Source: Solitalea lacus (GTDB lineage: Bacteria > Bacteroidota > Bacteroidia > Sphingobacteriales > Sphingobacteriaceae). From it: a DNA stretch of 64,000 nt. Location: contig NZ_CP091740.1 of the NCBI RefSeq assembly GCF_022014595.1, forward strand, positions 1,178,001-1,242,000, read 5' to 3'. The notes below the pieces were generated by a model. That model did no database searches, was not told the DNA's origin, and saw nothing but the letters and a program-made list of their open reading frames with translations. Positions 1-64,000 of this stretch are shown piece after piece (positions within the stretch are counted from its first letter, which is position 1; each line of letters opens with the position of its first letter). The position numbers and the translations under genes are program-made.

Positions 1-1
1 T

Positions 2-175
2 GAAAAGGAAATTTTGAAACTGGTAGCAGAAGAGAAGAGCAATCAGGATATAGCTGACATGCTTTTCATTAGTTTACGAACAGTTGAAACGCATCGTTTA
101 AACCTTTCACAAAAACTAAATATTAAAAATACGGCCGGGTTAGTTAAGGAAGCTATTAAAAGGGGATTAGTTTAA
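2..175 (+). CDS. NarL/LuxR-family response regulator, C-terminal fragment (5' end outside window)
   Basis: The reading frame is open from the left edge and ends at a TAA, giving the last 57 residues of a protein. It carries a LuxR-type helix-turn-helix: the stretch QDIADMLFISLRTVETHR matches the recognition-helix pattern (IA..L.IS..TVE.H) and is followed by KLNIKNTAGLVKEAIKRGLV, the usual end of NarL/FixJ response regulators. This part binds DNA; a phosphoacceptor receiver domain would be expected upstream but is not visible. It ends about 40 bases before the sulfatase pseudogene on the same strand. The family is clear; the target genes are unknown. Confidence 0.85.
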   Translation, partial: EKEILKLVAEEKSNQDIADMLFISLRTVETHRLNLSQKLNIKNTAGLVKEAIKRGLV

Positions 176-217
176 ACTTCGATAGATTTCTGACTTATTT
201 TGCATCCTCTTTACATC

Positions 218-1167
218 ATGAAAAAAATCTTATCTCTGGTTTTTCTTGTTTTCGTTGTACTTTCAGTTTCAGGACAAAATACAAAAGTGGCCAATAGCAG
301 GCCTAATGTTATTTTTATTTGTGCCGATGATTTGGGGTATGGTGATTTGAGCTGTTATGGGGCCTCGAAAATTAGAACGCCAAATTTAGATCAGTTGGCT
401 GCTACCGGAATTCGTTTTTCAGATGGACATTCTACTTCCGCAACATGTACTCCATCTCGTTACGCACTTATGACAGGAGAATATCCGTGGCGTAAACAAG
501 GTACCGGTATTTTACCGGGTGATGCAGCCTTAATTATTCCAACTAACAAAACAACGTTACCTAATCTCTTTAAGAAAGCTGGTTACAAAACAGGTATTGT
601 AGGTAAATGGCATTTGGGCTTAGGTGAAGCTGTTGCTAAAGATTGGAATGGGGATATTAAACCTGGGCCGAATGAAGTTGGTTTTGATTATTCCTTTATT
701 TTTCCAGCTACTGCAGATAGGGTGCCGACTGTGTTTTTGGAAAACCATAAAGTAATTGGTTTGGATGCTAATGACCCTATGTATCCTCAGCTCTAATCTG
801 TCAGATCGATATGATGGCCTCGTTCTCTAAACTGATTAATCAATTCATTCCTAAAGGGGATGCACCAGATAGTGAAAACCAGCTTGACGCTTTGCTTGGC
901 AAATCCTTAAAAGGTCGCTCAGTATTGATTGGACAGGGTGGGGCATTGTCAATCATAAAAGATGGCTGGAAATACATTACTCCAAGTAAAGGGGCAGCAT
1001 ATGATAAAATGGTAGGAATAGAAACAGGCAACGATAGGGGTCCTCAGCTGTATAATCTTAAGGAGGATTTAGGCGAGAAAAATAACCTTGCGGCAAAATA
1101 TCCGGAGAAAGTTAAAGAATTGGCAGATTTACTAATGTCTATCAAACTGAAACCAGAGGAAATGTGA
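218..1167 (+). pseudogene. Arylsulfatase, internally deleted and frameshifted
   Basis: The first part encodes a signal peptide (MKKILSLVFLVFVVLSVSGQ) and the N-terminal half of a type I sulfatase. Metal-binding Asp37-Asp38 lie in ICADDLGYGDLSCYG, and the formylglycine motif C-T-P-S-R is at residues 77-81. Near base 790 the frame stops after PMYPQL. The typical sulfatase C-terminal part (CQIDMMASFSKLINQ, then DGWKYI and GPQLYNLKEDLGEKNNLA) resumes in another frame and ends at 1167. Intact relatives are about 500 residues and this locus encodes about 315, so roughly 150-200 residues of the middle, with further active-site residues, are gone. The preferred start is the ATG at 218, at the signal peptide. 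It would have hydrolysed sulfate esters of glycans in the periplasm but is almost certainly inactive. Confidence 0.88.
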
Positions 1168-1254
1168 GGTGTACTTGGCCATTTATACATGGATAATGCT
1201 TTAAGGAAACCTCTTTAAACTTTGTACTTAGAATATTATGAAGCAATAAGAAAA

Positions 1255-1277
1255 GGCTTTTAAATAATTTAAAAGCC
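1255..1277 (-). terminator. Hairpin terminator between convergent genes
   Basis: A 10-bp stem (ggcttttaaa / tttaaaagcc) closes a 3-base loop. On the minus strand it is followed by TTTTCTT, so it fits a Rho-independent terminator for the secreted hypothetical gene that ends at 1304. It lies between two converging genes and may serve both. Confidence 0.6.
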
Positions 1278-1303
1278 CTTTGGGACAAGGTTGCTTGCTT
1301 CAT

Positions 1304-2314
1304 TTATTGAGCTTGCTCATTATAAGTGTTTTCCATTTGTAGCATTTTCTTATAAAACCCTGCAGATTGCATTGTAATATCCTTGGCAATGTTTTGCATG
1401 TCAACAATGGTTTTAAGCAATGTAATTTGATAATTAGCCAATTGTGCCAGTTCTTTAGATTGTTTTGACGATTGAGACGGAGCTCCGTAATTGCCTTTAG
1501 CTAAGAAGCTATCATAAGGGGCCACCGAGCGTTTGTAAGCAGCTATAAGGTCAAGAAGTCCATCGCGATAAAACTGTAATTTGGTTTCATACGTAGCACT
1601 TCTAATATTAAACTCGTGAAAATCGATTTCTTTGAGTCTTTTGTTTATCCATTCAGGTGCATTCTCGCCAACCATGTTTATAAGCTTTGATTTTTCAACC
1701 ATAATTGGAGCAAGTGTCTTAAGTTCTTTTTTATCCAATTCTTTCATCTTTCTTTCACTTTCGGTCTCAAATGTAGAGTATGCCTTTTTGATAAACTCTT
1801 CCGTGAATAGATTGAGCATCATAGCCGCTTCAACAGTTGCAGTAATGCCTTTTTGTGTGGATATTTCTTGTATTAAAACTGCATTTTGATAAGGTGTTTT
1901 TTTAGATGTGGGGTCTTCCATTTTTGCTGCCAATACAAACCTTGAATTGCTTGCTTTTGTAGAATTTTGAAGATTGTCATTTTCTGATGAATTCATTGAT
2001 ATAAAGTCATCTTCATATACATGTATTCCTAGTGCTTCATTATCTATTGTTGTAGTTGTAGGAAGTTGCTTTTTTGTTTTGCTGTTAATTTTCATAAGAA
2101 CTTTGTTAATTCTGTTGTAAAATGGACTGAACATAATCATGCCATCTATCTCCCCATTTATCATACACTTGATATAAGCCTCTTTTGGGGTAAGTGATGG
2201 AAGAATTAATGTTTCAGCAATTTTTGCTATTTCATATTTGACGGGTTGTTGCGCATTACTGCTTATACTGTAAAGTAGAGTAAGGATTGTTGAAAGAAAT
2301 TGCAATGCTTTCAT
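1304..2314 (-). CDS. Secreted hypothetical protein
   Basis: I do not recognise this family. The start was set at the ATG at 2314 because it places a signal peptide (MKALQFLSTILTLLYSISSNAQ) at the N-terminus; a longer frame begins at 2425 but its extra 37 residues do not look like an export signal. The mature part, about 315 residues, is soluble, Lys/Asn/Ser-rich and largely helical in character, with charged stretches (KMKELDKKELKTLAPIMVEK) and a helical C-terminus. No enzyme motif is visible. It is transcribed alone, flanked by hairpins at 1255-1277 and 2522-2542, so it is probably a single-gene unit of periplasmic or surface location. Confidence 0.7.
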   Translation of the reverse strand: MKALQFLSTILTLLYSISSNAQQPVKYEIAKIAETLILPSLTPKEAYIKCMINGEIDGMIMFSPFYNRINKVLMKINSKTKKQLPTTTTIDNEALGIHVYEDDFISMNSSENDNLQNSTKASNSRFVLAAKMEDPTSKKTPYQNAVLIQEISTQKGITATVEAAMMLNLFTEEFIKKAYSTFETESERKMKELDKKELKTLAPIMVEKSKLINMVGENAPEWINKRLKEIDFHEFNIRSATYETKLQFYRDGLLDLIAAYKRSVAPYDSFLAKGNYGAPSQSSKQSKELAQLANYQITLLKTIVDMQNIAKDITMQSAGFYKKMLQMENTYNEQAQ

Positions 2315-2521
2315 TTTAGTTGTTGAATTTGTTGTGATGATTTTGAATAATTTGTGATGCTGGATTTGTGGTATATCCTGCTTTTGTCTTGGCACAAAGT
2401 TCGGACGTAAAAAAAGCTTCTGCATCAGTAGAAAATGTGATATGATAAATTACGTAGTAGTACTGAACTTGAAATGGATGGGGTGAGGTTGCCGATAAGA
2501 AACTGTAAAAAACAAAGATGT

Positions 2522-2542
2522 GAGCCGCTTTATCAACGGCTC
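2522..2542 (-). terminator. Hairpin terminator of the AraC/membrane-protein operon
   Basis: The arms gagccg / cggctc (6 bp) lie 9 bases beyond the stop codon of the minus-strand membrane protein gene. Reading on the minus strand they are followed by a T-rich stretch ending in TTTTTT. The stem is short. Confidence 0.5.
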
Positions 2543-2550
2543 TTAGATAG

Positions 2551-3219
2551 TTAGAGATTGGTAGTAGTAGGGTAACCTTCTAAGTATAAATCATTATTAT
2601 ACTGTCGGTAGGTATGAACTGCCATCCAAAAATAGGCTCCTCCCCAAAGGGTATTGGCAATAAACTGCAGCGCCACTCCAGGAAAGGGAATTAATGCAAA
2701 CCCGAGAAAAACTATCCACCCCGACCACTTTGGTAATACGGCGCTCTTAAATATTGCAATCGCCATTAGGCCAAGCCCCGATAAGGTGCTTATTAATGAA
2801 ATCCCAAATAGAATAGCCAGCCCTCCACTCATGGAAGCATACTTTATTATTTCATCATTACCATTTAATACTTCTTGGCCAATGACAGGGAATAGGAACT
2901 GGATAACAGCAAAGACTCCGCAGCCCAGTATTTGATGAGTAAGGGAAAGTAGCAGTCCTGCAAAGGCCCATCTTTCAGCTTTAGTTTTTGCTAACAATTG
3001 ATATAAGGTTACTGTGCCGATCATTTCCATCAACACCCCAACAAATCCTCTGGCCGCCCACCATTGATAGGGGTTAGATGTGACCAAAAAGGCAAATTCT
3101 TTTGGCCGATTGACAGCGTCAAAAATTACATTTTCCTGAGGGATTAATAGGTCTCCAAAGGCAAATAGAAGTCCTGCCCCACCAATAATGGTGAGTCCTG
3201 TAATTACTCTTTTGTTCAT
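2551..3219 (-). CDS. Integral membrane protein, probably co-transcribed with AraC-type regulator
   Basis: This 222-residue protein has about six hydrophobic segments, including ITGLTIIGGAGLLFAFG, a segment near AGLLLSLTHQILGCGVFAVI, ILFGISLISTLSGLGLMAI and WIVFLGFALIPFPGVAL. It is therefore an inner-membrane protein. I see no transport or enzyme motif and do not assign a function; a DUF4386-like family is possible. It begins 18 bases after the stop of the AraC-GyrI regulator on the same strand, which points to a two-gene operon controlled by that regulator. A hairpin follows its stop codon. Confidence 0.75.
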   Translation of the reverse strand: MNKRVITGLTIIGGAGLLFAFGDLLIPQENVIFDAVNRPKEFAFLVTSNPYQWWAARGFVGVLMEMIGTVTLYQLLAKTKAERWAFAGLLLSLTHQILGCGVFAVIQFLFPVIGQEVLNGNDEIIKYASMSGGLAILFGISLISTLSGLGLMAIAIFKSAVLPKWSGWIVFLGFALIPFPGVALQFIANTLWGGAYFWMAVHTYRQYNNDLYLEGYPTTTNL

Positions 3220-3237
3220 AAGTTTATAGTTTAAAAT

Positions 3238-4059
3238 TTATTTAATGGGCATATACCAGTCCAATAAAAGATTATCAGGATCTGTCCAATCGGGGAATTG
3301 ATGGAACCGAAAATAAGCTACTCCTTCTCTGTGTTCAAAACCAGAAGACTCCATCAAATGACGAGTGATGACGAGTGAGTTTTGTTGATAATCAGATACC
3401 TTTGAGCAGAAGCGATATATGGCAAATCTTTCTGATGGCATAGTAAACTTTAGGAAAGGGTTAATGCGCAGTAAAGCTTCATTCTTAGGGACAAGTGCTG
3501 CATCATATCGTAAAGGCGTTTCCATATCCAGGTGCTGACAGTTATGGAGGATAGCATAATATTCGAACTGCTCCTGGTCCAGTTTGTTGGCTTGTAAATA
3601 AAGAGCCACATCTTTCCAAATTTGATAAATGGTCTTTGAAAAATAATTGCCATAACTAGGGAAGACAAAAGCTTGCTGCTCCTTAAACTTTACGGCTTTG
3701 CAATTAAGGGAAACGTAGTCTTCATCCAGATGAACAATTTTCCTTTTTAAATCATTGTTTTCTCTAAAGGCAGAAGGGCTGATGTTATATACGTCTTTAA
3801 ATGCTCTGGCAAAAGATGAGTCATTATCATAACCCACAAGGAATTTTACCTTATTGATTGGAGTATTAGTGAGCCCAATAAGGTAAGCTGCTTTTTTCAT
3901 CTTCTGCTGCTTAATGTAATTACCAATACTATCCTGTAACTCCAGTTTAAGTACTTTATGCAAATGAAAAGGTGAATAGCCACTAATTTTTGCAAGCTGC
4001 TCCAGGGAGATCTTTTCTTCCAGGTGATAACTAATATATGTGAGTAATTCCTTTACCAT
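3238..4059 (-). CDS. AraC-family transcriptional regulator with GyrI-like effector-binding domain
   Basis: The N-terminal 95 residues form an AraC/XylS DNA-binding domain with two helix-turn-helix units: SLEQLAKISGYSPFHLHKV, and INKVKFLVGYDNDSSFARAF followed by the family signature YNISPSAFR. Residues about 110-273 resemble the GyrI-like/BmrR C-terminal small-molecule-binding fold, with the typical Y-rich, F-rich pattern. Regulators of this layout (Rob and SoxS relatives with an effector domain) sense hydrophobic compounds. It lies 18 bases upstream of a six-segment membrane protein that it probably controls. The effector is unknown. Confidence 0.9.
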   Translation of the reverse strand: MVKELLTYISYHLEEKISLEQLAKISGYSPFHLHKVLKLELQDSIGNYIKQQKMKKAAYLIGLTNTPINKVKFLVGYDNDSSFARAFKDVYNISPSAFRENNDLKRKIVHLDEDYVSLNCKAVKFKEQQAFVFPSYGNYFSKTIYQIWKDVALYLQANKLDQEQFEYYAILHNCQHLDMETPLRYDAALVPKNEALLRINPFLKFTMPSERFAIYRFCSKVSDYQQNSLVITRHLMESSGFEHREGVAYFRFHQFPDWTDPDNLLLDWYMPIK

Positions 4060-4260
4060 TTTTGTTTTATTTCATTAGCCAAAGGTAGCTCTGATTTGAA
4101 TTATAAAATGTGCAGATCTTGCGATTGTGAAACTCCATTTTCTTGCTTCCCTAAGGTCAATACTCTATAAGATAGTTTTTTTCATATTTCTTTTGAAATG
4201 GATAAGATAGAGGAAAAGAGTTTTTTAGTAGTATATTGCAGATATATCTAATAAAAACAT

Positions 4261-4587
4261 ATGGGAAAATTCGTGACAAAAAAAGGTAAAGACGGTCAGT
4301 TTTACTTTAATCTTAAGGCCGACAACGGTCAGGTTATTCTTAGCAGTGAAGGTTATACAACTACTAATGCCAGAGATAATGGTATTGAGTCGGTAAGGAC
4401 AAATGCTTCCAATGATGGGCGTTTTGAACGCAGTACATCAAGTAATGGTAAGCCTTACTTTACTTTAAAGGCTAGTAATGGACAAGTAATTGGAAAGAGC
4501 GAGCTTTATGAAAGTGAAGCCGGACGTGATAACGGTATTGAGTCAGTAAAGAAAAACGCACCGGCGGCTACTGTTATAGAAGAATAA
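4261..4587 (+). CDS. YegP/UPF0339 (DUF1508) family protein with two tandem repeats
   Basis: The 108-residue protein consists of two copies of the DUF1508 unit. Copy one spans about residues 8-50 (GQFYFNLKADNGQVILSSEG, then ARDNGIESVRTNA) and copy two about residues 56-102 (GKPYFTLKASNGQVIGKSEL, then GRDNGIESVKKNA). Each ends in the hallmark NGIESV followed by N and A. The length and two-repeat form match E. coli YegP. The family is small and cytosolic, and its molecular function is not established. A strong hairpin follows the gene, so it is a single-gene unit. Confidence 0.95.
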   Translation: MGKFVTKKGKDGQFYFNLKADNGQVILSSEGYTTTNARDNGIESVRTNASNDGRFERSTSSNGKPYFTLKASNGQVIGKSELYESEAGRDNGIESVKKNAPAATVIEE

Positions 4588-4606
4588 TAAAGTTTAAAAG
4601 CTTAGG

Positions 4607-4636
4607 AAGGCTGCTTTATACACTCAAAGCAGCCTT
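4607..4636 (+). terminator. Rho-independent terminator after YegP-like gene
   Basis: An 11-bp perfect stem (aaggctgcttt / aaagcagcctt) with an 8-base loop begins 19 bases after the stop codon and is followed by attatta. Confidence 0.8.
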
Positions 4637-4780
4637 TATTATACATACTTGGGTTTGCACTCAATCCCAACATCTATTGATTTGCAGACTTAAAAATATT
4701 CCACTCAAAACAATCATCTAACAAGCAATATAGAATTTAATTTCCTTGTGAGCTACATCTTCGACAGCAAGCTTACTAAA

Positions 4781-5665
4781 ATGAAAAACATGAAGAAATT
4801 TTTAATATTAATAATTTTACCCATTATGTTTTCTTGCCAAGAAAAGTTTGACGGAAAAGACAAAGAAGTTTCAAAGTTTCGAGAGAAAAAGTAGAAAAAA
4901 ACTGGATGACGACGAAAAAACGAACTTAGAAAAAGCAATGAGGGTTATAGCGCTTGATGCAATGAGACTTAAGTGGGAACAGCCTGAAAAATATGAAAGA
5001 AAGTCATTCAATGATATTTCATTAAAGATGATAGATGGATTATCTTATTCGTCTGTTGTTGATTTGGCAGAGGATATCTTAAAAGAGAAACAAAAAAGAA
5101 ATAGATAAGATTACCAAAGAGATAGATTCTCTAAGTTTATTGAAAGACGAAAAAATAGCTAATCAGAAGAAACTTAATCTATTTAAGATAACTTACATTA
5201 AGTAAATAAAACGGATTTTTTCGACGACATGGTTCCTGAACTAGAAGTTGATTATCAATATACAGGTAAAAGCAAACTAAAAGGACCGAAAACAATCTTA
5301 TTTGAAGTAAAGCAAAAATCGACTCACCAAGAATTAAATCTGAAACTGTTATTATAGGAAATGCTGAAAGTATAATGGAATCAGGAGAATCAGTAACTGA
5401 ACATATTATATTGAGCCAAACTAAAGACGGTAATCCTAAATTGTGGGATTTGAAAAAGTATCCTGTTGAAAATCCCAATCTTTCAGATTATGATTTGGAG
5501 TTAAAAGTTAGTGTGTTGAGTTTAGTTTTAAAAGGGGAAATAGTTGAAATGCCAAAATCAAAAATCGAATAAATTGAAGCGGAAGTTAAAAATAAAAAGG
5601 AGGAACTGAAAGAACTGAAAACCGTAAAAGGATCTTTGGATGAGTTGGAACTCACAGATAAATAA
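4781..5665 (+). pseudogene. DUF6694-like lipoprotein gene with multiple frameshifts and stops
   Basis: The ATG at 4781 opens a lipoprotein signal (MKKFLILIILPIMFSC) followed by QEKFDGKDKE. Homology then passes to a second frame (SFKVSREKVEK), then a third (DDDEKTNLEKAMRVIALDAM and on to VVDLAEDILKEK), then a further frame (EIDKITKEIDSLSLLKDEK). After stops it reaches a segment around VPELEVDYQYTGKSKL, and another shift leads to NPKLWDLKKYPVENPNLSDY. A TAA at 5570-5572 interrupts a final coiled-coil tail. Several shifts fall in A-rich runs. Joined, the pieces make one coherent lipoprotein of about 290 residues whose N-terminal half resembles DUF6694. The product cannot be made as the sequence stands. 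The repeated A-tract lesions could also reflect sequencing error, but their number argues for real decay. Confidence 0.8.
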
Positions 5666-5682
5666 AATACTACATCTTGTAC

Positions 5683-6085
5683 ATGCTTATGAAACTTTGG
5701 AAACTATTGAGAGTGACTCCATTAATTTTGTTTTTAGGACTTCTTGTCTATTATTTTTATTCCGGTCGGCGATAAACAAGTTGAGGGGGATAAGAAAACT
5801 CCAGAGGGACTTTATACAATAAATGATAAAAATTCGAACAGCGGCTACTATAAAAATTTGGGCATTTCCTATCCTAATCAACAGGATATTGTTGAAGCAA
5901 AAAAGCTAGGAAAATCCCCAGGGGGAGAAGTGAAAATTCATGGACTTAAAAACGGAATGGGCTTTATCCATAAATTTCAACGTTGGGTTGATTGGACAAT
6001 GGGATGTGTTGCTGTAACCAATGAGGAAATGGAAGAGCTTTATTCGCATACCCCAATTGGAACAACTATTGAAATTCGACCATAA
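5683..6085 (+). pseudogene. L,D-transpeptidase (YkuD fold) with internal deletion
   Basis: From the ATG at 5683 the sequence encodes a membrane anchor (MLMKLWKLLRVTPLILFLGL, then LVYYFY) that stops at 5773-5775. In another frame, starting near 5760, the rest of a YkuD protein follows: PVGDKQVEGDKKTPEGLYTI, then KIHGLKNG and the catalytic block TMGCVAVTNEEMEELY with the nucleophilic Cys. Intact relatives have about 40 residues between anchor and PVGDK (the first strands of the domain), and these are missing here. The junction therefore combines a deletion with a frameshift. The family cross-links peptidoglycan or attaches lipoproteins in the periplasm. The gene is probably dead, although a 113-residue remnant with catalytic His and Cys stays open. 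Confidence 0.8.
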
Positions 6086-6339
6086 AAAAATAGGTTAATC
6101 TTCACTAAATCATAATGCGCCGAGATTAATTTTCATTTCTATTTCCATGATCAACGATTTAATGAACTGTTAATTGTAGTCTCTAACTGTGTAAATAAAG
6201 TAACCATTGGGGTGATAAATCAGCAATATTTCATTAGTTAATATATTGATAATTAATTTTATATGGTTTTGTTTGTGTTTGATTTGGCTGCTGTTTTGCT
6301 GCTAGTCTAATTAGTGGGAATAACTTTAAAATTAAGATC

Positions 6340-6525
6340 ATGGATAAGTTAGAATTAAAAGGAAAATGGAATGAGATTAAAGGTAAAATTAAGCAGCAGT
6401 ATGCAGATTTTACCGATGATGAACTGCTTTATCAGGAAGGTAAAGAAGATGAATTATTAGGCCGGCTCCAACAAAAAACTGGTAAAACAAGGGATGAAAC
6501 AATAAAGTGGTTACGGTCATTATAA
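6340..6525 (+). CDS. CsbD-family stress-response protein
   Basis: The 61-residue protein shows the CsbD pattern throughout: [20 protein letters not shown], then [20 protein letters not shown] and [10 protein letters not shown]. It is small, charged and soluble, as usual for CsbD proteins, which are induced under general stress in many bacteria but lack a defined biochemical role. It stands alone with about 250 bases of AT-rich DNA upstream, where a promoter is expected. A weak hairpin (aagcc...ggctt) lies just after the stop. Confidence 0.92.
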
Positions 6526-6718
6526 ATTTTATAAGCCTCGCAAATGTGGGGCTTGTAATTTGAAATTAGGATAGTTGGTGTGGTGTAAGGATAAGAGTAA
6601 TGAAAAATGTTATGCACTAACTGTTTCAACCTCAGTGCTGATCAGATAATTTAGATTTATATAGAGTTCTTTTATGAATGTAATAATTCGTTTATCGGGC
6701 TTTAATTCAATAAAACCG

Positions 6719-6916
6719 TCAATGCAAAGTAATCTGACTGCCAAGTTTTAAAATTTTACCAGGCTTACCCTGAACATATTGTTCCCGAAAATTTAAAATA
6801 TTCCAATTTTTGTTAAGAAGTTTATTAGCTATAGGAAGGGCGTATGAAGGGCGACATGGAAGACCTCGTAAGAAATGGAATACCCTTTTGACCGGCCAGT
6901 GGCTCCAAATAATCAT
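6719..6916 (-). CDS. Small hypothetical protein (uncertain)
   Basis: A 65-residue frame with an in-frame stop just upstream of its ATG. The sequence (MIIWSHWPVKRVFHFLRGLP and on to YVQGKPGKILKLGSQITLH) has a plausible protein-like composition, is basic, and has no membrane segment or known motif. It lies about 45 bases downstream of the truncated oxidoreductase stop on the same strand. It could be a real small gene or the remnant of a larger one. I cannot assign a function. Confidence 0.35.
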   Translation of the reverse strand: MIIWSHWPVKRVFHFLRGLPCRPSYALPIANKLLNKNWNILNFREQYVQGKPGKILKLGSQITLH

Positions 6917-6962
6917 TTTATTTTAGCTCACTTCTAGTTACCCTATCAGCTCGTTTGGTGCA

Positions 6963-8108
6963 TTATCGGTTAAATTTGAAGAGTGCTGCATCGCTATTTT
7001 TTTTACCTAAAAGGATGTCTCTAATAATCTCAGCGGAAATAACACTAAATGTAATTCCGTTTCCTCCAAAACCTAAAGCAATATAACTATTTTGCATATT
7101 GCTGTAGTTACCGATATAAGGTAAACCATCTTTTGTTTTGCTGAACGTTCCGCACCAGGAAAACTCAGTTTTAAATTGTATTTCAGGGAATAATTGATTA
7201 AACGAACGTTCTAATACAGCTTTTTTTGATTTAAGCAAATTGTCTCTTCGGGTTGCATTGTAGAAATCAACGTCTTTACCTCCTATAATAATTCGAGTAT
7301 CGTTAGTTGTTCGAAGGTATAAATAAGGATGGGCTGTTTCCCAAATCATGCAATTATGATATGCCCAAAAGTTTGCATGTGAAAATTGCTCACTAGCAAT
7401 TACATAGGTTGATTTAAGCTTTAAAATATTTTTATTTATTAGATTAACAGACTCATAACCTGTAGCGTAAATAACTTTTTTGGCTTTTATGTTAAAATTA
7501 TTGGCTGTTACCAGCCTGACTCCGTTTTTTGAATGATGAAACTCAATTATTGGGGTTCGGTCATAAACCTGAATACCTTTCTTAATTAAATATTGCAAGA
7601 TTTTGTGCGTTAATAAATAAGCATCTGTTTGTGCTCCGTTTTTTGATAACAAACCTGCCGGAGCTTTAAATTTGAATGTATTTAGAATATCTTTTTCGTT
7701 CAGTAGTTCAATATCAATATTCCAACGTTTTCTAATTGCGTACTCCTTATTCAACAAGTCTTTATCTTTTTGATATGATGCAAATTGGAAGCTATGTTTC
7801 TCAGTGAAATCATTAAATCCGATTTTAAGAACCAGTTTGCTTAATTTTTCAAGGGCGTTTAAGCATAGCAGGTAACTTCTGGCTGCATTCTTTTCGCCAA
7901 TTAAAGCTGATAATAAGGTAAGAGGAGTATCAATTTCATATTGCAGCAATGAGGTACTGGCACAGGTGCTTCCGAGGGCAACTGTTCGTCCATCAATTAA
8001 AGTTGGTTTTAGGCCCGCTTCGACCAGATAGTAAGCGCATAAATGGGGCGCCTTATAAAATATTAGACGCCCCATTTGTAATGTATATGAATTAACTCTA
8101 AATAACAT
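6963..8108 (-). pseudogene. FAD-dependent oxidoreductase (DAO family) lacking its N-terminal dinucleotide-binding motif
   Basis: Residues from about 26 onward match DAO-type flavin oxidoreductases: AYYLVEAGLKPTLIDGRTVA, GSTCASTSLLQYEIDTPL, KVIYATGYES, DGLPYIG and the C-terminal IALGFGGNGITFSVISAEII. In this family the chain begins with about 35 more residues ending in a VIGGGISGA-type Rossmann motif that grips the FAD adenosine. Here those residues are replaced by MLFRVNSYTLQMGRLIFYKA, which has no GxGxxG. DNA at the junction (8041-8077) is an inverted repeat resembling a terminator. The simplest reading is a 5' truncation by rearrangement, leaving an open frame that cannot bind FAD normally. 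It is upstream of no partner gene; the debranching enzyme gene ends 13 bases before it on the same strand. Confidence 0.7.
8041..8077. repeat. Inverted repeat at the 5' junction of the truncated oxidoreductase
   Basis: The arms aaatggggcg (8041-8050) and cgccccattt (8068-8077) pair perfectly over 10 bp and surround an AT-rich loop. The sequence ggggcgccttataa resembles the long terminator at 20569-20615 (gggcgccttataa). A terminator-like hairpin inside the first codons of an open frame is unusual and marks the probable breakpoint. Confidence 0.6.
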
Positions 8109-8121
8109 CCATAATCATTAT

Positions 8122-10311
8122 TTATTTGGATTTGCAAATTTTCCAACCTTCTGGTTTATGTATAACTGTAATTTTAACATTGTTTTTGTGCCTAGTAAAC
8201 TCAATAGATGCACTGTTGTTTCCGATTTTAATATTTTCAATGGTTATATGTTTAAGAAAAGAGGGGAGGTTAGGGTGTTTAAAAATGATTTTTTTCTCCA
8301 ATGCATTTATTTCCATGCCTAAACAGGCTTCAATCAACATGAAAACTGCTCCAACTGCCCAAGCCTGAGGAGAACAGGCTACAGGGTATGATGTAGGACC
8401 TTCACCTGTTCTTCGTGAAAAGCCACAGAACAGTTCAGGAAGCCGTTGGGATTCAAGGAAAATAGAAGCGTCGAACATGGCTCCTAGTAATTTCATTGTT
8501 TTTTCATGAAATCCATATTTCGAAAATCCACTTGCAATTATTGCAACATCATGTGGCCAAACTGAGCCATTGTGATAGGACATAGGATTATACCTTTTCT
8601 CTCCTGTTGCCAGTGTTCTTATACCCCAGCCTGAAAACATATCTTCTTCCAATAAATTTTCAGCAAGTCTTTTAGCCTTATTTGCATCTGCAATTTCAGA
8701 ATAAAGGGTATGGCCGGCATTAGATGATTTAACCTGGCACGGATTCTTCTTTCCATCCAACGCTAAAGCATACCAGCCACTTTTTTCGTTCCAAAACCTT
8801 TTATTAAATAATAATTTCAGTTTTTTAGCTTCATTGGTTAATTGGATTGATTTTTCGGTTTTACCTAAGGCTTTTGCTAATTCGGCAGCTTTAATTTTAG
8901 CGTCATATACATATCCCTGCACTTCACATAGTGCTATAGGGGGAAAGGCCAGTTGACCTGAAGAATGCGAAATTGAATCGTGTGAATCTTTCCATCCCTG
9001 GTTAAATAATCCATTAACACTTTTATGACTATACTCAATAAAAGAGTCGTTATCATTATCTCCATATTTGTCAATCCATTCAAGTGCGGTCTCAATATGT
9101 GGCCATATAGTTTTTATAAATTCAATGTCACCTGTTCTTCTATAATATGAACCACATAAAACTATAAATAAAGGTGTAGAATCAACTGATCCATAATATT
9201 GTTTAAAAGGGATTTCGCCACATTCAACTAACTCCCCATCTCTGGTTTCGTGTAAAATTTTCCCCGGCTCTGCATCTTGTTGGGCGTTTTCTTTAACCGA
9301 TTGGTTATGAGCTAAAAATAATAAGGTATCTTGGGCGATTTGCGGAGCTATCCATAAAGTTTCTAAGGCTGTGATGATTCCGTCTCGGCCAAAGGCAGTA
9401 TTGTACCATGGAACACCTGCATAAGGGTAGTATCCGTGATTTGTTTCTGCCAGCAACGATTTTAAATCCATTAAGGACCGATTGGTCCAGTGTGTAAACT
9501 GTTCATTAGAAGTTAAGATATGTGCAAATATATTTTTGCTTTTATCTAAATCGTCCAGTAATTGCTTTTGAGCTTTGGTATAACTAATAAGCTTCTTATG
9601 TACATCATTGCCAATTGTGCACCTAATAGCATATTGAATAATGACACTCTGGTGAGGATTAAGAACTAAATGATAGATGGCTTTAGACTGATCTTCCCAA
9701 TCATTAGGGCTTTCATTTAAGACAATAGATGTTGTTCTGATAATTTTATCCAGGCCTTTGTATTTTATTATAATTTCCTGTTTGTTATTGTGTTTTATTT
9801 CAAATATTTCTCCCCTTTTTTCTCTATTGAACCCTCTTACTTCAAAAATGTCCTTAAAATCAGCCTGAAATTTTAATGATGCTTGTACTTCGTAAATTTC
9901 TGACCCGTAATTGGTAATGTTTATAGACTCATAACATTCTCCGTTTCGTACGAACTTGCTTCTTCCTATATAGATTTCCCCTTTTGGAATGGATGTTTTC
10001 TCCTGTTTTTCAGTGAATATTATGGCAGGATTGGTTAAGTCAACAGAAAGGAGTTCATTTTCTTCTTTTATTGATGAGCTCAACAATACGGGTCTCATAT
10101 TGTTGAGTTTAAATTCTAAGTTGCTTATAAATCTTGTGCCTTGATGATAAAGGCCTTCTACTTCATCTCCTAGTTGTTTAATATCTCCCCAGCGGTCAAA
10201 TATTCCGAAAGTATCGGTATGATTTAGAATTTTTGTTCTATCATCAGCATAGGATGAATTTGCAGAAATATAGAACTTGTTTTCCAGTTGGATAATTGAA
10301 TTTGGACTCAT
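8122..10311 (-). CDS. Glycogen-debranching-like enzyme (amylo-alpha-1,6-glucosidase family)
   Basis: The 729-residue protein has an N-terminal beta-sandwich of the GDE_N_bis type (about residues 1-230: FGIFDRWGDIKQLGDEVEGL, YHQGTRFISNLEF) followed by an (alpha/alpha)6 catalytic barrel. Barrel landmarks are YYPYAGVPWYNTAFGRDGII, FKQYYGSVDSTPLF, NQGWKDSHDSI, ELFCGFSRR and GSVWPHDVAII. The family removes alpha-1,6-linked glucose or similar branch residues from alpha-glucans or related oligosaccharides. No signal peptide is visible, so it should act in the cytoplasm. The neighbouring upstream gene on the same strand is a GT4 glycosyltransferase, suggesting a glycan or storage-polymer unit. The precise substrate is not readable from sequence. 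Confidence 0.9.
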   Translation of the reverse strand: MSPNSIIQLENKFYISANSSYADDRTKILNHTDTFGIFDRWGDIKQLGDEVEGLYHQGTRFISNLEFKLNNMRPVLLSSSIKEENELLSVDLTNPAIIFTEKQEKTSIPKGEIYIGRSKFVRNGECYESINITNYGSEIYEVQASLKFQADFKDIFEVRGFNREKRGEIFEIKHNNKQEIIIKYKGLDKIIRTTSIVLNESPNDWEDQSKAIYHLVLNPHQSVIIQYAIRCTIGNDVHKKLISYTKAQKQLLDDLDKSKNIFAHILTSNEQFTHWTNRSLMDLKSLLAETNHGYYPYAGVPWYNTAFGRDGIITALETLWIAPQIAQDTLLFLAHNQSVKENAQQDAEPGKILHETRDGELVECGEIPFKQYYGSVDSTPLFIVLCGSYYRRTGDIEFIKTIWPHIETALEWIDKYGDNDNDSFIEYSHKSVNGLFNQGWKDSHDSISHSSGQLAFPPIALCEVQGYVYDAKIKAAELAKALGKTEKSIQLTNEAKKLKLLFNKRFWNEKSGWYALALDGKKNPCQVKSSNAGHTLYSEIADANKAKRLAENLLEEDMFSGWGIRTLATGEKRYNPMSYHNGSVWPHDVAIIASGFSKYGFHEKTMKLLGAMFDASIFLESQRLPELFCGFSRRTGEGPTSYPVACSPQAWAVGAVFMLIEACLGMEINALEKKIIFKHPNLPSFLKHITIENIKIGNNSASIEFTRHKNNVKITVIHKPEGWKICKSK

Positions 10312-10392
10312 CTTTAGATTGATTTATTGAAAGTAATATTAATAGATTCTTTAATTCAATATTCGTTTATCAAGTCTTTTTAAATGAGGTAT

Positions 10393-11460
10393 TTATGATA
10401 TGGTGTTTTGGTTGTTTAAAGTTGCAATTGTTCTCTTTTTAGCGGTAATTCTTGAATAGACATCTAAATAATTGTTGGTCATATGTTCAACCGTAAACCG
10501 ATCTTCAAAAATTTGACGGCAGCTCTTTCTGCAAATTAAAGGAATGTTATTAACAGCCTTAATAGCGCTTGGGATATCATTAACTATAAAACCTGTTAAC
10601 CCATTTTCAATTATTTCCGGAACAGCCCCCCTGTTAAAGGCGATGGTTGGGGTTCCGCTAGCCATTGCTTCTATCATCACCATCCCAAAAGGCTCTGGCC
10701 AATCTATTGGAAATAATAAAGCCGCAGCATTACTGAGAAAATTTTTCTTTTCAATTTCGTCAATTTCACCTAAAAATTCAACTAACGGATGATCCAATAA
10801 ATGACAAATGTTTGTTTTAAAGTATTCTTCATCAACTTTATCAACTTTGGCGGCGATCCGAATTTTCATGCCTACAGCTTTTGCTATTTCTATTGCATGA
10901 TCCACTCTTTTTTCGGGAGAGATTCTGCCTATAAAAGCTAAGTACTGACCTGCATTAGCATTTAATTGATATAAATCATTGGGTAGCCCATGATAAACCG
11001 TTTGCAGCCAATTTACAAATGGTAACGGTTTGCGCTGATTGTGTGAAATAGAAACTAAAGGTATATCTATATACTTTTTATATAATGGGATGAGATCAGG
11101 TAAATCTAGCCTGCCATGTAAGGTGGTAATGTGGTGATATGAATTGCTCGAAGAAAAAGGAAAATGAAGATAATCAACATGAAAATGAATGATGTCAAAT
11201 TGATTAGAGCGATGTGCCACTTCATGCATCATAGCAAAATGCGTAGCTAAGGGGTCAGTAAGGGGAGTGCCAAACCTTAAACCCGTTTTACTACATGATA
11301 CAAGTGTAGCGTTGGTTACGGAGTCTTCTGTTGCAAATAATGTTACTTCATGACCTTTCTTCACAAGCTCTTCGGTCAGGTAAGAAACCACCCTTTCTGT
11401 ACCTCCATATTTTTTAGGGGGGGTAGCTTCGTAAAGTGGGGCTACTTGCGCTATTCTCAA
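10393..11460 (-). CDS. GT4-family glycosyltransferase (TTG start)
   Basis: The protein opens MRIAQVAPLYEATPPKKYGG, a typical GT-B N-terminus, with the donor-binding loop in YGGTERVV. The C-terminal half has GRISPEKRVDHAIEIA and the EX7E motif in EPFGMVMIEAMASG, followed by AFNRGAVPEIIENG, all hallmarks of GT4 retaining glycosyltransferases using nucleotide sugars. The start codon is TTG at 11458-11460. No in-frame ATG lies just upstream, and the protein start aligns with the family there. It is followed after 81 bases by the debranching-type enzyme, so the two may form an operon in glycan metabolism. Acceptor and donor are unknown. Confidence 0.9.
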   Translation of the reverse strand: MRIAQVAPLYEATPPKKYGGTERVVSYLTEELVKKGHEVTLFATEDSVTNATLVSCSKTGLRFGTPLTDPLATHFAMMHEVAHRSNQFDIIHFHVDYLHFPFSSSNSYHHITTLHGRLDLPDLIPLYKKYIDIPLVSISHNQRKPLPFVNWLQTVYHGLPNDLYQLNANAGQYLAFIGRISPEKRVDHAIEIAKAVGMKIRIAAKVDKVDEEYFKTNICHLLDHPLVEFLGEIDEIEKKNFLSNAAALLFPIDWPEPFGMVMIEAMASGTPTIAFNRGAVPEIIENGLTGFIVNDIPSAIKAVNNIPLICRKSCRQIFEDRFTVEHMTNNYLDVYSRITAKKRTIATLNNQNTIS

Positions 11461-11578
11461 TTTAAAATAAATTTGGTTTGATAAGGAGCAAATAAATTTT
11501 CTTATATGAGATTTGAGGCTGAGATATGAAAAGGAAATGCTATGCTGGTTAGATTACTATTACCATGTAATATAAGAA

Positions 11579-11602
11579 AAAAGCCGGACTTTGCCGGCTT
11601 TT
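11579..11602 (-). terminator. Terminator of the DUF4142 gene
   Basis: A 9-bp stem (aaaagccgg / ccggctttt) with a 6-base loop is followed on the minus strand by TTTTTTC. It begins 6 bases after the minus-strand stop codon of the DUF4142 gene. Confidence 0.85.
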
Positions 11603-11607
11603 ACTAC

Positions 11608-12213
11608 CTATATTTTTTCTTTCAAAACATCAGCTTCCGCTTTGTGAGCTGTTAATGTTGGTAGTGTTTTTACAGCAAATTCTTGAATCTCAGGGCTGTT
11701 TGCATTTTTTGATTTCTTTTCAAATTCATCAATTGCAATTTTATGACTGTCTACCATTTCATTAACATATTTTTTATCAAAATCTTTGCCTGTTAAAGCA
11801 GTCAGATCATTGTATTTTGATTGATTTTTATCTGTTAAGACATTGCTTAAGGATACATTATTCTTTTTTGCCAAAGCAGAAATCTGATTATTTGCTTTAT
11901 TGTGATCATTCTCAATTTTCTTTGCCAATACTTTTACTTCAGCGGATGCCGCATTTTTTTGAGCAAGTTTAGATGCCTCTATTTCAAATAATCCGGCTTG
12001 ATAGGTTTCTATTAAAAACTTATCATCATCTTTCATGTCTTTAGTGCCGGCTTCAGGCATCGTACCGCCATCATGTTCAATAATGTTTGTATCATTGTTG
12101 GTGGTATAGCCTGCTGAATCTACTGTTGTTGCCTTTTTATCACTTTTTTGGTTACATGATAATAAAGTTATGCTTGCTGCTACAGCAACCAAAACAAAAC
12201 ATTTATTTTTCAT
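11608..12213 (-). CDS. DUF4142 domain lipoprotein
   Basis: The ATG at 12213 gives a lipoprotein signal (MKNKCFVLVAVAASITLLSC) with the lipobox Cys at residue 20. A second ATG seven codons upstream (12234) is less likely. A linker of about 50 residues leads to a DUF4142 domain (about residues 65-200) with ETYQAGLFEIEASKLAQKNA, VKVLAKKIENDHNKANNQIS and MVDSHKIAIDEFEKKS. The conserved His in NDHNKAN and DSHK is typical of this ferritin-like helical family. It is anchored to a membrane facing the periplasm. The function of DUF4142 is not established, though it is often found with stress genes. It is a single-gene unit with its own terminator. Confidence 0.93.
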   Translation of the reverse strand: MKNKCFVLVAVAASITLLSCNQKSDKKATTVDSAGYTTNNDTNIIEHDGGTMPEAGTKDMKDDDKFLIETYQAGLFEIEASKLAQKNAASAEVKVLAKKIENDHNKANNQISALAKKNNVSLSNVLTDKNQSKYNDLTALTGKDFDKKYVNEMVDSHKIAIDEFEKKSKNANSPEIQEFAVKTLPTLTAHKAEADVLKEKI

Positions 12214-12505
12214 TACAATAGGTTTTATAATCATTGTTAGTTATCCTGTTTACCCAGATATCTTTATTATATAGTGAAAGTACTGTGCCAACTTTAAATT
12301 TTTTGTTGGTAAATTCTTATGGTTATATCGTCTGGAGTTGGAAGGGTGTTTTAGTATTGAGCTAATGGAATACTGCTTGGTCAGTAAGTTTAAGATCTGT
12401 GTGTACTTTGTTGCTGTAAATGAGGAGATAAGTTCCTTGCTTTATATTGGCTTGGCTTGAAGGCATTGACATTTAACCAAAGAAAAAACAATTAAAAAAA
12501 ATTGC

Positions 12506-12548
12506 GCAAGTAAATGCTTGCATATATATTTGCAAGTAAATACTTGCA
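12506..12548 (+). promoter_or_regulatory. Tandem palindromic operator overlapping a -7 promoter element
   Basis: Two near-identical 17-base sites occur 26 bases apart: GCAAGTAAATGCTTGCA (12506-12522) and GCAAGTAAATACTTGCA (12532-12548). The second extends to TGCAAGTA-AA-TACTTGCA with 8-bp perfect half-sites. Between them lies TATATTTG (12525-12532), a match to the Bacteroidota -7 consensus TAnnTTTG. The ArsR-type regulator starts at 12555, only 6 bases beyond. The layout indicates autorepression by that regulator. The rest of 12214-12505 shows no gene or other clear structure. Confidence 0.75.
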
Positions 12549-12554
12549 TAAAAA

Positions 12555-12920
12555 ATGGAAGCGCGCAGAGATGTTTTTCAGGCCATAGCCGACCCAACAA
12601 GAAGAGCAATAATAGGAATGATTGCTCAGCGACCCGTAAATGTCAATACAATTGCAGAGCAATTTGATGTTAGCCGTCAGGCGATTTCCCTACATCTTAA
12701 GATTCTTGCTGAATGCGGTTTATTAAATATAAAACAACTTGGCAGAGAGCGCTTTTGTGAAGCAAAACTCGAAAAATTAAATGAAGTGCATGAATGGGTA
12801 GAGCAATACCACAAATTATGGTCTGCAAGATTTAAGGCTCTCAAAAACTTTATTGAACAGGAAGAATTACCAACTCTAAATACCAACAGGGAAAAACCTA
12901 AGAACATTAAAAAAAAGTAA
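12555..12920 (+). CDS. ArsR-family winged-helix transcriptional regulator
   Basis: The 121-residue protein opens VFQAIADPTRRAIIGMIAQR, followed by NTIAEQFDVSRQAISLHLKI and ECGLLNIKQLGRERFCEAKL. This is the full ArsR winged-helix fold of the subgroup that pairs with SRPBCC/AHSA1 proteins. It has no obvious metal-binding Cys pair (one Cys in ECGLL and one in RFCEAKL), so it is probably not a metal sensor. It is followed 4 bases later by an SRPBCC gene and then an alpha/beta hydrolase. A tandem palindrome right upstream is its likely operator. Confidence 0.95.
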   Translation: MEARRDVFQAIADPTRRAIIGMIAQRPVNVNTIAEQFDVSRQAISLHLKILAECGLLNIKQLGRERFCEAKLEKLNEVHEWVEQYHKLWSARFKALKNFIEQEELPTLNTNREKPKNIKKK

Positions 12921-12924
12921 CCAT

Positions 12925-13413
12925 ATGGAAAATCAGGTAAATAATAACGAAGTTTTTATAGAAGAAACTTTTAATGCAAGTTCTGAAAGAGTATTTAAGG
13001 CATGGATAGATCCTGAATTATTGATGAAATGGTATGCGCCAGATGGCTGCTCAATTCATTTTAAAAGAATTGAAATTGAAACAGGAGGTAAATTTCATTC
13101 ATGCATTTCTAATCCTCAATTTGGAGATTGTTGGTGTATCGGAGAATACATAGAAATTGTGCAGAACAAAAAGATTGTTTTTACATTAATCAATGCAGAC
13201 GAAAACGGAAATCAAATAAATCCTGTCTCTATTGGTATGGATCCTGAGTGGCCAGGCGAAACTCTTGTTACTGTAACGTTTATAGAAGAAAATGGGAAAA
13301 CCAAATTACAGTTAAGACAAACTGTTTTACAAGAGTTAGCAAAAAAGACTGGGGCATACCCAAGCTGGTTACAAATGCTAAACAAGATGAGGGTTTTGGT
13401 CAGTTTGAACTAA
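12925..13413 (+). CDS. SRPBCC (AHSA1/CalC-type START-fold) protein
   Basis: The 162-residue protein has the SRPBCC layout: FIEETFNASSERVFKAWIDP, LLMKWYAPDGCS, GGKFHSCI, GDCWCIGEYIEIVQNKKIVF and the C-terminal helix TGAYPSWLQML. The fold forms a hydrophobic pocket for small ligands. It lies 4 bases after the ArsR regulator, a very common pairing in which both proteins handle the same unknown compound. The last residues (NKMRVLVSLN) are shorter than the usual final helix, so a late frameshift is possible but not needed. Cytosolic; ligand unknown. Confidence 0.9.
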   Translation: MENQVNNNEVFIEETFNASSERVFKAWIDPELLMKWYAPDGCSIHFKRIEIETGGKFHSCISNPQFGDCWCIGEYIEIVQNKKIVFTLINADENGNQINPVSIGMDPEWPGETLVTVTFIEENGKTKLQLRQTVLQELAKKTGAYPSWLQMLNKMRVLVSLN

Positions 13414-13432
13414 CAGTATTTATTATAAGGAA

Positions 13433-14338
13433 ATGAAAAGGACTATTATATATCCTGCTCTAACACTTCTGACATTACAGTCGTGTATTAACAGAAACCA
13501 GTCAGGAGGAGCCGACAAAAAACTAAAGACAGCTAATGATAATTTGGTTATGAAAAATGGTTATTCTGATGTCAATGGGATTAAAATGTATTACGAGATT
13601 TATGGACAAGGAAAACCTCTTGTTCTACTTCACGGCGGTGGTTCTACTATTCAAACCTCTTTTGGCAGAATAATTCCCCAGCTTGCCTCTAGCCGACAAT
13701 TAATCTGTATAGAGTTACAAGCCCACGGCAGAACGAGTGATAGAAACACTGAGCTTTCATTTGAACAAGACGCAGATGATGTTGCTGTATTGCTAAAAAA
13801 ATTAAACATCCAGAAAGCTGATATTTTCGGCTTTAGTAATGGTGGAATTACAGCGTTGCAAATTGGAATAAGACATCCTGAGCAGTGCAATAAAATAATT
13901 GCAGGCTCGGTTTTGCTCAAACGCAATGGGGCACTCCCTCAGTTTTGGGAGTTTATGAAGAATGGAAGCTTTGTACAAATGCCTCAGCAATACAAAGACG
14001 CATTTATAAAAGTCACCCCTGACAGCACTAAACTGTTAAGTATGTATCAAAAGTGTGCTAACCGAATGATTAATTTCAAAGATATTCCAGACACGCAAAT
14101 AAAATCCATAAAATCCCCAGTGCTACTCATTAATGGTGATGCAGATGTTGCTACTCCAGAACACATTGTGGCAATGTCAAGACTAATCCCTGATTGCACG
14201 TTGGCAATTATTCCTGGTGGACATGGCGAATATATTGGAGAAATAACCACGTTAAAACCTGATTATAAACAATCAGATTTTATTGTTCCTTTAATTGAAA
14301 ATTTTCTTAACAAAACAGAGACTAAATATCATCCTTGA
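13433..14338 (+). CDS. Alpha/beta-hydrolase lipoprotein
   Basis: The N-terminus MKRTIIYPALTLLTLQSC is a lipoprotein signal with the lipobox Cys at residue 18. The remainder is an alpha/beta hydrolase of about 240 residues. The oxyanion-hole motif is HGGGST, the nucleophile elbow is GFSNGG (Ser), an Asp sits in LINGDADVATPEH and the likely catalytic His in IPGGHGEYIG. Such enzymes cleave ester, amide or similar bonds. It follows the SRPBCC gene after 19 bases, with an AAGG ribosome-binding site, and is the third gene of the ArsR operon. The lipid anchor places it on a membrane facing the periplasm. Substrate unknown. Confidence 0.9.
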   Translation: MKRTIIYPALTLLTLQSCINRNQSGGADKKLKTANDNLVMKNGYSDVNGIKMYYEIYGQGKPLVLLHGGGSTIQTSFGRIIPQLASSRQLICIELQAHGRTSDRNTELSFEQDADDVAVLLKKLNIQKADIFGFSNGGITALQIGIRHPEQCNKIIAGSVLLKRNGALPQFWEFMKNGSFVQMPQQYKDAFIKVTPDSTKLLSMYQKCANRMINFKDIPDTQIKSIKSPVLLINGDADVATPEHIVAMSRLIPDCTLAIIPGGHGEYIGEITTLKPDYKQSDFIVPLIENFLNKTETKYHP

Positions 14339-14479
14339 TGAACTTGAAATATTAGGCCGATCGCGAGAGTTTGCAAAAAAATGGATGCTTTCTGGTTGGT
14401 TGGGAACGGCATTGAGTGAGGTTAGGAGTTTTTCTGAGTTGGCCAGTCCTTAGTATGGCAGCCAACTCGCATTAATGAT

Positions 14480-15448
14480 TTACTTCTTAGAATACTTGTT
14501 TTTATATTCCACAGGGGTCATTCCTGTTATACGTTTAAAAATTTCACGAAAAGTTTGGGTGTCTGAATAACCAATGTCATACATCACTTCACTAATACTT
14601 TTTCGGCCTATTTCTAGGAGTTTTTTTGCTCCTTCAATTTTTACTTTCTGGATGTATTCAGCAACCGTATTCCTTGTGGCTTTCCGAAACCTTCTTTCAA
14701 AAGTCCTTCTACTGATATTAAACTTATCGGCCAGTTGCTCTACTGTTAATTTATCTTTGTAATGCTGTTCAATGTACTCTTGTATGTTTTTTACAGCCTC
14801 ATCCGAGTGGTCTTTCTGGCCATGAAAAACAATAAATGGAGACTGAAAATTTCTGTCAATATCAATGACAAAATATTTTGCTGCATATACTGCAGTTTCC
14901 CTGTCCGTATATTTTTCTATTAAATGCAAAAGCAAATTCCAGTAAGCTGTACTTCCGCCACTTGAATATAATCCGTTTTGGTCGGTCATTACTTTTTCGT
15001 CCACCAATTCTACTGAAGGGTAAAAGTGTTTGAATTCGTTTGCATATTGCCAATGTGTTGTACACTGCTTGCCTTTAAGTAAGCCGGTGAAGGCAAGTAT
15101 AAATGCCCCTGAACAAAAACTCGCCACCTCTGCACCTTCCTTATATTGCAGTGCAATCCAATGACCGTATTCTCTGTTTAAATGGGTAGCGCTTATCATA
15201 TCGCCTGACAATGCAGGTATGATTATCAAGTCATTTTCCATGACCTCGTTCAGCAATTTATCAGTTTTTATCACAAACAAGCCATCATTGTATTTTACTT
15301 CTTTGGTAAGTCCAACTATTTGTACATGAAACATTGCAGGCTTTCCCTGCTCTTTCAAAAACCGGTTTACCATTGTAAAAACATATTGGCAGTCAGTTAT
15401 TGAAGATAGCACGGCATTTTTCAGGGCCAGTAGGGAAATATATTTCAT
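14480..15448 (-). CDS. GlxA-type AraC-family regulator with DJ-1/PfpI domain
   Basis: The first 190 residues form a DJ-1/PfpI (class I glutamine-amidotransferase-like) domain: VASFCSGAFILAFTGLLKGK carries the nucleophile-elbow Cys and TTHWQYANEF the nearby His. The C-terminus is an AraC DNA-binding domain: LTVEQLADKFNISRRTFERR, then ISEVMYDIGYSDTQTFREIF and TGMTPVEYK. The ATG at 15448 was chosen over one 13 codons upstream because MKYISLLALKNAVLSSI matches the start of the amidase-like domain. It faces the VOC-SRPBCC-DUF4287 operon head to head across a 112-base gap with direct repeats, and is likely to regulate it. Confidence 0.92.
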   Translation of the reverse strand: MKYISLLALKNAVLSSITDCQYVFTMVNRFLKEQGKPAMFHVQIVGLTKEVKYNDGLFVIKTDKLLNEVMENDLIIIPALSGDMISATHLNREYGHWIALQYKEGAEVASFCSGAFILAFTGLLKGKQCTTHWQYANEFKHFYPSVELVDEKVMTDQNGLYSSGGSTAYWNLLLHLIEKYTDRETAVYAAKYFVIDIDRNFQSPFIVFHGQKDHSDEAVKNIQEYIEQHYKDKLTVEQLADKFNISRRTFERRFRKATRNTVAEYIQKVKIEGAKKLLEIGRKSISEVMYDIGYSDTQTFREIFKRITGMTPVEYKNKYSKK

Positions 15449-15470
15449 ACAGCAAATATAATTAAACAAT

Positions 15471-15509
15471 ATGTCGTAAACACCCACCTAATAATGTCGT
15501 ATTTACCCA
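15471..15509. promoter_or_regulatory. Direct repeats, putative operator of the GlxA-type regulator
   Basis: The sites atgtcgtaaacaccca (15471-15486) and atgtcgtatttaccca (15494-15509) match at 13 of 16 bases and start 23 bases apart, about two helical turns. They lie between the divergent regulator gene and the VOC operon. AraC-family dimers typically bind such tandem direct repeats. Confidence 0.6.
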
Positions 15510-15560
15510 ATGTAATAATTGGTTGTACATCCTATCTTTATGGTGCATTAACGCATCACT

Positions 15561-15989
15561 ATGTACACAGTAAACGCATATCTTAATTTCATGGGTAACA
15601 CGGAAGAAGCCATGAATTTTTACCAATCTGTTTTTGGCGGAACGTTCAGTAGGCTTCAGCGATACAAAGATCTGCCTGGCAGTGAAAAAATGCCTGCGGA
15701 TGTTCAGCACAAAATCATTCACATGTCGCTAGCAATCTCAAATGGAACAACCATAATGGCAACCGATTCATTGGCATCCATGGAGGAGCATAACCATTTC
15801 AGTAATAACATTCATTTGTGTATTCAGGCTGAAACAGAAACAGAAGCAGAGGACCTGTTTGTTAAACTTTCAAAAGGAGGAAAAGTGGAAATGCCCATGA
15901 ACAAGACCTTTTGGGGAGCTTATTTTGGAATGTGTCAGGATAAATATGGTGTTCATTGGATGATCAATTTTGATTATCCAATAAACTAA
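15561..15989 (+). CDS. VOC-family (PhnB/glyoxalase-like) protein
   Basis: The 142-residue protein follows the PhnB pattern: YLNFMGNTEEAMNFYQSVFG, GGTFSRLQRYKDLP, MSLAISNGTTIMATDS and the C-terminal WGAYFGMCQDKYGVHWMINF. This is the double beta-alpha-beta-beta-beta fold of the vicinal oxygen chelate superfamily. PhnB-type members often lack a full metal site and have no proven reaction. It heads a three-gene operon divergent from the GlxA-type regulator. Cytosolic; function probably linked to a small-molecule response, by inference only. Confidence 0.92.
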   Translation: MYTVNAYLNFMGNTEEAMNFYQSVFGGTFSRLQRYKDLPGSEKMPADVQHKIIHMSLAISNGTTIMATDSLASMEEHNHFSNNIHLCIQAETETEAEDLFVKLSKGGKVEMPMNKTFWGAYFGMCQDKYGVHWMINFDYPIN

Positions 15990-16011
15990 TGTTTCAGAAA
16001 ATCAAACCTCA

Positions 16012-16557
16012 ATGAAAATGATTGCTATCAAAATTTTAGTGGTACTAATTGCAATAATTTCAGTTGCTTTAGTAATTGCCATGTTCTCAAGGAAGAACTA
16101 TACACTTAAAAGGGAAACTGTCGTCAACCGGCCGAGGCAGGAAGTTTTTGATTTCATTAAGCTTAATAAAAATCAAAAAAAATACAGTAAATGGTTAAAC
16201 TTTGATCCCGCTACGAAAATTGAGTTTAAAGGAGCGCATGATGGAACTCCCGGTTCAATCTTATGCTTTGAAAGTAGAGATCAGAAAACTGGAAAAGGTG
16301 AATGGGAAATAAAGAAGGTGGTTGATGGAAGCAGAGTAGATTTTGAACTTAGATTTTTGGCACCATTTGTATTTACAGCTAATGGCTATTTTGAACTGCA
16401 AACCGTATCCTCAAATCAAACTAATGTAAAATGGGTATATAACAGCGGTATGAACTGGCCAATGAATTTCATGCTTTTATTTTTAGACATGGAAAAACTA
16501 GTTGGAAAGGATTTGGGTGAAAGTTTAAATAATATTAAAACAACCTTAGAAAAATAA
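16012..16557 (+). CDS. Membrane-anchored SRPBCC-family protein
   Basis: An N-terminal hydrophobic helix (IKILVVLIAIISVALVIAMF) is followed by a polyketide-cyclase-like SRPBCC domain (residues about 30-180): YTLKRETVVNRPRQEVFDFI, KYSKWLNFDP, GTPGSILCFES and the final helix MEKLVGKDLGESLNNIKTTL. The layout matches the YraP/polyketide-cyclase-related group often found with PhnB proteins. It lies 22 bases after the VOC gene and 3 bases before the DUF4287 gene, so it is co-transcribed with both. The ligand is unknown. Confidence 0.9.
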   Translation: MKMIAIKILVVLIAIISVALVIAMFSRKNYTLKRETVVNRPRQEVFDFIKLNKNQKKYSKWLNFDPATKIEFKGAHDGTPGSILCFESRDQKTGKGEWEIKKVVDGSRVDFELRFLAPFVFTANGYFELQTVSSNQTNVKWVYNSGMNWPMNFMLLFLDMEKLVGKDLGESLNNIKTTLEK

Positions 16558-16560
16558 TAT

Positions 16561-16779
16561 ATGTCGTTTCAAGCTTATCTTGACAATATTCAGGCAAAGA
16601 CAGGCAAAAGTCCTGACGATTTTAAAAAACTTGCCAGTAAAAAAGGATTTTTTCAGGCAGGAGAATTGAATCCAACCGTAAAAGCAGGGCAAATTGTTCA
16701 ATGGTTAAAAGACGATTTTGACCTTGGCCATGGACACGCAATGGCGATTTATGCATTATTCAAGGGCAAGAAACAATAG
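16561..16779 (+). CDS. DUF4287 domain protein
   Basis: The 72-residue protein matches the DUF4287 pattern: FQAYLDNIQAKTGKSPDDFK, KLASKKGFF, GQIVQWLKDDFDLGHGHAMA and IYALFKG. These small proteins are often encoded beside SRPBCC genes and have no proven role. It starts 3 bases after the SRPBCC stop and ends the operon. A terminator hairpin overlaps its stop codon. Confidence 0.93.
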   Translation: MSFQAYLDNIQAKTGKSPDDFKKLASKKGFFQAGELNPTVKAGQIVQWLKDDFDLGHGHAMAIYALFKGKKQ

Positions 16780-16790
16780 TACTTGCCCTT
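16762..16790 (+). terminator. Terminator overlapping the DUF4287 stop codon
   Basis: A 9-bp stem (aagggcaag / cttgccctt) encloses the TAG stop codon in an 11-base loop and is followed by agttta. The left arm is inside the coding region. Confidence 0.7.
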
Positions 16791-16898
16791 AGTTTAATAT
16801 ATTATCAATGTTAGTGTTTGTACTCTGTAAATCTACTGACATTCAATTTCTTCCATTGGGACAATCGCATTAAATTTTTAAAGGTGTTGTTTTTTTAA

Positions 16899-19139
<2,241 letters not shown>

Positions 19140-19192
19140 TTTTTGAAAAATCTTTCAATTAATCCCTGATTATTTGAGTCGTTAAACAATAA

Positions 19193-19214
19193 TGCGCCAG
19201 ATTACTCTGGCGCA
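19193..19214 (+). terminator. Terminator after katG
   Basis: An 8-bp stem (tgcgccag / ctggcgca) with the 6-base loop attact starts 54 bases after the katG stop. A second hairpin with arms ggagggcgcat / atgcgcctcc (one bulge) lies at 19285-19312 and is followed by tttaca. Either may end the katG transcript. Confidence 0.65.
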
Positions 19215-19312
19215 ATTACTGATTGGTTTTATGAAGAAAGATTCTTTAGAGTGCTAAATACACTCTTGTATTTGAAAAGTGCAGGGAGGGCGCATTCCCA
19301 GTATGCGCCTCC

Positions 19313-19609
19313 TTTACACAACTACAGCAACTAGCTTTGATGCTATAAGCTTAATCAGTCAAAAATGATTTATTGCTTATGGCTGTTAAGACTATTTAAA
19401 GAGCTATGATAAATTTCTTGTAAGCAATACTCTTTAATCTGTCAAAATTTGTTAAGTCAAAAGTGTTATTATTTGTTTTTAATAACAATAGTTTTAGTTA
19501 TTATCGGAAATTTTTCGGAATAATTCGATTTTTATTCAATTTTTTCTGTTTTTAATGAATTTAACCTTCTATATTGCTTTTTTTTTCGGCAGTCAATTTT
19601 GCAATATAG
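19313..19609. other. Gene-free stretch between katG and the Lrp-type regulator
   Basis: This AT-rich stretch shows no open frame with coding character. It should hold the promoter of the Lrp-type gene; the bases just upstream of that gene are very T-rich. I see no palindromic operator. Confidence 0.5.
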
Positions 19610-20074
19610 ATGAACCAGTTAGATCCACTTGATATTGAAATTTTAAGACTACTTCAAAAGGATGCTTCTTTGACGAATAAAGAGATCGCTTTTGAGATAC
19701 GTAAGTCCATTGCTACTATTCATGACAGAGTTAGAAAACTACATGAAAATGGAGTAATTAAGCGAGTAGTAGCTATTTTAGATCGAAAAAAGATCAACAG
19801 AAAACTAATTGCATTTGCTCACGTACTTCTAAACGATCATACAGTTAATACATTAAATCAGTTCGAACAGGAGGTGATAAAGTTTCCAGAGGTAATGGAG
19901 TGCTTGCAGATGAGTGGGTCGTTTGATTTTATTCTTCGTGTTGCCACCTATGATATGGATACCTATCACGACTTTTATCGAAATAAGCTAGCAATGTTGC
20001 CTAATATTAATACTGTTCAAAGTTTTTTTGTTTTATCCGAAGCCAAGAGTGATACTGCTTATCCTTTGGGGTGA
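19610..20074 (+). CDS. Lrp/AsnC-family transcriptional regulator
   Basis: The 154-residue protein opens LDPLDIEILRLLQKDASLTN, followed by KEIAFEIRKSIATIHDRVRK and LHENGVIKRVVAILDRKKIN, the N-terminal helix-turn-helix of the Lrp/AsnC family. Residues about 70-150 form the RAM effector-binding domain (FPEVMECLQMSGSFDFILRV). Such proteins sense amino acids and act locally or globally. Its start at 19610 fits the family. It stands alone, so its target is not evident; the adjacent katG is in the same direction but separated by terminators. Confidence 0.95.
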   Translation: MNQLDPLDIEILRLLQKDASLTNKEIAFEIRKSIATIHDRVRKLHENGVIKRVVAILDRKKINRKLIAFAHVLLNDHTVNTLNQFEQEVIKFPEVMECLQMSGSFDFILRVATYDMDTYHDFYRNKLAMLPNINTVQSFFVLSEAKSDTAYPLG

Positions 20075-20362
20075 TCTGAATGAAGTTTTTTCAGATTTTA
20101 GGCATAGAGTAATGAGTGTAAAATATCCCCTAAGTGGGCAAGTTTTATCTCGTGTTAGCTTATCTGTGATTCACAAATGATGTGGGATTTGTAACCATTA
20201 ACAAAGGATTTGATTTTTAGTTTAAAATAGACTTTGGTCATTATAGGAAACAAAAAATCTCAATTGGCAAATAGTATAAATCCTGTTTTTTGTATCAGTT
20301 TTGTGGCCTGAACTTTGAGGTATATAAGTTAGCTTTTGAAACTGAACTTAAAATCAATTATT

Positions 20363-20515
20363 ATGAGATCATTATTGTATATAATAGCGGTTCTCCTGGT
20401 AATAGGGTGGTTATTGGGACTGACAGTTTGGAATGCAGGCAATATTATTCATGTTTTATTGGTGATTGCAATAATATCGTTTTTGTTAACATTTATAAAA
20501 GCTAATACCCCTTAG
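20363..20515 (+). CDS. lmo0937-family small membrane protein
   Basis: The 50-residue protein MRSLLYIIAVLLVIGWLLGL is followed by TVWNAGNIIHVLLVIAIISF and a short tail. It forms two transmembrane helices separated by the WNAGNIIH turn characteristic of the lmo0937/YqaE-like mini membrane proteins, which are widespread and often stress-induced. The function is unknown. It is preceded by AT-rich leader DNA and followed by a very strong terminator at 20569-20615. Confidence 0.88.
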   Translation: MRSLLYIIAVLLVIGWLLGLTVWNAGNIIHVLLVIAIISFLLTFIKANTP

Positions 20516-20568
20516 TTAACGAATTTTCATGGTTTATATTCCATTGATCTTTTGTTGGTTATATGGAG

Positions 20569-20615
20569 AAGCACAAGAGGGCGCCTTATAATTATTAAGG
20601 CGCCCTCTTGTGCTT
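20569..20615. terminator. Strong bidirectional hairpin terminator, 20-bp perfect stem
   Basis: The arms (20569-20588 and 20596-20615) pair perfectly over 20 bp around a 7-base AT-rich loop, and a T-run follows on the plus strand. It lies between the mini membrane protein gene and the 3' end of the minus-strand LTA-synthase-like gene, so it can end transcripts from both sides. The core gggcgccttataa is shared with the inverted repeat at 8041-8077. Confidence 0.85.
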
Positions 20616-20687
20616 TTCTTGTAAGTCCCAATCGAAATCAATTTCTATTATTAGGTTTCGCCTGGTTTATGTGTAAATATCTAAATT

Positions 20688-22778
20688 TTACATTGCATTG
20701 TATTTCTTATTACTTAACAACCAAGAAGCGCATTGATAATATGCAATGGTCTTTTTTAATGCTTCTTTATGCACAACACTCTTCTTGATGCTACCATCTG
20801 TAAAGTTTTGAATATATTGTTCAGAATGACGAACAGGTTTTAGAATTGATAGAGTATCGTTTTCTATAAATCCTAAGCTTTGGTAAGTGCTTACAAAAGC
20901 ACAATTATGATTTGCACCAGGTTGAAAAATATCCTTGCCGAAAAATTTGCTTCTGTAATCTAAATTTAAGAAACCTAAAATGGTAGGGATTATATCAATT
21001 TGAGCCATCAGCGTATTTTCATTCCTTGGTTGGATGTATTCTGGAGAATAAACTAAACAAGGAATGTGATATTTATTTACAGGGAGGTCTGTTTTTCCTG
21101 CACTGGAAGCACAATGATCAGCTACAATAACGAAGATGGTGTTCTTGAACCAAGCATGTTTTTGAGCTTGTTTTATAAATGTTCCAATAGCATAGTCAGT
21201 ATATTTTACACCTCCTTCTCGGCTTTGAGAGCTAGACGGAATGTCAATTCTTCCATCAGGATAAGTAAATGGCCGATGGTTACTTACCGTCATAATATGA
21301 GTGAAAAACGGTTTTTTCTGGGCCGAATTTTTATCCAGAACGTTCAAGGCTAGCGAAAATAAATCTTCGTCAGCAACGCCCCATACATTTTCATAATGAA
21401 TCTTTTCTAGAGGGATAGCACTTCTATCAATCACTTCGTATCCGTTTGTTCCAAAAAACTCTTTCATGTTGTCGAAATAACTATATCCCCCATAAACGTA
21501 TTGGGTGATATATCCCTTACTTCGAAGTACTGAGCCAATAGTAAATAAATTGCCATTATTTGGTCGTTTTACAACACTTTGGCCAGGTGTTGGAGTAATG
21601 CCTAATGAGAGTGCCTCTAAACCTCGAACGGTCCGGGTACCACTGGCATATAAATTAGTAAAGAACAAGCTATGATTTGCTAAAGAATCAAGGTTAGGGG
21701 TAATATTTTGAGTGTTCCCGAATGCCTTCATAAAATCCGCACTTAAGCTTTCTACACTAATCAAAACAATATTCTTTTTGTTTTCTGGTTTGTCAGAGGT
21801 AATATCTCTTTCAATATTGAAAACATCATTGCTTATAAATTTTGCATTAGGCGCACTTAATTCTTTTCGGAGGATAGTAAATGCTTCCTTGGCTGGGAGT
21901 TGTTTGTAAAATTTATTATAGTCAAGTTCATTGTTATTAAATGCAACACCAAATTGATATAAGCCATTGCCTGCAAGCTCATTTGCAAATGCGTTTGAAC
22001 TAAACTGTCTCCAGTCACTTTTTACTAAATAGAAGGAAGCAACGGGCCATATCAGTAGGGCGACTGCAATTAGATGGCGTTGTAGTGCAGGTTGTGATGA
22101 GCTTGAGACACTGTTTATAACAGGCTTTCTAATCAGCAGAAAAACTGCGGTAGCGACAACTGTCACACCTAAAATAAGAGTAGGTAGAGGATATGATTCC
22201 TTAATGTTTCCTATTACTTCATTAGTATAAATAAGGTAATCTACCGCTATAAAATTATAACGGGTACTAAATTCATTCCAAAAGAACCATTCGCTAACAC
22301 CGTTAAAGATTAATAACCAGCAAATAATAAAGAAGTCGATTGCTAAAATTGATCTTCTCCATTTAATTCTAAAATTTTCACCCTTTTTCCAAAGAAATAA
22401 ATAAAAACATAGTCTTAAAGCGATATAGATTACTATTGCTTTGTATAGCAGTTTGTTATAATCAGCTGGAAATAGATTTGTAAATAGTAAAGTTCCAAGC
22501 AATGTTATAAGCGCACCAAACAATACGTAGATATATGGTTTTGAATAAACTTTTTCATTGTAAACCCATATGTACAGTACAAAGGGGATGGATGCGAATG
22601 AGGCCATGCTAAGGTCATACAGTAGTCCCAGACCATATATGCCCAATACTGTCCTTGTTGAAAGAGCGAGATCTGTTGATGGATGAAATATGAGGACAGT
22701 TCTTGTAACTATGGAAATTGAAATAATTAATAAAACAAGAATCAGAACGGGGGTAAATCTTTTAAATAGCTTCAACAT
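20688..22778 (-). CDS. LTA-synthase-like membrane sulfatase-fold enzyme
   Basis: The 696-residue protein has about five to six membrane helices in residues 1-255 (for example VLILVLLIISISIVTRTVLI) and a large periplasmic alkaline-phosphatase/sulfatase-superfamily domain from about residue 335. Landmarks are NIVLISVESLSADFM (metal ligand Glu343), ASGTRTVRGLEALSLGITPT (nucleophile Thr381 or Thr383), YVYGGYSYFDNM and a metal His in IVADHCAS. The family transfers phosphoglycerol, phosphoethanolamine or similar head groups to envelope polymers or lipids. It ends a minus-strand cluster with a two-component system and an ArnT-like enzyme. The exact donor and acceptor cannot be read from sequence. 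Confidence 0.9.
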   Translation of the reverse strand: MLKLFKRFTPVLILVLLIISISIVTRTVLIFHPSTDLALSTRTVLGIYGLGLLYDLSMASFASIPFVLYIWVYNEKVYSKPYIYVLFGALITLLGTLLFTNLFPADYNKLLYKAIVIYIALRLCFYLFLWKKGENFRIKWRRSILAIDFFIICWLLIFNGVSEWFFWNEFSTRYNFIAVDYLIYTNEVIGNIKESYPLPTLILGVTVVATAVFLLIRKPVINSVSSSSQPALQRHLIAVALLIWPVASFYLVKSDWRQFSSNAFANELAGNGLYQFGVAFNNNELDYNKFYKQLPAKEAFTILRKELSAPNAKFISNDVFNIERDITSDKPENKKNIVLISVESLSADFMKAFGNTQNITPNLDSLANHSLFFTNLYASGTRTVRGLEALSLGITPTPGQSVVKRPNNGNLFTIGSVLRSKGYITQYVYGGYSYFDNMKEFFGTNGYEVIDRSAIPLEKIHYENVWGVADEDLFSLALNVLDKNSAQKKPFFTHIMTVSNHRPFTYPDGRIDIPSSSQSREGGVKYTDYAIGTFIKQAQKHAWFKNTIFVIVADHCASSAGKTDLPVNKYHIPCLVYSPEYIQPRNENTLMAQIDIIPTILGFLNLDYRSKFFGKDIFQPGANHNCAFVSTYQSLGFIENDTLSILKPVRHSEQYIQNFTDGSIKKSVVHKEALKKTIAYYQCASWLLSNKKYNAM

Positions 22779-22878
22779 TGTTTGTTAACAAATTGTTAGG
22801 CCGCAAAAATGCATGTTAAAAATGAAGAAATATTGAAGAAATTCTGAAGGAATTTTGAAGTTATAATGTCAATTAGCT

Positions 22879-24135
22879 TTAAATAAGGTTAATAGTAAAA
22901 ATATGTTCTTGGTTGTCACTGTATTTATAGCTTAATTTAAAACCTGCTATTAAGCAGATTTCCTTAACAATTGCAAGCCCTAATCCTGTGCCTCCGTGAG
23001 CATTTTCTTTATAAAAACGTTGAAAAATATGATGTTCATTTAATGGTCCACGGTTGGAGTTATTACTAATAACTAGGCATGTTTTACTTAACTTTATTCT
23101 TATAGTGCCTTCATTATCCGTATATCTTATAGCATTATTTATCAGGTTGCTAATCATGATTTCTGCCAACTGAGGATGAAAGGGAATTTGTACTTCCGCT
23201 AAATCAGTTTCTAAAACTAACTTCTTAATTAATATAAACTCCTCTGTTTCCTGAACTTTTTGAATAATTATAGCTTTTAAATCGACTTTTTCTTTTAATA
23301 GAAATTGACGGTTTTCAAGTTTGGTTAAAAGCAATAGTGATTGATGCAGTTTACTTAATTTATGGGCAGAATTGTCAATGATCAACAATTGCTGCATTTC
23401 GCTATCATTTAAATCAGCTGATTGAATTAGGATTTCAATTTTTGAACGTATTACAGCTAATGGAGTTTGCATTTCGTGAGCCGCATTTTCAGTAAATGTT
23501 TTCAAGGAATGATAATCGGCATAAATCCGTGAAGTCATTTTATTGAGCCTCTCATTCAATAAATTAATTTCATCAATTGGTTCTGAAGGCAACTTTAAGG
23601 GTGTTTGTTGATTGAGATGATAACTTCCAATTCGATCAATTGTATTATAGAAGGGTTGTAATAACCGATTAACCACCCTACGGTTTATTATGAAGTTTGC
23701 TAATAAAACCAGTCCAATCATGCTTACAATAACAGGAATGATAAGCTTCATGAGATCTTCAAATTCAACTTCAGATTTATTTACCGTTACAGCATAGTTT
23801 ATTCCGTCAACATTTATAGGGAAAATCAGTTGTCTGATGGGTTCGAATTCATCTTCAGCTTTGTTGTAAACAGAAATAGTTTGTTTTCTTTTTGTTGAGA
23901 GTGGTTCTGTTACTTTTTGATAGGTAACCCATTGATGCCTTGTGTTCGGAATCATAGGTAGCTTATGGTATAAAGAGGCATATCCTTCTATTTCCAGTTG
24001 TTCGGCTCTAAGGGTTTCATCTAATTGGCTATGAAGAATATAATGCAATAGAAAATAAAAGGCTATACTGCCTATTCCAAAAATTATAATAGTGACCCAG
24101 CTATTTATCAGGTTGTATTTTGTAAATAACTTCAT
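22879..24135 (-). CDS. Sensor histidine kinase
   Basis: The 418-residue protein has two membrane helices (about residues 13-33 and 130-152) flanking a periplasmic sensor of about 95 residues. Then come a HisKA domain with phospho-accepting His220 in FTENAAHEMQTPLAVI and an ATPase domain with N-box ISNLINNAIRYTDNEG (Asn330, Asn333-334) and G-box HGGTGLGLAIVKE. Its start overlaps the response-regulator stop by one base (TAATG), so the two are translationally coupled. It probably senses an envelope or cation signal, by analogy with neighbouring envelope genes; the ligand is unknown. Confidence 0.95.
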   Translation of the reverse strand: MKLFTKYNLINSWVTIIIFGIGSIAFYFLLHYILHSQLDETLRAEQLEIEGYASLYHKLPMIPNTRHQWVTYQKVTEPLSTKRKQTISVYNKAEDEFEPIRQLIFPINVDGINYAVTVNKSEVEFEDLMKLIIPVIVSMIGLVLLANFIINRRVVNRLLQPFYNTIDRIGSYHLNQQTPLKLPSEPIDEINLLNERLNKMTSRIYADYHSLKTFTENAAHEMQTPLAVIRSKIEILIQSADLNDSEMQQLLIIDNSAHKLSKLHQSLLLLTKLENRQFLLKEKVDLKAIIIQKVQETEEFILIKKLVLETDLAEVQIPFHPQLAEIMISNLINNAIRYTDNEGTIRIKLSKTCLVISNNSNRGPLNEHHIFQRFYKENAHGGTGLGLAIVKEICLIAGFKLSYKYSDNQEHIFTINLI

Positions 24136-24809
24136 TAAATAAGCATTTTATATCCCATTCCATACATGGATTTAATGCAATCTTCTCCACCGGCAGCTAA
24201 AATCTTTTTTCTAATATTTTTAATATGTGTATAAATGAAGTCATGATTATCAGCAAAGTCCCTGATGTCTCCCCATAAATGCTGTGCGATAGCATTTTTT
24301 GATAATACCTTGTTTTTATTAATCACCAGGAATAATAATAATTGAAACTCTTTGTTGGTTAACTCCAGTTCCTGGTCCAAAACTGTTACAGATTTGCCCA
24401 ACAAATCAATACGCATGTCTCCTGCTTGTATGCTCGATTGCCCATTAAAATTTCGTCTGCGAATAATAGCTGCAATCCTAATACTTAGTTCCGAAAGGTG
24501 AAAAGGTTTGGTAAGGTAATCATCAGCTCCTAATTGAAGTCCTTCAAGTTTATCATCTAATGCATCTTTAGCCGAAATAATAATAACACCTTCTGTTTTC
24601 CCCTTCTTTTTTAAAAGCTTTAACAGGTCAAGGCCGGAACCGTCTGGAAGCATAATGTCTAAAACTATGCAATCATAATCATGTACTCCAATTTTATTAT
24701 AAGCATCGTCGAAGGTATATACCGATTCACAAACAAAGTCATCGGCTGAAAGGTACTCAACCATGCTTTCGTTGAGGTAGGGCTCGTCCTCTATGATTAA
24801 AATTTTCAA
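24135..24809 (-). CDS. OmpR/PhoB-family response regulator (TTG start)
   Basis: The 224-residue protein has a receiver domain with acidic pocket Glu7-Asp8 (MKILIIEDEPYL), phospho-acceptor Asp51 (CIVLDIMLPDGSGL) and Lys101 (DDYLTKPFHLSEL). A winged-helix output domain follows (ELELTNKEFQLLLFLVINKN, DFIYTHIKNIRKKI, SMYGMGYKML). The first codon is TTG; no in-frame ATG fits the family start. It is coupled to the downstream kinase by a one-base overlap. The cluster order suggests it controls the ArnT-like and LTA-synthase-like genes around it. Confidence 0.95.
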   Translation of the reverse strand: MKILIIEDEPYLNESMVEYLSADDFVCESVYTFDDAYNKIGVHDYDCIVLDIMLPDGSGLDLLKLLKKKGKTEGVIIISAKDALDDKLEGLQLGADDYLTKPFHLSELSIRIAAIIRRRNFNGQSSIQAGDMRIDLLGKSVTVLDQELELTNKEFQLLLFLVINKNKVLSKNAIAQHLWGDIRDFADNHDFIYTHIKNIRKKILAAGGEDCIKSMYGMGYKMLI

Positions 24810-24877
24810 AACCTATATTTTTAACCAAAATACTGAATAAATTATGGGAAAAAGTGTTTTGAGTAGATGTATTTTGA

Positions 24878-26497
24878 TTAATTGTAATAAATCACCCATT
24901 TGTCTAAAGACTTCCGATTCCATTGCCCATTCATCAATAGTTTAATTTCTGGAGGTAATTCACTTTGGGTGACGATTACATTTTTTTTCTCCATAAGTTT
25001 TTTTAGATATGATATATCCCCTTGTTCATGCAAGTTGATCAAGTGTTTTTTCCAAGCGTTGGTTCTTTCGAATTGAGTTTCCCTTTTTAGCGAATTTTCA
25101 GTATTGTAAATTGAAATAATGTCAGTGTTAAGTTCAAATGCTAATGAGGGCAAAAACTTGTCATAAACCAATATGTTGGATCGATTTAAAGAATTAGCCT
25201 TAATAAAACTAGCAATTGGCCTAATAGAATTAGCTTTGAAACTATTATAATGTAAAAAAAAAGAGGAATACAAAAGAAGTGTTAATGCAAAGGAGATATT
25301 AAGTAGACCTATTGCTTTTTGTTCCTGCTTTACTAGTACACAAGTTAGTAAGCCTACTAAGAAAGCTATTGCAGGTACAAAATACAGCCATTCTGGTACA
25401 GTAAAATTGGTGTTAAAAAAGTTAAGAAGGCTGATTGCTAGGAAAATTAAGCAGTGGATTATGAAAATTACCCACTTCCAAATGGCATTTAATGCCTGGT
25501 CAAAATAGTAAGCTGTAACCAAGCTAAATCCAGAAGACAAGGGAAGAATGTATAGTGTTAACTTGGAACTTGAAATGGAGTAAACAATGAACGGAATTAA
25601 TAGCCACCAAACAAGGATGTTATAGACTGTCTTTTGGTCGGAAAATGATTGTTGCGTTCTTTTAAAAATATTTTTAATGAAAAATGGAAACCAAGGCAAG
25701 GTAACCATTGGAAATACAAGGAGATAATAATAAAAGGGTTGGCTTCTTGAGAAAACCTCAGCATGAAAATAGCGATCAAACATGTGTTTGAGTATAAAGT
25801 ATTGACCTAAGCCATTGTTGCTCCTGGTCACTAAATAAAACCATGAAAATGAAATGATTGTGAAAGCAGCAATTGCTATGAGGTACTGAAATTTAAATAA
25901 TGGTGGCTTAGGTAATATCTTCATCATTCCAATCATTGCAAAAAAAGGGACTACAAAAACGGCATGGCCTTTAGTTAAAAATCCTAAAGCTGCTGCTACA
26001 GCGGTTATCCACAAGTATTTAGTTTGTTGAGTTTGGGAAAAACGAATCCATCCAAATATTGTCAATAATATAAATGTATTGAGGTATGCATCAGTAGTTA
26101 AGGTGCGGACAGAAATCAAAACAATAGGCAAGGTGGCATATATTAAAGCTGCATATTTGGCAATCTTAGGTTGAGAAAATAATGACAATGAGATTATAAA
26201 TATCAAATATACTTGCACAGCGTAAGCCACAACTAAAAAAAATCGGGCAGCAAAAGAACTCACTCCAAATAGTTGAAAGCTTAATGTGGTTATCCAATAA
26301 GTTAGCGGTGGTTTATGGAAGTGATGAATGTCCAATAAGGTTGGTTCCACCCAGTTTTTTGAATGAAACATTTCTCTGGCAATTTCTGCATAACGGGCTT
26401 CACTGGTTTCTAGCACCCCCCATAGCCCATTAGTTAACAACATAACTGTTGTGAAAACAAAAAGTAATGCAAAATAATCCCTTAAGTAATTTTTCAT
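24878..26497 (-). CDS. ArnT/PMT-like membrane glycosyltransferase (GT39/GT83 type)
   Basis: The 539-residue protein has 11-13 membrane helices. Its first periplasmic loop shows GVLETSEARYAEIAREMFHS, WVEPTLLDIHHFHKPPLTYW and LTTDAYLN, the acidic catalytic loop typical of ArnT and PMT_2 enzymes. These enzymes use polyprenyl-phosphate sugars and add the sugar to lipid A, proteins or other envelope acceptors on the periplasmic side. It lies 68 bases upstream of the response regulator on the same strand. Context with a two-component system and an LTA-synthase-like enzyme suggests lipid A or envelope charge modification, by inference. Confidence 0.9.
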   Translation of the reverse strand: MKNYLRDYFALLFVFTTVMLLTNGLWGVLETSEARYAEIAREMFHSKNWVEPTLLDIHHFHKPPLTYWITTLSFQLFGVSSFAARFFLVVAYAVQVYLIFIISLSLFSQPKIAKYAALIYATLPIVLISVRTLTTDAYLNTFILLTIFGWIRFSQTQQTKYLWITAVAAALGFLTKGHAVFVVPFFAMIGMMKILPKPPLFKFQYLIAIAAFTIISFSWFYLVTRSNNGLGQYFILKHMFDRYFHAEVFSRSQPFYYYLLVFPMVTLPWFPFFIKNIFKRTQQSFSDQKTVYNILVWWLLIPFIVYSISSSKLTLYILPLSSGFSLVTAYYFDQALNAIWKWVIFIIHCLIFLAISLLNFFNTNFTVPEWLYFVPAIAFLVGLLTCVLVKQEQKAIGLLNISFALTLLLYSSFFLHYNSFKANSIRPIASFIKANSLNRSNILVYDKFLPSLAFELNTDIISIYNTENSLKRETQFERTNAWKKHLINLHEQGDISYLKKLMEKKNVIVTQSELPPEIKLLMNGQWNRKSLDKWVIYYN

Positions 26498-26803
26498 TGG
26501 TTTATACTAATGGATTATAAATGTTGAGTATATAAATAATGCTTTAAGCGGATGTTTGTTCATAAATTAATCTGCTTATTACCTGTTTTCACAATTGGCT
26601 AGTAAAATTTGGAGTTATTGTTGTTTTGATTGCATTTAGTGATTGTATTGAAGCTACAAATGAATTCTGTTAGAATTCTGAAGTTGCTGACGGTGAAAGC
26701 TCGCATAATTGAAAGATTAGATGTTCCATTATATCAATATAGCGTTCTGAGCTTTGTATGGTCAATATGCAGGTAAAAAAAAGCTTTTTGTTCTATACGA
26801 AAC
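26498..26803. other. Gene-free stretch upstream of the ArnT-like gene
   Basis: About 300 AT-rich bases hold no open frame with coding character and no strong hairpin. They should contain the promoter of the minus-strand ArnT-RR-HK cluster and the end of the M28 peptidase transcript. I see no clear operator. Confidence 0.4.
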
Positions 26804-27760
26804 CTAATTCTGATTAATAAATGAGATAGGATTAGACACATTGGCCATATGCACAATAGCTTTGTAAATGTACTCACAAACCTGCTTTTCACCTTTAATA
26901 TTAATCAACGAGATTACATCTTCGGGAGTATGGTACTGAGGGTGCCCTCCGGTATGCAGGCCTAATACTGAGATGTTCTTTTTATAAAAGGAAACATGAT
27001 CGGAACCTCCAACTTCACCAGCATGCACAATAGGATTTAAATTACATTCGGCACCTAGTCCTTTCATCAGTTCCATGCCGCTATTAAAGGTTCCGGCACC
27101 GCCCATATAGATCTCTCTTTTTTCATTTAAGCGGCCTACCATATCCATATTCATCATTAACTTAATGCTTTCCAACGGCACAGTTGGGTGTGAGGTGAAA
27201 TATTTTGAGCCTAACAAACCTTGTTCTTCGGCACCAAAAGCTATGATTATAATACTTCGTTTCAGCTGATTGCGGTTAGCACTTAATTTTTCGCCTATCT
27301 CCAGCAGTGCAGCTGTGCCACTGGCGTTATCATCAGCTCCTGGGTGAATAGCTACGGTATCTTTCTTTTTTGACGAAGGCCCACCCATACCAATATGATC
27401 GCAATGAGCTCCCAGTACAATGTACTCTCTCTTCAATTGAGGGTCTGATCCCTCAATTACTCCAATTACATTCCATGTTTTAACAACCGGAGTATCAAGT
27501 ACGCCTTTTTTTACTTTCAGTTTCGCTTTAAAAGGCTGACGATAAGTGCTGTTTATTTTGGAGATACCAGATTTTCGGAAATCTTCAATCAGATAGTTTA
27601 CCACTTTGCGATTCTCTGCCGTTCCCGGATAACGGCCTTTGTTTTCTTTGGCTGCTAAAAACTCAATGTGCTGCTTGATTTCATCTTCTGTAATGTCGGC
27701 TTGAGCCAGCAAGTTCTTAAACGGAACTAAAAAAAGTAATGCAGTTAACAGTAATCTCAT
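26804..27760 (-). CDS. M28-family secreted zinc aminopeptidase
   Basis: The protein has a signal peptide (MRLLLTALLFLVPFKNLLAQ) and an M28 peptidase domain. The two-zinc site is complete: His119 (VLGAHCDHIG), bridging Asp143 (HPGADDNASG), catalytic Glu178 with ligand Glu179 (IAFGAEEQGLLGS), Asp206 (MNMDMVGR) and His277 (QYHTPEDV). Enzymes of this type remove N-terminal amino acids from peptides in the periplasm or outside. It is a single-gene unit, with the SusCD modules starting 480 bases away on the other strand. It may supply amino acids from imported peptides, by inference. Confidence 0.94.
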   Translation of the reverse strand: MRLLLTALLFLVPFKNLLAQADITEDEIKQHIEFLAAKENKGRYPGTAENRKVVNYLIEDFRKSGISKINSTYRQPFKAKLKVKKGVLDTPVVKTWNVIGVIEGSDPQLKREYIVLGAHCDHIGMGGPSSKKKDTVAIHPGADDNASGTAALLEIGEKLSANRNQLKRSIIIIAFGAEEQGLLGSKYFTSHPTVPLESIKLMMNMDMVGRLNEKREIYMGGAGTFNSGMELMKGLGAECNLNPIVHAGEVGGSDHVSFYKKNISVLGLHTGGHPQYHTPEDVISLINIKGEKQVCEYIYKAIVHMANVSNPISFINQN

Positions 27761-28238
27761 AGGTTGCGAAAATATTAAAAAAGCAGTAGTTGAATTTCTA
27801 CTTCTGAAATTCTTTTTGCCGGAAAGGTTATCAGTTTTTAGTTAGCAGCAGGAGGAGTTTGAAAATTAATGTTAAATTCTTGTCACCCTATTGGTTATTT
27901 ATTGTGACTATTAAAAAGAAGGAACTTCGTTATTCAAAAAATGGTTAAAAATTCTTCATATAATCAAAACCAAAGGAAGAGTGATTCTCTTAACGGCAGC
28001 ATTGCTGCCGTTTTCTCCTTGGCTAAGTTAATTTAAGTGCAAAAGTTTTAATTATTGGTTTTGTATACTTCTTTTGGTTTTTAGTGAGATATTGATTTTT
28101 TAACAAATTGTTATTTATTTTCAATTTTATTGATTTTTTTTAAAAAAATCGCAGGCGTTATTGTTTAGTTTGTAAAATTGAGTCATATTGCCGGCTGTGA
28201 TTTTATAGTTTTATCCAGGATAATTTTTAACCAATGTT
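27761..28238. other. Promoter-containing gap between M28 peptidase and sigma factor A
   Basis: A hairpin at 27992-28012 (arms aacggcagc / gctgccgtt, loop att, followed by ttctcctt) is the clearest structure and may end a transcript running in from the left. The rest is AT-rich, with long T and A runs just before the sigma factor gene. No coding frame is visible. Confidence 0.5.
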
Positions 28239-28805
28239 ATGGAGCAAATGTTAGAAGCAAACATAACGATTACTCATTTTGAAGAGTTTTTCCATAAACA
28301 TTATAAATTTTTATGTCTTGTAAGTGCACAAATTGTGGGAGATCTTGATGTCTCCAAAGATCTTGTTCAAGAATTTTATATAGATTTTTGGAGACGCCGG
28401 GATACAATTCAATTGTCAAGCACTTTTCAAGCCTATGCAGTTCGGGCTGTAAAAAATTTAGCTGTTTCTTATATACGTAAACAGGAATCCCTGGAAGCTA
28501 AAAGAAACTTTCTGGAAACTATTGATTGTTTCGATCCTCAGGCAGATACTGAGAATTTGTTTAATAAAGAGAGCCTTGATACTAAGATCAATGCTTCCAT
28601 TGATAAGTTACCCAAAGAATGCAGAAATATATTTCTGCTGCACAATCTTGAAGGATTGAGCTATGCTCAAATTGCTGAGCGTAATAATATTTCTATTAAT
28701 ACAGTTAAAACTCAAATGAAAAGGGCATATGCCTTTTTACGCACTGATTTAGCTGAACAATCAATTAATTTGTTGATTATATATTTCTGGTTATCAAAGC
28801 TTTAG
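28239..28805 (+). CDS. ECF RNA polymerase sigma factor, module A
   Basis: The 188-residue protein has region 2 (VSKDLVQEFYIDFWRRRDTI) and region 4 (LPKECRNIFLLHNLEGLSYA, then ERNNISINTVKTQMKRAYAF) of an ECF sigma factor of the FecI-like/SusC-associated group. It ends in a hydrophobic tail (LLIIYFWLSKL) that also appears in module B's sigma. It lies upstream of fecR and susC homologues in the same direction, so it probably activates the module when released by FecR. The ATG at 28239 starts the protein. Confidence 0.96.
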   Translation: MEQMLEANITITHFEEFFHKHYKFLCLVSAQIVGDLDVSKDLVQEFYIDFWRRRDTIQLSSTFQAYAVRAVKNLAVSYIRKQESLEAKRNFLETIDCFDPQADTENLFNKESLDTKINASIDKLPKECRNIFLLHNLEGLSYAQIAERNNISINTVKTQMKRAYAFLRTDLAEQSINLLIIYFWLSKL

Positions 28806-28871
28806 AAATAATTTCTTTTTTTCTTAAAAGTTTTGTCACCCTCCATTCTCTATTTCTCGACTTATTTTCAG

Positions 28872-30065
28872 ATGATGAATAAACCAAACAATACCGGTAA
28901 CCCGGAGTGGGAGCAAGTTCTTTGTGCTTTAGCGCAAGGAGATGAAATAAATCCTGATCGGCTTAATCAATTGAGTGATGAAGAAAGAGGATTTATTGCA
29001 GAACTGGTGGATAAAAGACAATTAACTAAGGCGGTATCTCAGCTACATGAAATTGATTTACAAAAAGATTGGCTGGCTGTTAAAACTCAAGTTGATAGAT
29101 TGAATGCATCTGGGAGAGTATTCCAATTAAAGAACTGGTTGTTGCATTATGCTGCAGTGTTAATATTGCCATTAACCATTTTGGGTGCATTATATTTTGG
29201 ATTAAAGAATAATGATAAGATAGCACAAAGCTCTACTGTTGCCCAAAAGGAAGCCGGAGATCGCGGAAAAGCAACATTAATTCTTGGTGATGGGAAAAAA
29301 GTGGAGTTAACCGCTAATCAGGTTATCACAAACTCCGACGGCGCAAGAATTCGGTCTGATTCTTCAAATGCTTTAGTTTATGAGTCGGAGCAAAATGTTG
29401 GTGACAAGGCTAGTTATAATACACTTATAATTCCTAAAGGCGGATCATACAAATTAATGCTGGAGGATGGAACGGAGATTTGGGTAAATGCTGATTCCCG
29501 TTTAAAGTATCAGGTGAATTTTGATGTGACCAAAACCAGAGAAGTGTTTCTTGAAAGTGGCGAGGCTTATTTTAAAGTGGCCAAAAATCCGGATAAACCT
29601 TTCATTGTTCACAATAGAAATATGGACATCCGAGTGTTGGGTACGTCATTTAATGTAAATGCCTATTCTAAAAGCATTCAAACTACTCTAGTTGAAGGCA
29701 AGGTAAAGATAAGTGTTAATAATAGTCAGAATTTGGATTTAACACCAGGACAACAGGCAAGTTTTGATGAGTTAACAGGAAGCCTTGAGAAACAGGATGT
29801 GGATGTGTATTCGTTTGTTGCCTGGAAGGATGACATTATTGCCTTTGATAATGTTACAATGGAGGGCTTAATGGAGCAAATAGGCCGTTTATATGACTAC
29901 GATATTCAATTTAAAGACGAAAGCTTAAAGAAATTGCATTATTCGGGCAGCGCTGATAAGTCAGAGTCTGTACGAGATGTATTAAATATCATTCAAAGAA
30001 CTTCAAATCTTCAGTTCACCATAAAAGAAAGGAGCATTATAATAGAAAAAATGAAGAGAAAATAA
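28872..30065 (+). CDS. FecR-family anti-sigma factor, module A
   Basis: The 397-residue protein has a short cytoplasmic part (about residues 1-88), one membrane helix (YAAVLILPLTILGALYFGL, about residues 90-110), and a periplasmic FecR domain (YKLMLEDGTEIWVNADSRLK, FLESGEAYFKV, PFIVHNRNMDIRVLGTSFNV, TLVEGKVKI). A C-terminal DUF4974 domain follows (FDNVTMEGLMEQIGRLYDYD, ending ERSIIIEK). Such proteins hold the sigma factor inactive until the TonB-dependent receptor signals ligand binding. ATGs at 28872 and 28875 are the likely starts; an upstream TTG frame is less plausible. The gene starts 66 bases after the sigma gene. Confidence 0.95.
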   Translation: MMNKPNNTGNPEWEQVLCALAQGDEINPDRLNQLSDEERGFIAELVDKRQLTKAVSQLHEIDLQKDWLAVKTQVDRLNASGRVFQLKNWLLHYAAVLILPLTILGALYFGLKNNDKIAQSSTVAQKEAGDRGKATLILGDGKKVELTANQVITNSDGARIRSDSSNALVYESEQNVGDKASYNTLIIPKGGSYKLMLEDGTEIWVNADSRLKYQVNFDVTKTREVFLESGEAYFKVAKNPDKPFIVHNRNMDIRVLGTSFNVNAYSKSIQTTLVEGKVKISVNNSQNLDLTPGQQASFDELTGSLEKQDVDVYSFVAWKDDIIAFDNVTMEGLMEQIGRLYDYDIQFKDESLKKLHYSGSADKSESVRDVLNIIQRTSNLQFTIKERSIIIEKMKRK

Positions 30066-30068
30066 TAA

Positions 30069-30098
30069 AGTCGGGCAATGTTGCCTCATCGCCCGACT
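30069..30098 (+). promoter_or_regulatory. Conserved RNA hairpin in the fecR-susC leader, module A
   Basis: Directly after the fecR stop codon lies a 12-bp stem (30069-30080 with 30087-30098) with one A-C mismatch and the hexaloop ttgcct. The same structure, with a shorter stem and loop ttgctg, occurs at 46303-46326 in module B. The following bases (aggtaagttt, taaatca) are also shared, so this looks like a conserved untranslated leader of the susC message rather than a simple terminator, as no T-run follows. Confidence 0.65.
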
Positions 30099-30175
30099 AG
30101 GTAAGTTTTCATAAATCATTTGCTTTGACCGAGCAACAAGGATTTATTGTGTTTAACTCAACCAGTCCAAATCTA

Positions 30176-33100
30176 ATGAAAAAAGTTTACGAAAAAACTA
30201 TTCCAATTTCAAACACATTAAAAGACAGTTTCAAAAAAGCCAGTTTTTTGGTTTTATTGCTTTTTGCCTTTTCTGCTAACATGATGGCTCAATCACTTCC
30301 CAAAGTAAGCCTTAATGTTAAAGGTGCTCAAGTATCGAAAGTTATTGCTGCTCTTAAGAAGCAAGTTAAATTTCATATTGTTTATAATCACGAAGAAGTA
30401 AATGTCCTGCCTAAGGTAACAATGAAAGTAAAGGACCAACCGCTTGAAAAGGTGTTGGAGCAAATACTTACTGGTTCTAATTTAGAATATACAGTACAAT
30501 CAAATACAGTTATCATTGGTCCGAAACAGTTGAGGGATGATAAGGCCTCTGTTGTACGCAAAAAGTTAGCCATATCTGGGGTGGTTGTTGATGAGGATAA
30601 AAGGCCTCTGTATTATGCGAGTATTGGTGAGATAGGTTCAACTAATGGGACTTTTACTGACGCAAATGGACATTTTGAATTGAGCGTATCGGAGAATGCC
30701 GTTCTCAGTATTACTTATTTAGGAATGATTCCTTTAAAAGTTTCGGTAGCAGGTAAAACTAACTTCAATAATATAGTAATGAAGTTAAATAGTGTGGGGA
30801 TAAAGGAAGTAGTTGTATCTACTGGTATTTTTAAAAAGACAGATCAGAGCTTTACAGGAGCTTCAACCACCGTTACCGCTAAAGAATTACAACAATTTGG
30901 TAACCGAAATATTATTACCGCACTTCGAAATATAGATCCTTCATTTAATATTGTTGAAAGCAATGTTTTTGGCTCCAATCCAAACCGTTTACCAGAGATT
31001 CAGATTAGAGGTAATTCAAGTTTGCCTAATGTGAACGACTTACAAGACCAAACGCGAGTTGGATTAAATACCCCACTAATTATTTTGGATGGCTTTCAAT
31101 CTACGCTTCAAAAAATGTTGGATATCAACGAAAATGAGGTGGAATCGATAACCATTTTAAAGGATGCTTCAGCTACGGCTATCTATGGATCAAGAGGAGC
31201 TAACGGTGTGGTTGTGATTACAACCAAGGCTCCTGCTGCAGGTAAACTTAGAATAAATTATCGTGGAGATGTTAATGTTGAGGCTCCAGATTTAAGTGCT
31301 TATAGTGTTTTGGATGCTAGAGATAAACTGGCTTTGGAAGAAGCTGTAGGGTTATATAACAATGCTAGGGCTGAAAATGATGTTCCATTAAAACGTTACT
31401 ATGGATTCCTTTTAAATGAAGTTAATAGTGGTGTTAATACTTACTGGTTGTCCAAACCCTTAACAACTGGAGTAGGTCAACGCCATAACATTCGCTTAGA
31501 AGGAGGAGACCAAACTTTTCGTTATTCGGCGTCTATGCAACTGAATGATATTAAGGGAGTAATGAAAGAGTCGGGGCGTAAAACATATAATGGTACCATT
31601 AACTTGTCTTATACTTATAAGAAGGTAAGATTTAGTAATAATTTAATGATTGTGGACGGAAATTCGGCCAATTCTCCTTATGGTGATTTTAGCGAATACG
31701 TTCGTATGAACCCATACTGGCGAGCTTATGATGAAAATGGTAATGTGATCAAGTTTTTAGGTAATCCCGGAAACCAAGATTATTCAAATCGCTGGTCAAC
31801 ATTGCCAACAAATCCATTATATAACGCAACGCTCAACGTTTTTGATAAAACCAAAAACGCTGAACTAACTAACAATACTTCAATAGAATTACCAATTCTT
31901 CAAGATTTAATTGTAAGAGGACGTGTAGGGATAACAAAAGGGCAAAGTCAAACAGACAAATTCAGGCCTGCCGAGCATACGGCATTTGCAAATTATACCG
32001 ATATCGACATTTTCAGAAAAGGAGATTATAGCTATAGTGTTGCAAACAGTTTGTCATATGATGCATCGGTGAACTTAAGTTATTCAAAAACTTTTGAGAA
32101 TAACAATACATTATTTGGCGGCCTTGACTATAACGTTCGTCAAAGTCAGGCGTCGGGCTATAGTTTTTTGGCGGAAGGTTTTACAAATGCAAACCTCGAC
32201 TTTATTTCAATGGCTCAGCAATATGCTAAGGACGGAAAGCCTACCGGTTCTGAAGGTCTTTCGAGAGCAGTTGGCATAACAGGAAACATAAACTATATAT
32301 ACGATAACCGATACTTTGTTGACGGATCAATGCGTATTGACGGATCTTCACAATTTGGGTCTAAGAAAAGATTTGCGCCATTCTGGTCTGCGGGTTTGGG
32401 ATGGAATATGCATAATGAGAACTTTTTGAAAAACTCTAAAGTGATCAACCGATTAAAGATTCGCGGTTCATTTGGTTTAACCGGTTCGCAGAACTTTAGT
32501 TCATATCAGGCACTTTCTTCTTATCGCTATTATACTGATGATCGCTACTTCAATTGGAATGGCTCTTATTTAATGGGGCTTGGAAACGAAGATTTGAAGT
32601 GGCAACAAACAATGAATTATGACATTGGTATTGATGGTGAGTTTTTGGATAGAAGACTAAAATTAACTGCTGATTACTACATTGAAAAAACCAATGACTT
32701 AGTTTCTTCTGTTAATCTTCCTGCATCTAATGGATTTACCAGTTATATCGAAAACATTGGTAAAATGGAGAACAGAGGTTTAGAATTAAAGGCCACAGCT
32801 TTTCTAATCCGTAATATGGACCGTGCCTTCACCTGGAGCGTTACAATGGCCATGATTCATAATAAAAATAAGATAGTTCAAATTTCTCAGGCATTAAAAG
32901 ATGCACAAAAGGCAATTGAAAATTCAACCGGTGCAGCGCCAAGTACTTTATATAGAGAAGGCTTTTCAACTAATGCTATTTGGGTTGTTCCTTCGTTGGG
33001 TATTGATCCAAGTACAGGGAAAGAGCTTTATTTAGGAAAAGATGGATTGCCAACTTATACCTGGAGTCCAGCTAATCTTGAAGCTGTTGGATCAACTGAG

Positions 33101-33553
33101 CCTGTTATCCGAGGTAATTTCAGTACTATGGTTCGGTATAAGAACTTATCACTGAATGCCGCATTTGGTTACCGCACAGGAGGACAGTTATACAATCAGA
33201 CATTGATTGATAAGGTTGAAAATGCCAATTATAACTATAATGTTGATTCTCGCGTGTATGACAATCGGTGGAAAAACCCTGGTGATAACGCTGCATTTAA
33301 AGGATTATTAGTTACTGCGGCAACCAGCAGGACTTCGCGTTTTGTTCAGGATGAGGGGACTATTAATTGTCAGAATATCAATTTAATGTATGACTTAAGG
33401 TCGAAGTATTTGAACAAACATCTTGGTTTGGATATTCTTTCGGTTTCTGCAAGTGTAGCTGATGCATTTTATATCTCTACCGTTAGGCAGGAACGTGGTA
33501 CCCAGTATCCATTCTCCAGACAGTTCTCATTAAGAATTAGTACAACATTTTAA
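30176..33553 (+). CDS. SusC/RagA-type TonB-dependent outer-membrane receptor with STN domain, module A
   Basis: The 1125-residue protein starts at the ATG at 30176 (a TTG-started extension from 30125 is unlikely). A long signal peptide ends near FSANMMAQ. It then has an STN domain (about residues 40-110: VSKVIAALKKQ, LEKVLEQIL), a CarboxypepD_reg-like domain (ISGVVVDEDKRPLYYASI, about 132-215), a TonB plug (GSNPNRLPEIQIRGNSSLPN, ILKDASATAIYGSRGANGVV) and a 22-strand barrel ending FSLRISTTF. The STN domain is the signalling module that contacts FecR. Together with the following SusD protein it imports bulky ligands across the outer membrane. It is closely similar over its whole length to the module B receptor. 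Confidence 0.96.
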   Translation: MKKVYEKTIPISNTLKDSFKKASFLVLLLFAFSANMMAQSLPKVSLNVKGAQVSKVIAALKKQVKFHIVYNHEEVNVLPKVTMKVKDQPLEKVLEQILTGSNLEYTVQSNTVIIGPKQLRDDKASVVRKKLAISGVVVDEDKRPLYYASIGEIGSTNGTFTDANGHFELSVSENAVLSITYLGMIPLKVSVAGKTNFNNIVMKLNSVGIKEVVVSTGIFKKTDQSFTGASTTVTAKELQQFGNRNIITALRNIDPSFNIVESNVFGSNPNRLPEIQIRGNSSLPNVNDLQDQTRVGLNTPLIILDGFQSTLQKMLDINENEVESITILKDASATAIYGSRGANGVVVITTKAPAAGKLRINYRGDVNVEAPDLSAYSVLDARDKLALEEAVGLYNNARAENDVPLKRYYGFLLNEVNSGVNTYWLSKPLTTGVGQRHNIRLEGGDQTFRYSASMQLNDIKGVMKESGRKTYNGTINLSYTYKKVRFSNNLMIVDGNSANSPYGDFSEYVRMNPYWRAYDENGNVIKFLGNPGNQDYSNRWSTLPTNPLYNATLNVFDKTKNAELTNNTSIELPILQDLIVRGRVGITKGQSQTDKFRPAEHTAFANYTDIDIFRKGDYSYSVANSLSYDASVNLSYSKTFENNNTLFGGLDYNVRQSQASGYSFLAEGFTNANLDFISMAQQYAKDGKPTGSEGLSRAVGITGNINYIYDNRYFVDGSMRIDGSSQFGSKKRFAPFWSAGLGWNMHNENFLKNSKVINRLKIRGSFGLTGSQNFSSYQALSSYRYYTDDRYFNWNGSYLMGLGNEDLKWQQTMNYDIGIDGEFLDRRLKLTADYYIEKTNDLVSSVNLPASNGFTSYIENIGKMENRGLELKATAFLIRNMDRAFTWSVTMAMIHNKNKIVQISQALKDAQKAIENSTGAAPSTLYREGFSTNAIWVVPSLGIDPSTGKELYLGKDGLPTYTWSPANLEAVGSTEPVIRGNFSTMVRYKNLSLNAAFGYRTGGQLYNQTLIDKVENANYNYNVDSRVYDNRWKNPGDNAAFKGLLVTAATSRTSRFVQDEGTINCQNINLMYDLRSKYLNKHLGLDILSVSASVADAFYISTVRQERGTQYPFSRQFSLRISTTF

Positions 33554-33564
33554 TCTAGGATAGG

Positions 33565-35022
33565 ATGAAAAATCTAAAATATATTATCGTTGCCGTGCTA
33601 GCCTTGATAAGCACTTCCTGTAAGGATTTTTTAACGGTAAATCCTAAAACAGAGATGACCCAGGATGTGCTTTTTTCAACAGAAGCAGGATTTAAAGATG
33701 CTTTAAGCGGCGTTTACATTCAGATGAAGGGCTCTGATGCTTATGGTATGGCGATGACCATGGGTACAATTGAGCAGATCATCTCAAGTTGGGATGTGAC
33801 GGCCAATAGCACGCCACAGAAATTAGGTCTTTTTAATTATACGGATGCTGGTGTTGAAGGATCACTAGCCACTATTTATGCTGCAGAATATAAAATTATA
33901 GCTAGCATTAACGCGATTTTGAATCATGTTGATGAAAGAAAGGATGTTTTTAACACACCTGGTATGTACGAAACCATTAAGGCAGAATGCTTGGCATTAC
34001 GTGCTTATTGTCACTTAGACCTTTTGCGCTTATTTGGACCTATTCCTACAGATCCAAGCACTGGAAACATGTTGGCGTATGTTACAGTACTTTCTAAGAA
34101 TCCTAATCAGTTAATTCCTTTTTCCCAATATCAGGAATTATTATTAAAAGACTTGACCGAAGCAGAAGCTCTACTGAAAGATATCGATCCGATTACTCAA
34201 TACTCATTGGTTCAACTACGAGATCCTCGTGCGACAGCTGCGTTCAATCCTGCCGATACTTATTTAGCTTATCGTTATTACCGCATGAACTACTATGCCG
34301 TAAAGGCGTTACAAGCTCGTGCTTATTTGTGGTTCAATAATAAAGAGAAGGCATATGAATGCGCTAAATTGGTTATTGATGCCAAAAATAATGATGGTTC
34401 TGCAAAGTTTCGTTTAGGTACAGCGGTCGATATGACTAACAAGGATTATGTGCTCACTTGTGAACACATTTGCGGTTTGTATGATTTCAATCTGTATACA
34501 AAATATGTTGGAAACTTTGCAAATGGTTTATTGAAAAAAGGTTCGACAGCTACCTCCATTAACACTCAGCTATTTGGCAATACTGGAACTGACATTCGTG
34601 AGGCCAATATGTGGGAGCTCATTACTTTAGCCAATCAATCTAAGTGCTATGTGTTGAAGAAATATCAAATGGTGGAGAAGCCTACCAATTTGGCAAGTGA
34701 TTTTAAGCAGATTCCGTTATTGCGTATCAGTGAAATGTACATGATTGCCATTGAAGCGGGAGCCTCTGCTGATGCACAAGCATTATGGAATACGTTCCGC
34801 ACATCCAGAAATATTGCAGTTACTAATTTACCTGCCGACCCAACTGCATTAAAATATGAATTGTTGAAGGAGTACCGAAAAGAGTTTTATGGAGAGGGTC
34901 AGGCATTTTTTGCCTATAAACGTGTAAACGCACCAAAGGCAAACATGTTGTTTGTTCCAGCTGCAGCTACCGTTAACTACTTAATTCCATTGCCTAAAAC
35001 GGAAACCATTAACCTTAATTAA
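33565..35022 (+). CDS. SusD/RagB-type surface lipoprotein, module A
   Basis: The 485-residue protein begins with a lipoprotein signal (VAVLALISTSCKDFLTVNPK; Cys 19). It shows the SusD helical pattern: FSTEAGFKDALSGVYIQMKG, AECLALRAYCHLDLLRLFGP and LKEYRKEFYGEGQAFFAYKR. SusD proteins sit on the cell surface as a lid on the SusC barrel and bind the ligand. It is 11 bases downstream of susC and 8 bases before the DUF4843 gene. RagB-like relatives bind peptides; that this one does is inference. Confidence 0.96.
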   Translation: MKNLKYIIVAVLALISTSCKDFLTVNPKTEMTQDVLFSTEAGFKDALSGVYIQMKGSDAYGMAMTMGTIEQIISSWDVTANSTPQKLGLFNYTDAGVEGSLATIYAAEYKIIASINAILNHVDERKDVFNTPGMYETIKAECLALRAYCHLDLLRLFGPIPTDPSTGNMLAYVTVLSKNPNQLIPFSQYQELLLKDLTEAEALLKDIDPITQYSLVQLRDPRATAAFNPADTYLAYRYYRMNYYAVKALQARAYLWFNNKEKAYECAKLVIDAKNNDGSAKFRLGTAVDMTNKDYVLTCEHICGLYDFNLYTKYVGNFANGLLKKGSTATSINTQLFGNTGTDIREANMWELITLANQSKCYVLKKYQMVEKPTNLASDFKQIPLLRISEMYMIAIEAGASADAQALWNTFRTSRNIAVTNLPADPTALKYELLKEYRKEFYGEGQAFFAYKRVNAPKANMLFVPAAATVNYLIPLPKTETINLN

Positions 35023-35030
35023 TCTAACGA

Positions 35031-35804
35031 ATGAAAAAAATAAAATATTTCGTGGTGGCTCTGGCTTTATTAGGCCTGGCTTCTTGTAAGGAAGATGATT
35101 ATTACCTCTTTAATGATGTGGCAAGGTTGCAGTTTGGTCCGGATATAACAAGAATTTATCAACCCAGCTTTAACCTGGCAGATACCTTAAAGCCCTATAC
35201 TTTCTATTACGAAAATCCGGATGTAAAGCAGGATACGGTGTTTTTTGATATATATGCTATCGGTGGAACGTCATCAAAAGATCGCAGCTTTACACTTGAA
35301 CAAGTACAGGAAAGTGGTGTTAATAACGCTGTTGCCGGAACGCATTATCTGGCTTTTGCCAATCCTGCGGTTAGTAAAAACTATGTGATTAAAGCAGGTC
35401 AGATTCACAGTTTGGTTCCGGTAATTATATTGCGTGATCCTTCTTTAAAAAGCGCAAATGTAACATTGAAGTTTAATGTTGTTGTTAATGAGAATTTTCA
35501 GCTTGGAGAAGCTAAGAATCTATGGCGAAAAATTGATTTAACAGATCGACTAAGTCAGCCGGCAGCCTGGAATGCATCCGCAACTCAATTTTATTATGGT
35601 AAGTATAGTACTGTTAAACATCAATTCATGATCCAAAGTACCAATCAAAAATGGGATCAGGAATTCATGGCGACGCTTCCTAATGATTATGCTTTGCTTC
35701 AGTATTATACGGGCACACTTAAAAATGCTTTGGTTAATTACAATAATGCTCATCCGGGAAATATGCTCAGAGATGAAATGGGTGACCTGGTTGTATTTCC
35801 ATAA
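35031..35804 (+). CDS. DUF4843 surface lipoprotein, module A
   Basis: The protein has a lipoprotein signal (MKKIKYFVVALALLGLASC) and the DUF4843 pattern: DVARLQFGPDITRIYQP, KPYTFYYENPDVKQDTVFFD, GTHYLAFANPAVSKNYVIKA and VVNENFQLGEAKNLWRKI. It is a beta-rich lipoprotein found almost only directly after SusD genes in Bacteroidota, probably an accessory surface ligand-binding or scaffold protein. It lies 8 bases after susD and 18 bases before the PKD-like gene. Its biochemical role is not established. Confidence 0.93.
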   Translation: MKKIKYFVVALALLGLASCKEDDYYLFNDVARLQFGPDITRIYQPSFNLADTLKPYTFYYENPDVKQDTVFFDIYAIGGTSSKDRSFTLEQVQESGVNNAVAGTHYLAFANPAVSKNYVIKAGQIHSLVPVIILRDPSLKSANVTLKFNVVVNENFQLGEAKNLWRKIDLTDRLSQPAAWNASATQFYYGKYSTVKHQFMIQSTNQKWDQEFMATLPNDYALLQYYTGTLKNALVNYNNAHPGNMLRDEMGDLVVFP

Positions 35805-35822
35805 CTCTAAAGATGTTATCTC

Positions 35823-37352
35823 ATGAAGAAATTATATACAGTATTTAGTCTTGCAATGATCTTCATCATTGCAAGTTGTTCTGAAGATATTGGTAATTAT
35901 GAATATTCACCTGTAGAAGTAATTACTATTAAGGGTATCGATAATTCATACACGAAACTTTCAGGGGTGGAAAGAATCACTTTAGATCCTGAAGTTTCAA
36001 CAACAGCTAATGATGCCGATTTTGAATATTTCTGGGGTATCTATGAGACCAATGTTCAGGGTTATGCTCCGAAAATTGACACTATCGCTAAAACTAAAGC
36101 CTTAGACTATTTAATTAAGCAGCCTGCTAAAGGTTGGGTGTTGGTTTTTCGGGCTAAAAATAAAAAGACAGGATATTTTCAATATGTAACCTCCTCAGTA
36201 AACGTTGTAACACAATATACTCGTGGTTGGTACGTGGTGAAAGACGACGGAACTCAAACAGATGTGGATTTGTTTAAAAACCCTACGAACATTATTCCGG
36301 AAACGAAGGTGGAGAACGTGTTTAGTTTGGTAAATGGTAAAAAGCTAAATGGAAAGGCATCTCTTTTCAGTTTTCTTACAGCTTACAAATCAAGTGTTAC
36401 CGGTGTGCTTGGAAATACACGGGCTCTATTTGTAGTGAGTGATAATGATGCAACAGTGGTTGATATCAACACCTTTAAAGAAATCAGAGGTTTTAATAGT
36501 TTGTTTTATGAGTCACCATCAAACAAAGCTCCCAACTTTGTTACTTTCGCTTCTCAGGCCAACTACTTTGTGAACGACGGGCAGGTTTACGCGATTTATA
36601 CCATGAGTGCCAATACAGGACAATTTGGAGTGAGAAAGATGAGGGATAACTTAAATACTCCTTATAAAGTATCCAAGTACTTTATGACTTATGGTTTTAG
36701 CGATCCGATTTTCTTTGATGAAACCAGCAGCTCTTTTATATCTTCTGGAGCAACCGGTAATATGGTGAACGCTGTTTCAGATGCTGCTGCAACAAAGATG
36801 AAGGCGAATAATAACAATAAGAAGTTATTGTTCATGGGTAATAAAAACACTGCTCCTTTTTCGGGCTATGCAGTATTTCAGGATAAAACCGATCCGAATT
36901 TGAAGATCCTATCTTCGATTACGCCCGCTTTGCCTAATCTAACTATTATAAACGATACGCTAAAGGTTGCCGATAAGCTCTATAATGCCACCAACTATAC
37001 GCTTTTACAAGGCGATGAAAATATGCTTTACTTTACCGTTGGCAATCAGGTATGGTCGCGCAATTTGTCGAACAAGTTTGAGCAGTTGCAATACACTGTG
37101 CCTGCAGGAGAAGAAATAACTTTTATCCGCCACCGAAAATATACCGGATCGGGTGCTGAAGCTCCATACTCATACAATTACGTAATGGTCGGGACGAAAA
37201 TAGGGGCCAATTACAAAGTGCGCATGTTTACCAAAACATCCGGCAATCTATCGGCAAATCCGGTGTTTACCTTGGATGGAACAGGCTCGGTTGGTGATGT
37301 AATTTATATTTCACCGTCAATTAGTGAATCAACTTATACCAATACATTTTAA
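35823..37352 (+). CDS. PKD-like family lipoprotein, module A
   Basis: The 509-residue protein has the lipoprotein signal MKKLYTVFSLAMIFIIASC and then IGNYEYSPVEVITIKGIDNS, the hallmark start of the PKD-like lipoproteins of SusD-DUF4843 loci. A beta-rich middle includes ARGWYVVKDDGTQTDVDLFK-like and RAKNKKTGYFQYV segments, and the C-terminus (GTKIGANYKVRMFTKTSGNL) is shared with the module B copy. It probably sits at the surface in complex with SusC and SusD. A perfect 11-bp hairpin follows at 37362. Role in ligand capture is inferred from position. Confidence 0.9.
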   Translation: MKKLYTVFSLAMIFIIASCSEDIGNYEYSPVEVITIKGIDNSYTKLSGVERITLDPEVSTTANDADFEYFWGIYETNVQGYAPKIDTIAKTKALDYLIKQPAKGWVLVFRAKNKKTGYFQYVTSSVNVVTQYTRGWYVVKDDGTQTDVDLFKNPTNIIPETKVENVFSLVNGKKLNGKASLFSFLTAYKSSVTGVLGNTRALFVVSDNDATVVDINTFKEIRGFNSLFYESPSNKAPNFVTFASQANYFVNDGQVYAIYTMSANTGQFGVRKMRDNLNTPYKVSKYFMTYGFSDPIFFDETSSSFISSGATGNMVNAVSDAAATKMKANNNNKKLLFMGNKNTAPFSGYAVFQDKTDPNLKILSSITPALPNLTIINDTLKVADKLYNATNYTLLQGDENMLYFTVGNQVWSRNLSNKFEQLQYTVPAGEEITFIRHRKYTGSGAEAPYSYNYVMVGTKIGANYKVRMFTKTSGNLSANPVFTLDGTGSVGDVIYISPSISESTYTNTF

Positions 37353-37361
37353 CCATAAACC

Positions 37362-37388
37362 AATGGTGGCAGCTAGTCTGCCACCATT
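37362..37388 (+). terminator. Hairpin between the surface-import genes and the TlpA genes, module A
   Basis: A perfect 11-bp stem (aatggtggcag / ctgccaccatt) with a 5-base loop begins 9 bases after the PKD-like stop codon. No T-run follows, so it may act as an RNA stabiliser or partial terminator. Module B has an 18-bp hairpin at the same place. Confidence 0.65.
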
Positions 37389-37415
37389 AAAAAGCGCAAT
37401 TTAACCTCATAATAT

Positions 37416-38777
37416 ATGAAGAAATTATTAAGGCAAGCGGCCTTTGTCGCTTGTGGGTGGATGATTACTGCCCAAGCTTTTGCAGATGAAGGCATTAAAA
37501 CTGTAGTTCAAGGCTCAGTATCCGGAGTTGCTGTAAAAAAGATATACCTGCATAAGCGTGAGCAAATGGTCCGTGTAAGTTTATCTGATAGTGTTGAAAA
37601 TGGACAGTTTCAACTGGCTTTGAATTTGAAGGAACCTGCATTTTTTATGGTAGGTACTGGTACAAGGGAATTGCCGGGCTTCTTTGTATACCTGAATCCT
37701 GGTGATAACCTAACTATGAAGGTAGAAAATGGAAGGTTTGTGATGAGTGGTAAGGGCAGTGAGATTAATCAATTGTTGTATGATTTAGATAAAAACTTTC
37801 CGTATATCTCCAATAGTGATGTGACAGGAGTTTATAAGAGTCGTGTAAATGCCATTAATCAATCTACCAACGAAGAAGTTGTTCGTAACAAAGCATTATT
37901 GCAGGGTAATGCGCAAGGAGAATATCTGAATCGAGTTTATGGATCGTTAATCAACGAAAAGGTGTTTGGTGCAACGGATGATGTTAAAGTGGTGAATTTT
38001 ACTGATTTGAACATCCCCTTATTGCCTGAAATTGAGGTTTATGAGAACTGGAGACAAACGATCCAGGAGCTCATGTACAGCAAAATGAAAGCAGGCCAGT
38101 TAAAGATTCGTAACATGAACACTTGGGTGGCCGATTTTGGTGGTGCTATTGAGAATCAAAAGTTAAGAGAGGATTTCATGGTGGCTTCTATTGAATATGC
38201 GGTTTTGTTGGGTGATTTCACTTCTATCAATGCGGTGATTAAAGAAGCGTTGCCGTTAATTAAGAACCCTAAGAATGTTGTTAAAATCAACGCTTTGCAA
38301 CCAAAAATTGCAGCAGGCTTGAGTCGCTACAAAGATGTAATGCCGGGTACTGATATGAGTGCTTTCACTTTCCATGATGTGAATGGCAAACAGGTAGCCC
38401 TCAGCGATTACAAAGGAAAATTCATCTTCATCGATATCTGGAACACAGGCTGCCATCCTTGCATCGCTGAAATTCCTTACATAAAGAAAATGGAGCACGA
38501 ACTGCAAGGCAAAGACATTGTTTTTGTTTCAATCTCTTGCGATACAGAGGCTGATGTATGGAAAAAATTTTTGGAGAAGCGTAATCTACTGGGAACTCCA
38601 CAATTGTTAATGGGTAGCGGATTTAAGGATCCGTTTTTTGAGAAAATTCAAAAATCAGGTATTCCTCGCTTTGTCATCATTGATAAAGAAGGCAAAATGG
38701 TGGATTACAATAGCTGTAAGCGTCCTTCTAATCCATTGTTGAATATTTACTTAAATGAATTGCTAAACAAATCATAA
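37416..38777 (+). CDS. TlpA-like thioredoxin-fold protein with CHPC active site, module A
   Basis: The 453-residue protein has a signal peptide (MKKLLRQAAFVACGWMITAQ), an N-terminal beta-rich DUF4369-like domain and helical linker (to about residue 300), and a C-terminal TlpA-type thioredoxin domain. The active site is CHPC in IDIWNTGCHPCIAEIPYIKK, and the cis-Pro loop is SGIPRFVIID. It should act as a periplasmic thiol-disulfide reductase or exchange protein. The CHPC dipeptide differs from the CGPC of its neighbours. It is 63 bases after the PKD-like gene and 2 bases before the next TlpA gene. Confidence 0.93.
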   Translation: MKKLLRQAAFVACGWMITAQAFADEGIKTVVQGSVSGVAVKKIYLHKREQMVRVSLSDSVENGQFQLALNLKEPAFFMVGTGTRELPGFFVYLNPGDNLTMKVENGRFVMSGKGSEINQLLYDLDKNFPYISNSDVTGVYKSRVNAINQSTNEEVVRNKALLQGNAQGEYLNRVYGSLINEKVFGATDDVKVVNFTDLNIPLLPEIEVYENWRQTIQELMYSKMKAGQLKIRNMNTWVADFGGAIENQKLREDFMVASIEYAVLLGDFTSINAVIKEALPLIKNPKNVVKINALQPKIAAGLSRYKDVMPGTDMSAFTFHDVNGKQVALSDYKGKFIFIDIWNTGCHPCIAEIPYIKKMEHELQGKDIVFVSISCDTEADVWKKFLEKRNLLGTPQLLMGSGFKDPFFEKIQKSGIPRFVIIDKEGKMVDYNSCKRPSNPLLNIYLNELLNKS

Positions 38778-38779
38778 TC

Positions 38780-40144
38780 ATGAAGAAATACAGTATTCTA
38801 TTGGCATTACTGGTGCTTGGTGCAATTAAAGCTCAAGCCCAAAACTTTACTGAAATTAAAGGGGTTTCCAAAAAATCGAAACCATCTGAAGTTAAGCTTT
38901 ACAAAGTTGTCTACGGTCGCATGGAAGAAATTGCCACGACCACGCCTTCAGCTAACGGAGCTTTTGGATTTAGTTTTCAACCTGATTACAAAGGTTTTTA
39001 TATGGTTGGCATCGGCAACCCAATACAAGGCACCCAAGACAAATTTAAACTGTACGTAAAGGGAGGTGATAAGATCAACCTGGAATTGAATGATTCGACC
39101 TATGTTCTTACTGGTGAAAATACAAAAGAGAACCAGGTACTATCACAATGGCAGAAGTTTACCTACAAGATTGAGCGTAAATCGGTTTATTTTAATAAAA
39201 CCAGAAGTACTTATGTTGATTTCTTTCCTGATTTAGAAGCAGTGGCTGCTCAGTCGAAAACCTGGACTAACGGTAAAACTACCGGTAATGTGGAGTTTGA
39301 TAAGTTAATGAAACTAACCGTAGATTATGATCTGGCCTATTTCGCTTTAACATTATTAAGTACCCCACGATCTGCCCATCCTAAAAAAGAGGATTATACC
39401 GCATACCTGAAAAACTTTATTGCAGACAAGTTTTTGCAAACTGAGGATTTGTTGAAGTTTCCTTATGGAACAAGAATTTTGGGCAACTTGGTTAGGATGA
39501 AAGATCAAAGTCCGGAAAAATATGATTTCGACAAGAACGTGATGACTATTGCTAATGATAAATTAAAAGGTGAATATGTGTTATCGAATGCAGCATCTGC
39601 AAAATCCTACACCATTTACCTTGAAATGTCCGACAAATACAGTAAATATTTTACAACCGAAGATCAGAAGGCTCGTGCTCAGAAAATCGCTGCCGGTTTG
39701 GCCACATTCAAACCAGGCGAAAAAGCCATCAACTTCACTTACCCCGATGCAGCAGGTAAGCAAGTTTCACTGACCGATTTCAAAGGTAAAATTGTTTTAG
39801 TAGATGTTTGGGCAACCTGGTGTGGTCCCTGCAAAAAGGAAATTCCTTCTTTAAAAGAATTAGAGAAAGAGTTTCATGATAAAGATGTAGTGTTTTTAAG
39901 TGTTTCGGTAGATGAGGATAAGGATAAAGAAAAGTGGAAAAAGTTCATCGCTGATGAGCAATTGGCAGGTGTACAGCTGTTTGCTAGTGGCTGGTCACAA
40001 ATTGCTCAGGCTTATGGTATAAAAGGTATTCCTCGTTTCATGTTGTTTGATAGAAACGGTAATGTTATCAATGTGGATGCTCCTCGTCCAAGTGATCCGA
40101 AGTTGAAAGAAGCCTTGAATGAATGGTTGAGTAAGACAATTTAA
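38780..40144 (+). CDS. TlpA-like thioredoxin-fold protein with CGPC active site, module A
   Basis: The 454-residue protein has a signal peptide (MKKYSILLALLVLGAIKAQA), a DUF4369-like N-terminal domain (KLYKVVYGRMEEIATT, GFYMVGIGNP, YVLTGENTKENQVLSQW) and a C-terminal thioredoxin domain. The active site CGPC is in VDVWATWCGPCKKEIPSLKE and cis-Pro in KGIPRFMLFD. It probably reduces or isomerises disulfides in the periplasm. It starts 2 bases after the CHPC protein, so both are translated from one message. It resembles the two TlpA-like proteins of module B, especially in the ENQVL motif shared by three of them. Confidence 0.94.
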   Translation: MKKYSILLALLVLGAIKAQAQNFTEIKGVSKKSKPSEVKLYKVVYGRMEEIATTTPSANGAFGFSFQPDYKGFYMVGIGNPIQGTQDKFKLYVKGGDKINLELNDSTYVLTGENTKENQVLSQWQKFTYKIERKSVYFNKTRSTYVDFFPDLEAVAAQSKTWTNGKTTGNVEFDKLMKLTVDYDLAYFALTLLSTPRSAHPKKEDYTAYLKNFIADKFLQTEDLLKFPYGTRILGNLVRMKDQSPEKYDFDKNVMTIANDKLKGEYVLSNAASAKSYTIYLEMSDKYSKYFTTEDQKARAQKIAAGLATFKPGEKAINFTYPDAAGKQVSLTDFKGKIVLVDVWATWCGPCKKEIPSLKELEKEFHDKDVVFLSVSVDEDKDKEKWKKFIADEQLAGVQLFASGWSQIAQAYGIKGIPRFMLFDRNGNVINVDAPRPSDPKLKEALNEWLSKTI

Positions 40145-40228
40145 GAAGGATGAACGATTAGGAAGCGACCATAGTGAGAGTAGGTTTAATAGGGTCTACA
40201 GTTGAAGCTTAACTCAAATATATTAAGT

Positions 40229-40646
40229 ATGAAAAAAAAACTATTTCTTCCCGTTTTTTTGCAAAAAAGCAGGCCTGATTCTGTTCGCATTTGCATTATT
40301 ACTATATACAATATCTCAGCTAAATATAAATTTAAAAGGTATTAACCCTACACTTTTAACTTTTGTTATAAATTTCAGTCTTGTATTGGGTTTGTTTTTC
40401 TTAGTATTCTCAAAAGATAAAATTGAAACTGAATGGATTTCAAAGTTGCGGTTTCATGCAATCATTCTAAGTTTAAGAATGGGTGTGTTTTTTTACCTTT
40501 TTCATGCATTTTTAACGTGGACCAAACCCCAATCCTTCACTGATTCAAAAGCAGGCCTGAGGACGATTCTGTTTATACTTTTGATGTCATTGTTTTTATT
40601 GGCTTTATATAAAAGAAGACATCAAAAAGGATCTATCCAATTATAA
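40229..40646 (+). pseudogene. Small membrane protein gene with +1 frameshift in an A9 tract
   Basis: The ATG at 40229 is followed by nine A bases. Removing one A restores a single frame that reads MKKNYFFPFFCKKAGLILFA, then LLLYTISQLNINLKG, a hydrophobic helix near TLLTFVINFSLVLGLFFLVF, and a helix near TILFILLMSLFLLALYKRR. It would be about 138 residues with three to four membrane segments. As written, translation from 40229 ends after about 38 residues. An ATG at 40476 and other internal starts would give only fragments. I do not recognise the family. It could be a pseudogene, a phase-variable gene or a homopolymer sequencing error. Confidence 0.65.
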
Positions 40647-40706
40647 AAAGGCTGAGGAATCAGTTGCTATTCGCTCTAAATAATTGACCTATTTAACCTA
40701 GTTCCC

Positions 40707-40770
40707 ATAATAAAGGCTGTGTGTGAGGCGCAGCCTTATTTCATCTTATTCAAGGAATTCAATAATTAAG
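40707..40770 (+). repeat. Leader repeat copy 1, upstream of the S9 peptidase
   Basis: This stretch includes a hairpin (aaggctg / cagcctt, 40713-40737) and the tail caaggaattcaataattaag. A diverged copy occurs at 42976-43037 just upstream of the next gene (43074). The shared parts are aataaagg, gtgtgaggc, gccttattt, caagg and aataattaag. Confidence 0.6.
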
Positions 40771-40776
40771 AATTAA

Positions 40777-42957
40777 ATGAGGTATATCAACTACACTGTT
40801 GCTACAATTCTACTGATGACCTGTTTAGGTCTCAGCTCAGTTAAGGCACAGCATATCGAAAGTAAAAGTACTAGCATAGAAAAACCAATTGTCACAGTAA
40901 AACTGCCTAGTATAATTGAGTGGACAGACTCATATCACCTCATTGTGCAAAAGGAAAATCTGGGTTTTGCTTCTAAAAACATTTTGATTGATGCACGTAA
41001 TGGAGCTGAAAAAGAGATCCTGACGCAAAATGTCGCATCAAGAAAGCAAAAAAGTGAAGAAGGAGTAGTAATAATTAAAAATGACATCTACCTGAAGACA
41101 GGTAAGGATGCAAAACAGTTGACCAAAACCGAAGGAACAGAAAGTAATCCCAAGCTTTCTCCTGATGGTAAATATGTTGCCTTTATACGTGATCATAACT
41201 TGCTTTCAATTGAGGTTGCTACAGGAAAAGTATATCAATTAACAACTGACGGTAGTGATGTAATATTAAATGGTGTTGCTTCATGGGTCTATATGGAGGA
41301 AATTTTAGGTCGAGAGACCAAAGGTGCCGCTTTTTGGTGGAGTCCAGACAGTAAATCAATAGCTTTTTTTCGTACCGATGAGAGTAAGGTGCCTTTATTT
41401 ACCATTGCCGAATCAAAGGGTATACATGGCACCATTACCATGCAACGCTATCCTAAAGCAGGAGATCCTAATCCAGAGATAAAAGTTGGCATTGTGTCTC
41501 CAAGTGGTGGGGCTGTAATTTGGGCCGATTTTAATTCAAAAGATGATCAGTATTTCGGAACACCTTACTGGCGACCAGATAGTAAATCACTTTGGGTGCA
41601 ATGGATGAACCGTGGTCAAGATAATTTAAAGATTTATGAAGTCTCGTTAATGAACGGTAGCAAAAGAGAAATTTACAATGAGGTTCAGAAAACCTGGATT
41701 AGCCTGGATGAATCAGATCGGATTACCTTTCTGAAAAATAGCAACGGCTTTATTTTACTGAGTGATAAATCGGGCTGGAGGCAGATGTATTTACATGATA
41801 TGAATGGTAAAATGATCAATCCTATTACTAATGGAAAATTTGTGGTAAGTGAAATCAAATACATTGATGAAAAGAACCAGATTATTTACTTCATGTGTAA
41901 TAATGATAACAAAGTACGTTCTGATCTTTATAGGGTAAATTTTAATGGTAAGGGATTGAAGCGTTTAACTTTTGGTCCTTATACGCATGAAGTAGCCCTT
42001 TCTCCTGATGCATCTTTTTTTACAACTAAATATTCCAACACAGGTACTCCAACTCAATTAGCACTTGTAGATAAAAAGGGAAAACTGATTAAGGTATTGG
42101 GTGATAGTAAGGGTTCGGATCTTAAAATGGAAAACCTCCCTAAATCAGAAGTTGTTTTTGTGAAAAGTGAAGATGGGAAATTCGATATCCCTATGCGGAT
42201 AACCTATCCAATGAATATGAAGGCAGGCAAGAGCTATCCGGTTTCTATTGCTAATTACGGTGGACCTAATTCAACCAATGTACGTGATAACTGGGTGTAT
42301 TCTAATTATAATGGAAATTTGGATGTAGATAGAGAGGATAGGATTTTGGTATATATGGATCATAGGGGTAGTACTGAATTCGGTAAGGAAGGACAAAATT
42401 ACCTTCATCGAAATTTGGGTTATTGGGAACTAACTGATTGGATCTCATGCGTGAAATGGCTAATAGCAAATACACCGGCTGATCCTAAAAAGATCTACAT
42501 AGGTGGTTATAGTTATGGAGGCTATATGACTTGCTATGCTTTAACCCGCGGTGCCGAATATTTTACCCATGGCGTAGCAGGAGGCAGCGTTGTTGACTGG
42601 CGTTTGTATGATACTCACTATACTGAACGCTATATGGATAGTCCGACAGAAAACCCCGAAGGGTATAAAAATAGTTCTGTATTGACCTGGGCCGATAAGC
42701 TAAAAGGAAAATTATTGCTGCAAGCAGGAATGAGTGATGATAACGTGCATGTCCAAAATACCTTTCAATTGGTTGATAAACTCCAGCTCTTAAACAAAGA
42801 CTTTGAAATGGCACTTTACCCGGAAAACAAACATAGCTTATTCAGTCCTAAACTGAACAGTTTTAACGAAAGAGGTAAACGTTTCTTTTACAGGTATGTG
42901 CTGGAAAAATCTTTTCCAGAACCTGTTAAAGAAAACCTGAAAACGGGACAGCCATAA
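40777..42957 (+). CDS. DPP-IV-like S9 family peptidase
   Basis: The 726-residue protein has a signal peptide, an eight-blade-type beta-propeller (about residues 60-480; blades such as SPDGKYVAFIRDHN and WSPDSKSIAFFR) and a C-terminal alpha/beta-hydrolase domain. The catalytic triad is Ser579 (GGYSYGGYMTC), Asp654 (MSDDNVHV) and His686 (ENKHSLF). A double-Glu motif (WVYMEEIL, Glu174-Glu175) matches the pair that binds substrate N-termini in DPP-IV. It should remove dipeptides, often Xaa-Pro, from peptides in the periplasm or outside. It follows module A, with its own leader repeat. It supports a peptide-uptake role for the cluster. Confidence 0.94.
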   Translation: MRYINYTVATILLMTCLGLSSVKAQHIESKSTSIEKPIVTVKLPSIIEWTDSYHLIVQKENLGFASKNILIDARNGAEKEILTQNVASRKQKSEEGVVIIKNDIYLKTGKDAKQLTKTEGTESNPKLSPDGKYVAFIRDHNLLSIEVATGKVYQLTTDGSDVILNGVASWVYMEEILGRETKGAAFWWSPDSKSIAFFRTDESKVPLFTIAESKGIHGTITMQRYPKAGDPNPEIKVGIVSPSGGAVIWADFNSKDDQYFGTPYWRPDSKSLWVQWMNRGQDNLKIYEVSLMNGSKREIYNEVQKTWISLDESDRITFLKNSNGFILLSDKSGWRQMYLHDMNGKMINPITNGKFVVSEIKYIDEKNQIIYFMCNNDNKVRSDLYRVNFNGKGLKRLTFGPYTHEVALSPDASFFTTKYSNTGTPTQLALVDKKGKLIKVLGDSKGSDLKMENLPKSEVVFVKSEDGKFDIPMRITYPMNMKAGKSYPVSIANYGGPNSTNVRDNWVYSNYNGNLDVDREDRILVYMDHRGSTEFGKEGQNYLHRNLGYWELTDWISCVKWLIANTPADPKKIYIGGYSYGGYMTCYALTRGAEYFTHGVAGGSVVDWRLYDTHYTERYMDSPTENPEGYKNSSVLTWADKLKGKLLLQAGMSDDNVHVQNTFQLVDKLQLLNKDFEMALYPENKHSLFSPKLNSFNERGKRFFYRYVLEKSFPEPVKENLKTGQP

Positions 42958-42975
42958 TAATATTATAAAAACCAA

Positions 42976-43037
42976 ATAATAAAGGGGGCGTGTGAGGCAC
43001 TGCCTTATTTTTTGTACAAGGTTTTGAAATAATTAAG
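42976..43037 (+). repeat. Leader repeat copy 2, upstream of the third TlpA-like gene
   Basis: This diverged copy of 40707-40770 shares aataaagg, gtgtgaggc, gccttattt, caagg and aataattaag, and includes an imperfect hairpin. It lies between the S9 peptidase stop and the gene at 43074. The pair flanks the peptidase gene. Confidence 0.55.
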
Positions 43038-43073
43038 TCATAAACCGAAATCATAACGTCACATGTCATTTTT

Positions 43074-44189
43074 ATGAAAAAGACAATTCTAGTATTAACC
43101 ATATTATTTATCAACCTGACTGCATTTGCTCAGGATAGTTTGACTATTAAAGGAGTAATAAAAGGCCTTGGTAACGACAATGTGTTTGTTGGGTTTAAAG
43201 GAAGCAATTACAAAGCCTCAGCTAATAATGATACCTTCCTTCTTAAGGTAAAAAAGCAACTATTTCCCACTGACGCTGTGTTCAACATAAATACAGGCGG
43301 AAATGGAGGGATGCTTAATAGGCAGCCATTAAATTTTGTTATTGGGCAGTCTGACTTGACCGTCGAAGGAACAAAGGAGGATTATTATTTAGCTTCTATT
43401 ACCGGAGATAAAGAAAACAATGAGCTAACCGTATATCGTAAATCATTTAGTGAAATTATAAAGAAGCAGACCAGCTTAAGAGAACTTTATCAAAATCCTG
43501 ATAAGGAGGTATCCAAAAGAGCATTGGAAGAGAGTAAAATCGTTTTTAAAGCTGAGATGCAAAAAGAAAAGGAGTACTTAAAAAAGTATCCTGATTCTTA
43601 TGCAAGTATGTTTTTGCTTTATAGAATGGAAAGGAAGTTTACGGCGGGAGACTATGAGAAAGCCTATAATTCACTTACGAGTAGGTATAAAACAACAGCC
43701 CCTGCAATAGAAATTGCAAAGCGCATACGAGATTTGCAGCCAACCGCTGCAGGTAAGCAAGCCATGAACTTTATTAAAAAGGATAAAGATGGGAAGGAAA
43801 TAAATCTCGAAAACTTTAAAGGGAAATTGGTATTACTTGATTTCTGGGGGAGTTGGTGTGGGCCTTGTCGGGCAAGTCATCCGCACCTAAAGGAACTTTA
43901 TTCAAAATATAAAGACAAAGGCTTCGAAATCATTGCCATTGCGCAGGAGCGTGCACCAGGTGATGAAGCTAGAAATAAATGGCTAGAAGCCATAAAACAA
44001 GATGACATAAACTGGGTCCATGTCCTCAATAATGAAGAAAAGCAAAAATTGGATCTAGTTAAGACTTATGCTATTAAAGCATTTCCTACCAAGATTTTAT
44101 TGGACAAAAACGGTAAGTTTTTAATGAGAATAAGTGCAAGTGCAACAGATGATCTTGATCAGATGCTTAAGAAAGAGCTGGATAACTAA
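43074..44189 (+). CDS. TlpA-like thioredoxin-fold protein with DUF4369-type N-terminus (CGPC)
   Basis: The 371-residue protein has a signal peptide (MKKTILVLTILFINLTAFAQ), a DUF4369-like domain (LTIKGVIKGLGNDNVFVGFK), a helical linker, and a C-terminal thioredoxin domain. The active site CGPC lies in LDFWGSWCGPCRASHPHLKE and cis-Pro in KAFPTKILLD. It is a periplasmic thiol-disulfide protein of the TlpA/ResA type. It is shorter than, and clearly distinct from, the 450-residue TlpA proteins of modules A and B. It lies after the S9 peptidase with a repeated leader sequence in front. Confidence 0.92.
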   Translation: MKKTILVLTILFINLTAFAQDSLTIKGVIKGLGNDNVFVGFKGSNYKASANNDTFLLKVKKQLFPTDAVFNINTGGNGGMLNRQPLNFVIGQSDLTVEGTKEDYYLASITGDKENNELTVYRKSFSEIIKKQTSLRELYQNPDKEVSKRALEESKIVFKAEMQKEKEYLKKYPDSYASMFLLYRMERKFTAGDYEKAYNSLTSRYKTTAPAIEIAKRIRDLQPTAAGKQAMNFIKKDKDGKEINLENFKGKLVLLDFWGSWCGPCRASHPHLKELYSKYKDKGFEIIAIAQERAPGDEARNKWLEAIKQDDINWVHVLNNEEKQKLDLVKTYAIKAFPTKILLDKNGKFLMRISASATDDLDQMLKKELDN

Positions 44190-44510
44190 GAGAAAGGGAT
44201 TTAGAATGCTCTAAGTTTACGCTCCTTTAACAACTAAATCTATGAGCCCTTTATATGAAAATATAAGAGGAGTGCTAGCGACTCGTACATCAAAAATGTC
44301 TTTTAACGAATGGTTGAGTACATCAAGCGAATGGATTCGAACAAACGATTCAAAATCTGGAATTGTTGATTTGTCAACTGATATATTTATTTGATATTCA
44401 CTCAATCGGCTTTCAGGCTTTATATTGGTGGTAAATTGTCTAGCAAAAACATGAGATAGTCCATTGTTTGTGAGTGGCGGAAAAATCAAATTAGACCCTT
44501 TGCTATATAG
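44190..44510. other. Gap between module A and module B
   Basis: This 320-base gap holds one open frame of 50 codons on the plus strand (44242-44394, starting MSPLYENIRGVLATRTSKMS). It has no known motif and may be spurious or a remnant. I see no strong terminator. The promoter of module B's sigma gene should lie here. Confidence 0.4.
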
Positions 44511-45083
44511 GTGACTGTGATTGTGTCTGAAGTTCAAATTATTACAAAGGATCAAATAGAGGAATTGTTCCATGCAAACTATAAAAATTTATGCATGGTG
44601 GCAGTTCGTTATGTGCATGATATTGATCTGGCGAAAGATATTGTGCAAGAGTTTTTTGTGTATTTGTTGAACAAGCATGAGCAAATTAAGTTGAAAACCG
44701 CTTTTGACGCATACGCTGTCCGCTCCGTTAAATACCTCTGCATTACCTATCATCGAAGACAAAAGCGCCAGAATACAGTTTCTATGGTTGATGATTTACC
44801 CGAAACGGCATTTGACCCCTATGGATTAATTGAAGATGAAAACGAACGTTCAGAAATGTACGCCAAGTTGAATGCTTCATTAAATAATTTACCGACTGAA
44901 AGACGCAAAATATTTTTAATGAGTAATGTTGAAGGGCTCAGTTATGCTGAAATAGCAGAAAAAAACGGAATTTCAATTAATACTGTAAAAACTCAAATTA
45001 AAAAAGCGTACTCCACACTTCGGGCTGAACTTTCTGAAAACGCCCTTGTTAGCCTAATATTATTCTTCCTAAAGAAGGATTAG
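44511..45083 (+). CDS. ECF RNA polymerase sigma factor, module B (GTG start)
   Basis: The 190-residue protein has sigma region 2 (IDLAKDIVQEFFVYLLNKHE) and region 4 (LPTERRKIFLMSNVEGLSYA, then EKNGISINTVKTQIKKAYST) and a hydrophobic tail (ENALVSLILFFLKKD). It is clearly homologous to the module A sigma. A TAG stop directly precedes the frame, and the first possible starts are three GTG codons at 44511, 44517 and 44523, so a GTG start is required. It lies 69 bases before fecR B and probably directs transcription of module B. Confidence 0.93.
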   Translation: MTVIVSEVQIITKDQIEELFHANYKNLCMVAVRYVHDIDLAKDIVQEFFVYLLNKHEQIKLKTAFDAYAVRSVKYLCITYHRRQKRQNTVSMVDDLPETAFDPYGLIEDENERSEMYAKLNASLNNLPTERRKIFLMSNVEGLSYAEIAEKNGISINTVKTQIKKAYSTLRAELSENALVSLILFFLKKD

Positions 45084-45107
45084 TAAAATTTTTTTTCATT
45101 TTTTATA

Positions 45108-45170
45108 AAAATCCAATCACCCTTTTTTGCACTTCGTGCGACTTGTCCTTGTATGAAAAGAAAACAAGGC
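45108..45170 (+). repeat. fecR leader/start repeat, copy in module B
   Basis: These 63 bases cover the end of the sigma-fecR gap and the first six codons of fecR B (ATG at 45153). They match 58236-58298 with only four differences. The second copy is part of a vestigial third module. Confidence 0.85.
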
Positions 45171-46295
45171 GATTTTAACAGTAAAAAATGGATTCATGAT
45201 GTCTTAGAAGATCGGTCATCAGAAGAGCATTTATTTCCTACCAGTGATTCAGAGATTTTGAATAAGGAAAAGAAATGGTTTAATGATGCTCGCTTGCAGG
45301 CTCAGTTTACTGATGAAATTGATAAGACTGCTGACTGGCAACAAATACAGGCAAGGTTCAGGACTCCTCGCATCATTACGTTAAAGTCATTCCTGAAATA
45401 CGCGGCCATTTTAGCTTTCCCTCTTTTAATCGGGGCGGCTTTCTTTTTTAAATCCAATCATACAATACCGGAGGTTGCAATAGCTCAGAATACTTACCAG
45501 AAGAAAAAGGTGACCTTGATTCTTCAGGATGGTTCAAATGTCGATCTGGAGCAGGCAAAAAATGTAAAGGGCTTCTCAGGCCTTGTTAATAAAAATAGTA
45601 CCCTTGATTATTCCAAAACAGAAAATATTACCAATGCACCTGTATTTAACACCTTAGTGGTTCCGCGCGGATCAGACTATAAGTTGGTGCTTGAAGATGG
45701 AACCGAAGTATGGGTGAATGCAGATACACGAATCAAATACCAAGTGAACTTGAGCAAAACCAATACGCGTCAGGTTTATTTAGAAAACGGGGAAGCTTAT
45801 TTTAAGGTGACCAAGAATCCTGAAAAGCCATTTATTGTTCACAATGGGCAGATGGATGTGCAAGTAGTGGGCACATCGTTTAATGTGAATTCCTATACCA
45901 AAACCATTCAGGCCACATTAGTTGAAGGCAAAGTGAAGGTAAGCGCAGGTTCAGACAAATTCCTGATTTTAAGTCCGGGACAACAGGCAAACTTTATAAG
46001 TGCCACCGGTACATTGCAAAAGGAGGAGGTGGATGTTTATCCATTTGTTTCATGGAAGGATGGGGTGATCATTTTTGAAAACCAAACCATGACCGAATTG
46101 ATGGAAAAAATCAGCCGTTTGTATGATTATGATATTCAGATTAAGGATGAAGAAATCAAGCAGTGGCATTATTCAGGCATAGCCAAAAAATCCTCATCTG
46201 TAGAAGATGTTTTAAATATTATTCAAAGTATATCCAAACTTAAGTTCACGATTAAAGAAAGGACCATTATTGTAGAGAAATCGATAAAAAATTAA
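45153..46295 (+). CDS. FecR-family anti-sigma factor, module B
   Basis: The 380-residue protein has a cytoplasmic part (about residues 1-80), one membrane helix (YAAILAFPLLIGAAFFF, about 82-99), a periplasmic FecR domain (YKLVLEDGTEVWVNADTRIK, YLENGEAYFKV, PFIVHNGQMDVQVVGTSFNV, ATLVEGKVKVS) and a DUF4974 domain (FENQTMTELMEKISRLYDYD, ending ERTIIVEK). It is closely similar to the module A copy from the FecR domain on, while the cytoplasmic part, which contacts the sigma factor, is much less alike. This fits each FecR recognising its own sigma. Confidence 0.95.
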   Translation: MKRKQGDFNSKKWIHDVLEDRSSEEHLFPTSDSEILNKEKKWFNDARLQAQFTDEIDKTADWQQIQARFRTPRIITLKSFLKYAAILAFPLLIGAAFFFKSNHTIPEVAIAQNTYQKKKVTLILQDGSNVDLEQAKNVKGFSGLVNKNSTLDYSKTENITNAPVFNTLVVPRGSDYKLVLEDGTEVWVNADTRIKYQVNLSKTNTRQVYLENGEAYFKVTKNPEKPFIVHNGQMDVQVVGTSFNVNSYTKTIQATLVEGKVKVSAGSDKFLILSPGQQANFISATGTLQKEEVDVYPFVSWKDGVIIFENQTMTELMEKISRLYDYDIQIKDEEIKQWHYSGIAKKSSSVEDVLNIIQSISKLKFTIKERTIIVEKSIKN

Positions 46296-46302
46296 AAAAA
46301 AA

Positions 46303-46326
46303 CGGGCGATGTTGCTGCATCACCCG
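46303..46326 (+). promoter_or_regulatory. Conserved RNA hairpin in the fecR-susC leader, module B
   Basis: Arms cgggcgatg (46303-46311) and catcacccg (46318-46326) pair over 9 positions with one C-A mismatch around the loop ttgctg. Position, mismatch site and loop correspond to 30069-30098 in module A. The following bases caggtaagttt and taaatca are shared too. Confidence 0.65.
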
Positions 46327-46407
46327 AACAGGTAAGTTTTTATAAATCAATCGCTTCTGGACAAGTTGCAAGGATTTAAATTCTACTTTTTAACCTAATC
46401 CAATCTA

Positions 46408-49400
46408 ATGAAAAATAATTACAAAAGAATTTTACCAATTAAATACCTGAAGGGTTTCAGGAAAAAGGGACTAACAGCCTTTATGCTTTTGTCCTTTTCT
46501 ATGAATGTTATGGCCCAATCGGTGCCAAAAGTGAGCTTGAATGTTAAAAACGCTCAGGTTTCAACCGTTTTTGAGACGCTAAAAAAGCAGACAAAGGTTT
46601 ACTTCGTTTATAATCATGAAGAAGTAAATGCCTTACCTAAAGTAACCCTGAATATAAAGGACCAGCCTCTTGAAAAGGTGTTGGAGCAGGTATTGGCAGG
46701 CTCGGATTTAGAATATTCGATACAAGGGGAGTCTGTTACTATCAGACTAAAAAATACGAAAGAAAATAAGCAGTCCCGTAAGAAAATAGCAATTAGCGGT
46801 ATCGTAACTGATGATACTAACGAACCATTGCCGGGGGCGAGTGTGGTTGAAACAGGAATCAATAATGGCACGATGACCAATGAAAAGGGCCAGTTTCAAT
46901 TGAATGTGGAAGAAAATGGCAGCATAACGGTTAGTTCTCTGGGCATGGCTCCACAAAAAGTTCAGGTAGCGGGAAAAACCAGCTTCAAAATCATAATGAA
47001 GGTGAGTAGCAATGGCCTTAAAGAAGTGGTGGTAGCCACCGGTATCTTCAAAAAGGCTGACCAAAGTTATACGGGTGCTGCTACAACCATTACCGCTAAA
47101 GAACTGGAAACGGCTAGTAACCGTAATCTTATTGCAGCCATCCGTAATATTGATCCTTCGTTTAACATCCTGGTTAATAACCAAGCCGGTTCTAATCCGA
47201 ATAAGATACCGGATGTTCAAATCCGTGGAAACTCCAGCCTGCCAAATGTAAATCAAGTGGCATATGATGATCAAGTGCGCGCCTTAAACGTTCCATTGGT
47301 TATCCTGGATGGTTTTCCCTCAACCATGCAAAGACTTTTGGATCTGAACGTGGATGAAGTGGAAACCATTACGATTTTAAAGGATGCTGCAGCAACCGCC
47401 ATTTATGGTTCCCGCGCGTCGAATGGTGTAATATCCATTACACGTAAAGCGCCTAAAGCCGGGAAGCTTGAAGTAAGTTTTCGCAATAACATAAGTGTGG
47501 AAGCGGCTGACTTAAGCGCCTACAACCTTTTGGATGCCAGACAAAAGCTGGATCTGGAGTATAAAGCAGGGCTTTACAATGGTGTTAAGCCAGAAGATGA
47601 AATCACCAGAAAAACCTATTATAATTATTTACTAAATCAGGTAAACAGTGGGGTGAACACCTATTGGTTGTCGCAGCCTATTCGTAATGCAGTGGGGCAG
47701 CGCCATAGCCTTAATTTGGGAGGTGGTGACCAGTCGTTTCGTTATTCGGCTAATGTATCTATGAATGATGTTCAGGGGGCAATGAAAGGGTCGAGCCGTA
47801 AAACCTATGCCGCATCCATCAACCTTAGTTACTCCTTTAAAAAATTAAGATTCATTAATAATGCAATGTTTACTCAAGGTAATCAGCAAGAATCTCCTTA
47901 TGGAGCCTTCAGTGATTACGCGAAGCAAAACCCATATTGGAGTGCTTTTGATGAAAATGGGAAGGCATTAAAGTACTTGGGAGATCCTGGGGATGGTAGT
48001 TACACAGGTCGTTGGGGTTTATTGCCTTTGAATCCTTTGTATAATGCAACTCTAAACACCTTTGATAAAACTGAAAACACAGGTCTTACAAACAATACAA
48101 CCCTTGAATGGCAAATTCTTGATGAGTTGGTTATGAGGGGTAGTTTGGGTGTTAACAAAGGTATGAGCCAAAGTGATAAATACCGTCCTGCTGATCATAC
48201 TGCTTTCGATATTTACACTGCTGAGAATGTGTTTAGAAAGGGTGATTATCAGTTTGGAACAAGTAAGAACTTTAGCTATGATGCGAATGCCAATTTAGCT
48301 TACACCAAAACCTTTGCTTCAAAGCATACCATTTTTGCCGGTTTAAATTATAGCATAAATGAAAATCAAGGCTCGAGTTACGGATTTTTAGCCGAAGGTT
48401 TCAGCAATCCAAATTTTAGCTTCATGTCAATGGCATTGCAATACCCGGGAAGCAGTAAGCCTACCGGAGCTGAAATGACAACCAGGTCAATTGGTTTGGT
48501 GGGTAACCTGAATTACATCTATGACAGTCGCTATATGGTTGACGCCTCTTATCGCTTGGACGGATCTTCTCAATTTGGAGCTAAGAAACAGTTTGCTCCT
48601 TTTTGGTCAGTTGGTGCAGGTTGGAATGTAGATAAAGAAGCCTTTATGAAAAACCAGTCGATCGTTAACCGATTAAAATTACGTGGTTCAGTAGGTGTTA
48701 CCGGCTCTCAAAATTTTTCAGGTTATCAGGCCATGGCTGCTTACCAATATGAAATGAATGACCGTTATTACAATTGGACCGGTGCTAACCTGATTTCTTT
48801 GGGCAACGACAATTTAAAATGGCAACAATCACTGCAGTCAGACCTTGGTATGGATGCCGAATTCCTAAATAGCCGTTTAAGACTTACCGCCGACGTTTAT
48901 CTGAAAGAAACCAAAGATCTGGTTTCATCCGTAAACCTTCCTGCTTCGAATGGCTATACCAGCTATATTGAAAATATGGGAGATATGGAGAATAAAGGTT
49001 ATGAGGTAAGGGCTACAGGGACCTTAATACGTGACACTCGCCGTCAGTTTTCCTGGAGTGTAACGGCATCTGCTATGCATAATACCAATAAGATTACGAA
49101 AATCTCAGAAGCTTTAAAAAACGCACAAAATGCGTTGGTACTAGCTAAGAGCAGTAGTCCAAGTACTTTATACAGAGTAGGAAGTTCAACTTCTACCATT
49201 TACGTGGTTCCATCATTAGGGATTGATCCAAGTACAGGAATGGAAATGTACAGAAGTGCTGATGGAGGCGCCACTTCCACCTGGAATGGAGCTGACATGA
49301 TAGCTTATGGCTCTGTAGACCCTAAAATTCAGGGAAATTTAAGTTCAATGCTTAGATACAAAAATTTATCGATCAATATTTCCTTTGGATACCGCACCGG

Positions 49401-49773
49401 CGGCCAATTATATAACTCAACCTTAATTGACAAAGTAGAAAACGCTGATTTTAAATATAACGTAGATGCTCGCGTGTATACTAACCGTTGGCAACAGCCG
49501 GGGGATATTTCCGAGTTTAAAGGTTTAATGGTTACAGACCCAACTTACAAAACATCCCGCTTTGTTCAGGATGAGACCACGTTTAACTGTCAGAACATCA
49601 ATTTGGCATATGATTTAAGGTCGAACTACTTAATTCAGCATTTAGGAATCAAGAGAATGTCTTTCTCAGCAAGTGTTGCTGATCCATTCTATGTTTCGAC
49701 CGTAAACCAAGAGCGAGGTACAACTTATCCTTTCTCGAGACAATTTTCATTCAGCATTAATACACAATTCTAA
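46408..49773 (+). CDS. SusC/RagA-type TonB-dependent outer-membrane receptor with STN domain, module B
   Basis: The 1121-residue protein has a signal peptide ending in FSMNVMAQ, an STN domain (VSTVFETLKKQTKVYFVYN, LEKVLEQVLAGSDLEYSIQG), a CarboxypepD_reg-like domain (ISGIVTDDTNEPLPGASVVE), a plug (GSNPNKIPDVQIRGNSSLPN, ILKDAAATAIYGSRASNGVI) and a barrel ending FSFSINTQF. It is highly similar to the module A receptor along its whole length, including GQRHSLNLGGGDQSFRYSAN. It imports a bulky ligand through TonB and signals to FecR B. It is 2 bases before susD B. Ligand not determined by sequence. Confidence 0.96.
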   Translation: MKNNYKRILPIKYLKGFRKKGLTAFMLLSFSMNVMAQSVPKVSLNVKNAQVSTVFETLKKQTKVYFVYNHEEVNALPKVTLNIKDQPLEKVLEQVLAGSDLEYSIQGESVTIRLKNTKENKQSRKKIAISGIVTDDTNEPLPGASVVETGINNGTMTNEKGQFQLNVEENGSITVSSLGMAPQKVQVAGKTSFKIIMKVSSNGLKEVVVATGIFKKADQSYTGAATTITAKELETASNRNLIAAIRNIDPSFNILVNNQAGSNPNKIPDVQIRGNSSLPNVNQVAYDDQVRALNVPLVILDGFPSTMQRLLDLNVDEVETITILKDAAATAIYGSRASNGVISITRKAPKAGKLEVSFRNNISVEAADLSAYNLLDARQKLDLEYKAGLYNGVKPEDEITRKTYYNYLLNQVNSGVNTYWLSQPIRNAVGQRHSLNLGGGDQSFRYSANVSMNDVQGAMKGSSRKTYAASINLSYSFKKLRFINNAMFTQGNQQESPYGAFSDYAKQNPYWSAFDENGKALKYLGDPGDGSYTGRWGLLPLNPLYNATLNTFDKTENTGLTNNTTLEWQILDELVMRGSLGVNKGMSQSDKYRPADHTAFDIYTAENVFRKGDYQFGTSKNFSYDANANLAYTKTFASKHTIFAGLNYSINENQGSSYGFLAEGFSNPNFSFMSMALQYPGSSKPTGAEMTTRSIGLVGNLNYIYDSRYMVDASYRLDGSSQFGAKKQFAPFWSVGAGWNVDKEAFMKNQSIVNRLKLRGSVGVTGSQNFSGYQAMAAYQYEMNDRYYNWTGANLISLGNDNLKWQQSLQSDLGMDAEFLNSRLRLTADVYLKETKDLVSSVNLPASNGYTSYIENMGDMENKGYEVRATGTLIRDTRRQFSWSVTASAMHNTNKITKISEALKNAQNALVLAKSSSPSTLYRVGSSTSTIYVVPSLGIDPSTGMEMYRSADGGATSTWNGADMIAYGSVDPKIQGNLSSMLRYKNLSINISFGYRTGGQLYNSTLIDKVENADFKYNVDARVYTNRWQQPGDISEFKGLMVTDPTYKTSRFVQDETTFNCQNINLAYDLRSNYLIQHLGIKRMSFSASVADPFYVSTVNQERGTTYPFSRQFSFSINTQF

Positions 49774-49775
49774 TC

Positions 49776-51221
49776 ATGAAGAGCTTAGAGATGAAAAAAA
49801 TTAAATACATAACGCTGGCATTGTTGGGGGTGTTATCAGTTTCTTCCTGCAAGGACTATTTAACCGTGGATCCACAAACCATGGTGGACCAGCAAAAACT
49901 ATATACAACTGAAACCGGGTTTAAGGATGCTCTTACCGGTATTTATTTGCAAATGAAATCTTCTCAACTTTACGGGGAGGCAATGACCATGACCACCATG
50001 GAACATCTTGTTTCTAGTTGGGATGTGGATGTGAATACAACATCAGAGAAACTGAATTTTTTTAATTATACGGATGCAGGGGTAGCAAACACTTTTGAAA
50101 GCATTTTTGGAGCTGAGTATAAAGCTATTGCCAACATTAATGCCATTCTTGATCATATTGATGAGAAGAAAGACGTGTTTAAGCCAGGCATGTATGAAAC
50201 CATTAAATCAGAATGTTTGGCCTTAAGAGCTTATTGCCATTTAGATATTTTGCGTTTATTTGGTCCCATACCTAGCAACACGACCGAAGGCAATATGCTT
50301 CCATATGTTACTAGCTTAACACATACACCGAATGCGGGAGTATCTTTTTCAATTTACCAGCAAGCCTTATTAAAGGATTTAGATGAAGCAGCTGCATTGG
50401 CCCAAAAAGTAGATCCTATTCTTAATTTTTCGCTTGCACAGCTTAGTAATCCAGGGCCGGCTAATGCATTTTATCCTTCAGACAACTATTTAGCCTATCG
50501 CTATCTGCGTATGAACTATTATGCCATTAAAGCGCTTCAGGCTCGTGCCTATTTGTGGTTTGGCAATAATGAAAAAGCTTATGAGTGTGCACGGGTAGTT
50601 ATTGATGCTAAAAACAATGACGGTTCTCTTAAATTCCGTTTAGGAACTAGCGCCGATTTTGCAAATAGTGATTACGTTTTAACCTGCGAACAAATTTTCG
50701 GTGTGTTTGATAACGGACTCTTCAAAAGGAATGATGCTATACTGGCGACTCTGAGAAAAGGAGCAAGCTCAACAACGATTAATACGCAACTTTATGGTAG
50801 CACCGGAAAGGATATACGTGAGGTTAATGGTCTTTGGAAAACGGTGACTGCCAAATACGCTCTGAATAAATATAAGATGAATACAGAGACGTCCACTTTG
50901 AAACAAATTCCATTATTGCGTCTCAGTGAAATGTATTTAATTGCTGTTGAAACGGCTCCTGCGGGAGAGGCTCAACAATTTTGGGATAAGTTTCGTACCG
51001 CGAGAAATCTTGGAGCCTTCACACTTCCAACCGACGCAGCACAAATACGAGACCAAGTTATAAAGGAATATCGTAAAGAATTTTATGGTGAAGGGCAGGC
51101 CTTTTTCGCATATAAACGCGTAAACGCTGCTAAATCTCTGATAACATTTGCGCCAGCTACGGCAACCGTAAATTATCTTTTGCCTATGCCTAAAACAGAA
51201 ACCGTTAACCTTGACCGATAA
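49776..51221 (+). CDS. SusD/RagB-type surface lipoprotein, module B
   Basis: The 481-residue protein carries a lipoprotein signal ending LLGVLSVSSCKDYLTVDPQT. A second ATG at 49791 gives a more compact signal peptide and is equally likely as start. SusD landmarks are TETGFKDALTGIYLQMKSSQ, SECLALRAYCHLDILRLFGP and IKEYRKEFYGEGQAFFAYKR. It caps the module B SusC at the cell surface. It is closely similar to the module A SusD. Like that copy, it ends soon after PMPKTETVNL. Confidence 0.95.
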   Translation: MKSLEMKKIKYITLALLGVLSVSSCKDYLTVDPQTMVDQQKLYTTETGFKDALTGIYLQMKSSQLYGEAMTMTTMEHLVSSWDVDVNTTSEKLNFFNYTDAGVANTFESIFGAEYKAIANINAILDHIDEKKDVFKPGMYETIKSECLALRAYCHLDILRLFGPIPSNTTEGNMLPYVTSLTHTPNAGVSFSIYQQALLKDLDEAAALAQKVDPILNFSLAQLSNPGPANAFYPSDNYLAYRYLRMNYYAIKALQARAYLWFGNNEKAYECARVVIDAKNNDGSLKFRLGTSADFANSDYVLTCEQIFGVFDNGLFKRNDAILATLRKGASSTTINTQLYGSTGKDIREVNGLWKTVTAKYALNKYKMNTETSTLKQIPLLRLSEMYLIAVETAPAGEAQQFWDKFRTARNLGAFTLPTDAAQIRDQVIKEYRKEFYGEGQAFFAYKRVNAAKSLITFAPATATVNYLLPMPKTETVNLDR

Positions 51222-51229
51222 TAGAATCT

Positions 51230-52009
51230 ATGAAGATTAAGAGTATTAAAAGTTTACTAGCAGTTACTTTGGTGTCAAGCGCCTTAGTTTCGTGCCAAAA
51301 GGATCAATTTCAGTTCACCGATGTAGCCAGAGTGCAATTTGGTCCAGTTCAGAGTCTGTTTTACGACCGTAATGCTAAGCTTGCCGATACCACAAAAAGC
51401 TATACGTTCATATATGCAGGAAATAAAACGAGTGACACGGTTTATTTCGATCTCTATGCCACTGGGGGTGTGTCTGCTCAGGACAGAAACTTTACGCTGA
51501 AACAGGTGGATGTTGCCGGAGCAAACAACGCAGTTGCCGATCAACATTTCAGGGCCTTTGATAATGAGTTGTTGAAAAAGAAGTATGTCGTAAAGGCAGG
51601 CCAGGTGCATACCATGGTTCCTGTCGTATTGTTGCGTGACCCTTCTTTAAAAACCATGGAAGTAGTTTTAAAATTCGAGGTGCAGGAGAATGAAAACTTT
51701 AAACTTGGTGAAACGGCCAACTTGTGGCGTAAAGTAAATTTTTCAGATCGTCTAAGCGTGACCCCTGTTTGGAGTAAAACGACTATGAAAAATTATGTGG
51801 GAACTTGGAGCTATGTAAAACACAAATTCATGATCGACCATACCGGTCAGCCATGGAGTGAGGCATGGATAAATGATTTAATTGCTAATGATTATAATCA
51901 ATTATTGACTTGGATTGCCGTAGCCAAAACAGCTTGGGTTGATTATAACAATGCTAATCCATTAAATAAATTAAAGGACGAGAACGGGGTACTAATTGTT
52001 TTTCCATAA
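51230..52009 (+). CDS. DUF4843 surface lipoprotein, module B
   Basis: The 259-residue protein has a lipoprotein signal (LLAVTLVSSALVSCQKDQ) and the DUF4843 pattern: DVARVQFGPVQSLFYDRN, TVYFDLYATGGVSAQDRNFT and VQENENFKLGETANLWRKVN. It is paralogous to the protein at 35031, with good conservation in the central third and a more divergent C-terminus. It lies 8 bases after susD B and 16 bases before the PKD-like gene. An accessory role at the outer-membrane complex is inferred from position. Confidence 0.93.
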   Translation: MKIKSIKSLLAVTLVSSALVSCQKDQFQFTDVARVQFGPVQSLFYDRNAKLADTTKSYTFIYAGNKTSDTVYFDLYATGGVSAQDRNFTLKQVDVAGANNAVADQHFRAFDNELLKKKYVVKAGQVHTMVPVVLLRDPSLKTMEVVLKFEVQENENFKLGETANLWRKVNFSDRLSVTPVWSKTTMKNYVGTWSYVKHKFMIDHTGQPWSEAWINDLIANDYNQLLTWIAVAKTAWVDYNNANPLNKLKDENGVLIVFP

Positions 52010-52025
52010 TTAAAGGATTTTATCA

Positions 52026-53531
52026 ATGAAAAAAATATATACGATAGCAGGGGCGGCAATGGCCTTGTTGGCAATCAGCTGTTCCAAAGATTTAGGCAAC
52101 TATGACTTTAATCCCAAAGAAGTAATTAGCATTGAAGGGGTTGCTAACTCCTATACCGTAATTTCGGGAAGCGAAAAGATTACGATTGATCCAACCCTAA
52201 GCTCTACATATGGGAGCTCAAAATTTGATTGTTTTTGGGGAATTTATGAGTCAAATGTAACAGGATTCAATATCCAAAAGCTTGACACTCTCTCTAAGAC
52301 CAAAACCTTGGATTACTTTGTGACTCAAAAACCAAGTGACTGGACGCTGGTGTTTTGTGCAAAAAATAAGGAAACCGGTTTTGCGCAGTACAAGCGTATT
52401 CCTTTAAAAGTCACTACTCCTTCAGCAGGAGGATGGTATGTTTTAAAAGATGACGGAAGCCAAAGTGATATCGATTTATTTAAGACCCCTACTTCCATAA
52501 TGCCTGCTAGTAAGCAAGAAAATATCTTTAGCTTATACAATGGGAAAAAAATGGAAGGAAAGGCTACATTTTTGAATTACATAGTCGATTATAAATCATT
52601 CGAATCCGGGGTTCTTGCTGCTACCAAAACCTTGTTTGCAGGAACTGATAAGGATCTTTCAGCGGTTAGTATTTATTCTTTTAAGGAGATTAGAAACTTG
52701 GGCGGAATGTTTTATGACAAGCCAAGCCTAATGGTTCCCGGTTTTTTAATGTATCCTTCTCCTTCTAATACTGATTATTTTTTACTAAATAATGGTCAGC
52801 TTCATGGTCTTTCGGCTATTGTTGCTAACACAGGTTTGTTTGGTGGCCGAAAATTAGCTGATGCGGCGAATACTCCTTATAAATTGTCAAAGTACTCTAC
52901 TACCGGCCCTTCTTCTACCGCGTTTTTCTTTGATGACCTGAGCAGTTCGTTTTTTTCGGGAACAGCTTTGGCAAATACTTTAACACCAATGGTTGATATT
53001 GGTCCGTCGCAGGGTAAGCCACAAACGGCAATGAGCGCCAAGAATAATAATAAAAGATTGTTATTTATGGATGGATCATATGCCTATTTTCAGGATAAAA
53101 CAAATGCTAACATGAAAATTTTATCCAGCTTAACATTAAATGCTTCCGCATTTAAAATGGTAAACGATACTGTTAAAACCACGGATAAAATTTTTAATGC
53201 CACCAATTTTGCCCTTTTGCAACCAGGAGATGAAAACATGATTTACTTTGCGAATGGGAACGAGGTCTGGTCTCGTAACTTGACAAACAAACAAGAAATA
53301 AGGCAGTTCATCGTTCCTGCAGATGAGGTGATCACATTTATCAAACATCGCAAATTTACGGGAACAGGGATAGATGCACCGTACTCTTACAATTACGTAA
53401 TGATTGGCACCAAGATAGGGGGGAATTATAAAGTACGCATGTTTAAGAAATCTTCTGGTAACTTAAACACTGCTCCTGAATTCACTCTGGACGGTACGGG
53501 TTCAGTAGGAGACGTGTATTTTCTTAGGTAA
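52026..53531 (+). CDS. PKD-like family lipoprotein, module B
   Basis: The 501-residue protein has a lipoprotein signal (MKKIYTIAGAAMALLAISC) followed by KDLGNYDFNPKEVISIEGVA, the PKD-like family start. The C-terminus is shared with the module A copy (GTKIGGNYKVRMFKKSSGNL, then FTLDGTGSVGDV). It probably sits at the cell surface near SusCD B. It ends 25 bases before an 18-bp perfect hairpin that separates it from the TlpA genes. Confidence 0.9.
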   Translation: MKKIYTIAGAAMALLAISCSKDLGNYDFNPKEVISIEGVANSYTVISGSEKITIDPTLSSTYGSSKFDCFWGIYESNVTGFNIQKLDTLSKTKTLDYFVTQKPSDWTLVFCAKNKETGFAQYKRIPLKVTTPSAGGWYVLKDDGSQSDIDLFKTPTSIMPASKQENIFSLYNGKKMEGKATFLNYIVDYKSFESGVLAATKTLFAGTDKDLSAVSIYSFKEIRNLGGMFYDKPSLMVPGFLMYPSPSNTDYFLLNNGQLHGLSAIVANTGLFGGRKLADAANTPYKLSKYSTTGPSSTAFFFDDLSSSFFSGTALANTLTPMVDIGPSQGKPQTAMSAKNNNKRLLFMDGSYAYFQDKTNANMKILSSLTLNASAFKMVNDTVKTTDKIFNATNFALLQPGDENMIYFANGNEVWSRNLTNKQEIRQFIVPADEVITFIKHRKFTGTGIDAPYSYNYVMIGTKIGGNYKVRMFKKSSGNLNTAPEFTLDGTGSVGDVYFLR

Positions 53532-53556
53532 TGGTGTTTATTTATTCAAGTGATTT

Positions 53557-53600
53557 TTAATTAGGAGCCGGCAGCTTTCCTGCTGCCGGCTCCTAATTAA
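53557..53600 (+). terminator. Strong hairpin between the surface-import genes and the TlpA genes, module B
   Basis: An 18-bp perfect stem (53557-53574 with 53583-53600) surrounds an 8-base loop, between the PKD-like stop (53531) and the next ATG (53691). The position matches the hairpin at 37362-37388 in module A. No long T-run follows on the plus strand, so partial termination or mRNA protection is as likely as full termination. Confidence 0.75.
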
Positions 53601-53690
53601 TCAAAAAAATATAGGATAGCAATCACACTCTGCTAAAAATTAGGAGAAGGGGATCGCTATTGCCTAAAAAAAGCCAAATTTTAAACAACA

Positions 53691-55124
53691 ATGAAGAAAA
53701 AAATTTTAGCAGTTGCTCTGTTGCTTTCGAGCTTCGGTGCATTTGCGCAGGTGAGCATCGTGAAAGGTGTCTTTAAGGCGGAAACAAAAGAGGGCGAAAA
53801 GTCATTCTTTAAAATAAATGCACCGGTTACGGATAAAGACAACCCTTTTTATATCATTAATGATGTTTCGCTTTTAAAGCTGGAGGACGGTGAATTTAAA
53901 GTTGTCGCTACCACTCAGCTGAATGAGGATGGCAGCTTTGCCTTTAAGTTTAAGCCAACTTATGAAGGATTTTATGCGATTGGGCAGGGTGGTAAGGATT
54001 GGGATAGAGGCCAGTTTCTTTTGTATTTGAAACCTGGTGATAATGCGGAGGTTTCTATTAATATGAATAAATTCCATGTTGATCTGGTTGGAAAAAATAC
54101 GCCCGAAAACCAGGTGTTGGCCTCATGGGCCTCATTAACCGAAGAAGTTAAAAACTTGTCCGTATATTGGACCTCTTTTTCGGGAAAAACCTATCGTGAT
54201 TTCTTCCCTGCTTTTGAAACAGTACTACCTAAAGCTGAAGCTTTCAAAAAAACCATCAATACGAAAAACTCCACCTTTAATACTTTAATGAAAGAGCTGA
54301 CCGCTTACGATATGGATAGTTATGCTCTTCGATTTATTTACACACCCCGCACTGTGCATCCGACCAAGGATGAGATGCTGGCTTACTATAAGGGGATAGT
54401 AGTTAAGAATAAATTCCCCAACAACGATATTTTTTCATTGCCTTATGTTAAAACCTTAATGCAACTATATGTTGCATACGCCACAGGTGGCATAAAGCCA
54501 AGTGCTTCTTTGGAAGATAAGCTGGCATGCTTAAGCACTGATCTGCAAAAGGGCGAGTTTCTTTTAAGAGAAAAAGCTCCCTTTTTTAAATATACCGATG
54601 AGCTGGATGACCTGGTGAGTAAGTATGGTAATTATTTACAGACGGCCAGCCAAAAAAAGCGTATTGAAGAACTGCGTCCGAAATTACAAGTACCTAAAAA
54701 AGGATTTAAAGCTTATGATTTTACTTATCCGGATAAGGATGGAAAAATGGTTTCATTAAGCGATTGCCTTGGCAAAGTGGTAGTGGTTGACATATGGGCA
54801 ACCTGGTGCGGCCCTTGTAAAAAGGAAATTCCTTATATGAAAACGTTGGAAAAAGAGTTTCATGGCAAGGATATCGTTTTTATGAGCGTTTCAACCGATA
54901 AATTGGAAGATAAGGACAAATGGCTTAAAATGGTTAAAGAAATGGAGATGACCGGGGTTCAACTGCATGCCGGGCAGGGTACCAAAATCAGCCAGGATTA
55001 TAAAATAAATTCAATACCACGTTTCCTGGTGATTGACAAGAAGGGAAACATCGTATCAGAGGATGCCCCGAATCCTTCCGATCCGAGATTGAAGGATATA
55101 ATTGTGACTGCACTTAAAAACTAA
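53691..55124 (+). CDS. TlpA-like thioredoxin-fold protein (CGPC), module B copy 1
   Basis: The 477-residue protein has a signal peptide (MKKKILAVALLLSSFGAFAQ), a DUF4369-like N-terminal domain (LLKLEDGEFKVVATTQLNED, GFYAIGQGG, NTPENQVLASWASLTEEV), a helical middle and a C-terminal thioredoxin domain. The active site is CGPC in VDIWATWCGPCKKEIPYMKT and cis-Pro in NSIPRFLVID. It should be a periplasmic thiol-disulfide protein. It is followed 20 bases later by a close paralogue, so the pair probably arose by local duplication. The pair mirrors the two TlpA genes of module A. Confidence 0.94.
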   Translation: MKKKILAVALLLSSFGAFAQVSIVKGVFKAETKEGEKSFFKINAPVTDKDNPFYIINDVSLLKLEDGEFKVVATTQLNEDGSFAFKFKPTYEGFYAIGQGGKDWDRGQFLLYLKPGDNAEVSINMNKFHVDLVGKNTPENQVLASWASLTEEVKNLSVYWTSFSGKTYRDFFPAFETVLPKAEAFKKTINTKNSTFNTLMKELTAYDMDSYALRFIYTPRTVHPTKDEMLAYYKGIVVKNKFPNNDIFSLPYVKTLMQLYVAYATGGIKPSASLEDKLACLSTDLQKGEFLLREKAPFFKYTDELDDLVSKYGNYLQTASQKKRIEELRPKLQVPKKGFKAYDFTYPDKDGKMVSLSDCLGKVVVVDIWATWCGPCKKEIPYMKTLEKEFHGKDIVFMSVSTDKLEDKDKWLKMVKEMEMTGVQLHAGQGTKISQDYKINSIPRFLVIDKKGNIVSEDAPNPSDPRLKDIIVTALKN

Positions 55125-55144
55125 GGTTCCAAACGTAACAGAAA

Positions 55145-56494
55145 ATGAAAAAACAATTCTTAATAGGCTCATTATTACTTTCAAACGTTTGTGCCTTTGC
55201 TCAACTAAGTGAAATACAGGGAGTAGTGAGTTCAAATAACAAAGACAAGGCAAAAGGAATAACCCTTGTAAAAGTGGAGGATGGCCAGTATGAGGTTTTT
55301 GCTACTACCGAATTAAATACAGATGGCTCATTCGCCTTTTTAGTAAAACCATCAAATGAAGGTTTCTATGCTATACGGACAAAAGATATGGGTCGTCAAT
55401 TTCCTATTTATTTAAAGCAGGGAGATCATGTAGAGGTAACAATTGATGATAAAAATCATGTTGAATTAGCTGGTAAGAATACGCCTGAAAATCAGGTGCT
55501 GGCCTCGTGGTCGAAATTGACAGAAGAATTAAAAGCAAGATCGATTTATGAGGAGGGCTACAAGAGCAACATGAATGATTTTTCGAAATGCCTTGCCCAG
55601 GTAGCTGATAAAGCCGAAACCTTTAAAAAAGGCATTAACACCAAGAATGCAACGTTCAATGGGTTAATGAAAAAGCTAACCACCTATGATCTGGACCTCT
55701 ATGCGCTTTATTATTTATCGGCCCAAAATGAAAAGCCCAGCGGTGATGGACTTTCTGCTTTCTACAAGAACCTGGTTGTAAAAGATAAATATTCCGACGA
55801 CGATATCTATTTAACCGGAAACGGGAAAACGTTGTTGAAAATCTACCCACGCTTTGCAATTGGTTTAGATAAGCAAACAACACTTGATGAAAGGCTTCAG
55901 TATTTAACAACCAATCGTCAAAAAGCAGATATGGTTTTGGCCGAATACAAGGATATGAAAACCTATCAGCAGTTGGAAGACATGAGGGCTAAATATGGGA
56001 AGTATTTACAAACCCCAAATCATAAAAGGATTGTTGAGGAACTTGATAGAAAACTCCTTATTACCAAAGCCAACTTTAAAGCACCGGGATTTACTTTCCC
56101 TGATCTAAACGGGAAAATGGTTTCATTAAGTGATTTTGCCGGGAAAGTAGTTTTAATGGACATTTGGGCCTCATGGTGTGCGCCATGTAAAAAGGAAATC
56201 CCTTATTTAAATGAACTTGAAAAAGAGATGCACGGTAAGGATGTGGTATTCATGAGTGTTACCATTGATAAGCCTACAGACAAGGAGAAATGGTTAACAG
56301 CTATTAAAGATAATCAGGCGGGCGGCAATCAGCTCTTTTCGGGAAATGAGGACAAATTCGCAAAGGATTATATGATCAGTACAATTCCTCGTTTTGTGGT
56401 CATTGATAAGAAAGGAAATATGGTTCAAATGAATGCGCCGCGTCCTTCTACTCCTGAATTAAAGCAATTACTCCTGGAGGAACTTAAAAAATAG
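55145..56494 (+). CDS. TlpA-like thioredoxin-fold protein (CAPC), module B copy 2
   Basis: The 449-residue protein has a signal peptide (MKKQFLIGSLLLSNVCAFAQ) and a DUF4369-like domain (LVKVEDGQYEVFATTELNTD, GFYAIRTKD, NTPENQVLASWSKLTEEL). The C-terminal thioredoxin domain has active site CAPC (MDIWASWCAPCKKEIPYLNE) and cis-Pro in STIPRFVVID. CAPC in place of CGPC may shift its redox potential. It is a direct paralogue of the preceding protein and lies 58 bases before the aspartyl protease. Periplasmic location is predicted. Confidence 0.94.
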   Translation: MKKQFLIGSLLLSNVCAFAQLSEIQGVVSSNNKDKAKGITLVKVEDGQYEVFATTELNTDGSFAFLVKPSNEGFYAIRTKDMGRQFPIYLKQGDHVEVTIDDKNHVELAGKNTPENQVLASWSKLTEELKARSIYEEGYKSNMNDFSKCLAQVADKAETFKKGINTKNATFNGLMKKLTTYDLDLYALYYLSAQNEKPSGDGLSAFYKNLVVKDKYSDDDIYLTGNGKTLLKIYPRFAIGLDKQTTLDERLQYLTTNRQKADMVLAEYKDMKTYQQLEDMRAKYGKYLQTPNHKRIVEELDRKLLITKANFKAPGFTFPDLNGKMVSLSDFAGKVVLMDIWASWCAPCKKEIPYLNELEKEMHGKDVVFMSVTIDKPTDKEKWLTAIKDNQAGGNQLFSGNEDKFAKDYMISTIPRFVVIDKKGNMVQMNAPRPSTPELKQLLLEELKK

Positions 56495-56552
56495 ACCTGT
56501 AATAGCGGGTAATTATTCTAAAAGATGCTTATTCTGACAAGAAAATATTCAA

Positions 56553-58037
56553 ATGCGTAAAATAGTCTATTTGTTGTTGTTTGGTGTATGGGCCCTTATT
56601 GGTCCTCTCCATGCACAACCTGTGAAATCTGATTCGGTTTTCGTGAAGCTTCAACAAGCTTTTAAAGCAAAAAGTGTAGTCTTATTGGAGCCTGTTCTTA
56701 GTACTGATTTTTCGGTAGGTGTTTATAACAGCCCCATTGCAAAATCGATGTTGCAAAATATAGTAAGCAGTTTTGCAGTTGATTCAATTAAACTGAAAGC
56801 ATCGGAAAAGGTTTCCGGCAAAAACTCAATGCTGCTTATTGTCTATCCACATGGAGAACCGGCTATCACTACCAGGGCCTGGTTAGATGAGGGCAATAAG
56901 TTGTTATACGTTGATCTGTTCGATCAATTGTACGGTTTAAACCGTTATCAGGTTTCTACCTTACAAGCCACCATTCCAATAGAGGTCAAAGATGGCTCTA
57001 TTTTCTTAATAGCTACTATTAACGATAGCAAGAAGCCTTTGCGTTTTTTGTTTGATACAGGCGCCGATGGGATGGCTATGCGAAAATCTACGGCTGATAG
57101 TTTAGGCTTGATCGTAGCTCGTGAGCAAAATACCTCGGTAGTAGGTGGCAGCATGAAAATTCAGGTTTCAACCGGCAATACCATTCATTTCGACAAGTTT
57201 GCTGTGAATAACCAAAGTGTGGCGATTTTTGAGAGCGTGCGGGAAGGTACCGCTGGAATCATTGGGATTACTTTGGCCTACCAATATATTGTAAAAGTTG
57301 ATTTCGATAAAATGGTTATGCAGCTTTACAAGATGGGGAATTACAAAGAAGAAGATAAAAGCGGAACTACCTTGAACATTAAGAACGGAAAAGGAATTCT
57401 TGTTCTTCCTCTTAATTTAAAAGTAGGAGAAAAAGAAGTAACAGGTGATTTTGTATTTGATACGGGTGCCGGTTATTATGTGATTGGTTTTGGCGGTTTC
57501 GTGAAAAGAAATGAACTTTTAAGCAGTGGGTTCAAACCTTATTTTGCCGCTACAACGGTAAGTATGGGTGTGTCATCACCTACGTTTACCGGGAATTTTG
57601 AAAAAATGGCTGTAGGCGCAATAGACCTCCGTAATATTCCGGGAACGTTGAAAAAATATCGTGAGGGGGATGAGTATGCAAAAACTGAAGACGGTTCTTT
57701 TGGCGTAAAAACCATCAGTCGCTTCAATTTTACGATTAACCTTGCGGAAAAAACCATTCATTTAACGCCTAACCAACGATTTAATACCCCGGTGGACTTT
57801 ATGCTAGGTGATAAAATGTTCAGTTTCAATGAAAATGGGAACATGAATGTGATTGCTGATATAGGAGCGGAACAACTATTCAAGCAAGGAGATGTGGTTT
57901 TATCCATCAATGATATTGAAGCTGAATCCTTAAAGAAAGAACCTTCAAGGATTCTGGAACTACAAGCAATTCCTTCGGGCTCTAAGCTTTCATTTAAAGT
58001 TTTGCGGGATGGGCAGGTAATAAAAATTTCAGCCTAA
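56553..58037 (+). CDS. Two-DTG aspartyl protease with C-terminal PDZ domain
   Basis: The 494-residue protein has a signal peptide (MRKIVYLLLFGVWALIGPLH). An N-terminal region of about 120 residues of unknown role follows. Two retropepsin-like halves each carry the catalytic motif: Asp168-Thr169-Gly170 (FDTGADGMAM) and Asp303-Thr304-Gly305 (FDTGAGYYVI). A PDZ-like domain (about 420-494) ends the chain with QGDVVLSINDIEAE and FKVLRDGQVI. It should be a periplasmic or secreted aspartyl endopeptidase acting as a single chain. It is the last gene of module B, followed by a strong terminator. It probably cuts peptides or proteins that feed the import system; substrate unknown. Confidence 0.9.
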   Translation: MRKIVYLLLFGVWALIGPLHAQPVKSDSVFVKLQQAFKAKSVVLLEPVLSTDFSVGVYNSPIAKSMLQNIVSSFAVDSIKLKASEKVSGKNSMLLIVYPHGEPAITTRAWLDEGNKLLYVDLFDQLYGLNRYQVSTLQATIPIEVKDGSIFLIATINDSKKPLRFLFDTGADGMAMRKSTADSLGLIVAREQNTSVVGGSMKIQVSTGNTIHFDKFAVNNQSVAIFESVREGTAGIIGITLAYQYIVKVDFDKMVMQLYKMGNYKEEDKSGTTLNIKNGKGILVLPLNLKVGEKEVTGDFVFDTGAGYYVIGFGGFVKRNELLSSGFKPYFAATTVSMGVSSPTFTGNFEKMAVGAIDLRNIPGTLKKYREGDEYAKTEDGSFGVKTISRFNFTINLAEKTIHLTPNQRFNTPVDFMLGDKMFSFNENGNMNVIADIGAEQLFKQGDVVLSINDIEAESLKKEPSRILELQAIPSGSKLSFKVLRDGQVIKISA

Positions 58038-58098
58038 AGTTTATTGATCAACTAACGAATAATGATCATTAGGCATTTTTGCAGAAACATAAAAATAC

Positions 58099-58133
58099 AA
58101 AAGCGGCTGTTTCAAGTAGAAACAGCCGCTTTT
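58099..58133 (+). terminator. Rho-independent terminator at end of module B
   Basis: A 15-bp stem (aaaagcggctgtttc / gaaacagccgctttt) with a 5-base loop begins 61 bases after the protease stop and continues into ttgcg. It is the strongest classical terminator of the module. Confidence 0.88.
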
Positions 58134-58136
58134 TGC

Positions 58137-58219
58137 GTTTGCTACCTTGTCAGGAGTTTTCGTCAAATACAATGCTTGCCTTATTAAATATTTTTCTTTC
58201 GCGACTGCCTCTAAAATAA
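58137..58219 (+). pseudogene. Remnant of an ECF sigma factor C-terminus (vestigial module C)
   Basis: Read in frame to the TAA at 58217-58219, the sequence gives CQEFSSNTMLALLNIFLSRL, then PLK. It lines up with the tails of the two intact sigma factors: a short polar stretch, then a hydrophobic tail, then the stop (compare ENALVSLILFFLKKD in module B). A one-base loss near 58152 breaks the frame to the preceding residues (a likely ATL followed by R). The expected fecR leader follows at once (58236), in the same order as in modules A and B. Only about 25 residues remain, so this is a fragment, not a gene. Confidence 0.65.
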
Positions 58220-58235
58220 TATTTCGTTTTTTTTC

Positions 58236-58433
58236 AAAATCCAGTCACCCTTTTTTGCACTGCATGCGACTTGTCCTTATATGAAAAGAAAACAAGGCAA
58301 CCAGGTTAGCATTAAGAACCCAAATTTAAGTGTTTCGGGATGGGTTGGTTTTAAAAATTTCAGCCTAAAGTTTTACAATGAATTCATTGAAATTAACCGA
58401 AGGGTTGTGTACTATAAGAAATTAAATCAATAG
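58236..58433 (+). pseudogene. Chimeric remnant: fecR 5' end fused to the 3' end of an aspartyl protease gene
   Basis: Bases 58236-58298 match 45108-45170 with four differences: the sigma-fecR gap and the fecR start codon (ATG at 58281). From about 58322 the sequence instead matches the end of the protease gene near 57995-58043: gggatggg, then taaaaatttcagcctaaag. The frame from 58281 is open for 50 codons (MKRKQGNQVSIKNPNLSVSG...) and stops at 58431. It is most simply the two ends of a deleted third module: fecR start joined to protease end. It may be transcribed but is unlikely to be functional. Confidence 0.75.
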
Positions 58434-58450
58434 CCTATATCAATTCAATC

Positions 58451-59074
58451 ATGAAAAAAGTTACAATTGAGTCCTTTTTAGGAAGGGTCTCCCTTCTTAT
58501 AATCTTCATCATAGGGAGTGCTCAAATTTCATTTGCCCAAAAAAATAAGGACAAAAACAAAGAGGTGCCTGCATGGATCAGGATGATGGACGAGCCTGGG
58601 GTGAATTATAAACAAGCCGTTGCCGAGTTTGAGAGATTTTGGGAAGGGCGCACAACTCCTATTGAGGAAAATGAATTATTTGAGAGCGCGGGAGATGAAG
58701 AACGTGAACGCGAATTACGCAAACGTGAAAAGCGTTTGAGTAAACGCGATCCGGCTATCATCTATGCAGGTGAATACAAGCGATTTAAAAACTGGCAGTT
58801 TATGGAAGCTGATTTTGTAAAACCGGATGGCACGCTGAAGACGATGGACGAGCGTTTGGGTGAGTGGGAAAAAGAGAAAGAGCTTCGTAAGGCCTATGAG
58901 TTTAAACCTCGCCAAAAGGAAAAAGAGACAGGTAAAGATCGTCAGTCTGATCCTCAGAAAAATGGAAAAGAGGTACCTAAGGACCAGCAAACTGATACTC
59001 AGAAAAAGGAGAAAGTACGTAAGGACCAGCAATCTGATCCGCACAAACCGGCTAACAGCAAAAATAAAAAGTAA
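58451..59074 (+). CDS. Small secreted charged protein upstream of the giant modular protein
   Basis: The 207-residue protein has a signal peptide (VSLLIIFIIGSAQISFAQ). The mature N-terminal half has WIRMMDEPGVNYKQAVAEFE, then RFWEGR and EYKRFKNWQFMEADFVKPDG. This recalls the helical segment (MM.DP.VN....F..YW..R and KR.E.FM) found at the N-terminus of some very large secreted Bacteroidota proteins; that link is from memory. The last 60 residues are a highly charged repeat, with KDRQSDPQK, KDQQTDTQK and KDQQSDPHK. It lies 28 bases before the giant protein and is probably co-transcribed with it. Function unknown. Confidence 0.75.
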   Translation: MKKVTIESFLGRVSLLIIFIIGSAQISFAQKNKDKNKEVPAWIRMMDEPGVNYKQAVAEFERFWEGRTTPIEENELFESAGDEERERELRKREKRLSKRDPAIIYAGEYKRFKNWQFMEADFVKPDGTLKTMDERLGEWEKEKELRKAYEFKPRQKEKETGKDRQSDPQKNGKEVPKDQQTDTQKKEKVRKDQQSDPHKPANSKNKK

Positions 59075-59102
59075 TCTGTTTACCTGATACTAAAAGCTTA
59101 AA

Positions 59103-62100
59103 ATGAAAAAAATATACTTTTTCAACCTTCTATTGCTCTCCCTATTCAACGCGATCTCGGCGAAAACCTTTGCACAACATCAATGGAGAAGCGTAGGGCC
59201 TTATGTTATGCCAGTAGATGGTAGTCCTACCCTTATTTCTGGACAGGGAAAGGTGATGCAGATCAAATTCGATCCAATAAATCACAACCGGATCTATGCT
59301 ATATCTAATCTTTCGGCTTGGGTAAGTGACGACAATGCCGAGCATTGGAAAATTTTGGGTACAGACAATTTGCCATACCTTACGCAAATGGCCTCCATTT
59401 GTATCGATCATACCGATAACAAAACACTTTATTTAGGTGGTGGCGAGTCGGGTTTGAGTGGGCCCGGAACTGGTGTGTGGAAATCGACCGATGGCGGCGC
59501 CACTTTTCAGCCAGCTAATAAGGGTATGATCCTCAAGAATGGGAAGATTGGTGTTGTCAAGGAGATTTTAATGTCTCCTACCGATAGAAATACGCTTGTG
59601 GCCGCGACATTTGATGGTATTTATCGTACAACTGATGGCGGCGCCAATTGGACGCTAGTTACTCCTGCAGACAAGGTTACCGATATGCAGTTCGCTCCCG
59701 AGGAGGGGTCTTCTACGATTTACGCGGTATCCCAGATAAACGGAAACTTTTACAAATCCACGGATATGGGCCAAACCTGGGGCGTAACAACTATTACAAC
59801 AGAATTAATTAATAGTAGTGGTAATATAACAAGTGGTTATGGCGCAAGGGTAGCGGTAAGTAAGGCCGATCCGAATGTGGTATACGTGGCTTTTTTAGGC
59901 AGCAATTCTTCAAAAGGAGGCGTAATCTACAGATCAACTGACCGCGGGGCATCATTTACGATGCAAAAAGGGGATGTAAGTCCTAACCTGGCCGGGTATA
60001 GTGCAGAACAAGCCGGACAAGGGGACTACAATTTTGATATAGCGGTCGATCCGAACAATGCTGATAAGGTATATGTATGTGCGCATGTTGTCTGGGGAAG
60101 TACTGATGGCGGAGTTTCATGGGCTCAAACCTATAATACAGGCTGGCAAAGAACCATGCATACCGACATGCACGCCCTTCGGTTTAATCCATATAATACT
60201 TCACAGTTATTCTGTGTTAATGATGGCGGCGTGTATGTGAGTACGGATAATGGTTTATCCTGGACTCCTAAAACAAGGGGTATGATTAACACTGAGTTTT
60301 ACAACATGGGCAATAGCCCAATAAGTAAGTATTTAATTGGTGGCGGTACGCAGGATAATGGAGAGTTATATTATAAGGATGGTGTTTGGTATAATAATAC
60401 CGGTGGCGATGAAAGAACCAAATATGCACACGATAATTTTACTGATAACTTCTATTATACTGATTATGGAATGAAGCGCAATGTAAAGAAGTCGGGCAAC
60501 GGTCCAAAGATTGACATGTATGTTGCTAATTATGCAGCTACTGACCGTTATGCATTTTCTTATTTTGACCTCAATCAGGCTTTTCTTGGACAAAAATCCA
60601 TTTATCGGTCAAACGACGTTCAAAATACCAATGTGAAGCCAACCTGGACTAAAATTTTTGACAAAACATCGCTGACAACAGCTATAGCCACATCGCCGGT
60701 AGATCCCAATAAGTTGTATGTGCTTTCCCAGGATAGGACATTTCACCGTTGCAAATATATTAATGATGCAACACCGATATTTGAGCAGGTAGCGAATGCC
60801 CCCAGGCCAGCTTCAGGTAATTTGACCACCGGCGCATTGGCGGTATTAAAAAATGGTGTCATTTATATGGCAAGTGATGGTTATGTGTGGCGATCGGCTA
60901 ACGAGGGAGAAACCTGGGACCCGGTAGGTGCAGGCCCTGTTGCCCAGCAAATGAATTCTCAAAATGTGTTGACCTTGGTGGCTGATACGCTCCGCGCAAA
61001 TATAGAAGCAGTATATGCTCATACTAAACAAGCAGTTTATTATAAGGATAATACCATGTCTGATTGGTCCTTTTATTCCGATAATTTGCCGGGGATCATT
61101 TTCAAATCAGCTATGGATATTTACTATGATCCGATTAATAAAGAAAATAGCGTATTAAGAGTGAGCACTTATGGTCGTGGGATTTGGGAAAACTACCTGG
61201 CCGGTAGTAATCCTGATCAGCCAAATCAGGCCCCCATTGTGAATATCACATCGATTGGTGATGGTATGACCTTGAATACGAATCAGGCCATAAAACTTCA
61301 ATCGTATGCGGCTGATGCAGGAGGCAACGTTGCTAAAGTAGAATATTATCAGAATGGAACCCTAATTGGTGAGTCATCCTTTCCTCCTTATAGCGTACCT
61401 TTTACGGTGCCGAATACAAGCGGTAATTTGATCATTACGGCTGTAGCTACTGATGATGAAGGTCTGTCAACTGTTTCTGCGCCGGTTAACATTACTTTAA
61501 AAGAGCCGTGGTGTAGTTCTTCTCCACTTATTCCTCAAGGAGATTTAAAAGTGCGTTATGCTGATAGTCAGCAAGGAGTGGGTGCAGCCCCAGAGTTAAA
61601 TCATGCATCAGATAAGGCTATAGATAACTCATCATTGACGTATTGGAGTACGCAATCAGATGCTCCTGTTCCTTCTTTTCCGCATGAAATACAGCTTGAT
61701 TTGGGGGCTACCTATTCGGTGAATCAATTTAAATACCTTCCGGTTAGTTTTAATGGAGATGGAAGGGTTAAGGATTACGAAATCTATGTGTCAATGGATG
61801 GAACCCAATGGGGGACCCCAGTGGCCAAGGGGGCATTTGACAACACGATGGATGAAAAGCTGGTGGCTTTTGGTGATAAAAAAGGAAGATATCTTCGCTT
61901 TAAAGCAATATCAGGTACAAATGACGTACAATATGTGACTGCTGTAGAATTAAATGTAGGTGGCTGTCTATATAATGATCCGCCTGTCGTAACTATAACT
62001 GCACCAACGGCTAATCAGAAGTTTAATCAGAATACCGACATTACTATAACCGCTACGGCTACCGACGTGGGTGGTTCGATTGCTAAAGTGGAGTTTTTTG

Positions 62101-64000
62101 ACGGTGCAACTAAAATTGGGCAAGTAGTAGCACAGCCATACACATTTACGTTTAAGACCACTGTAGGGGGAACACATTCATTAAGAGTGGTGGCTACAGA
62201 TAATTTGGGCGCAAAAGCATCTTCGTCAACAATCAATGTAATTGTTACAGATGGTATCGGTCCGGTTGTTAGCACATTACCAGGTGCATTAGATGCCACA
62301 CTGGCATGTAGTGATGCTGCAGGTCTTGCTACTGCTTTAGCCATGGCGCCTGTGGCTACTGATAATAAGACAGTAAATCCGGTGCGGAATGTAGTTAGTG
62401 ATATCACTGTTACCGGAAATGAAGTTGAATTTGTTCGTACCCGCGTATGGAATTTCACCGATGAAGACGGCAATGTTTCAAATAACTTTACACAGGTTAT
62501 TAAAGTAACTGATAAAGTTTTCCCGGTGTTAACAGCAACTGACCAAGTTCACCCTAATTTTGTTATCTCAGAAGTATACACAGTTCCGGCTATTACTTCA
62601 ACTGATAACTGCGGTATTAAAACATTAACCTATGAGATAACCGGTGCCACAACCAGAAGTGGTAATGGGCCTGATGCAAGCGGTAATTTCAATGTGGGAC
62701 AATCAACCATTGTTTGGAACGCTTTCGATAAAGCCGGTAATGTAAGCACTATTCAAACTGTTGTTACAATCGATCCTCCGGCAAATCGCTTTGATCAAAC
62801 CATTAATTTCCCGGCCTTAACTACCAAAACATATGGAGATGCAAGTTTTGATTTAACAGGAACTGCATCCTCGAATTTGAGCTTAAGCTATTCATCAAGC
62901 GATGCTTCTATTGCATCGATCAGTGGTAATAAAGTAACCATCCGTAAAGCCGGAACGGTTACCATTACAGCCAGCCAGGGCGGAAATGCAGTATATAAAC
63001 CGGTTTCAGTATCGCAGATCCTAACTATAGGCAAAGCGAACTTAACAGTAAGTGCGGATAATAAGTCAAAGGCTTACGGCGCTTTCAATCCGGCCTTAAC
63101 GGTATCATACAGCGGTTTTGTGAACGGCGATAATGCTTCAAGCTTAACAACTGCTGCAACAGCTACGACCAATGCCACATCAGCAAGTGCCGCAGGTACT
63201 TATGCGATTACAGCCAGCGGAGCTGCCTCTTCAAACTATACGTTTGCATATCAAAACGGCAACTTAACGGTAGATAAAGCGAGCTTAATAGTAAGTGCGG
63301 ATAATAAGTCAAAAACGTATGGTGCAGCCAATCCAGCCTTAACGGTATCGTACAGCGGTTTTGTGAACGGCGAAAATGTTTCAAGCTTAACATCTGCTGC
63401 AACAGCTTCGACCACCGCAACAGCAGCAAGTGCAGCTGGTACGCATGCGATTACAGTCGGCGGAGCCGCTTCTTCAAACTATACTTTTGTATATCAGAAC
63501 GGCATCTTAACGATTGGTAAGGCGGAGTTAACGGCAAATGCTGATAACAAGCAAATGTGCCAGGGTAGTTTACCAACCTTTACCATAAACTATAGCGGTT
63601 TTGTGAATGGCGATAGTCCGGCTAGTTTGCAAACAGCGCCAAGTGTAAACACGACCGCTAATGCTGCATCTGTAGCAGGAACTTATTCCTTAACACCAAC
63701 GGGTGGTGTTTCCAATAATTACAACTTTAACTATGTAAACGGAAGTTTAACGATCAATGCCTCTCCTCAGTTGAGCATCAGCAGCAATAAGCCTCGGGAA
63801 ATCGTCAAAGGAGATTTTGTGGAGTTGAAGGCGGAAGGTTTGGCTTCGACTTTTGAGTGGCAAGAAGCTGCCGGAATACAATCGGTTAAAAACTCGGCGA
63901 TTTTGACGGTGCAACCTATGCAAACTACAACTTATGTAGTGAGAGGATACAATGCCTCAGGTTGTTATACAGAGCAATCGTATACGATTGATGTGGCAGA
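59103..64000 (+). CDS. Giant secreted modular protein (sialidase/BNR-like repeats, Ig-like, F5/8-type, MBG repeats), 3' end outside window
   Basis: The frame from the ATG at 59103 stays open to the window edge, at least 1632 residues. It has a signal peptide (IYFFNLLLLSLFNAISAKTF). Residues about 30-700 form BNR/VPS10-type propeller repeats (GVWKSTDGGATF, GIYRTTDGGANW, YVSTDNGLSW). Then come an Ig-like domain (APIVNITSIGDG, about 710-800), an F5/8-type-C-like domain (AIDNSSLTYWSTQSDA, about 815-955), a second Ig-like domain (PPVVTITAPTANQKFNQNTD) and a HYR-like region. MBG-type repeats start at residue 1310. It is likely surface-exposed or secreted by the type IX system, an inference because the C-terminal sorting domain is outside the window. 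Glycan or surface binding is suggested by domains only. Confidence 0.88.
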   Translation, partial: MKKIYFFNLLLLSLFNAISAKTFAQHQWRSVGPYVMPVDGSPTLISGQGKVMQIKFDPINHNRIYAISNLSAWVSDDNAEHWKILGTDNLPYLTQMASICIDHTDNKTLYLGGGESGLSGPGTGVWKSTDGGATFQPANKGMILKNGKIGVVKEILMSPTDRNTLVAATFDGIYRTTDGGANWTLVTPADKVTDMQFAPEEGSSTIYAVSQINGNFYKSTDMGQTWGVTTITTELINSSGNITSGYGARVAVSKADPNVVYVAFLGSNSSKGGVIYRSTDRGASFTMQKGDVSPNLAGYSAEQAGQGDYNFDIAVDPNNADKVYVCAHVVWGSTDGGVSWAQTYNTGWQRTMHTDMHALRFNPYNTSQLFCVNDGGVYVSTDNGLSWTPKTRGMINTEFYNMGNSPISKYLIGGGTQDNGELYYKDGVWYNNTGGDERTKYAHDNFTDNFYYTDYGMKRNVKKSGNGPKIDMYVANYAATDRYAFSYFDLNQAFLGQKSIYRSNDVQNTNVKPTWTKIFDKTSLTTAIATSPVDPNKLYVLSQDRTFHRCKYINDATPIFEQVANAPRPASGNLTTGALAVLKNGVIYMASDGYVWRSANEGETWDPVGAGPVAQQMNSQNVLTLVADTLRANIEAVYAHTKQAVYYKDNTMSDWSFYSDNLPGIIFKSAMDIYYDPINKENSVLRVSTYGRGIWENYLAGSNPDQPNQAPIVNITSIGDGMTLNTNQAIKLQSYAADAGGNVAKVEYYQNGTLIGESSFPPYSVPFTVPNTSGNLIITAVATDDEGLSTVSAPVNITLKEPWCSSSPLIPQGDLKVRYADSQQGVGAAPELNHASDKAIDNSSLTYWSTQSDAPVPSFPHEIQLDLGATYSVNQFKYLPVSFNGDGRVKDYEIYVSMDGTQWGTPVAKGAFDNTMDEKLVAFGDKKGRYLRFKAISGTNDVQYVTAVELNVGGCLYNDPPVVTITAPTANQKFNQNTDITITATATDVGGSIAKVEFFDGATKIGQVVAQPYTFTFKTTVGGTHSLRVVATDNLGAKASSSTINVIVTDGIGPVVSTLPGALDATLACSDAAGLATALAMAPVATDNKTVNPVRNVVSDITVTGNEVEFVRTRVWNFTDEDGNVSNNFTQVIKVTDKVFPVLTATDQVHPNFVISEVYTVPAITSTDNCGIKTLTYEITGATTRSGNGPDASGNFNVGQSTIVWNAFDKAGNVSTIQTVVTIDPPANRFDQTINFPALTTKTYGDASFDLTGTASSNLSLSYSSSDASIASISGNKVTIRKAGTVTITASQGGNAVYKPVSVSQILTIGKANLTVSADNKSKAYGAFNPALTVSYSGFVNGDNASSLTTAATATTNATSASAAGTYAITASGAASSNYTFAYQNGNLTVDKASLIVSADNKSKTYGAANPALTVSYSGFVNGENVSSLTSAATASTTATAASAAGTHAITVGGAASSNYTFVYQNGILTIGKAELTANADNKQMCQGSLPTFTINYSGFVNGDSPASLQTAPSVNTTANAASVAGTYSLTPTGGVSNNYNFNYVNGSLTINASPQLSISSNKPREIVKGDFVELKAEGLASTFEWQEAAGIQSVKNSAILTVQPMQTTTYVVRGYNASGCYTEQSYTIDVA
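63030..63758 (+). repeat. Three tandem 243-base MBG-type repeats inside the giant gene
   Basis: Units start at 63030, 63273 and 63516, exactly 243 bases (81 codons) apart. Each encodes K-A-x-L-x-x-x-A-D-N-K, then a conserved SYSGFVNG (third copy NYSGFVNG), SAAGT (VAGT in copy three) and SNYTF (NNYNF in copy three). Copies 1 and 2 are very similar at base level (taagtgcggataataagtc in both), copy 3 is more diverged. The repeats are a protein domain array, not a separate element. Confidence 0.85.

Follow-up and report, generated by a model that had tools for sequence, protein, structure and literature searches.

Two SusCD-type importer modules with co-encoded thioredoxin-like proteins in Solitalea lacus: possible operons for peptide import

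Why should the genes of a cell-surface importer travel with genes for thiol reductases? SusCD systems are mostly interpreted as importers of glycans, and two neighbouring SusCD modules of Solitalea lacus (GCF_022014595.1) each end in a pair of TlpA-like proteins. They lie in a 64,000-nt stretch of NZ_CP091740.1 (positions 1,178,001-1,242,000, forward strand), here called the window, to which all coordinates are relative. An earlier note had described two eight-gene blocks of the same order, and all sixteen genes were confirmed for position, plus-strand orientation and family. The series in both block A (28239-40144) and block B (44511-56494) is ECF sigma factor, FecR, STN-SusC, SusD, DUF4843, PKD_2, TlpA and TlpA.

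Block A opens with an ECF sigma factor of the Bacteroidetes family TIGR02985 (28239-28805; Pfam Sigma70_r2/r4_2; NCBIfam 133.7 bits, cut-off 126.4) and a FecR anti-sigma factor (28833-30065; Pfam FecR 3.2e-22, FecR_C 4.3e-19). SusC, a TonB-dependent transporter with an N-terminal STN domain (30125-33553; STN 2.2e-15, with Plug and barrel), passed TIGR04056 at 605.7 bits (cut-off 368.25; NCBIfam, block A only). The FecR and SusC genes are listed from TTG starts, and internal ATGs are the likelier true starts. The SusD lid lipoprotein (33565-35022), the DUF4843 lipoprotein (35031-35804; PF16132 2.1e-24) and the PKD_2 lipoprotein (35823-37352; PF16407 2.2e-29) follow, then the TlpA-like proteins A_T1 (37416-38777; Redoxin 2.9e-14) and A_T2 (38780-40144; Redoxin 2e-24), with active sites CHPC and CGPC by alignment. 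In block B the corresponding genes are the sigma factor (44511-45083; Sigma70_r4_2 6.5e-16), FecR (45153-46295; 3e-22), STN-SusC (46408-49773; STN 2.2e-16, Plug 2.3e-14), SusD (49776-51221), DUF4843 (51230-52009; PF16132 2e-20), PKD_2 (52026-53531; PF16407 1.3e-25), and, again by alignment, B_T1 (53691-55124; CGPC, Redoxin 3.6e-21) and B_T2 (55145-56494; CAPC, Redoxin 1.9e-20). Both SusD proteins, each adjoining its SusC, scored above cut-off for PF14322 and PF07980. Three plus-strand genes outside the blocks complete the span 28239-58037. A DPPIV-type S9 peptidase (40777-42957; DPPIV_N 2.9e-81, Peptidase_S9 1.4e-43) begins after a gap of 632 nt from the end of block A, and a third, shorter TlpA-like protein (43074-44189; Thioredoxin_8 7.6e-20, CGPC in the translation) also lies between the blocks. 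Block B is extended by a ninth gene, for a retropepsin-like aspartyl protease with a PDZ domain (56553-58037; Asp_protease_2 1.2e-15, two DTG motifs).

The blocks had been taken as the product of one duplication as a unit, with nearly all protein pairs paralogous. By BLASTP, paralogy held for the sigma factor (45% identity), FecR (53%), SusC (61%), SusD (60%), DUF4843 (50%) and PKD_2 (53%), but the TlpA genes showed no one-to-one pairing. A_T2 was 38-39% identical to each of B_T1 and B_T2; A_T1 was 28% identical to B_T1, and 47% identical to B_T2 over 127 residues only. Within the blocks, B_T1 and B_T2 shared 49% and A_T1 and A_T2 28% overall. Trees, like the cysteine counts below, were based on 66 rows, the 68 loci minus L034 and L068, which have no full core. 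In the SusC tree, A branched beside a clade made up of B and its orthologues (support 100), and the SusD tree had nearly the same topology with locus L079 inside. DUF4843 of block A grouped instead with rows from Chitinophaga and rows of the L042 type (92/88, not starred). PKD_2 gave no resolved placement of A and B, and the TlpA genes of the two blocks had differing histories. Unit duplication is thus partly supported, in so far as the SusC tree and nearly the SusD tree fit it. Synonymous divergence was saturated (dS infinite in six of seven pairs, 4.9 for the sigma factor), so the event carries no date, and two genomes of the same genus yielded no A core. On the saturated dS, the trees and the same-genus loci we reject a recent tandem duplication; the split between the blocks is old.

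STN-SusC, FecR and ECF sigma factor form a cell-surface signalling trio, and the three adjoin in both blocks. Among 67 SusC-bearing loci, our own included, 52 had FecR in the run and an STN domain, 10 had FecR without STN, four had neither and one had STN without FecR. Sigma and FecR genes lay directly upstream of the core in 52/60 relatives' loci and in three of the five own loci. Unlike the classical arrangement, no STN was found in SusC of 10 of the 62 FecR-bearing loci. Pattern searches with shuffles, and alignment of block A, block B and same-genus loci, identified one leader before both SusC genes. In the FecR-SusC gap of block A (30072-30118) a hairpin (30072-30095) precedes the motif AGGTAAGTTTTNATAAATCA (30099-30118); in block B (46303-46349) the hairpin (46303-46326) is followed by the same 20-nt motif (46330-46349). 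This shared leader weakens the earlier suggestion that the modules may now differ in signal. A sigma-70 promoter scan gave no excess over shuffles (63 vs 56.9; 43 vs 39.0).

The genome holds five SusC-SusD-DUF4843-PKD_2 cores: the two blocks, one shortly beyond the end of the window (C1:1255k), and another two elsewhere. For relatives, the best PKD_2 match was taken from 60 of 100 other positive genomes, at the top of the score ranking, so that weak PKD_2 genes are under-represented; the 60 loci include four near-identical pairs (L066/L071, L032/L049, L038/L041, L045/L047). Twenty further loci, picked non-randomly for specific questions, entered no frequency. The core was contiguous in 59/60 relatives' loci and 5/5 own loci, the sole exception (L034) being interrupted by a contig end, and a TlpA gene lay in the same run in 59/60 and 5/5. 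Among named relatives, a genome scan with PKD_2 gave only three loci, from Chitinophaga.

Redoxin genes were found downstream in 10/14 PKD_2 rows (the 14 listed of 21 matches) and 6/7 in a second set, against 3/150 and 3/150 other SusD rows (the best 150 of 246 and of 240, weaker SusD genes being unrepresented). Over the same seven genomes this amounts to 16/21 PKD_2 rows vs 6/300 high-scoring other SusD rows. The search span was 6.5 kb for PKD_2 and 8 kb for SusD, the latter larger because SusD sits further upstream. An unbiased but weaker contrast came from the own genome, where 4/5 SusD genes with PKD_2 and 8/25 without had Redoxin downstream within 8 kb, so the coupling extends beyond the PKD_2 module. 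Four rows of the 14-row set lacked Redoxin: L089 (a different thioredoxin-fold protein at +1), L091 (ABC genes), L088 (a lone PKD_2) and L090 (a match with a stop and no core nearby). Some modules have no TlpA: L020, L079, L085, L091 and, in L097/L098, those of G309. ABC-transporter genes take its place downstream in L091 and L097. Such modules, TlpA without PKD_2 in 8/25 cases and STN-less SusC in 10/62 loci count against the peptide-import reading set out below. The earlier note took TlpA to be integral to the module, and a gene-order survey that could have overturned this left it standing. Both the 59/60 runs and the control contrast reject TlpA as an incidental neighbour; it is no bystander, yet not exclusive to the PKD_2 module.

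Peptidases are further recurrent neighbours, present in the run of at least 37/60 relatives (34 by HMM, with L038 and L041 adding M60 and L064 an S15/aspartyl-protease protein); a retropepsin-like Asp-PDZ homologue occurred in 26/60. The own-genome L009 module continues into a Peptidase_S46 gene (2e-184) and then two TlpA genes whose products match A_T1 and A_T2 at 56% and 60% identity, respectively, and the same S46-TlpA series was seen in L084, from a same-genus genome. In a second family, both loci that were read continue from the core into TlpA-Asp-TlpA-M16-TlpA. The peptidase types included aspartyl-PDZ and S9/DPPIV and, elsewhere, M16, S46, metzincin and trypsin-PDZ. These neighbours fit a proteinaceous cargo, and the recurrent importer-reductase combination hints at feeding on disulfide-joined protein pieces.

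We tentatively read each block as a self-contained, utilisome-like peptide-import operon that brings its own periplasmic thiol reductases and peptidases, a reading that falls a little short of probable. SusC as the channel, SusD as its lid, DUF4843 and the propeller lipoprotein PKD_2 would form a four-part cell-surface complex resembling a glycan utilisome, with binding lipoproteins in the place that a glycoside hydrolase occupies in glycan systems. Cargo on SusC would act through the STN domain on FecR to free the ECF sigma factor, which would turn on the importer operon from the leader immediately upstream of SusC. Peptides arriving in the periplasm would have their disulfides reduced by the TlpA-like proteins, and the peptidases named above could then cleave them for uptake.

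According to PMC7618045, the levan and dextran utilisomes of Bacteroides thetaiotaomicron comprise SusC, SusD and two more surface lipoproteins. The blocks match this composition: the lipobox cysteine was present in SusD in 65/65 filled rows and in DUF4843 and PKD_2 in 66/66 each, and the latter two are probably surface-exposed. They depart from the utilisomes described there in having no glycoside hydrolase, in the identity of the extra lipoproteins (DUF4843 and a PKD-propeller protein), and in the thiol reductases, often with peptidases, downstream. When solved structures were searched with the PKD_2 and DUF4843 sequences, only one match came up, at chance level (E 0.71), and DUF4843 was poorly predicted (pLDDT 47). 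The PKD_2 model for block A (pLDDT 66) showed a PKD-like domain and a propeller. Its best fold match was BtuG1 (Z 22.4 at 12% identity) and its top Foldseek match BT1487, placing the modelled propeller closest to BtuG lipoproteins. In BtuBG vitamin B12 transporters, as described in PMC10404256, a surface lipoprotein with a seven-bladed beta-propeller sits on a TonB-dependent transporter as a mobile cap at SusD's place. The PKD_2 protein would likewise pair a propeller with such a transporter; unlike the BtuBG arrangement, the blocks encode SusD as well, and the protein with the modelled propeller bears a PKD-like domain.

These matches raise an alternative in which the BtuG-like propeller captures a redox-active cofactor or a complexed metal (haem, a corrinoid, an iron or copper chelate) as cargo, and TlpA keeps the metal or a binding protein reduced. 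Control by ECF sigma and FecR is classic for iron uptake and would suit such a cargo, as would the top ranking of corrinoid-binding BtuG lipoproteins. PMC10434189 also lists a TlpA-family gene in the Prevotella intermedia iron-dependent stimulon. The propeller fold is common, however, with unrelated propellers reaching Z 19.7; the downstream enzymes are mainly peptidases, and five modules in one genome seem many for one micronutrient. We consider this alternative improbable.

An ordinary glycan or glycoprotein importer, with TlpA folding secreted enzymes, draws on the structure matches of SusC itself: for block A the dextran SusC scored best (PDB 8aa4, 5.6e-66), above RagA, which imports peptides (6sli, 4e-52). 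L038 and L041 carry M60 at +1, and the runs of seven loci continue with genes for GDPD-GH16 and for a phosphoesterase/phospholipase C. The dextran match and the GDPD-GH16 genes also count against peptide import. Yet Pfam searches identified no glycoside hydrolase gene in either block, and thus no in-locus glycan-degrading enzyme of the kind that marks a PUL. The loci with GH16 are closely related to one another (six of seven inside one 11-row clade, L068 lying outside the tree sample), their GH16 gene comes after the TlpA/Asp genes, and peptidases are commoner. A glycan cargo therefore seems unlikely.

A third alternative has TlpA forming or repairing disulfides of the importer or its peptidases, and not those of the cargo. 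Co-operonic thiol enzymes often have co-exported proteins as clients, and trypsin-PDZ proteins have three columns with Cys in four or five of five rows. Across the 66 modules, no conserved cysteine beyond the lipobox was found in SusC, DUF4843 or PKD_2, SusD had one partial column (30/66), and no conserved pair occurred in any of the four. Since the importer proteins lack a conserved cysteine pair, TlpA hardly serves importer disulfides, and such service is rejected as its main role. Among the peptidases, Asp proteases have one common Cys (23/27) and metzincins only a signal-peptide column (3/9), leaving this alternative with little weight.

The preferred peptide-import reading has the TlpA proteins acting as reductases. 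The CxPC active site was kept in 132/133 TlpA rows, and the later Pro loop, IPRF, was invariant in six aligned proteins; together these are the marks of a thiol reductase. Like TlpA/ResA oxidoreductases, they have a C-terminal thioredoxin-like domain (PDB 2lja, 1.3e-41); unlike them, they carry a long N-terminal part, and A_T2 fell below the NCBIfam cut-offs (ResA 84.6 of 170 bits, TlpA 83.7 of 230). This part of about 300 residues, two thirds of the protein, is diverse (compare the 28% identity of A_T1 to A_T2) with a weak DUF4369 match, and might be the working part as a periplasmic peptide or ligand binder, but retention of CxPC makes a secondary thioredoxin domain the least probable of the alternatives.

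Among peptide importers, RagAB of Porphyromonas gingivalis takes up oligopeptides (Madej 2020, as cited in PMC7857515). The blocks resemble it as SusCD-type importers with a strong RagA match, and their cargo would also be peptides. To our knowledge the rag locus has no DUF4843, PKD_2 or TlpA, all of which the blocks carry. Titles and abstract openings of the open-licence PMC literature yielded no description of a SusC-SusD-DUF4843-PKD_2-TlpA module, a weak absence. It is conceivable, though we hold it doubtful, that the modules form a distinct importer class with built-in reductive unpacking, in which disulfide-linked peptides are imported, opened and digested by co-encoded thioredoxin-like proteins and peptidases. 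If so, several channels of this kind, serving different sources of protein, would exist in the genome, besides the wider SusCD-TlpA operons without PKD_2, and periplasmic reduction would become an added step in nutrient import. A recurrent, unnamed class tied to reductases and peptidases would make disulfide-containing peptides a testable substrate class for many orphan SusCD loci in the Solitalea lacus family and in Chitinophaga. The uncharacterised DUF4843 and PKD_2 families would gain a proposed role as lipoproteins of a reductase-linked importer. In a crude signal-peptide test of the Q-rule type, 103/131 TlpA proteins, 25/27 Asp proteases and 1/68 PKD_2 proteins passed.

Pfam assignments gave the same gene order on the + strand for both blocks: ECF sigma factor, FecR, STN-SusC, SusD, DUF4843, PKD_2 and two TlpA genes, at 28239-40144 (block A) and 44511-56494 (block B) of the window (C1:1178001-1242000, in a one-contig genome of 4.40 Mb). 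By gene coordinates, intergenic gaps in both blocks were 2-18 nt from SusC to PKD_2 and 2-159 nt thereafter. The blocks are separated by genes for a DPPIV-type peptidase and for another TlpA protein, the third here, and an aspartyl protease with a PDZ domain directly follows block B. The two same-order blocks described in the earlier note were thus borne out, and the pattern extends beyond the window, with five SusC-SusD-DUF4843-PKD_2 cores in the genome. Around the blocks, an M28-family peptidase gene lies on the opposite strand just ahead of block A (26804-27760), and a gene upstream (16947-19139), which we take to be of the catalase-peroxidase type, has two peroxidase-domain stretches. At 59103-63998, a large protein with BNR, F5/8, Big_7 and MBG repeats runs past the window end; genes of similar appearance come after the block B copies of two genomes of the same genus (loci L030 and L033).

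The five PKD_2 and five DUF4843 genes of the genome were paired every time behind SusC and SusD. Their tails were three TlpA genes and a trypsin-PDZ (locus L006), two TlpA genes (A), two TlpA genes and an Asp protease (B), a transglutaminase-like gene and TlpA (L009), and two DUF5117 metzincins followed by TlpA (L010). PKD_2 was present in 5/296 sampled phylum genomes and 101/251 family genomes, own genome included; the named PKD_2 relatives found were three Chitinophaga loci. In 60 other family genomes, surveyed at one locus each, the core was contiguous in 59, the one exception being cut by a contig end, and sigma factor and FecR lay immediately ahead of it in 52. TlpA was directly 3′ of PKD_2 in 46/60, and at least two TlpA genes occurred per same-strand run (gaps ≤400 nt) in 30/60. 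Three positive loci fell outside the host family: L093 and L094, from one family, read sigma, FecR, core, TlpA, Asp protease, TlpA, M16, TlpA, and L092, from another, read sigma, FecR, core, TlpA. Among the matches listed, six same-strand PKD_2 pairs lay <20 kb apart in five genomes, including the window's own.

The idea that the cargo or the importer needs thiol chemistry withstood the survey of whether TlpA genes are mere neighbours: TlpA lay within the run in 59/60 relatives' loci, and in four single-contig relatives Redoxin was found ≤6.5 kb downstream of 10/14 PKD_2 rows, compared with 3/150 other SusD rows, the best-scoring ones only, at ≤8 kb (Fisher P = 9e-11). Incidental proximity was ruled out by this excess. 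In three genomes of another genus, Redoxin followed 6/7 PKD_2 rows (7/7 at 8 kb) and Asp protease 2/7, against 3/150 and 0/150 other SusD rows, again the best-scoring. The linkage is not exclusive to PKD_2 modules: in the own genome, with 53 Redoxin matches, 8/25 SusD genes without PKD_2 had Redoxin ≤8 kb downstream, as did 4/5 with PKD_2. The overall 12/30 compares with a rotated-map mean of 1.1, and 0.2% of rotations reached 12. At six further own-genome loci (L101, L103-L107), SusC and SusD are followed by TlpA, in some cases by three TlpA genes, and neither DUF4843 nor PKD_2 is present; the coupling of SusCD to thiol enzymes therefore reaches beyond the PKD_2 module.

CxPC was kept in 132/133 TlpA rows (CGPC in 84 of those; the remaining row is a fragment). 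By crude tests, 130/131 TlpA rows had an export-type hydrophobic N-terminus, and an AxA-Q type site occurred in 103/131, versus 4/73 SusD, 3/68 DUF4843 and 1/68 PKD_2. Across 66 aligned modules, SusC lacked any column in which Cys reached 30% of rows, the lipobox (66/66 each) was the sole Cys column of DUF4843 and of PKD_2, and SusD had the lipobox (65/65) and one partial column (30/66). The importer parts therefore offer no conserved disulfide for the reductases to serve. Among the downstream enzymes, Asp proteases shared one common Cys (23/27), metzincins had Cys in a signal-peptide column only (3/9), and trypsin-PDZ proteins had three Cys columns, each in 4/5 or 5/5 rows. The cargo would be the simplest remaining client of the thiol enzymes.

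Asp protease, metzincin and trypsin-PDZ genes occurred in 26/60, 5/60 and 4/60 relatives' runs, any of the three in 34/60; as three further loci carry M60 (L038, L041) or an S15/aspartyl-protease protein (L064), at least 37/60 runs include a peptidase. In the own genome, the L009 run goes on to include Peptidase_S46 (2e-184) and, after it, two TlpA genes whose products share 56% and 60% identity with the first and second TlpA of block A, a further link of the module to peptides; the same series occurs at L084 in a same-genus genome. In seven related genomes (L039, L052, L063, L068, L072-L074) the run extends into a GDPD-GH16 fusion, assigned by Pfam for L039, L068 and L073 and by similar start and tally for the other four, and then a phosphoesterase/phospholipase C.

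The PKD_2 model (five sequences, pLDDT 66) comprised a PKD-like beta domain (~34-128) and a propeller (~133-500). Its top Foldseek match was BT1487 (E 5e-11, TM 0.39 over the model); on a second look the closest structures were BtuG1 (Z 22.4) and BtuG2 (Z 22.2), surface lipoproteins of B12 transporters, with unrelated propellers reaching 19.7. Such likeness of a predicted fold is no proof of ligand. The arrangement recalls utilisomes, where SusCD is joined by two further lipoproteins (PMC7618045). The module would be a variant SusCD importer working in a utilisome-like manner, a putative peptide importer whose cargo is probably akin to that of RagAB.

Duplication of the blocks as a unit, also proposed in the earlier note, stood in part. 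In a concatenated core tree (quick method, 66/68 loci), A was sister to B and its same-genus orthologues L030 and L033 (support 100), with Chitinophaga adjacent (83); the SusC tree agreed (support 100), and the SusD tree nearly so, L079 falling inside. In the DUF4843 tree, however, A clustered with L042-type rows as well as Chitinophaga (92/88), and the PKD_2 tree was unresolved. The TlpA genes have histories of their own: the first of A grouped with rows of other modules, the two of B together, and the second of A with L081 (74%). L081 is a mosaic, its sigma factor (74%) and FecR (64%) matching B, and its TlpA (74%) matching A, with PKD_2 at only 24% to that of A; its core is distant, and an additional gene of 473 aa separates its FecR from SusC. 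These differing trees and the mosaic therefore indicate that regulators, core and TlpA genes reassort. The A core was absent from the same-genus PKD_2 loci read (5/5 of genome G299, 4/5 of G317), and no module gene lay in the 13 kb ahead of the B copies in those two genomes; a third same-genus genome, G331, has a single weak PKD_2 match. dS between the blocks was saturated. Duplication as a unit would at most be an ancient event, since overwritten in part.

Despite saturated coding sites, a hairpin and the motif AGGTAAGTTTTNATAAATCA precede SusC in both blocks, at the FecR-SusC junction (30072-30118 in A, 46303-46349 in B). With ≤3 mismatches allowed, the window had no copies of the motif other than these two (shuffle mean 0.08, none with two); it was exact in L081 and nearly exact in L030 and L033. 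Across 70 loci, 20 FecR-SusC junctions held a perfect hairpin (≥7 bp, with three or more G/C in the arm), whereas 20 dinucleotide shuffles gave 0-5. We regard the motif as a putative promoter for the sigma factor; the sigma-FecR transcript may be terminated or processed at the hairpin. The common leader points to control that is at least partly common to blocks A and B. The gap from PKD_2 to the first TlpA gene likewise has strong hairpins in both blocks, differing in sequence (37350-37420 in A, 53529-53695 in B).
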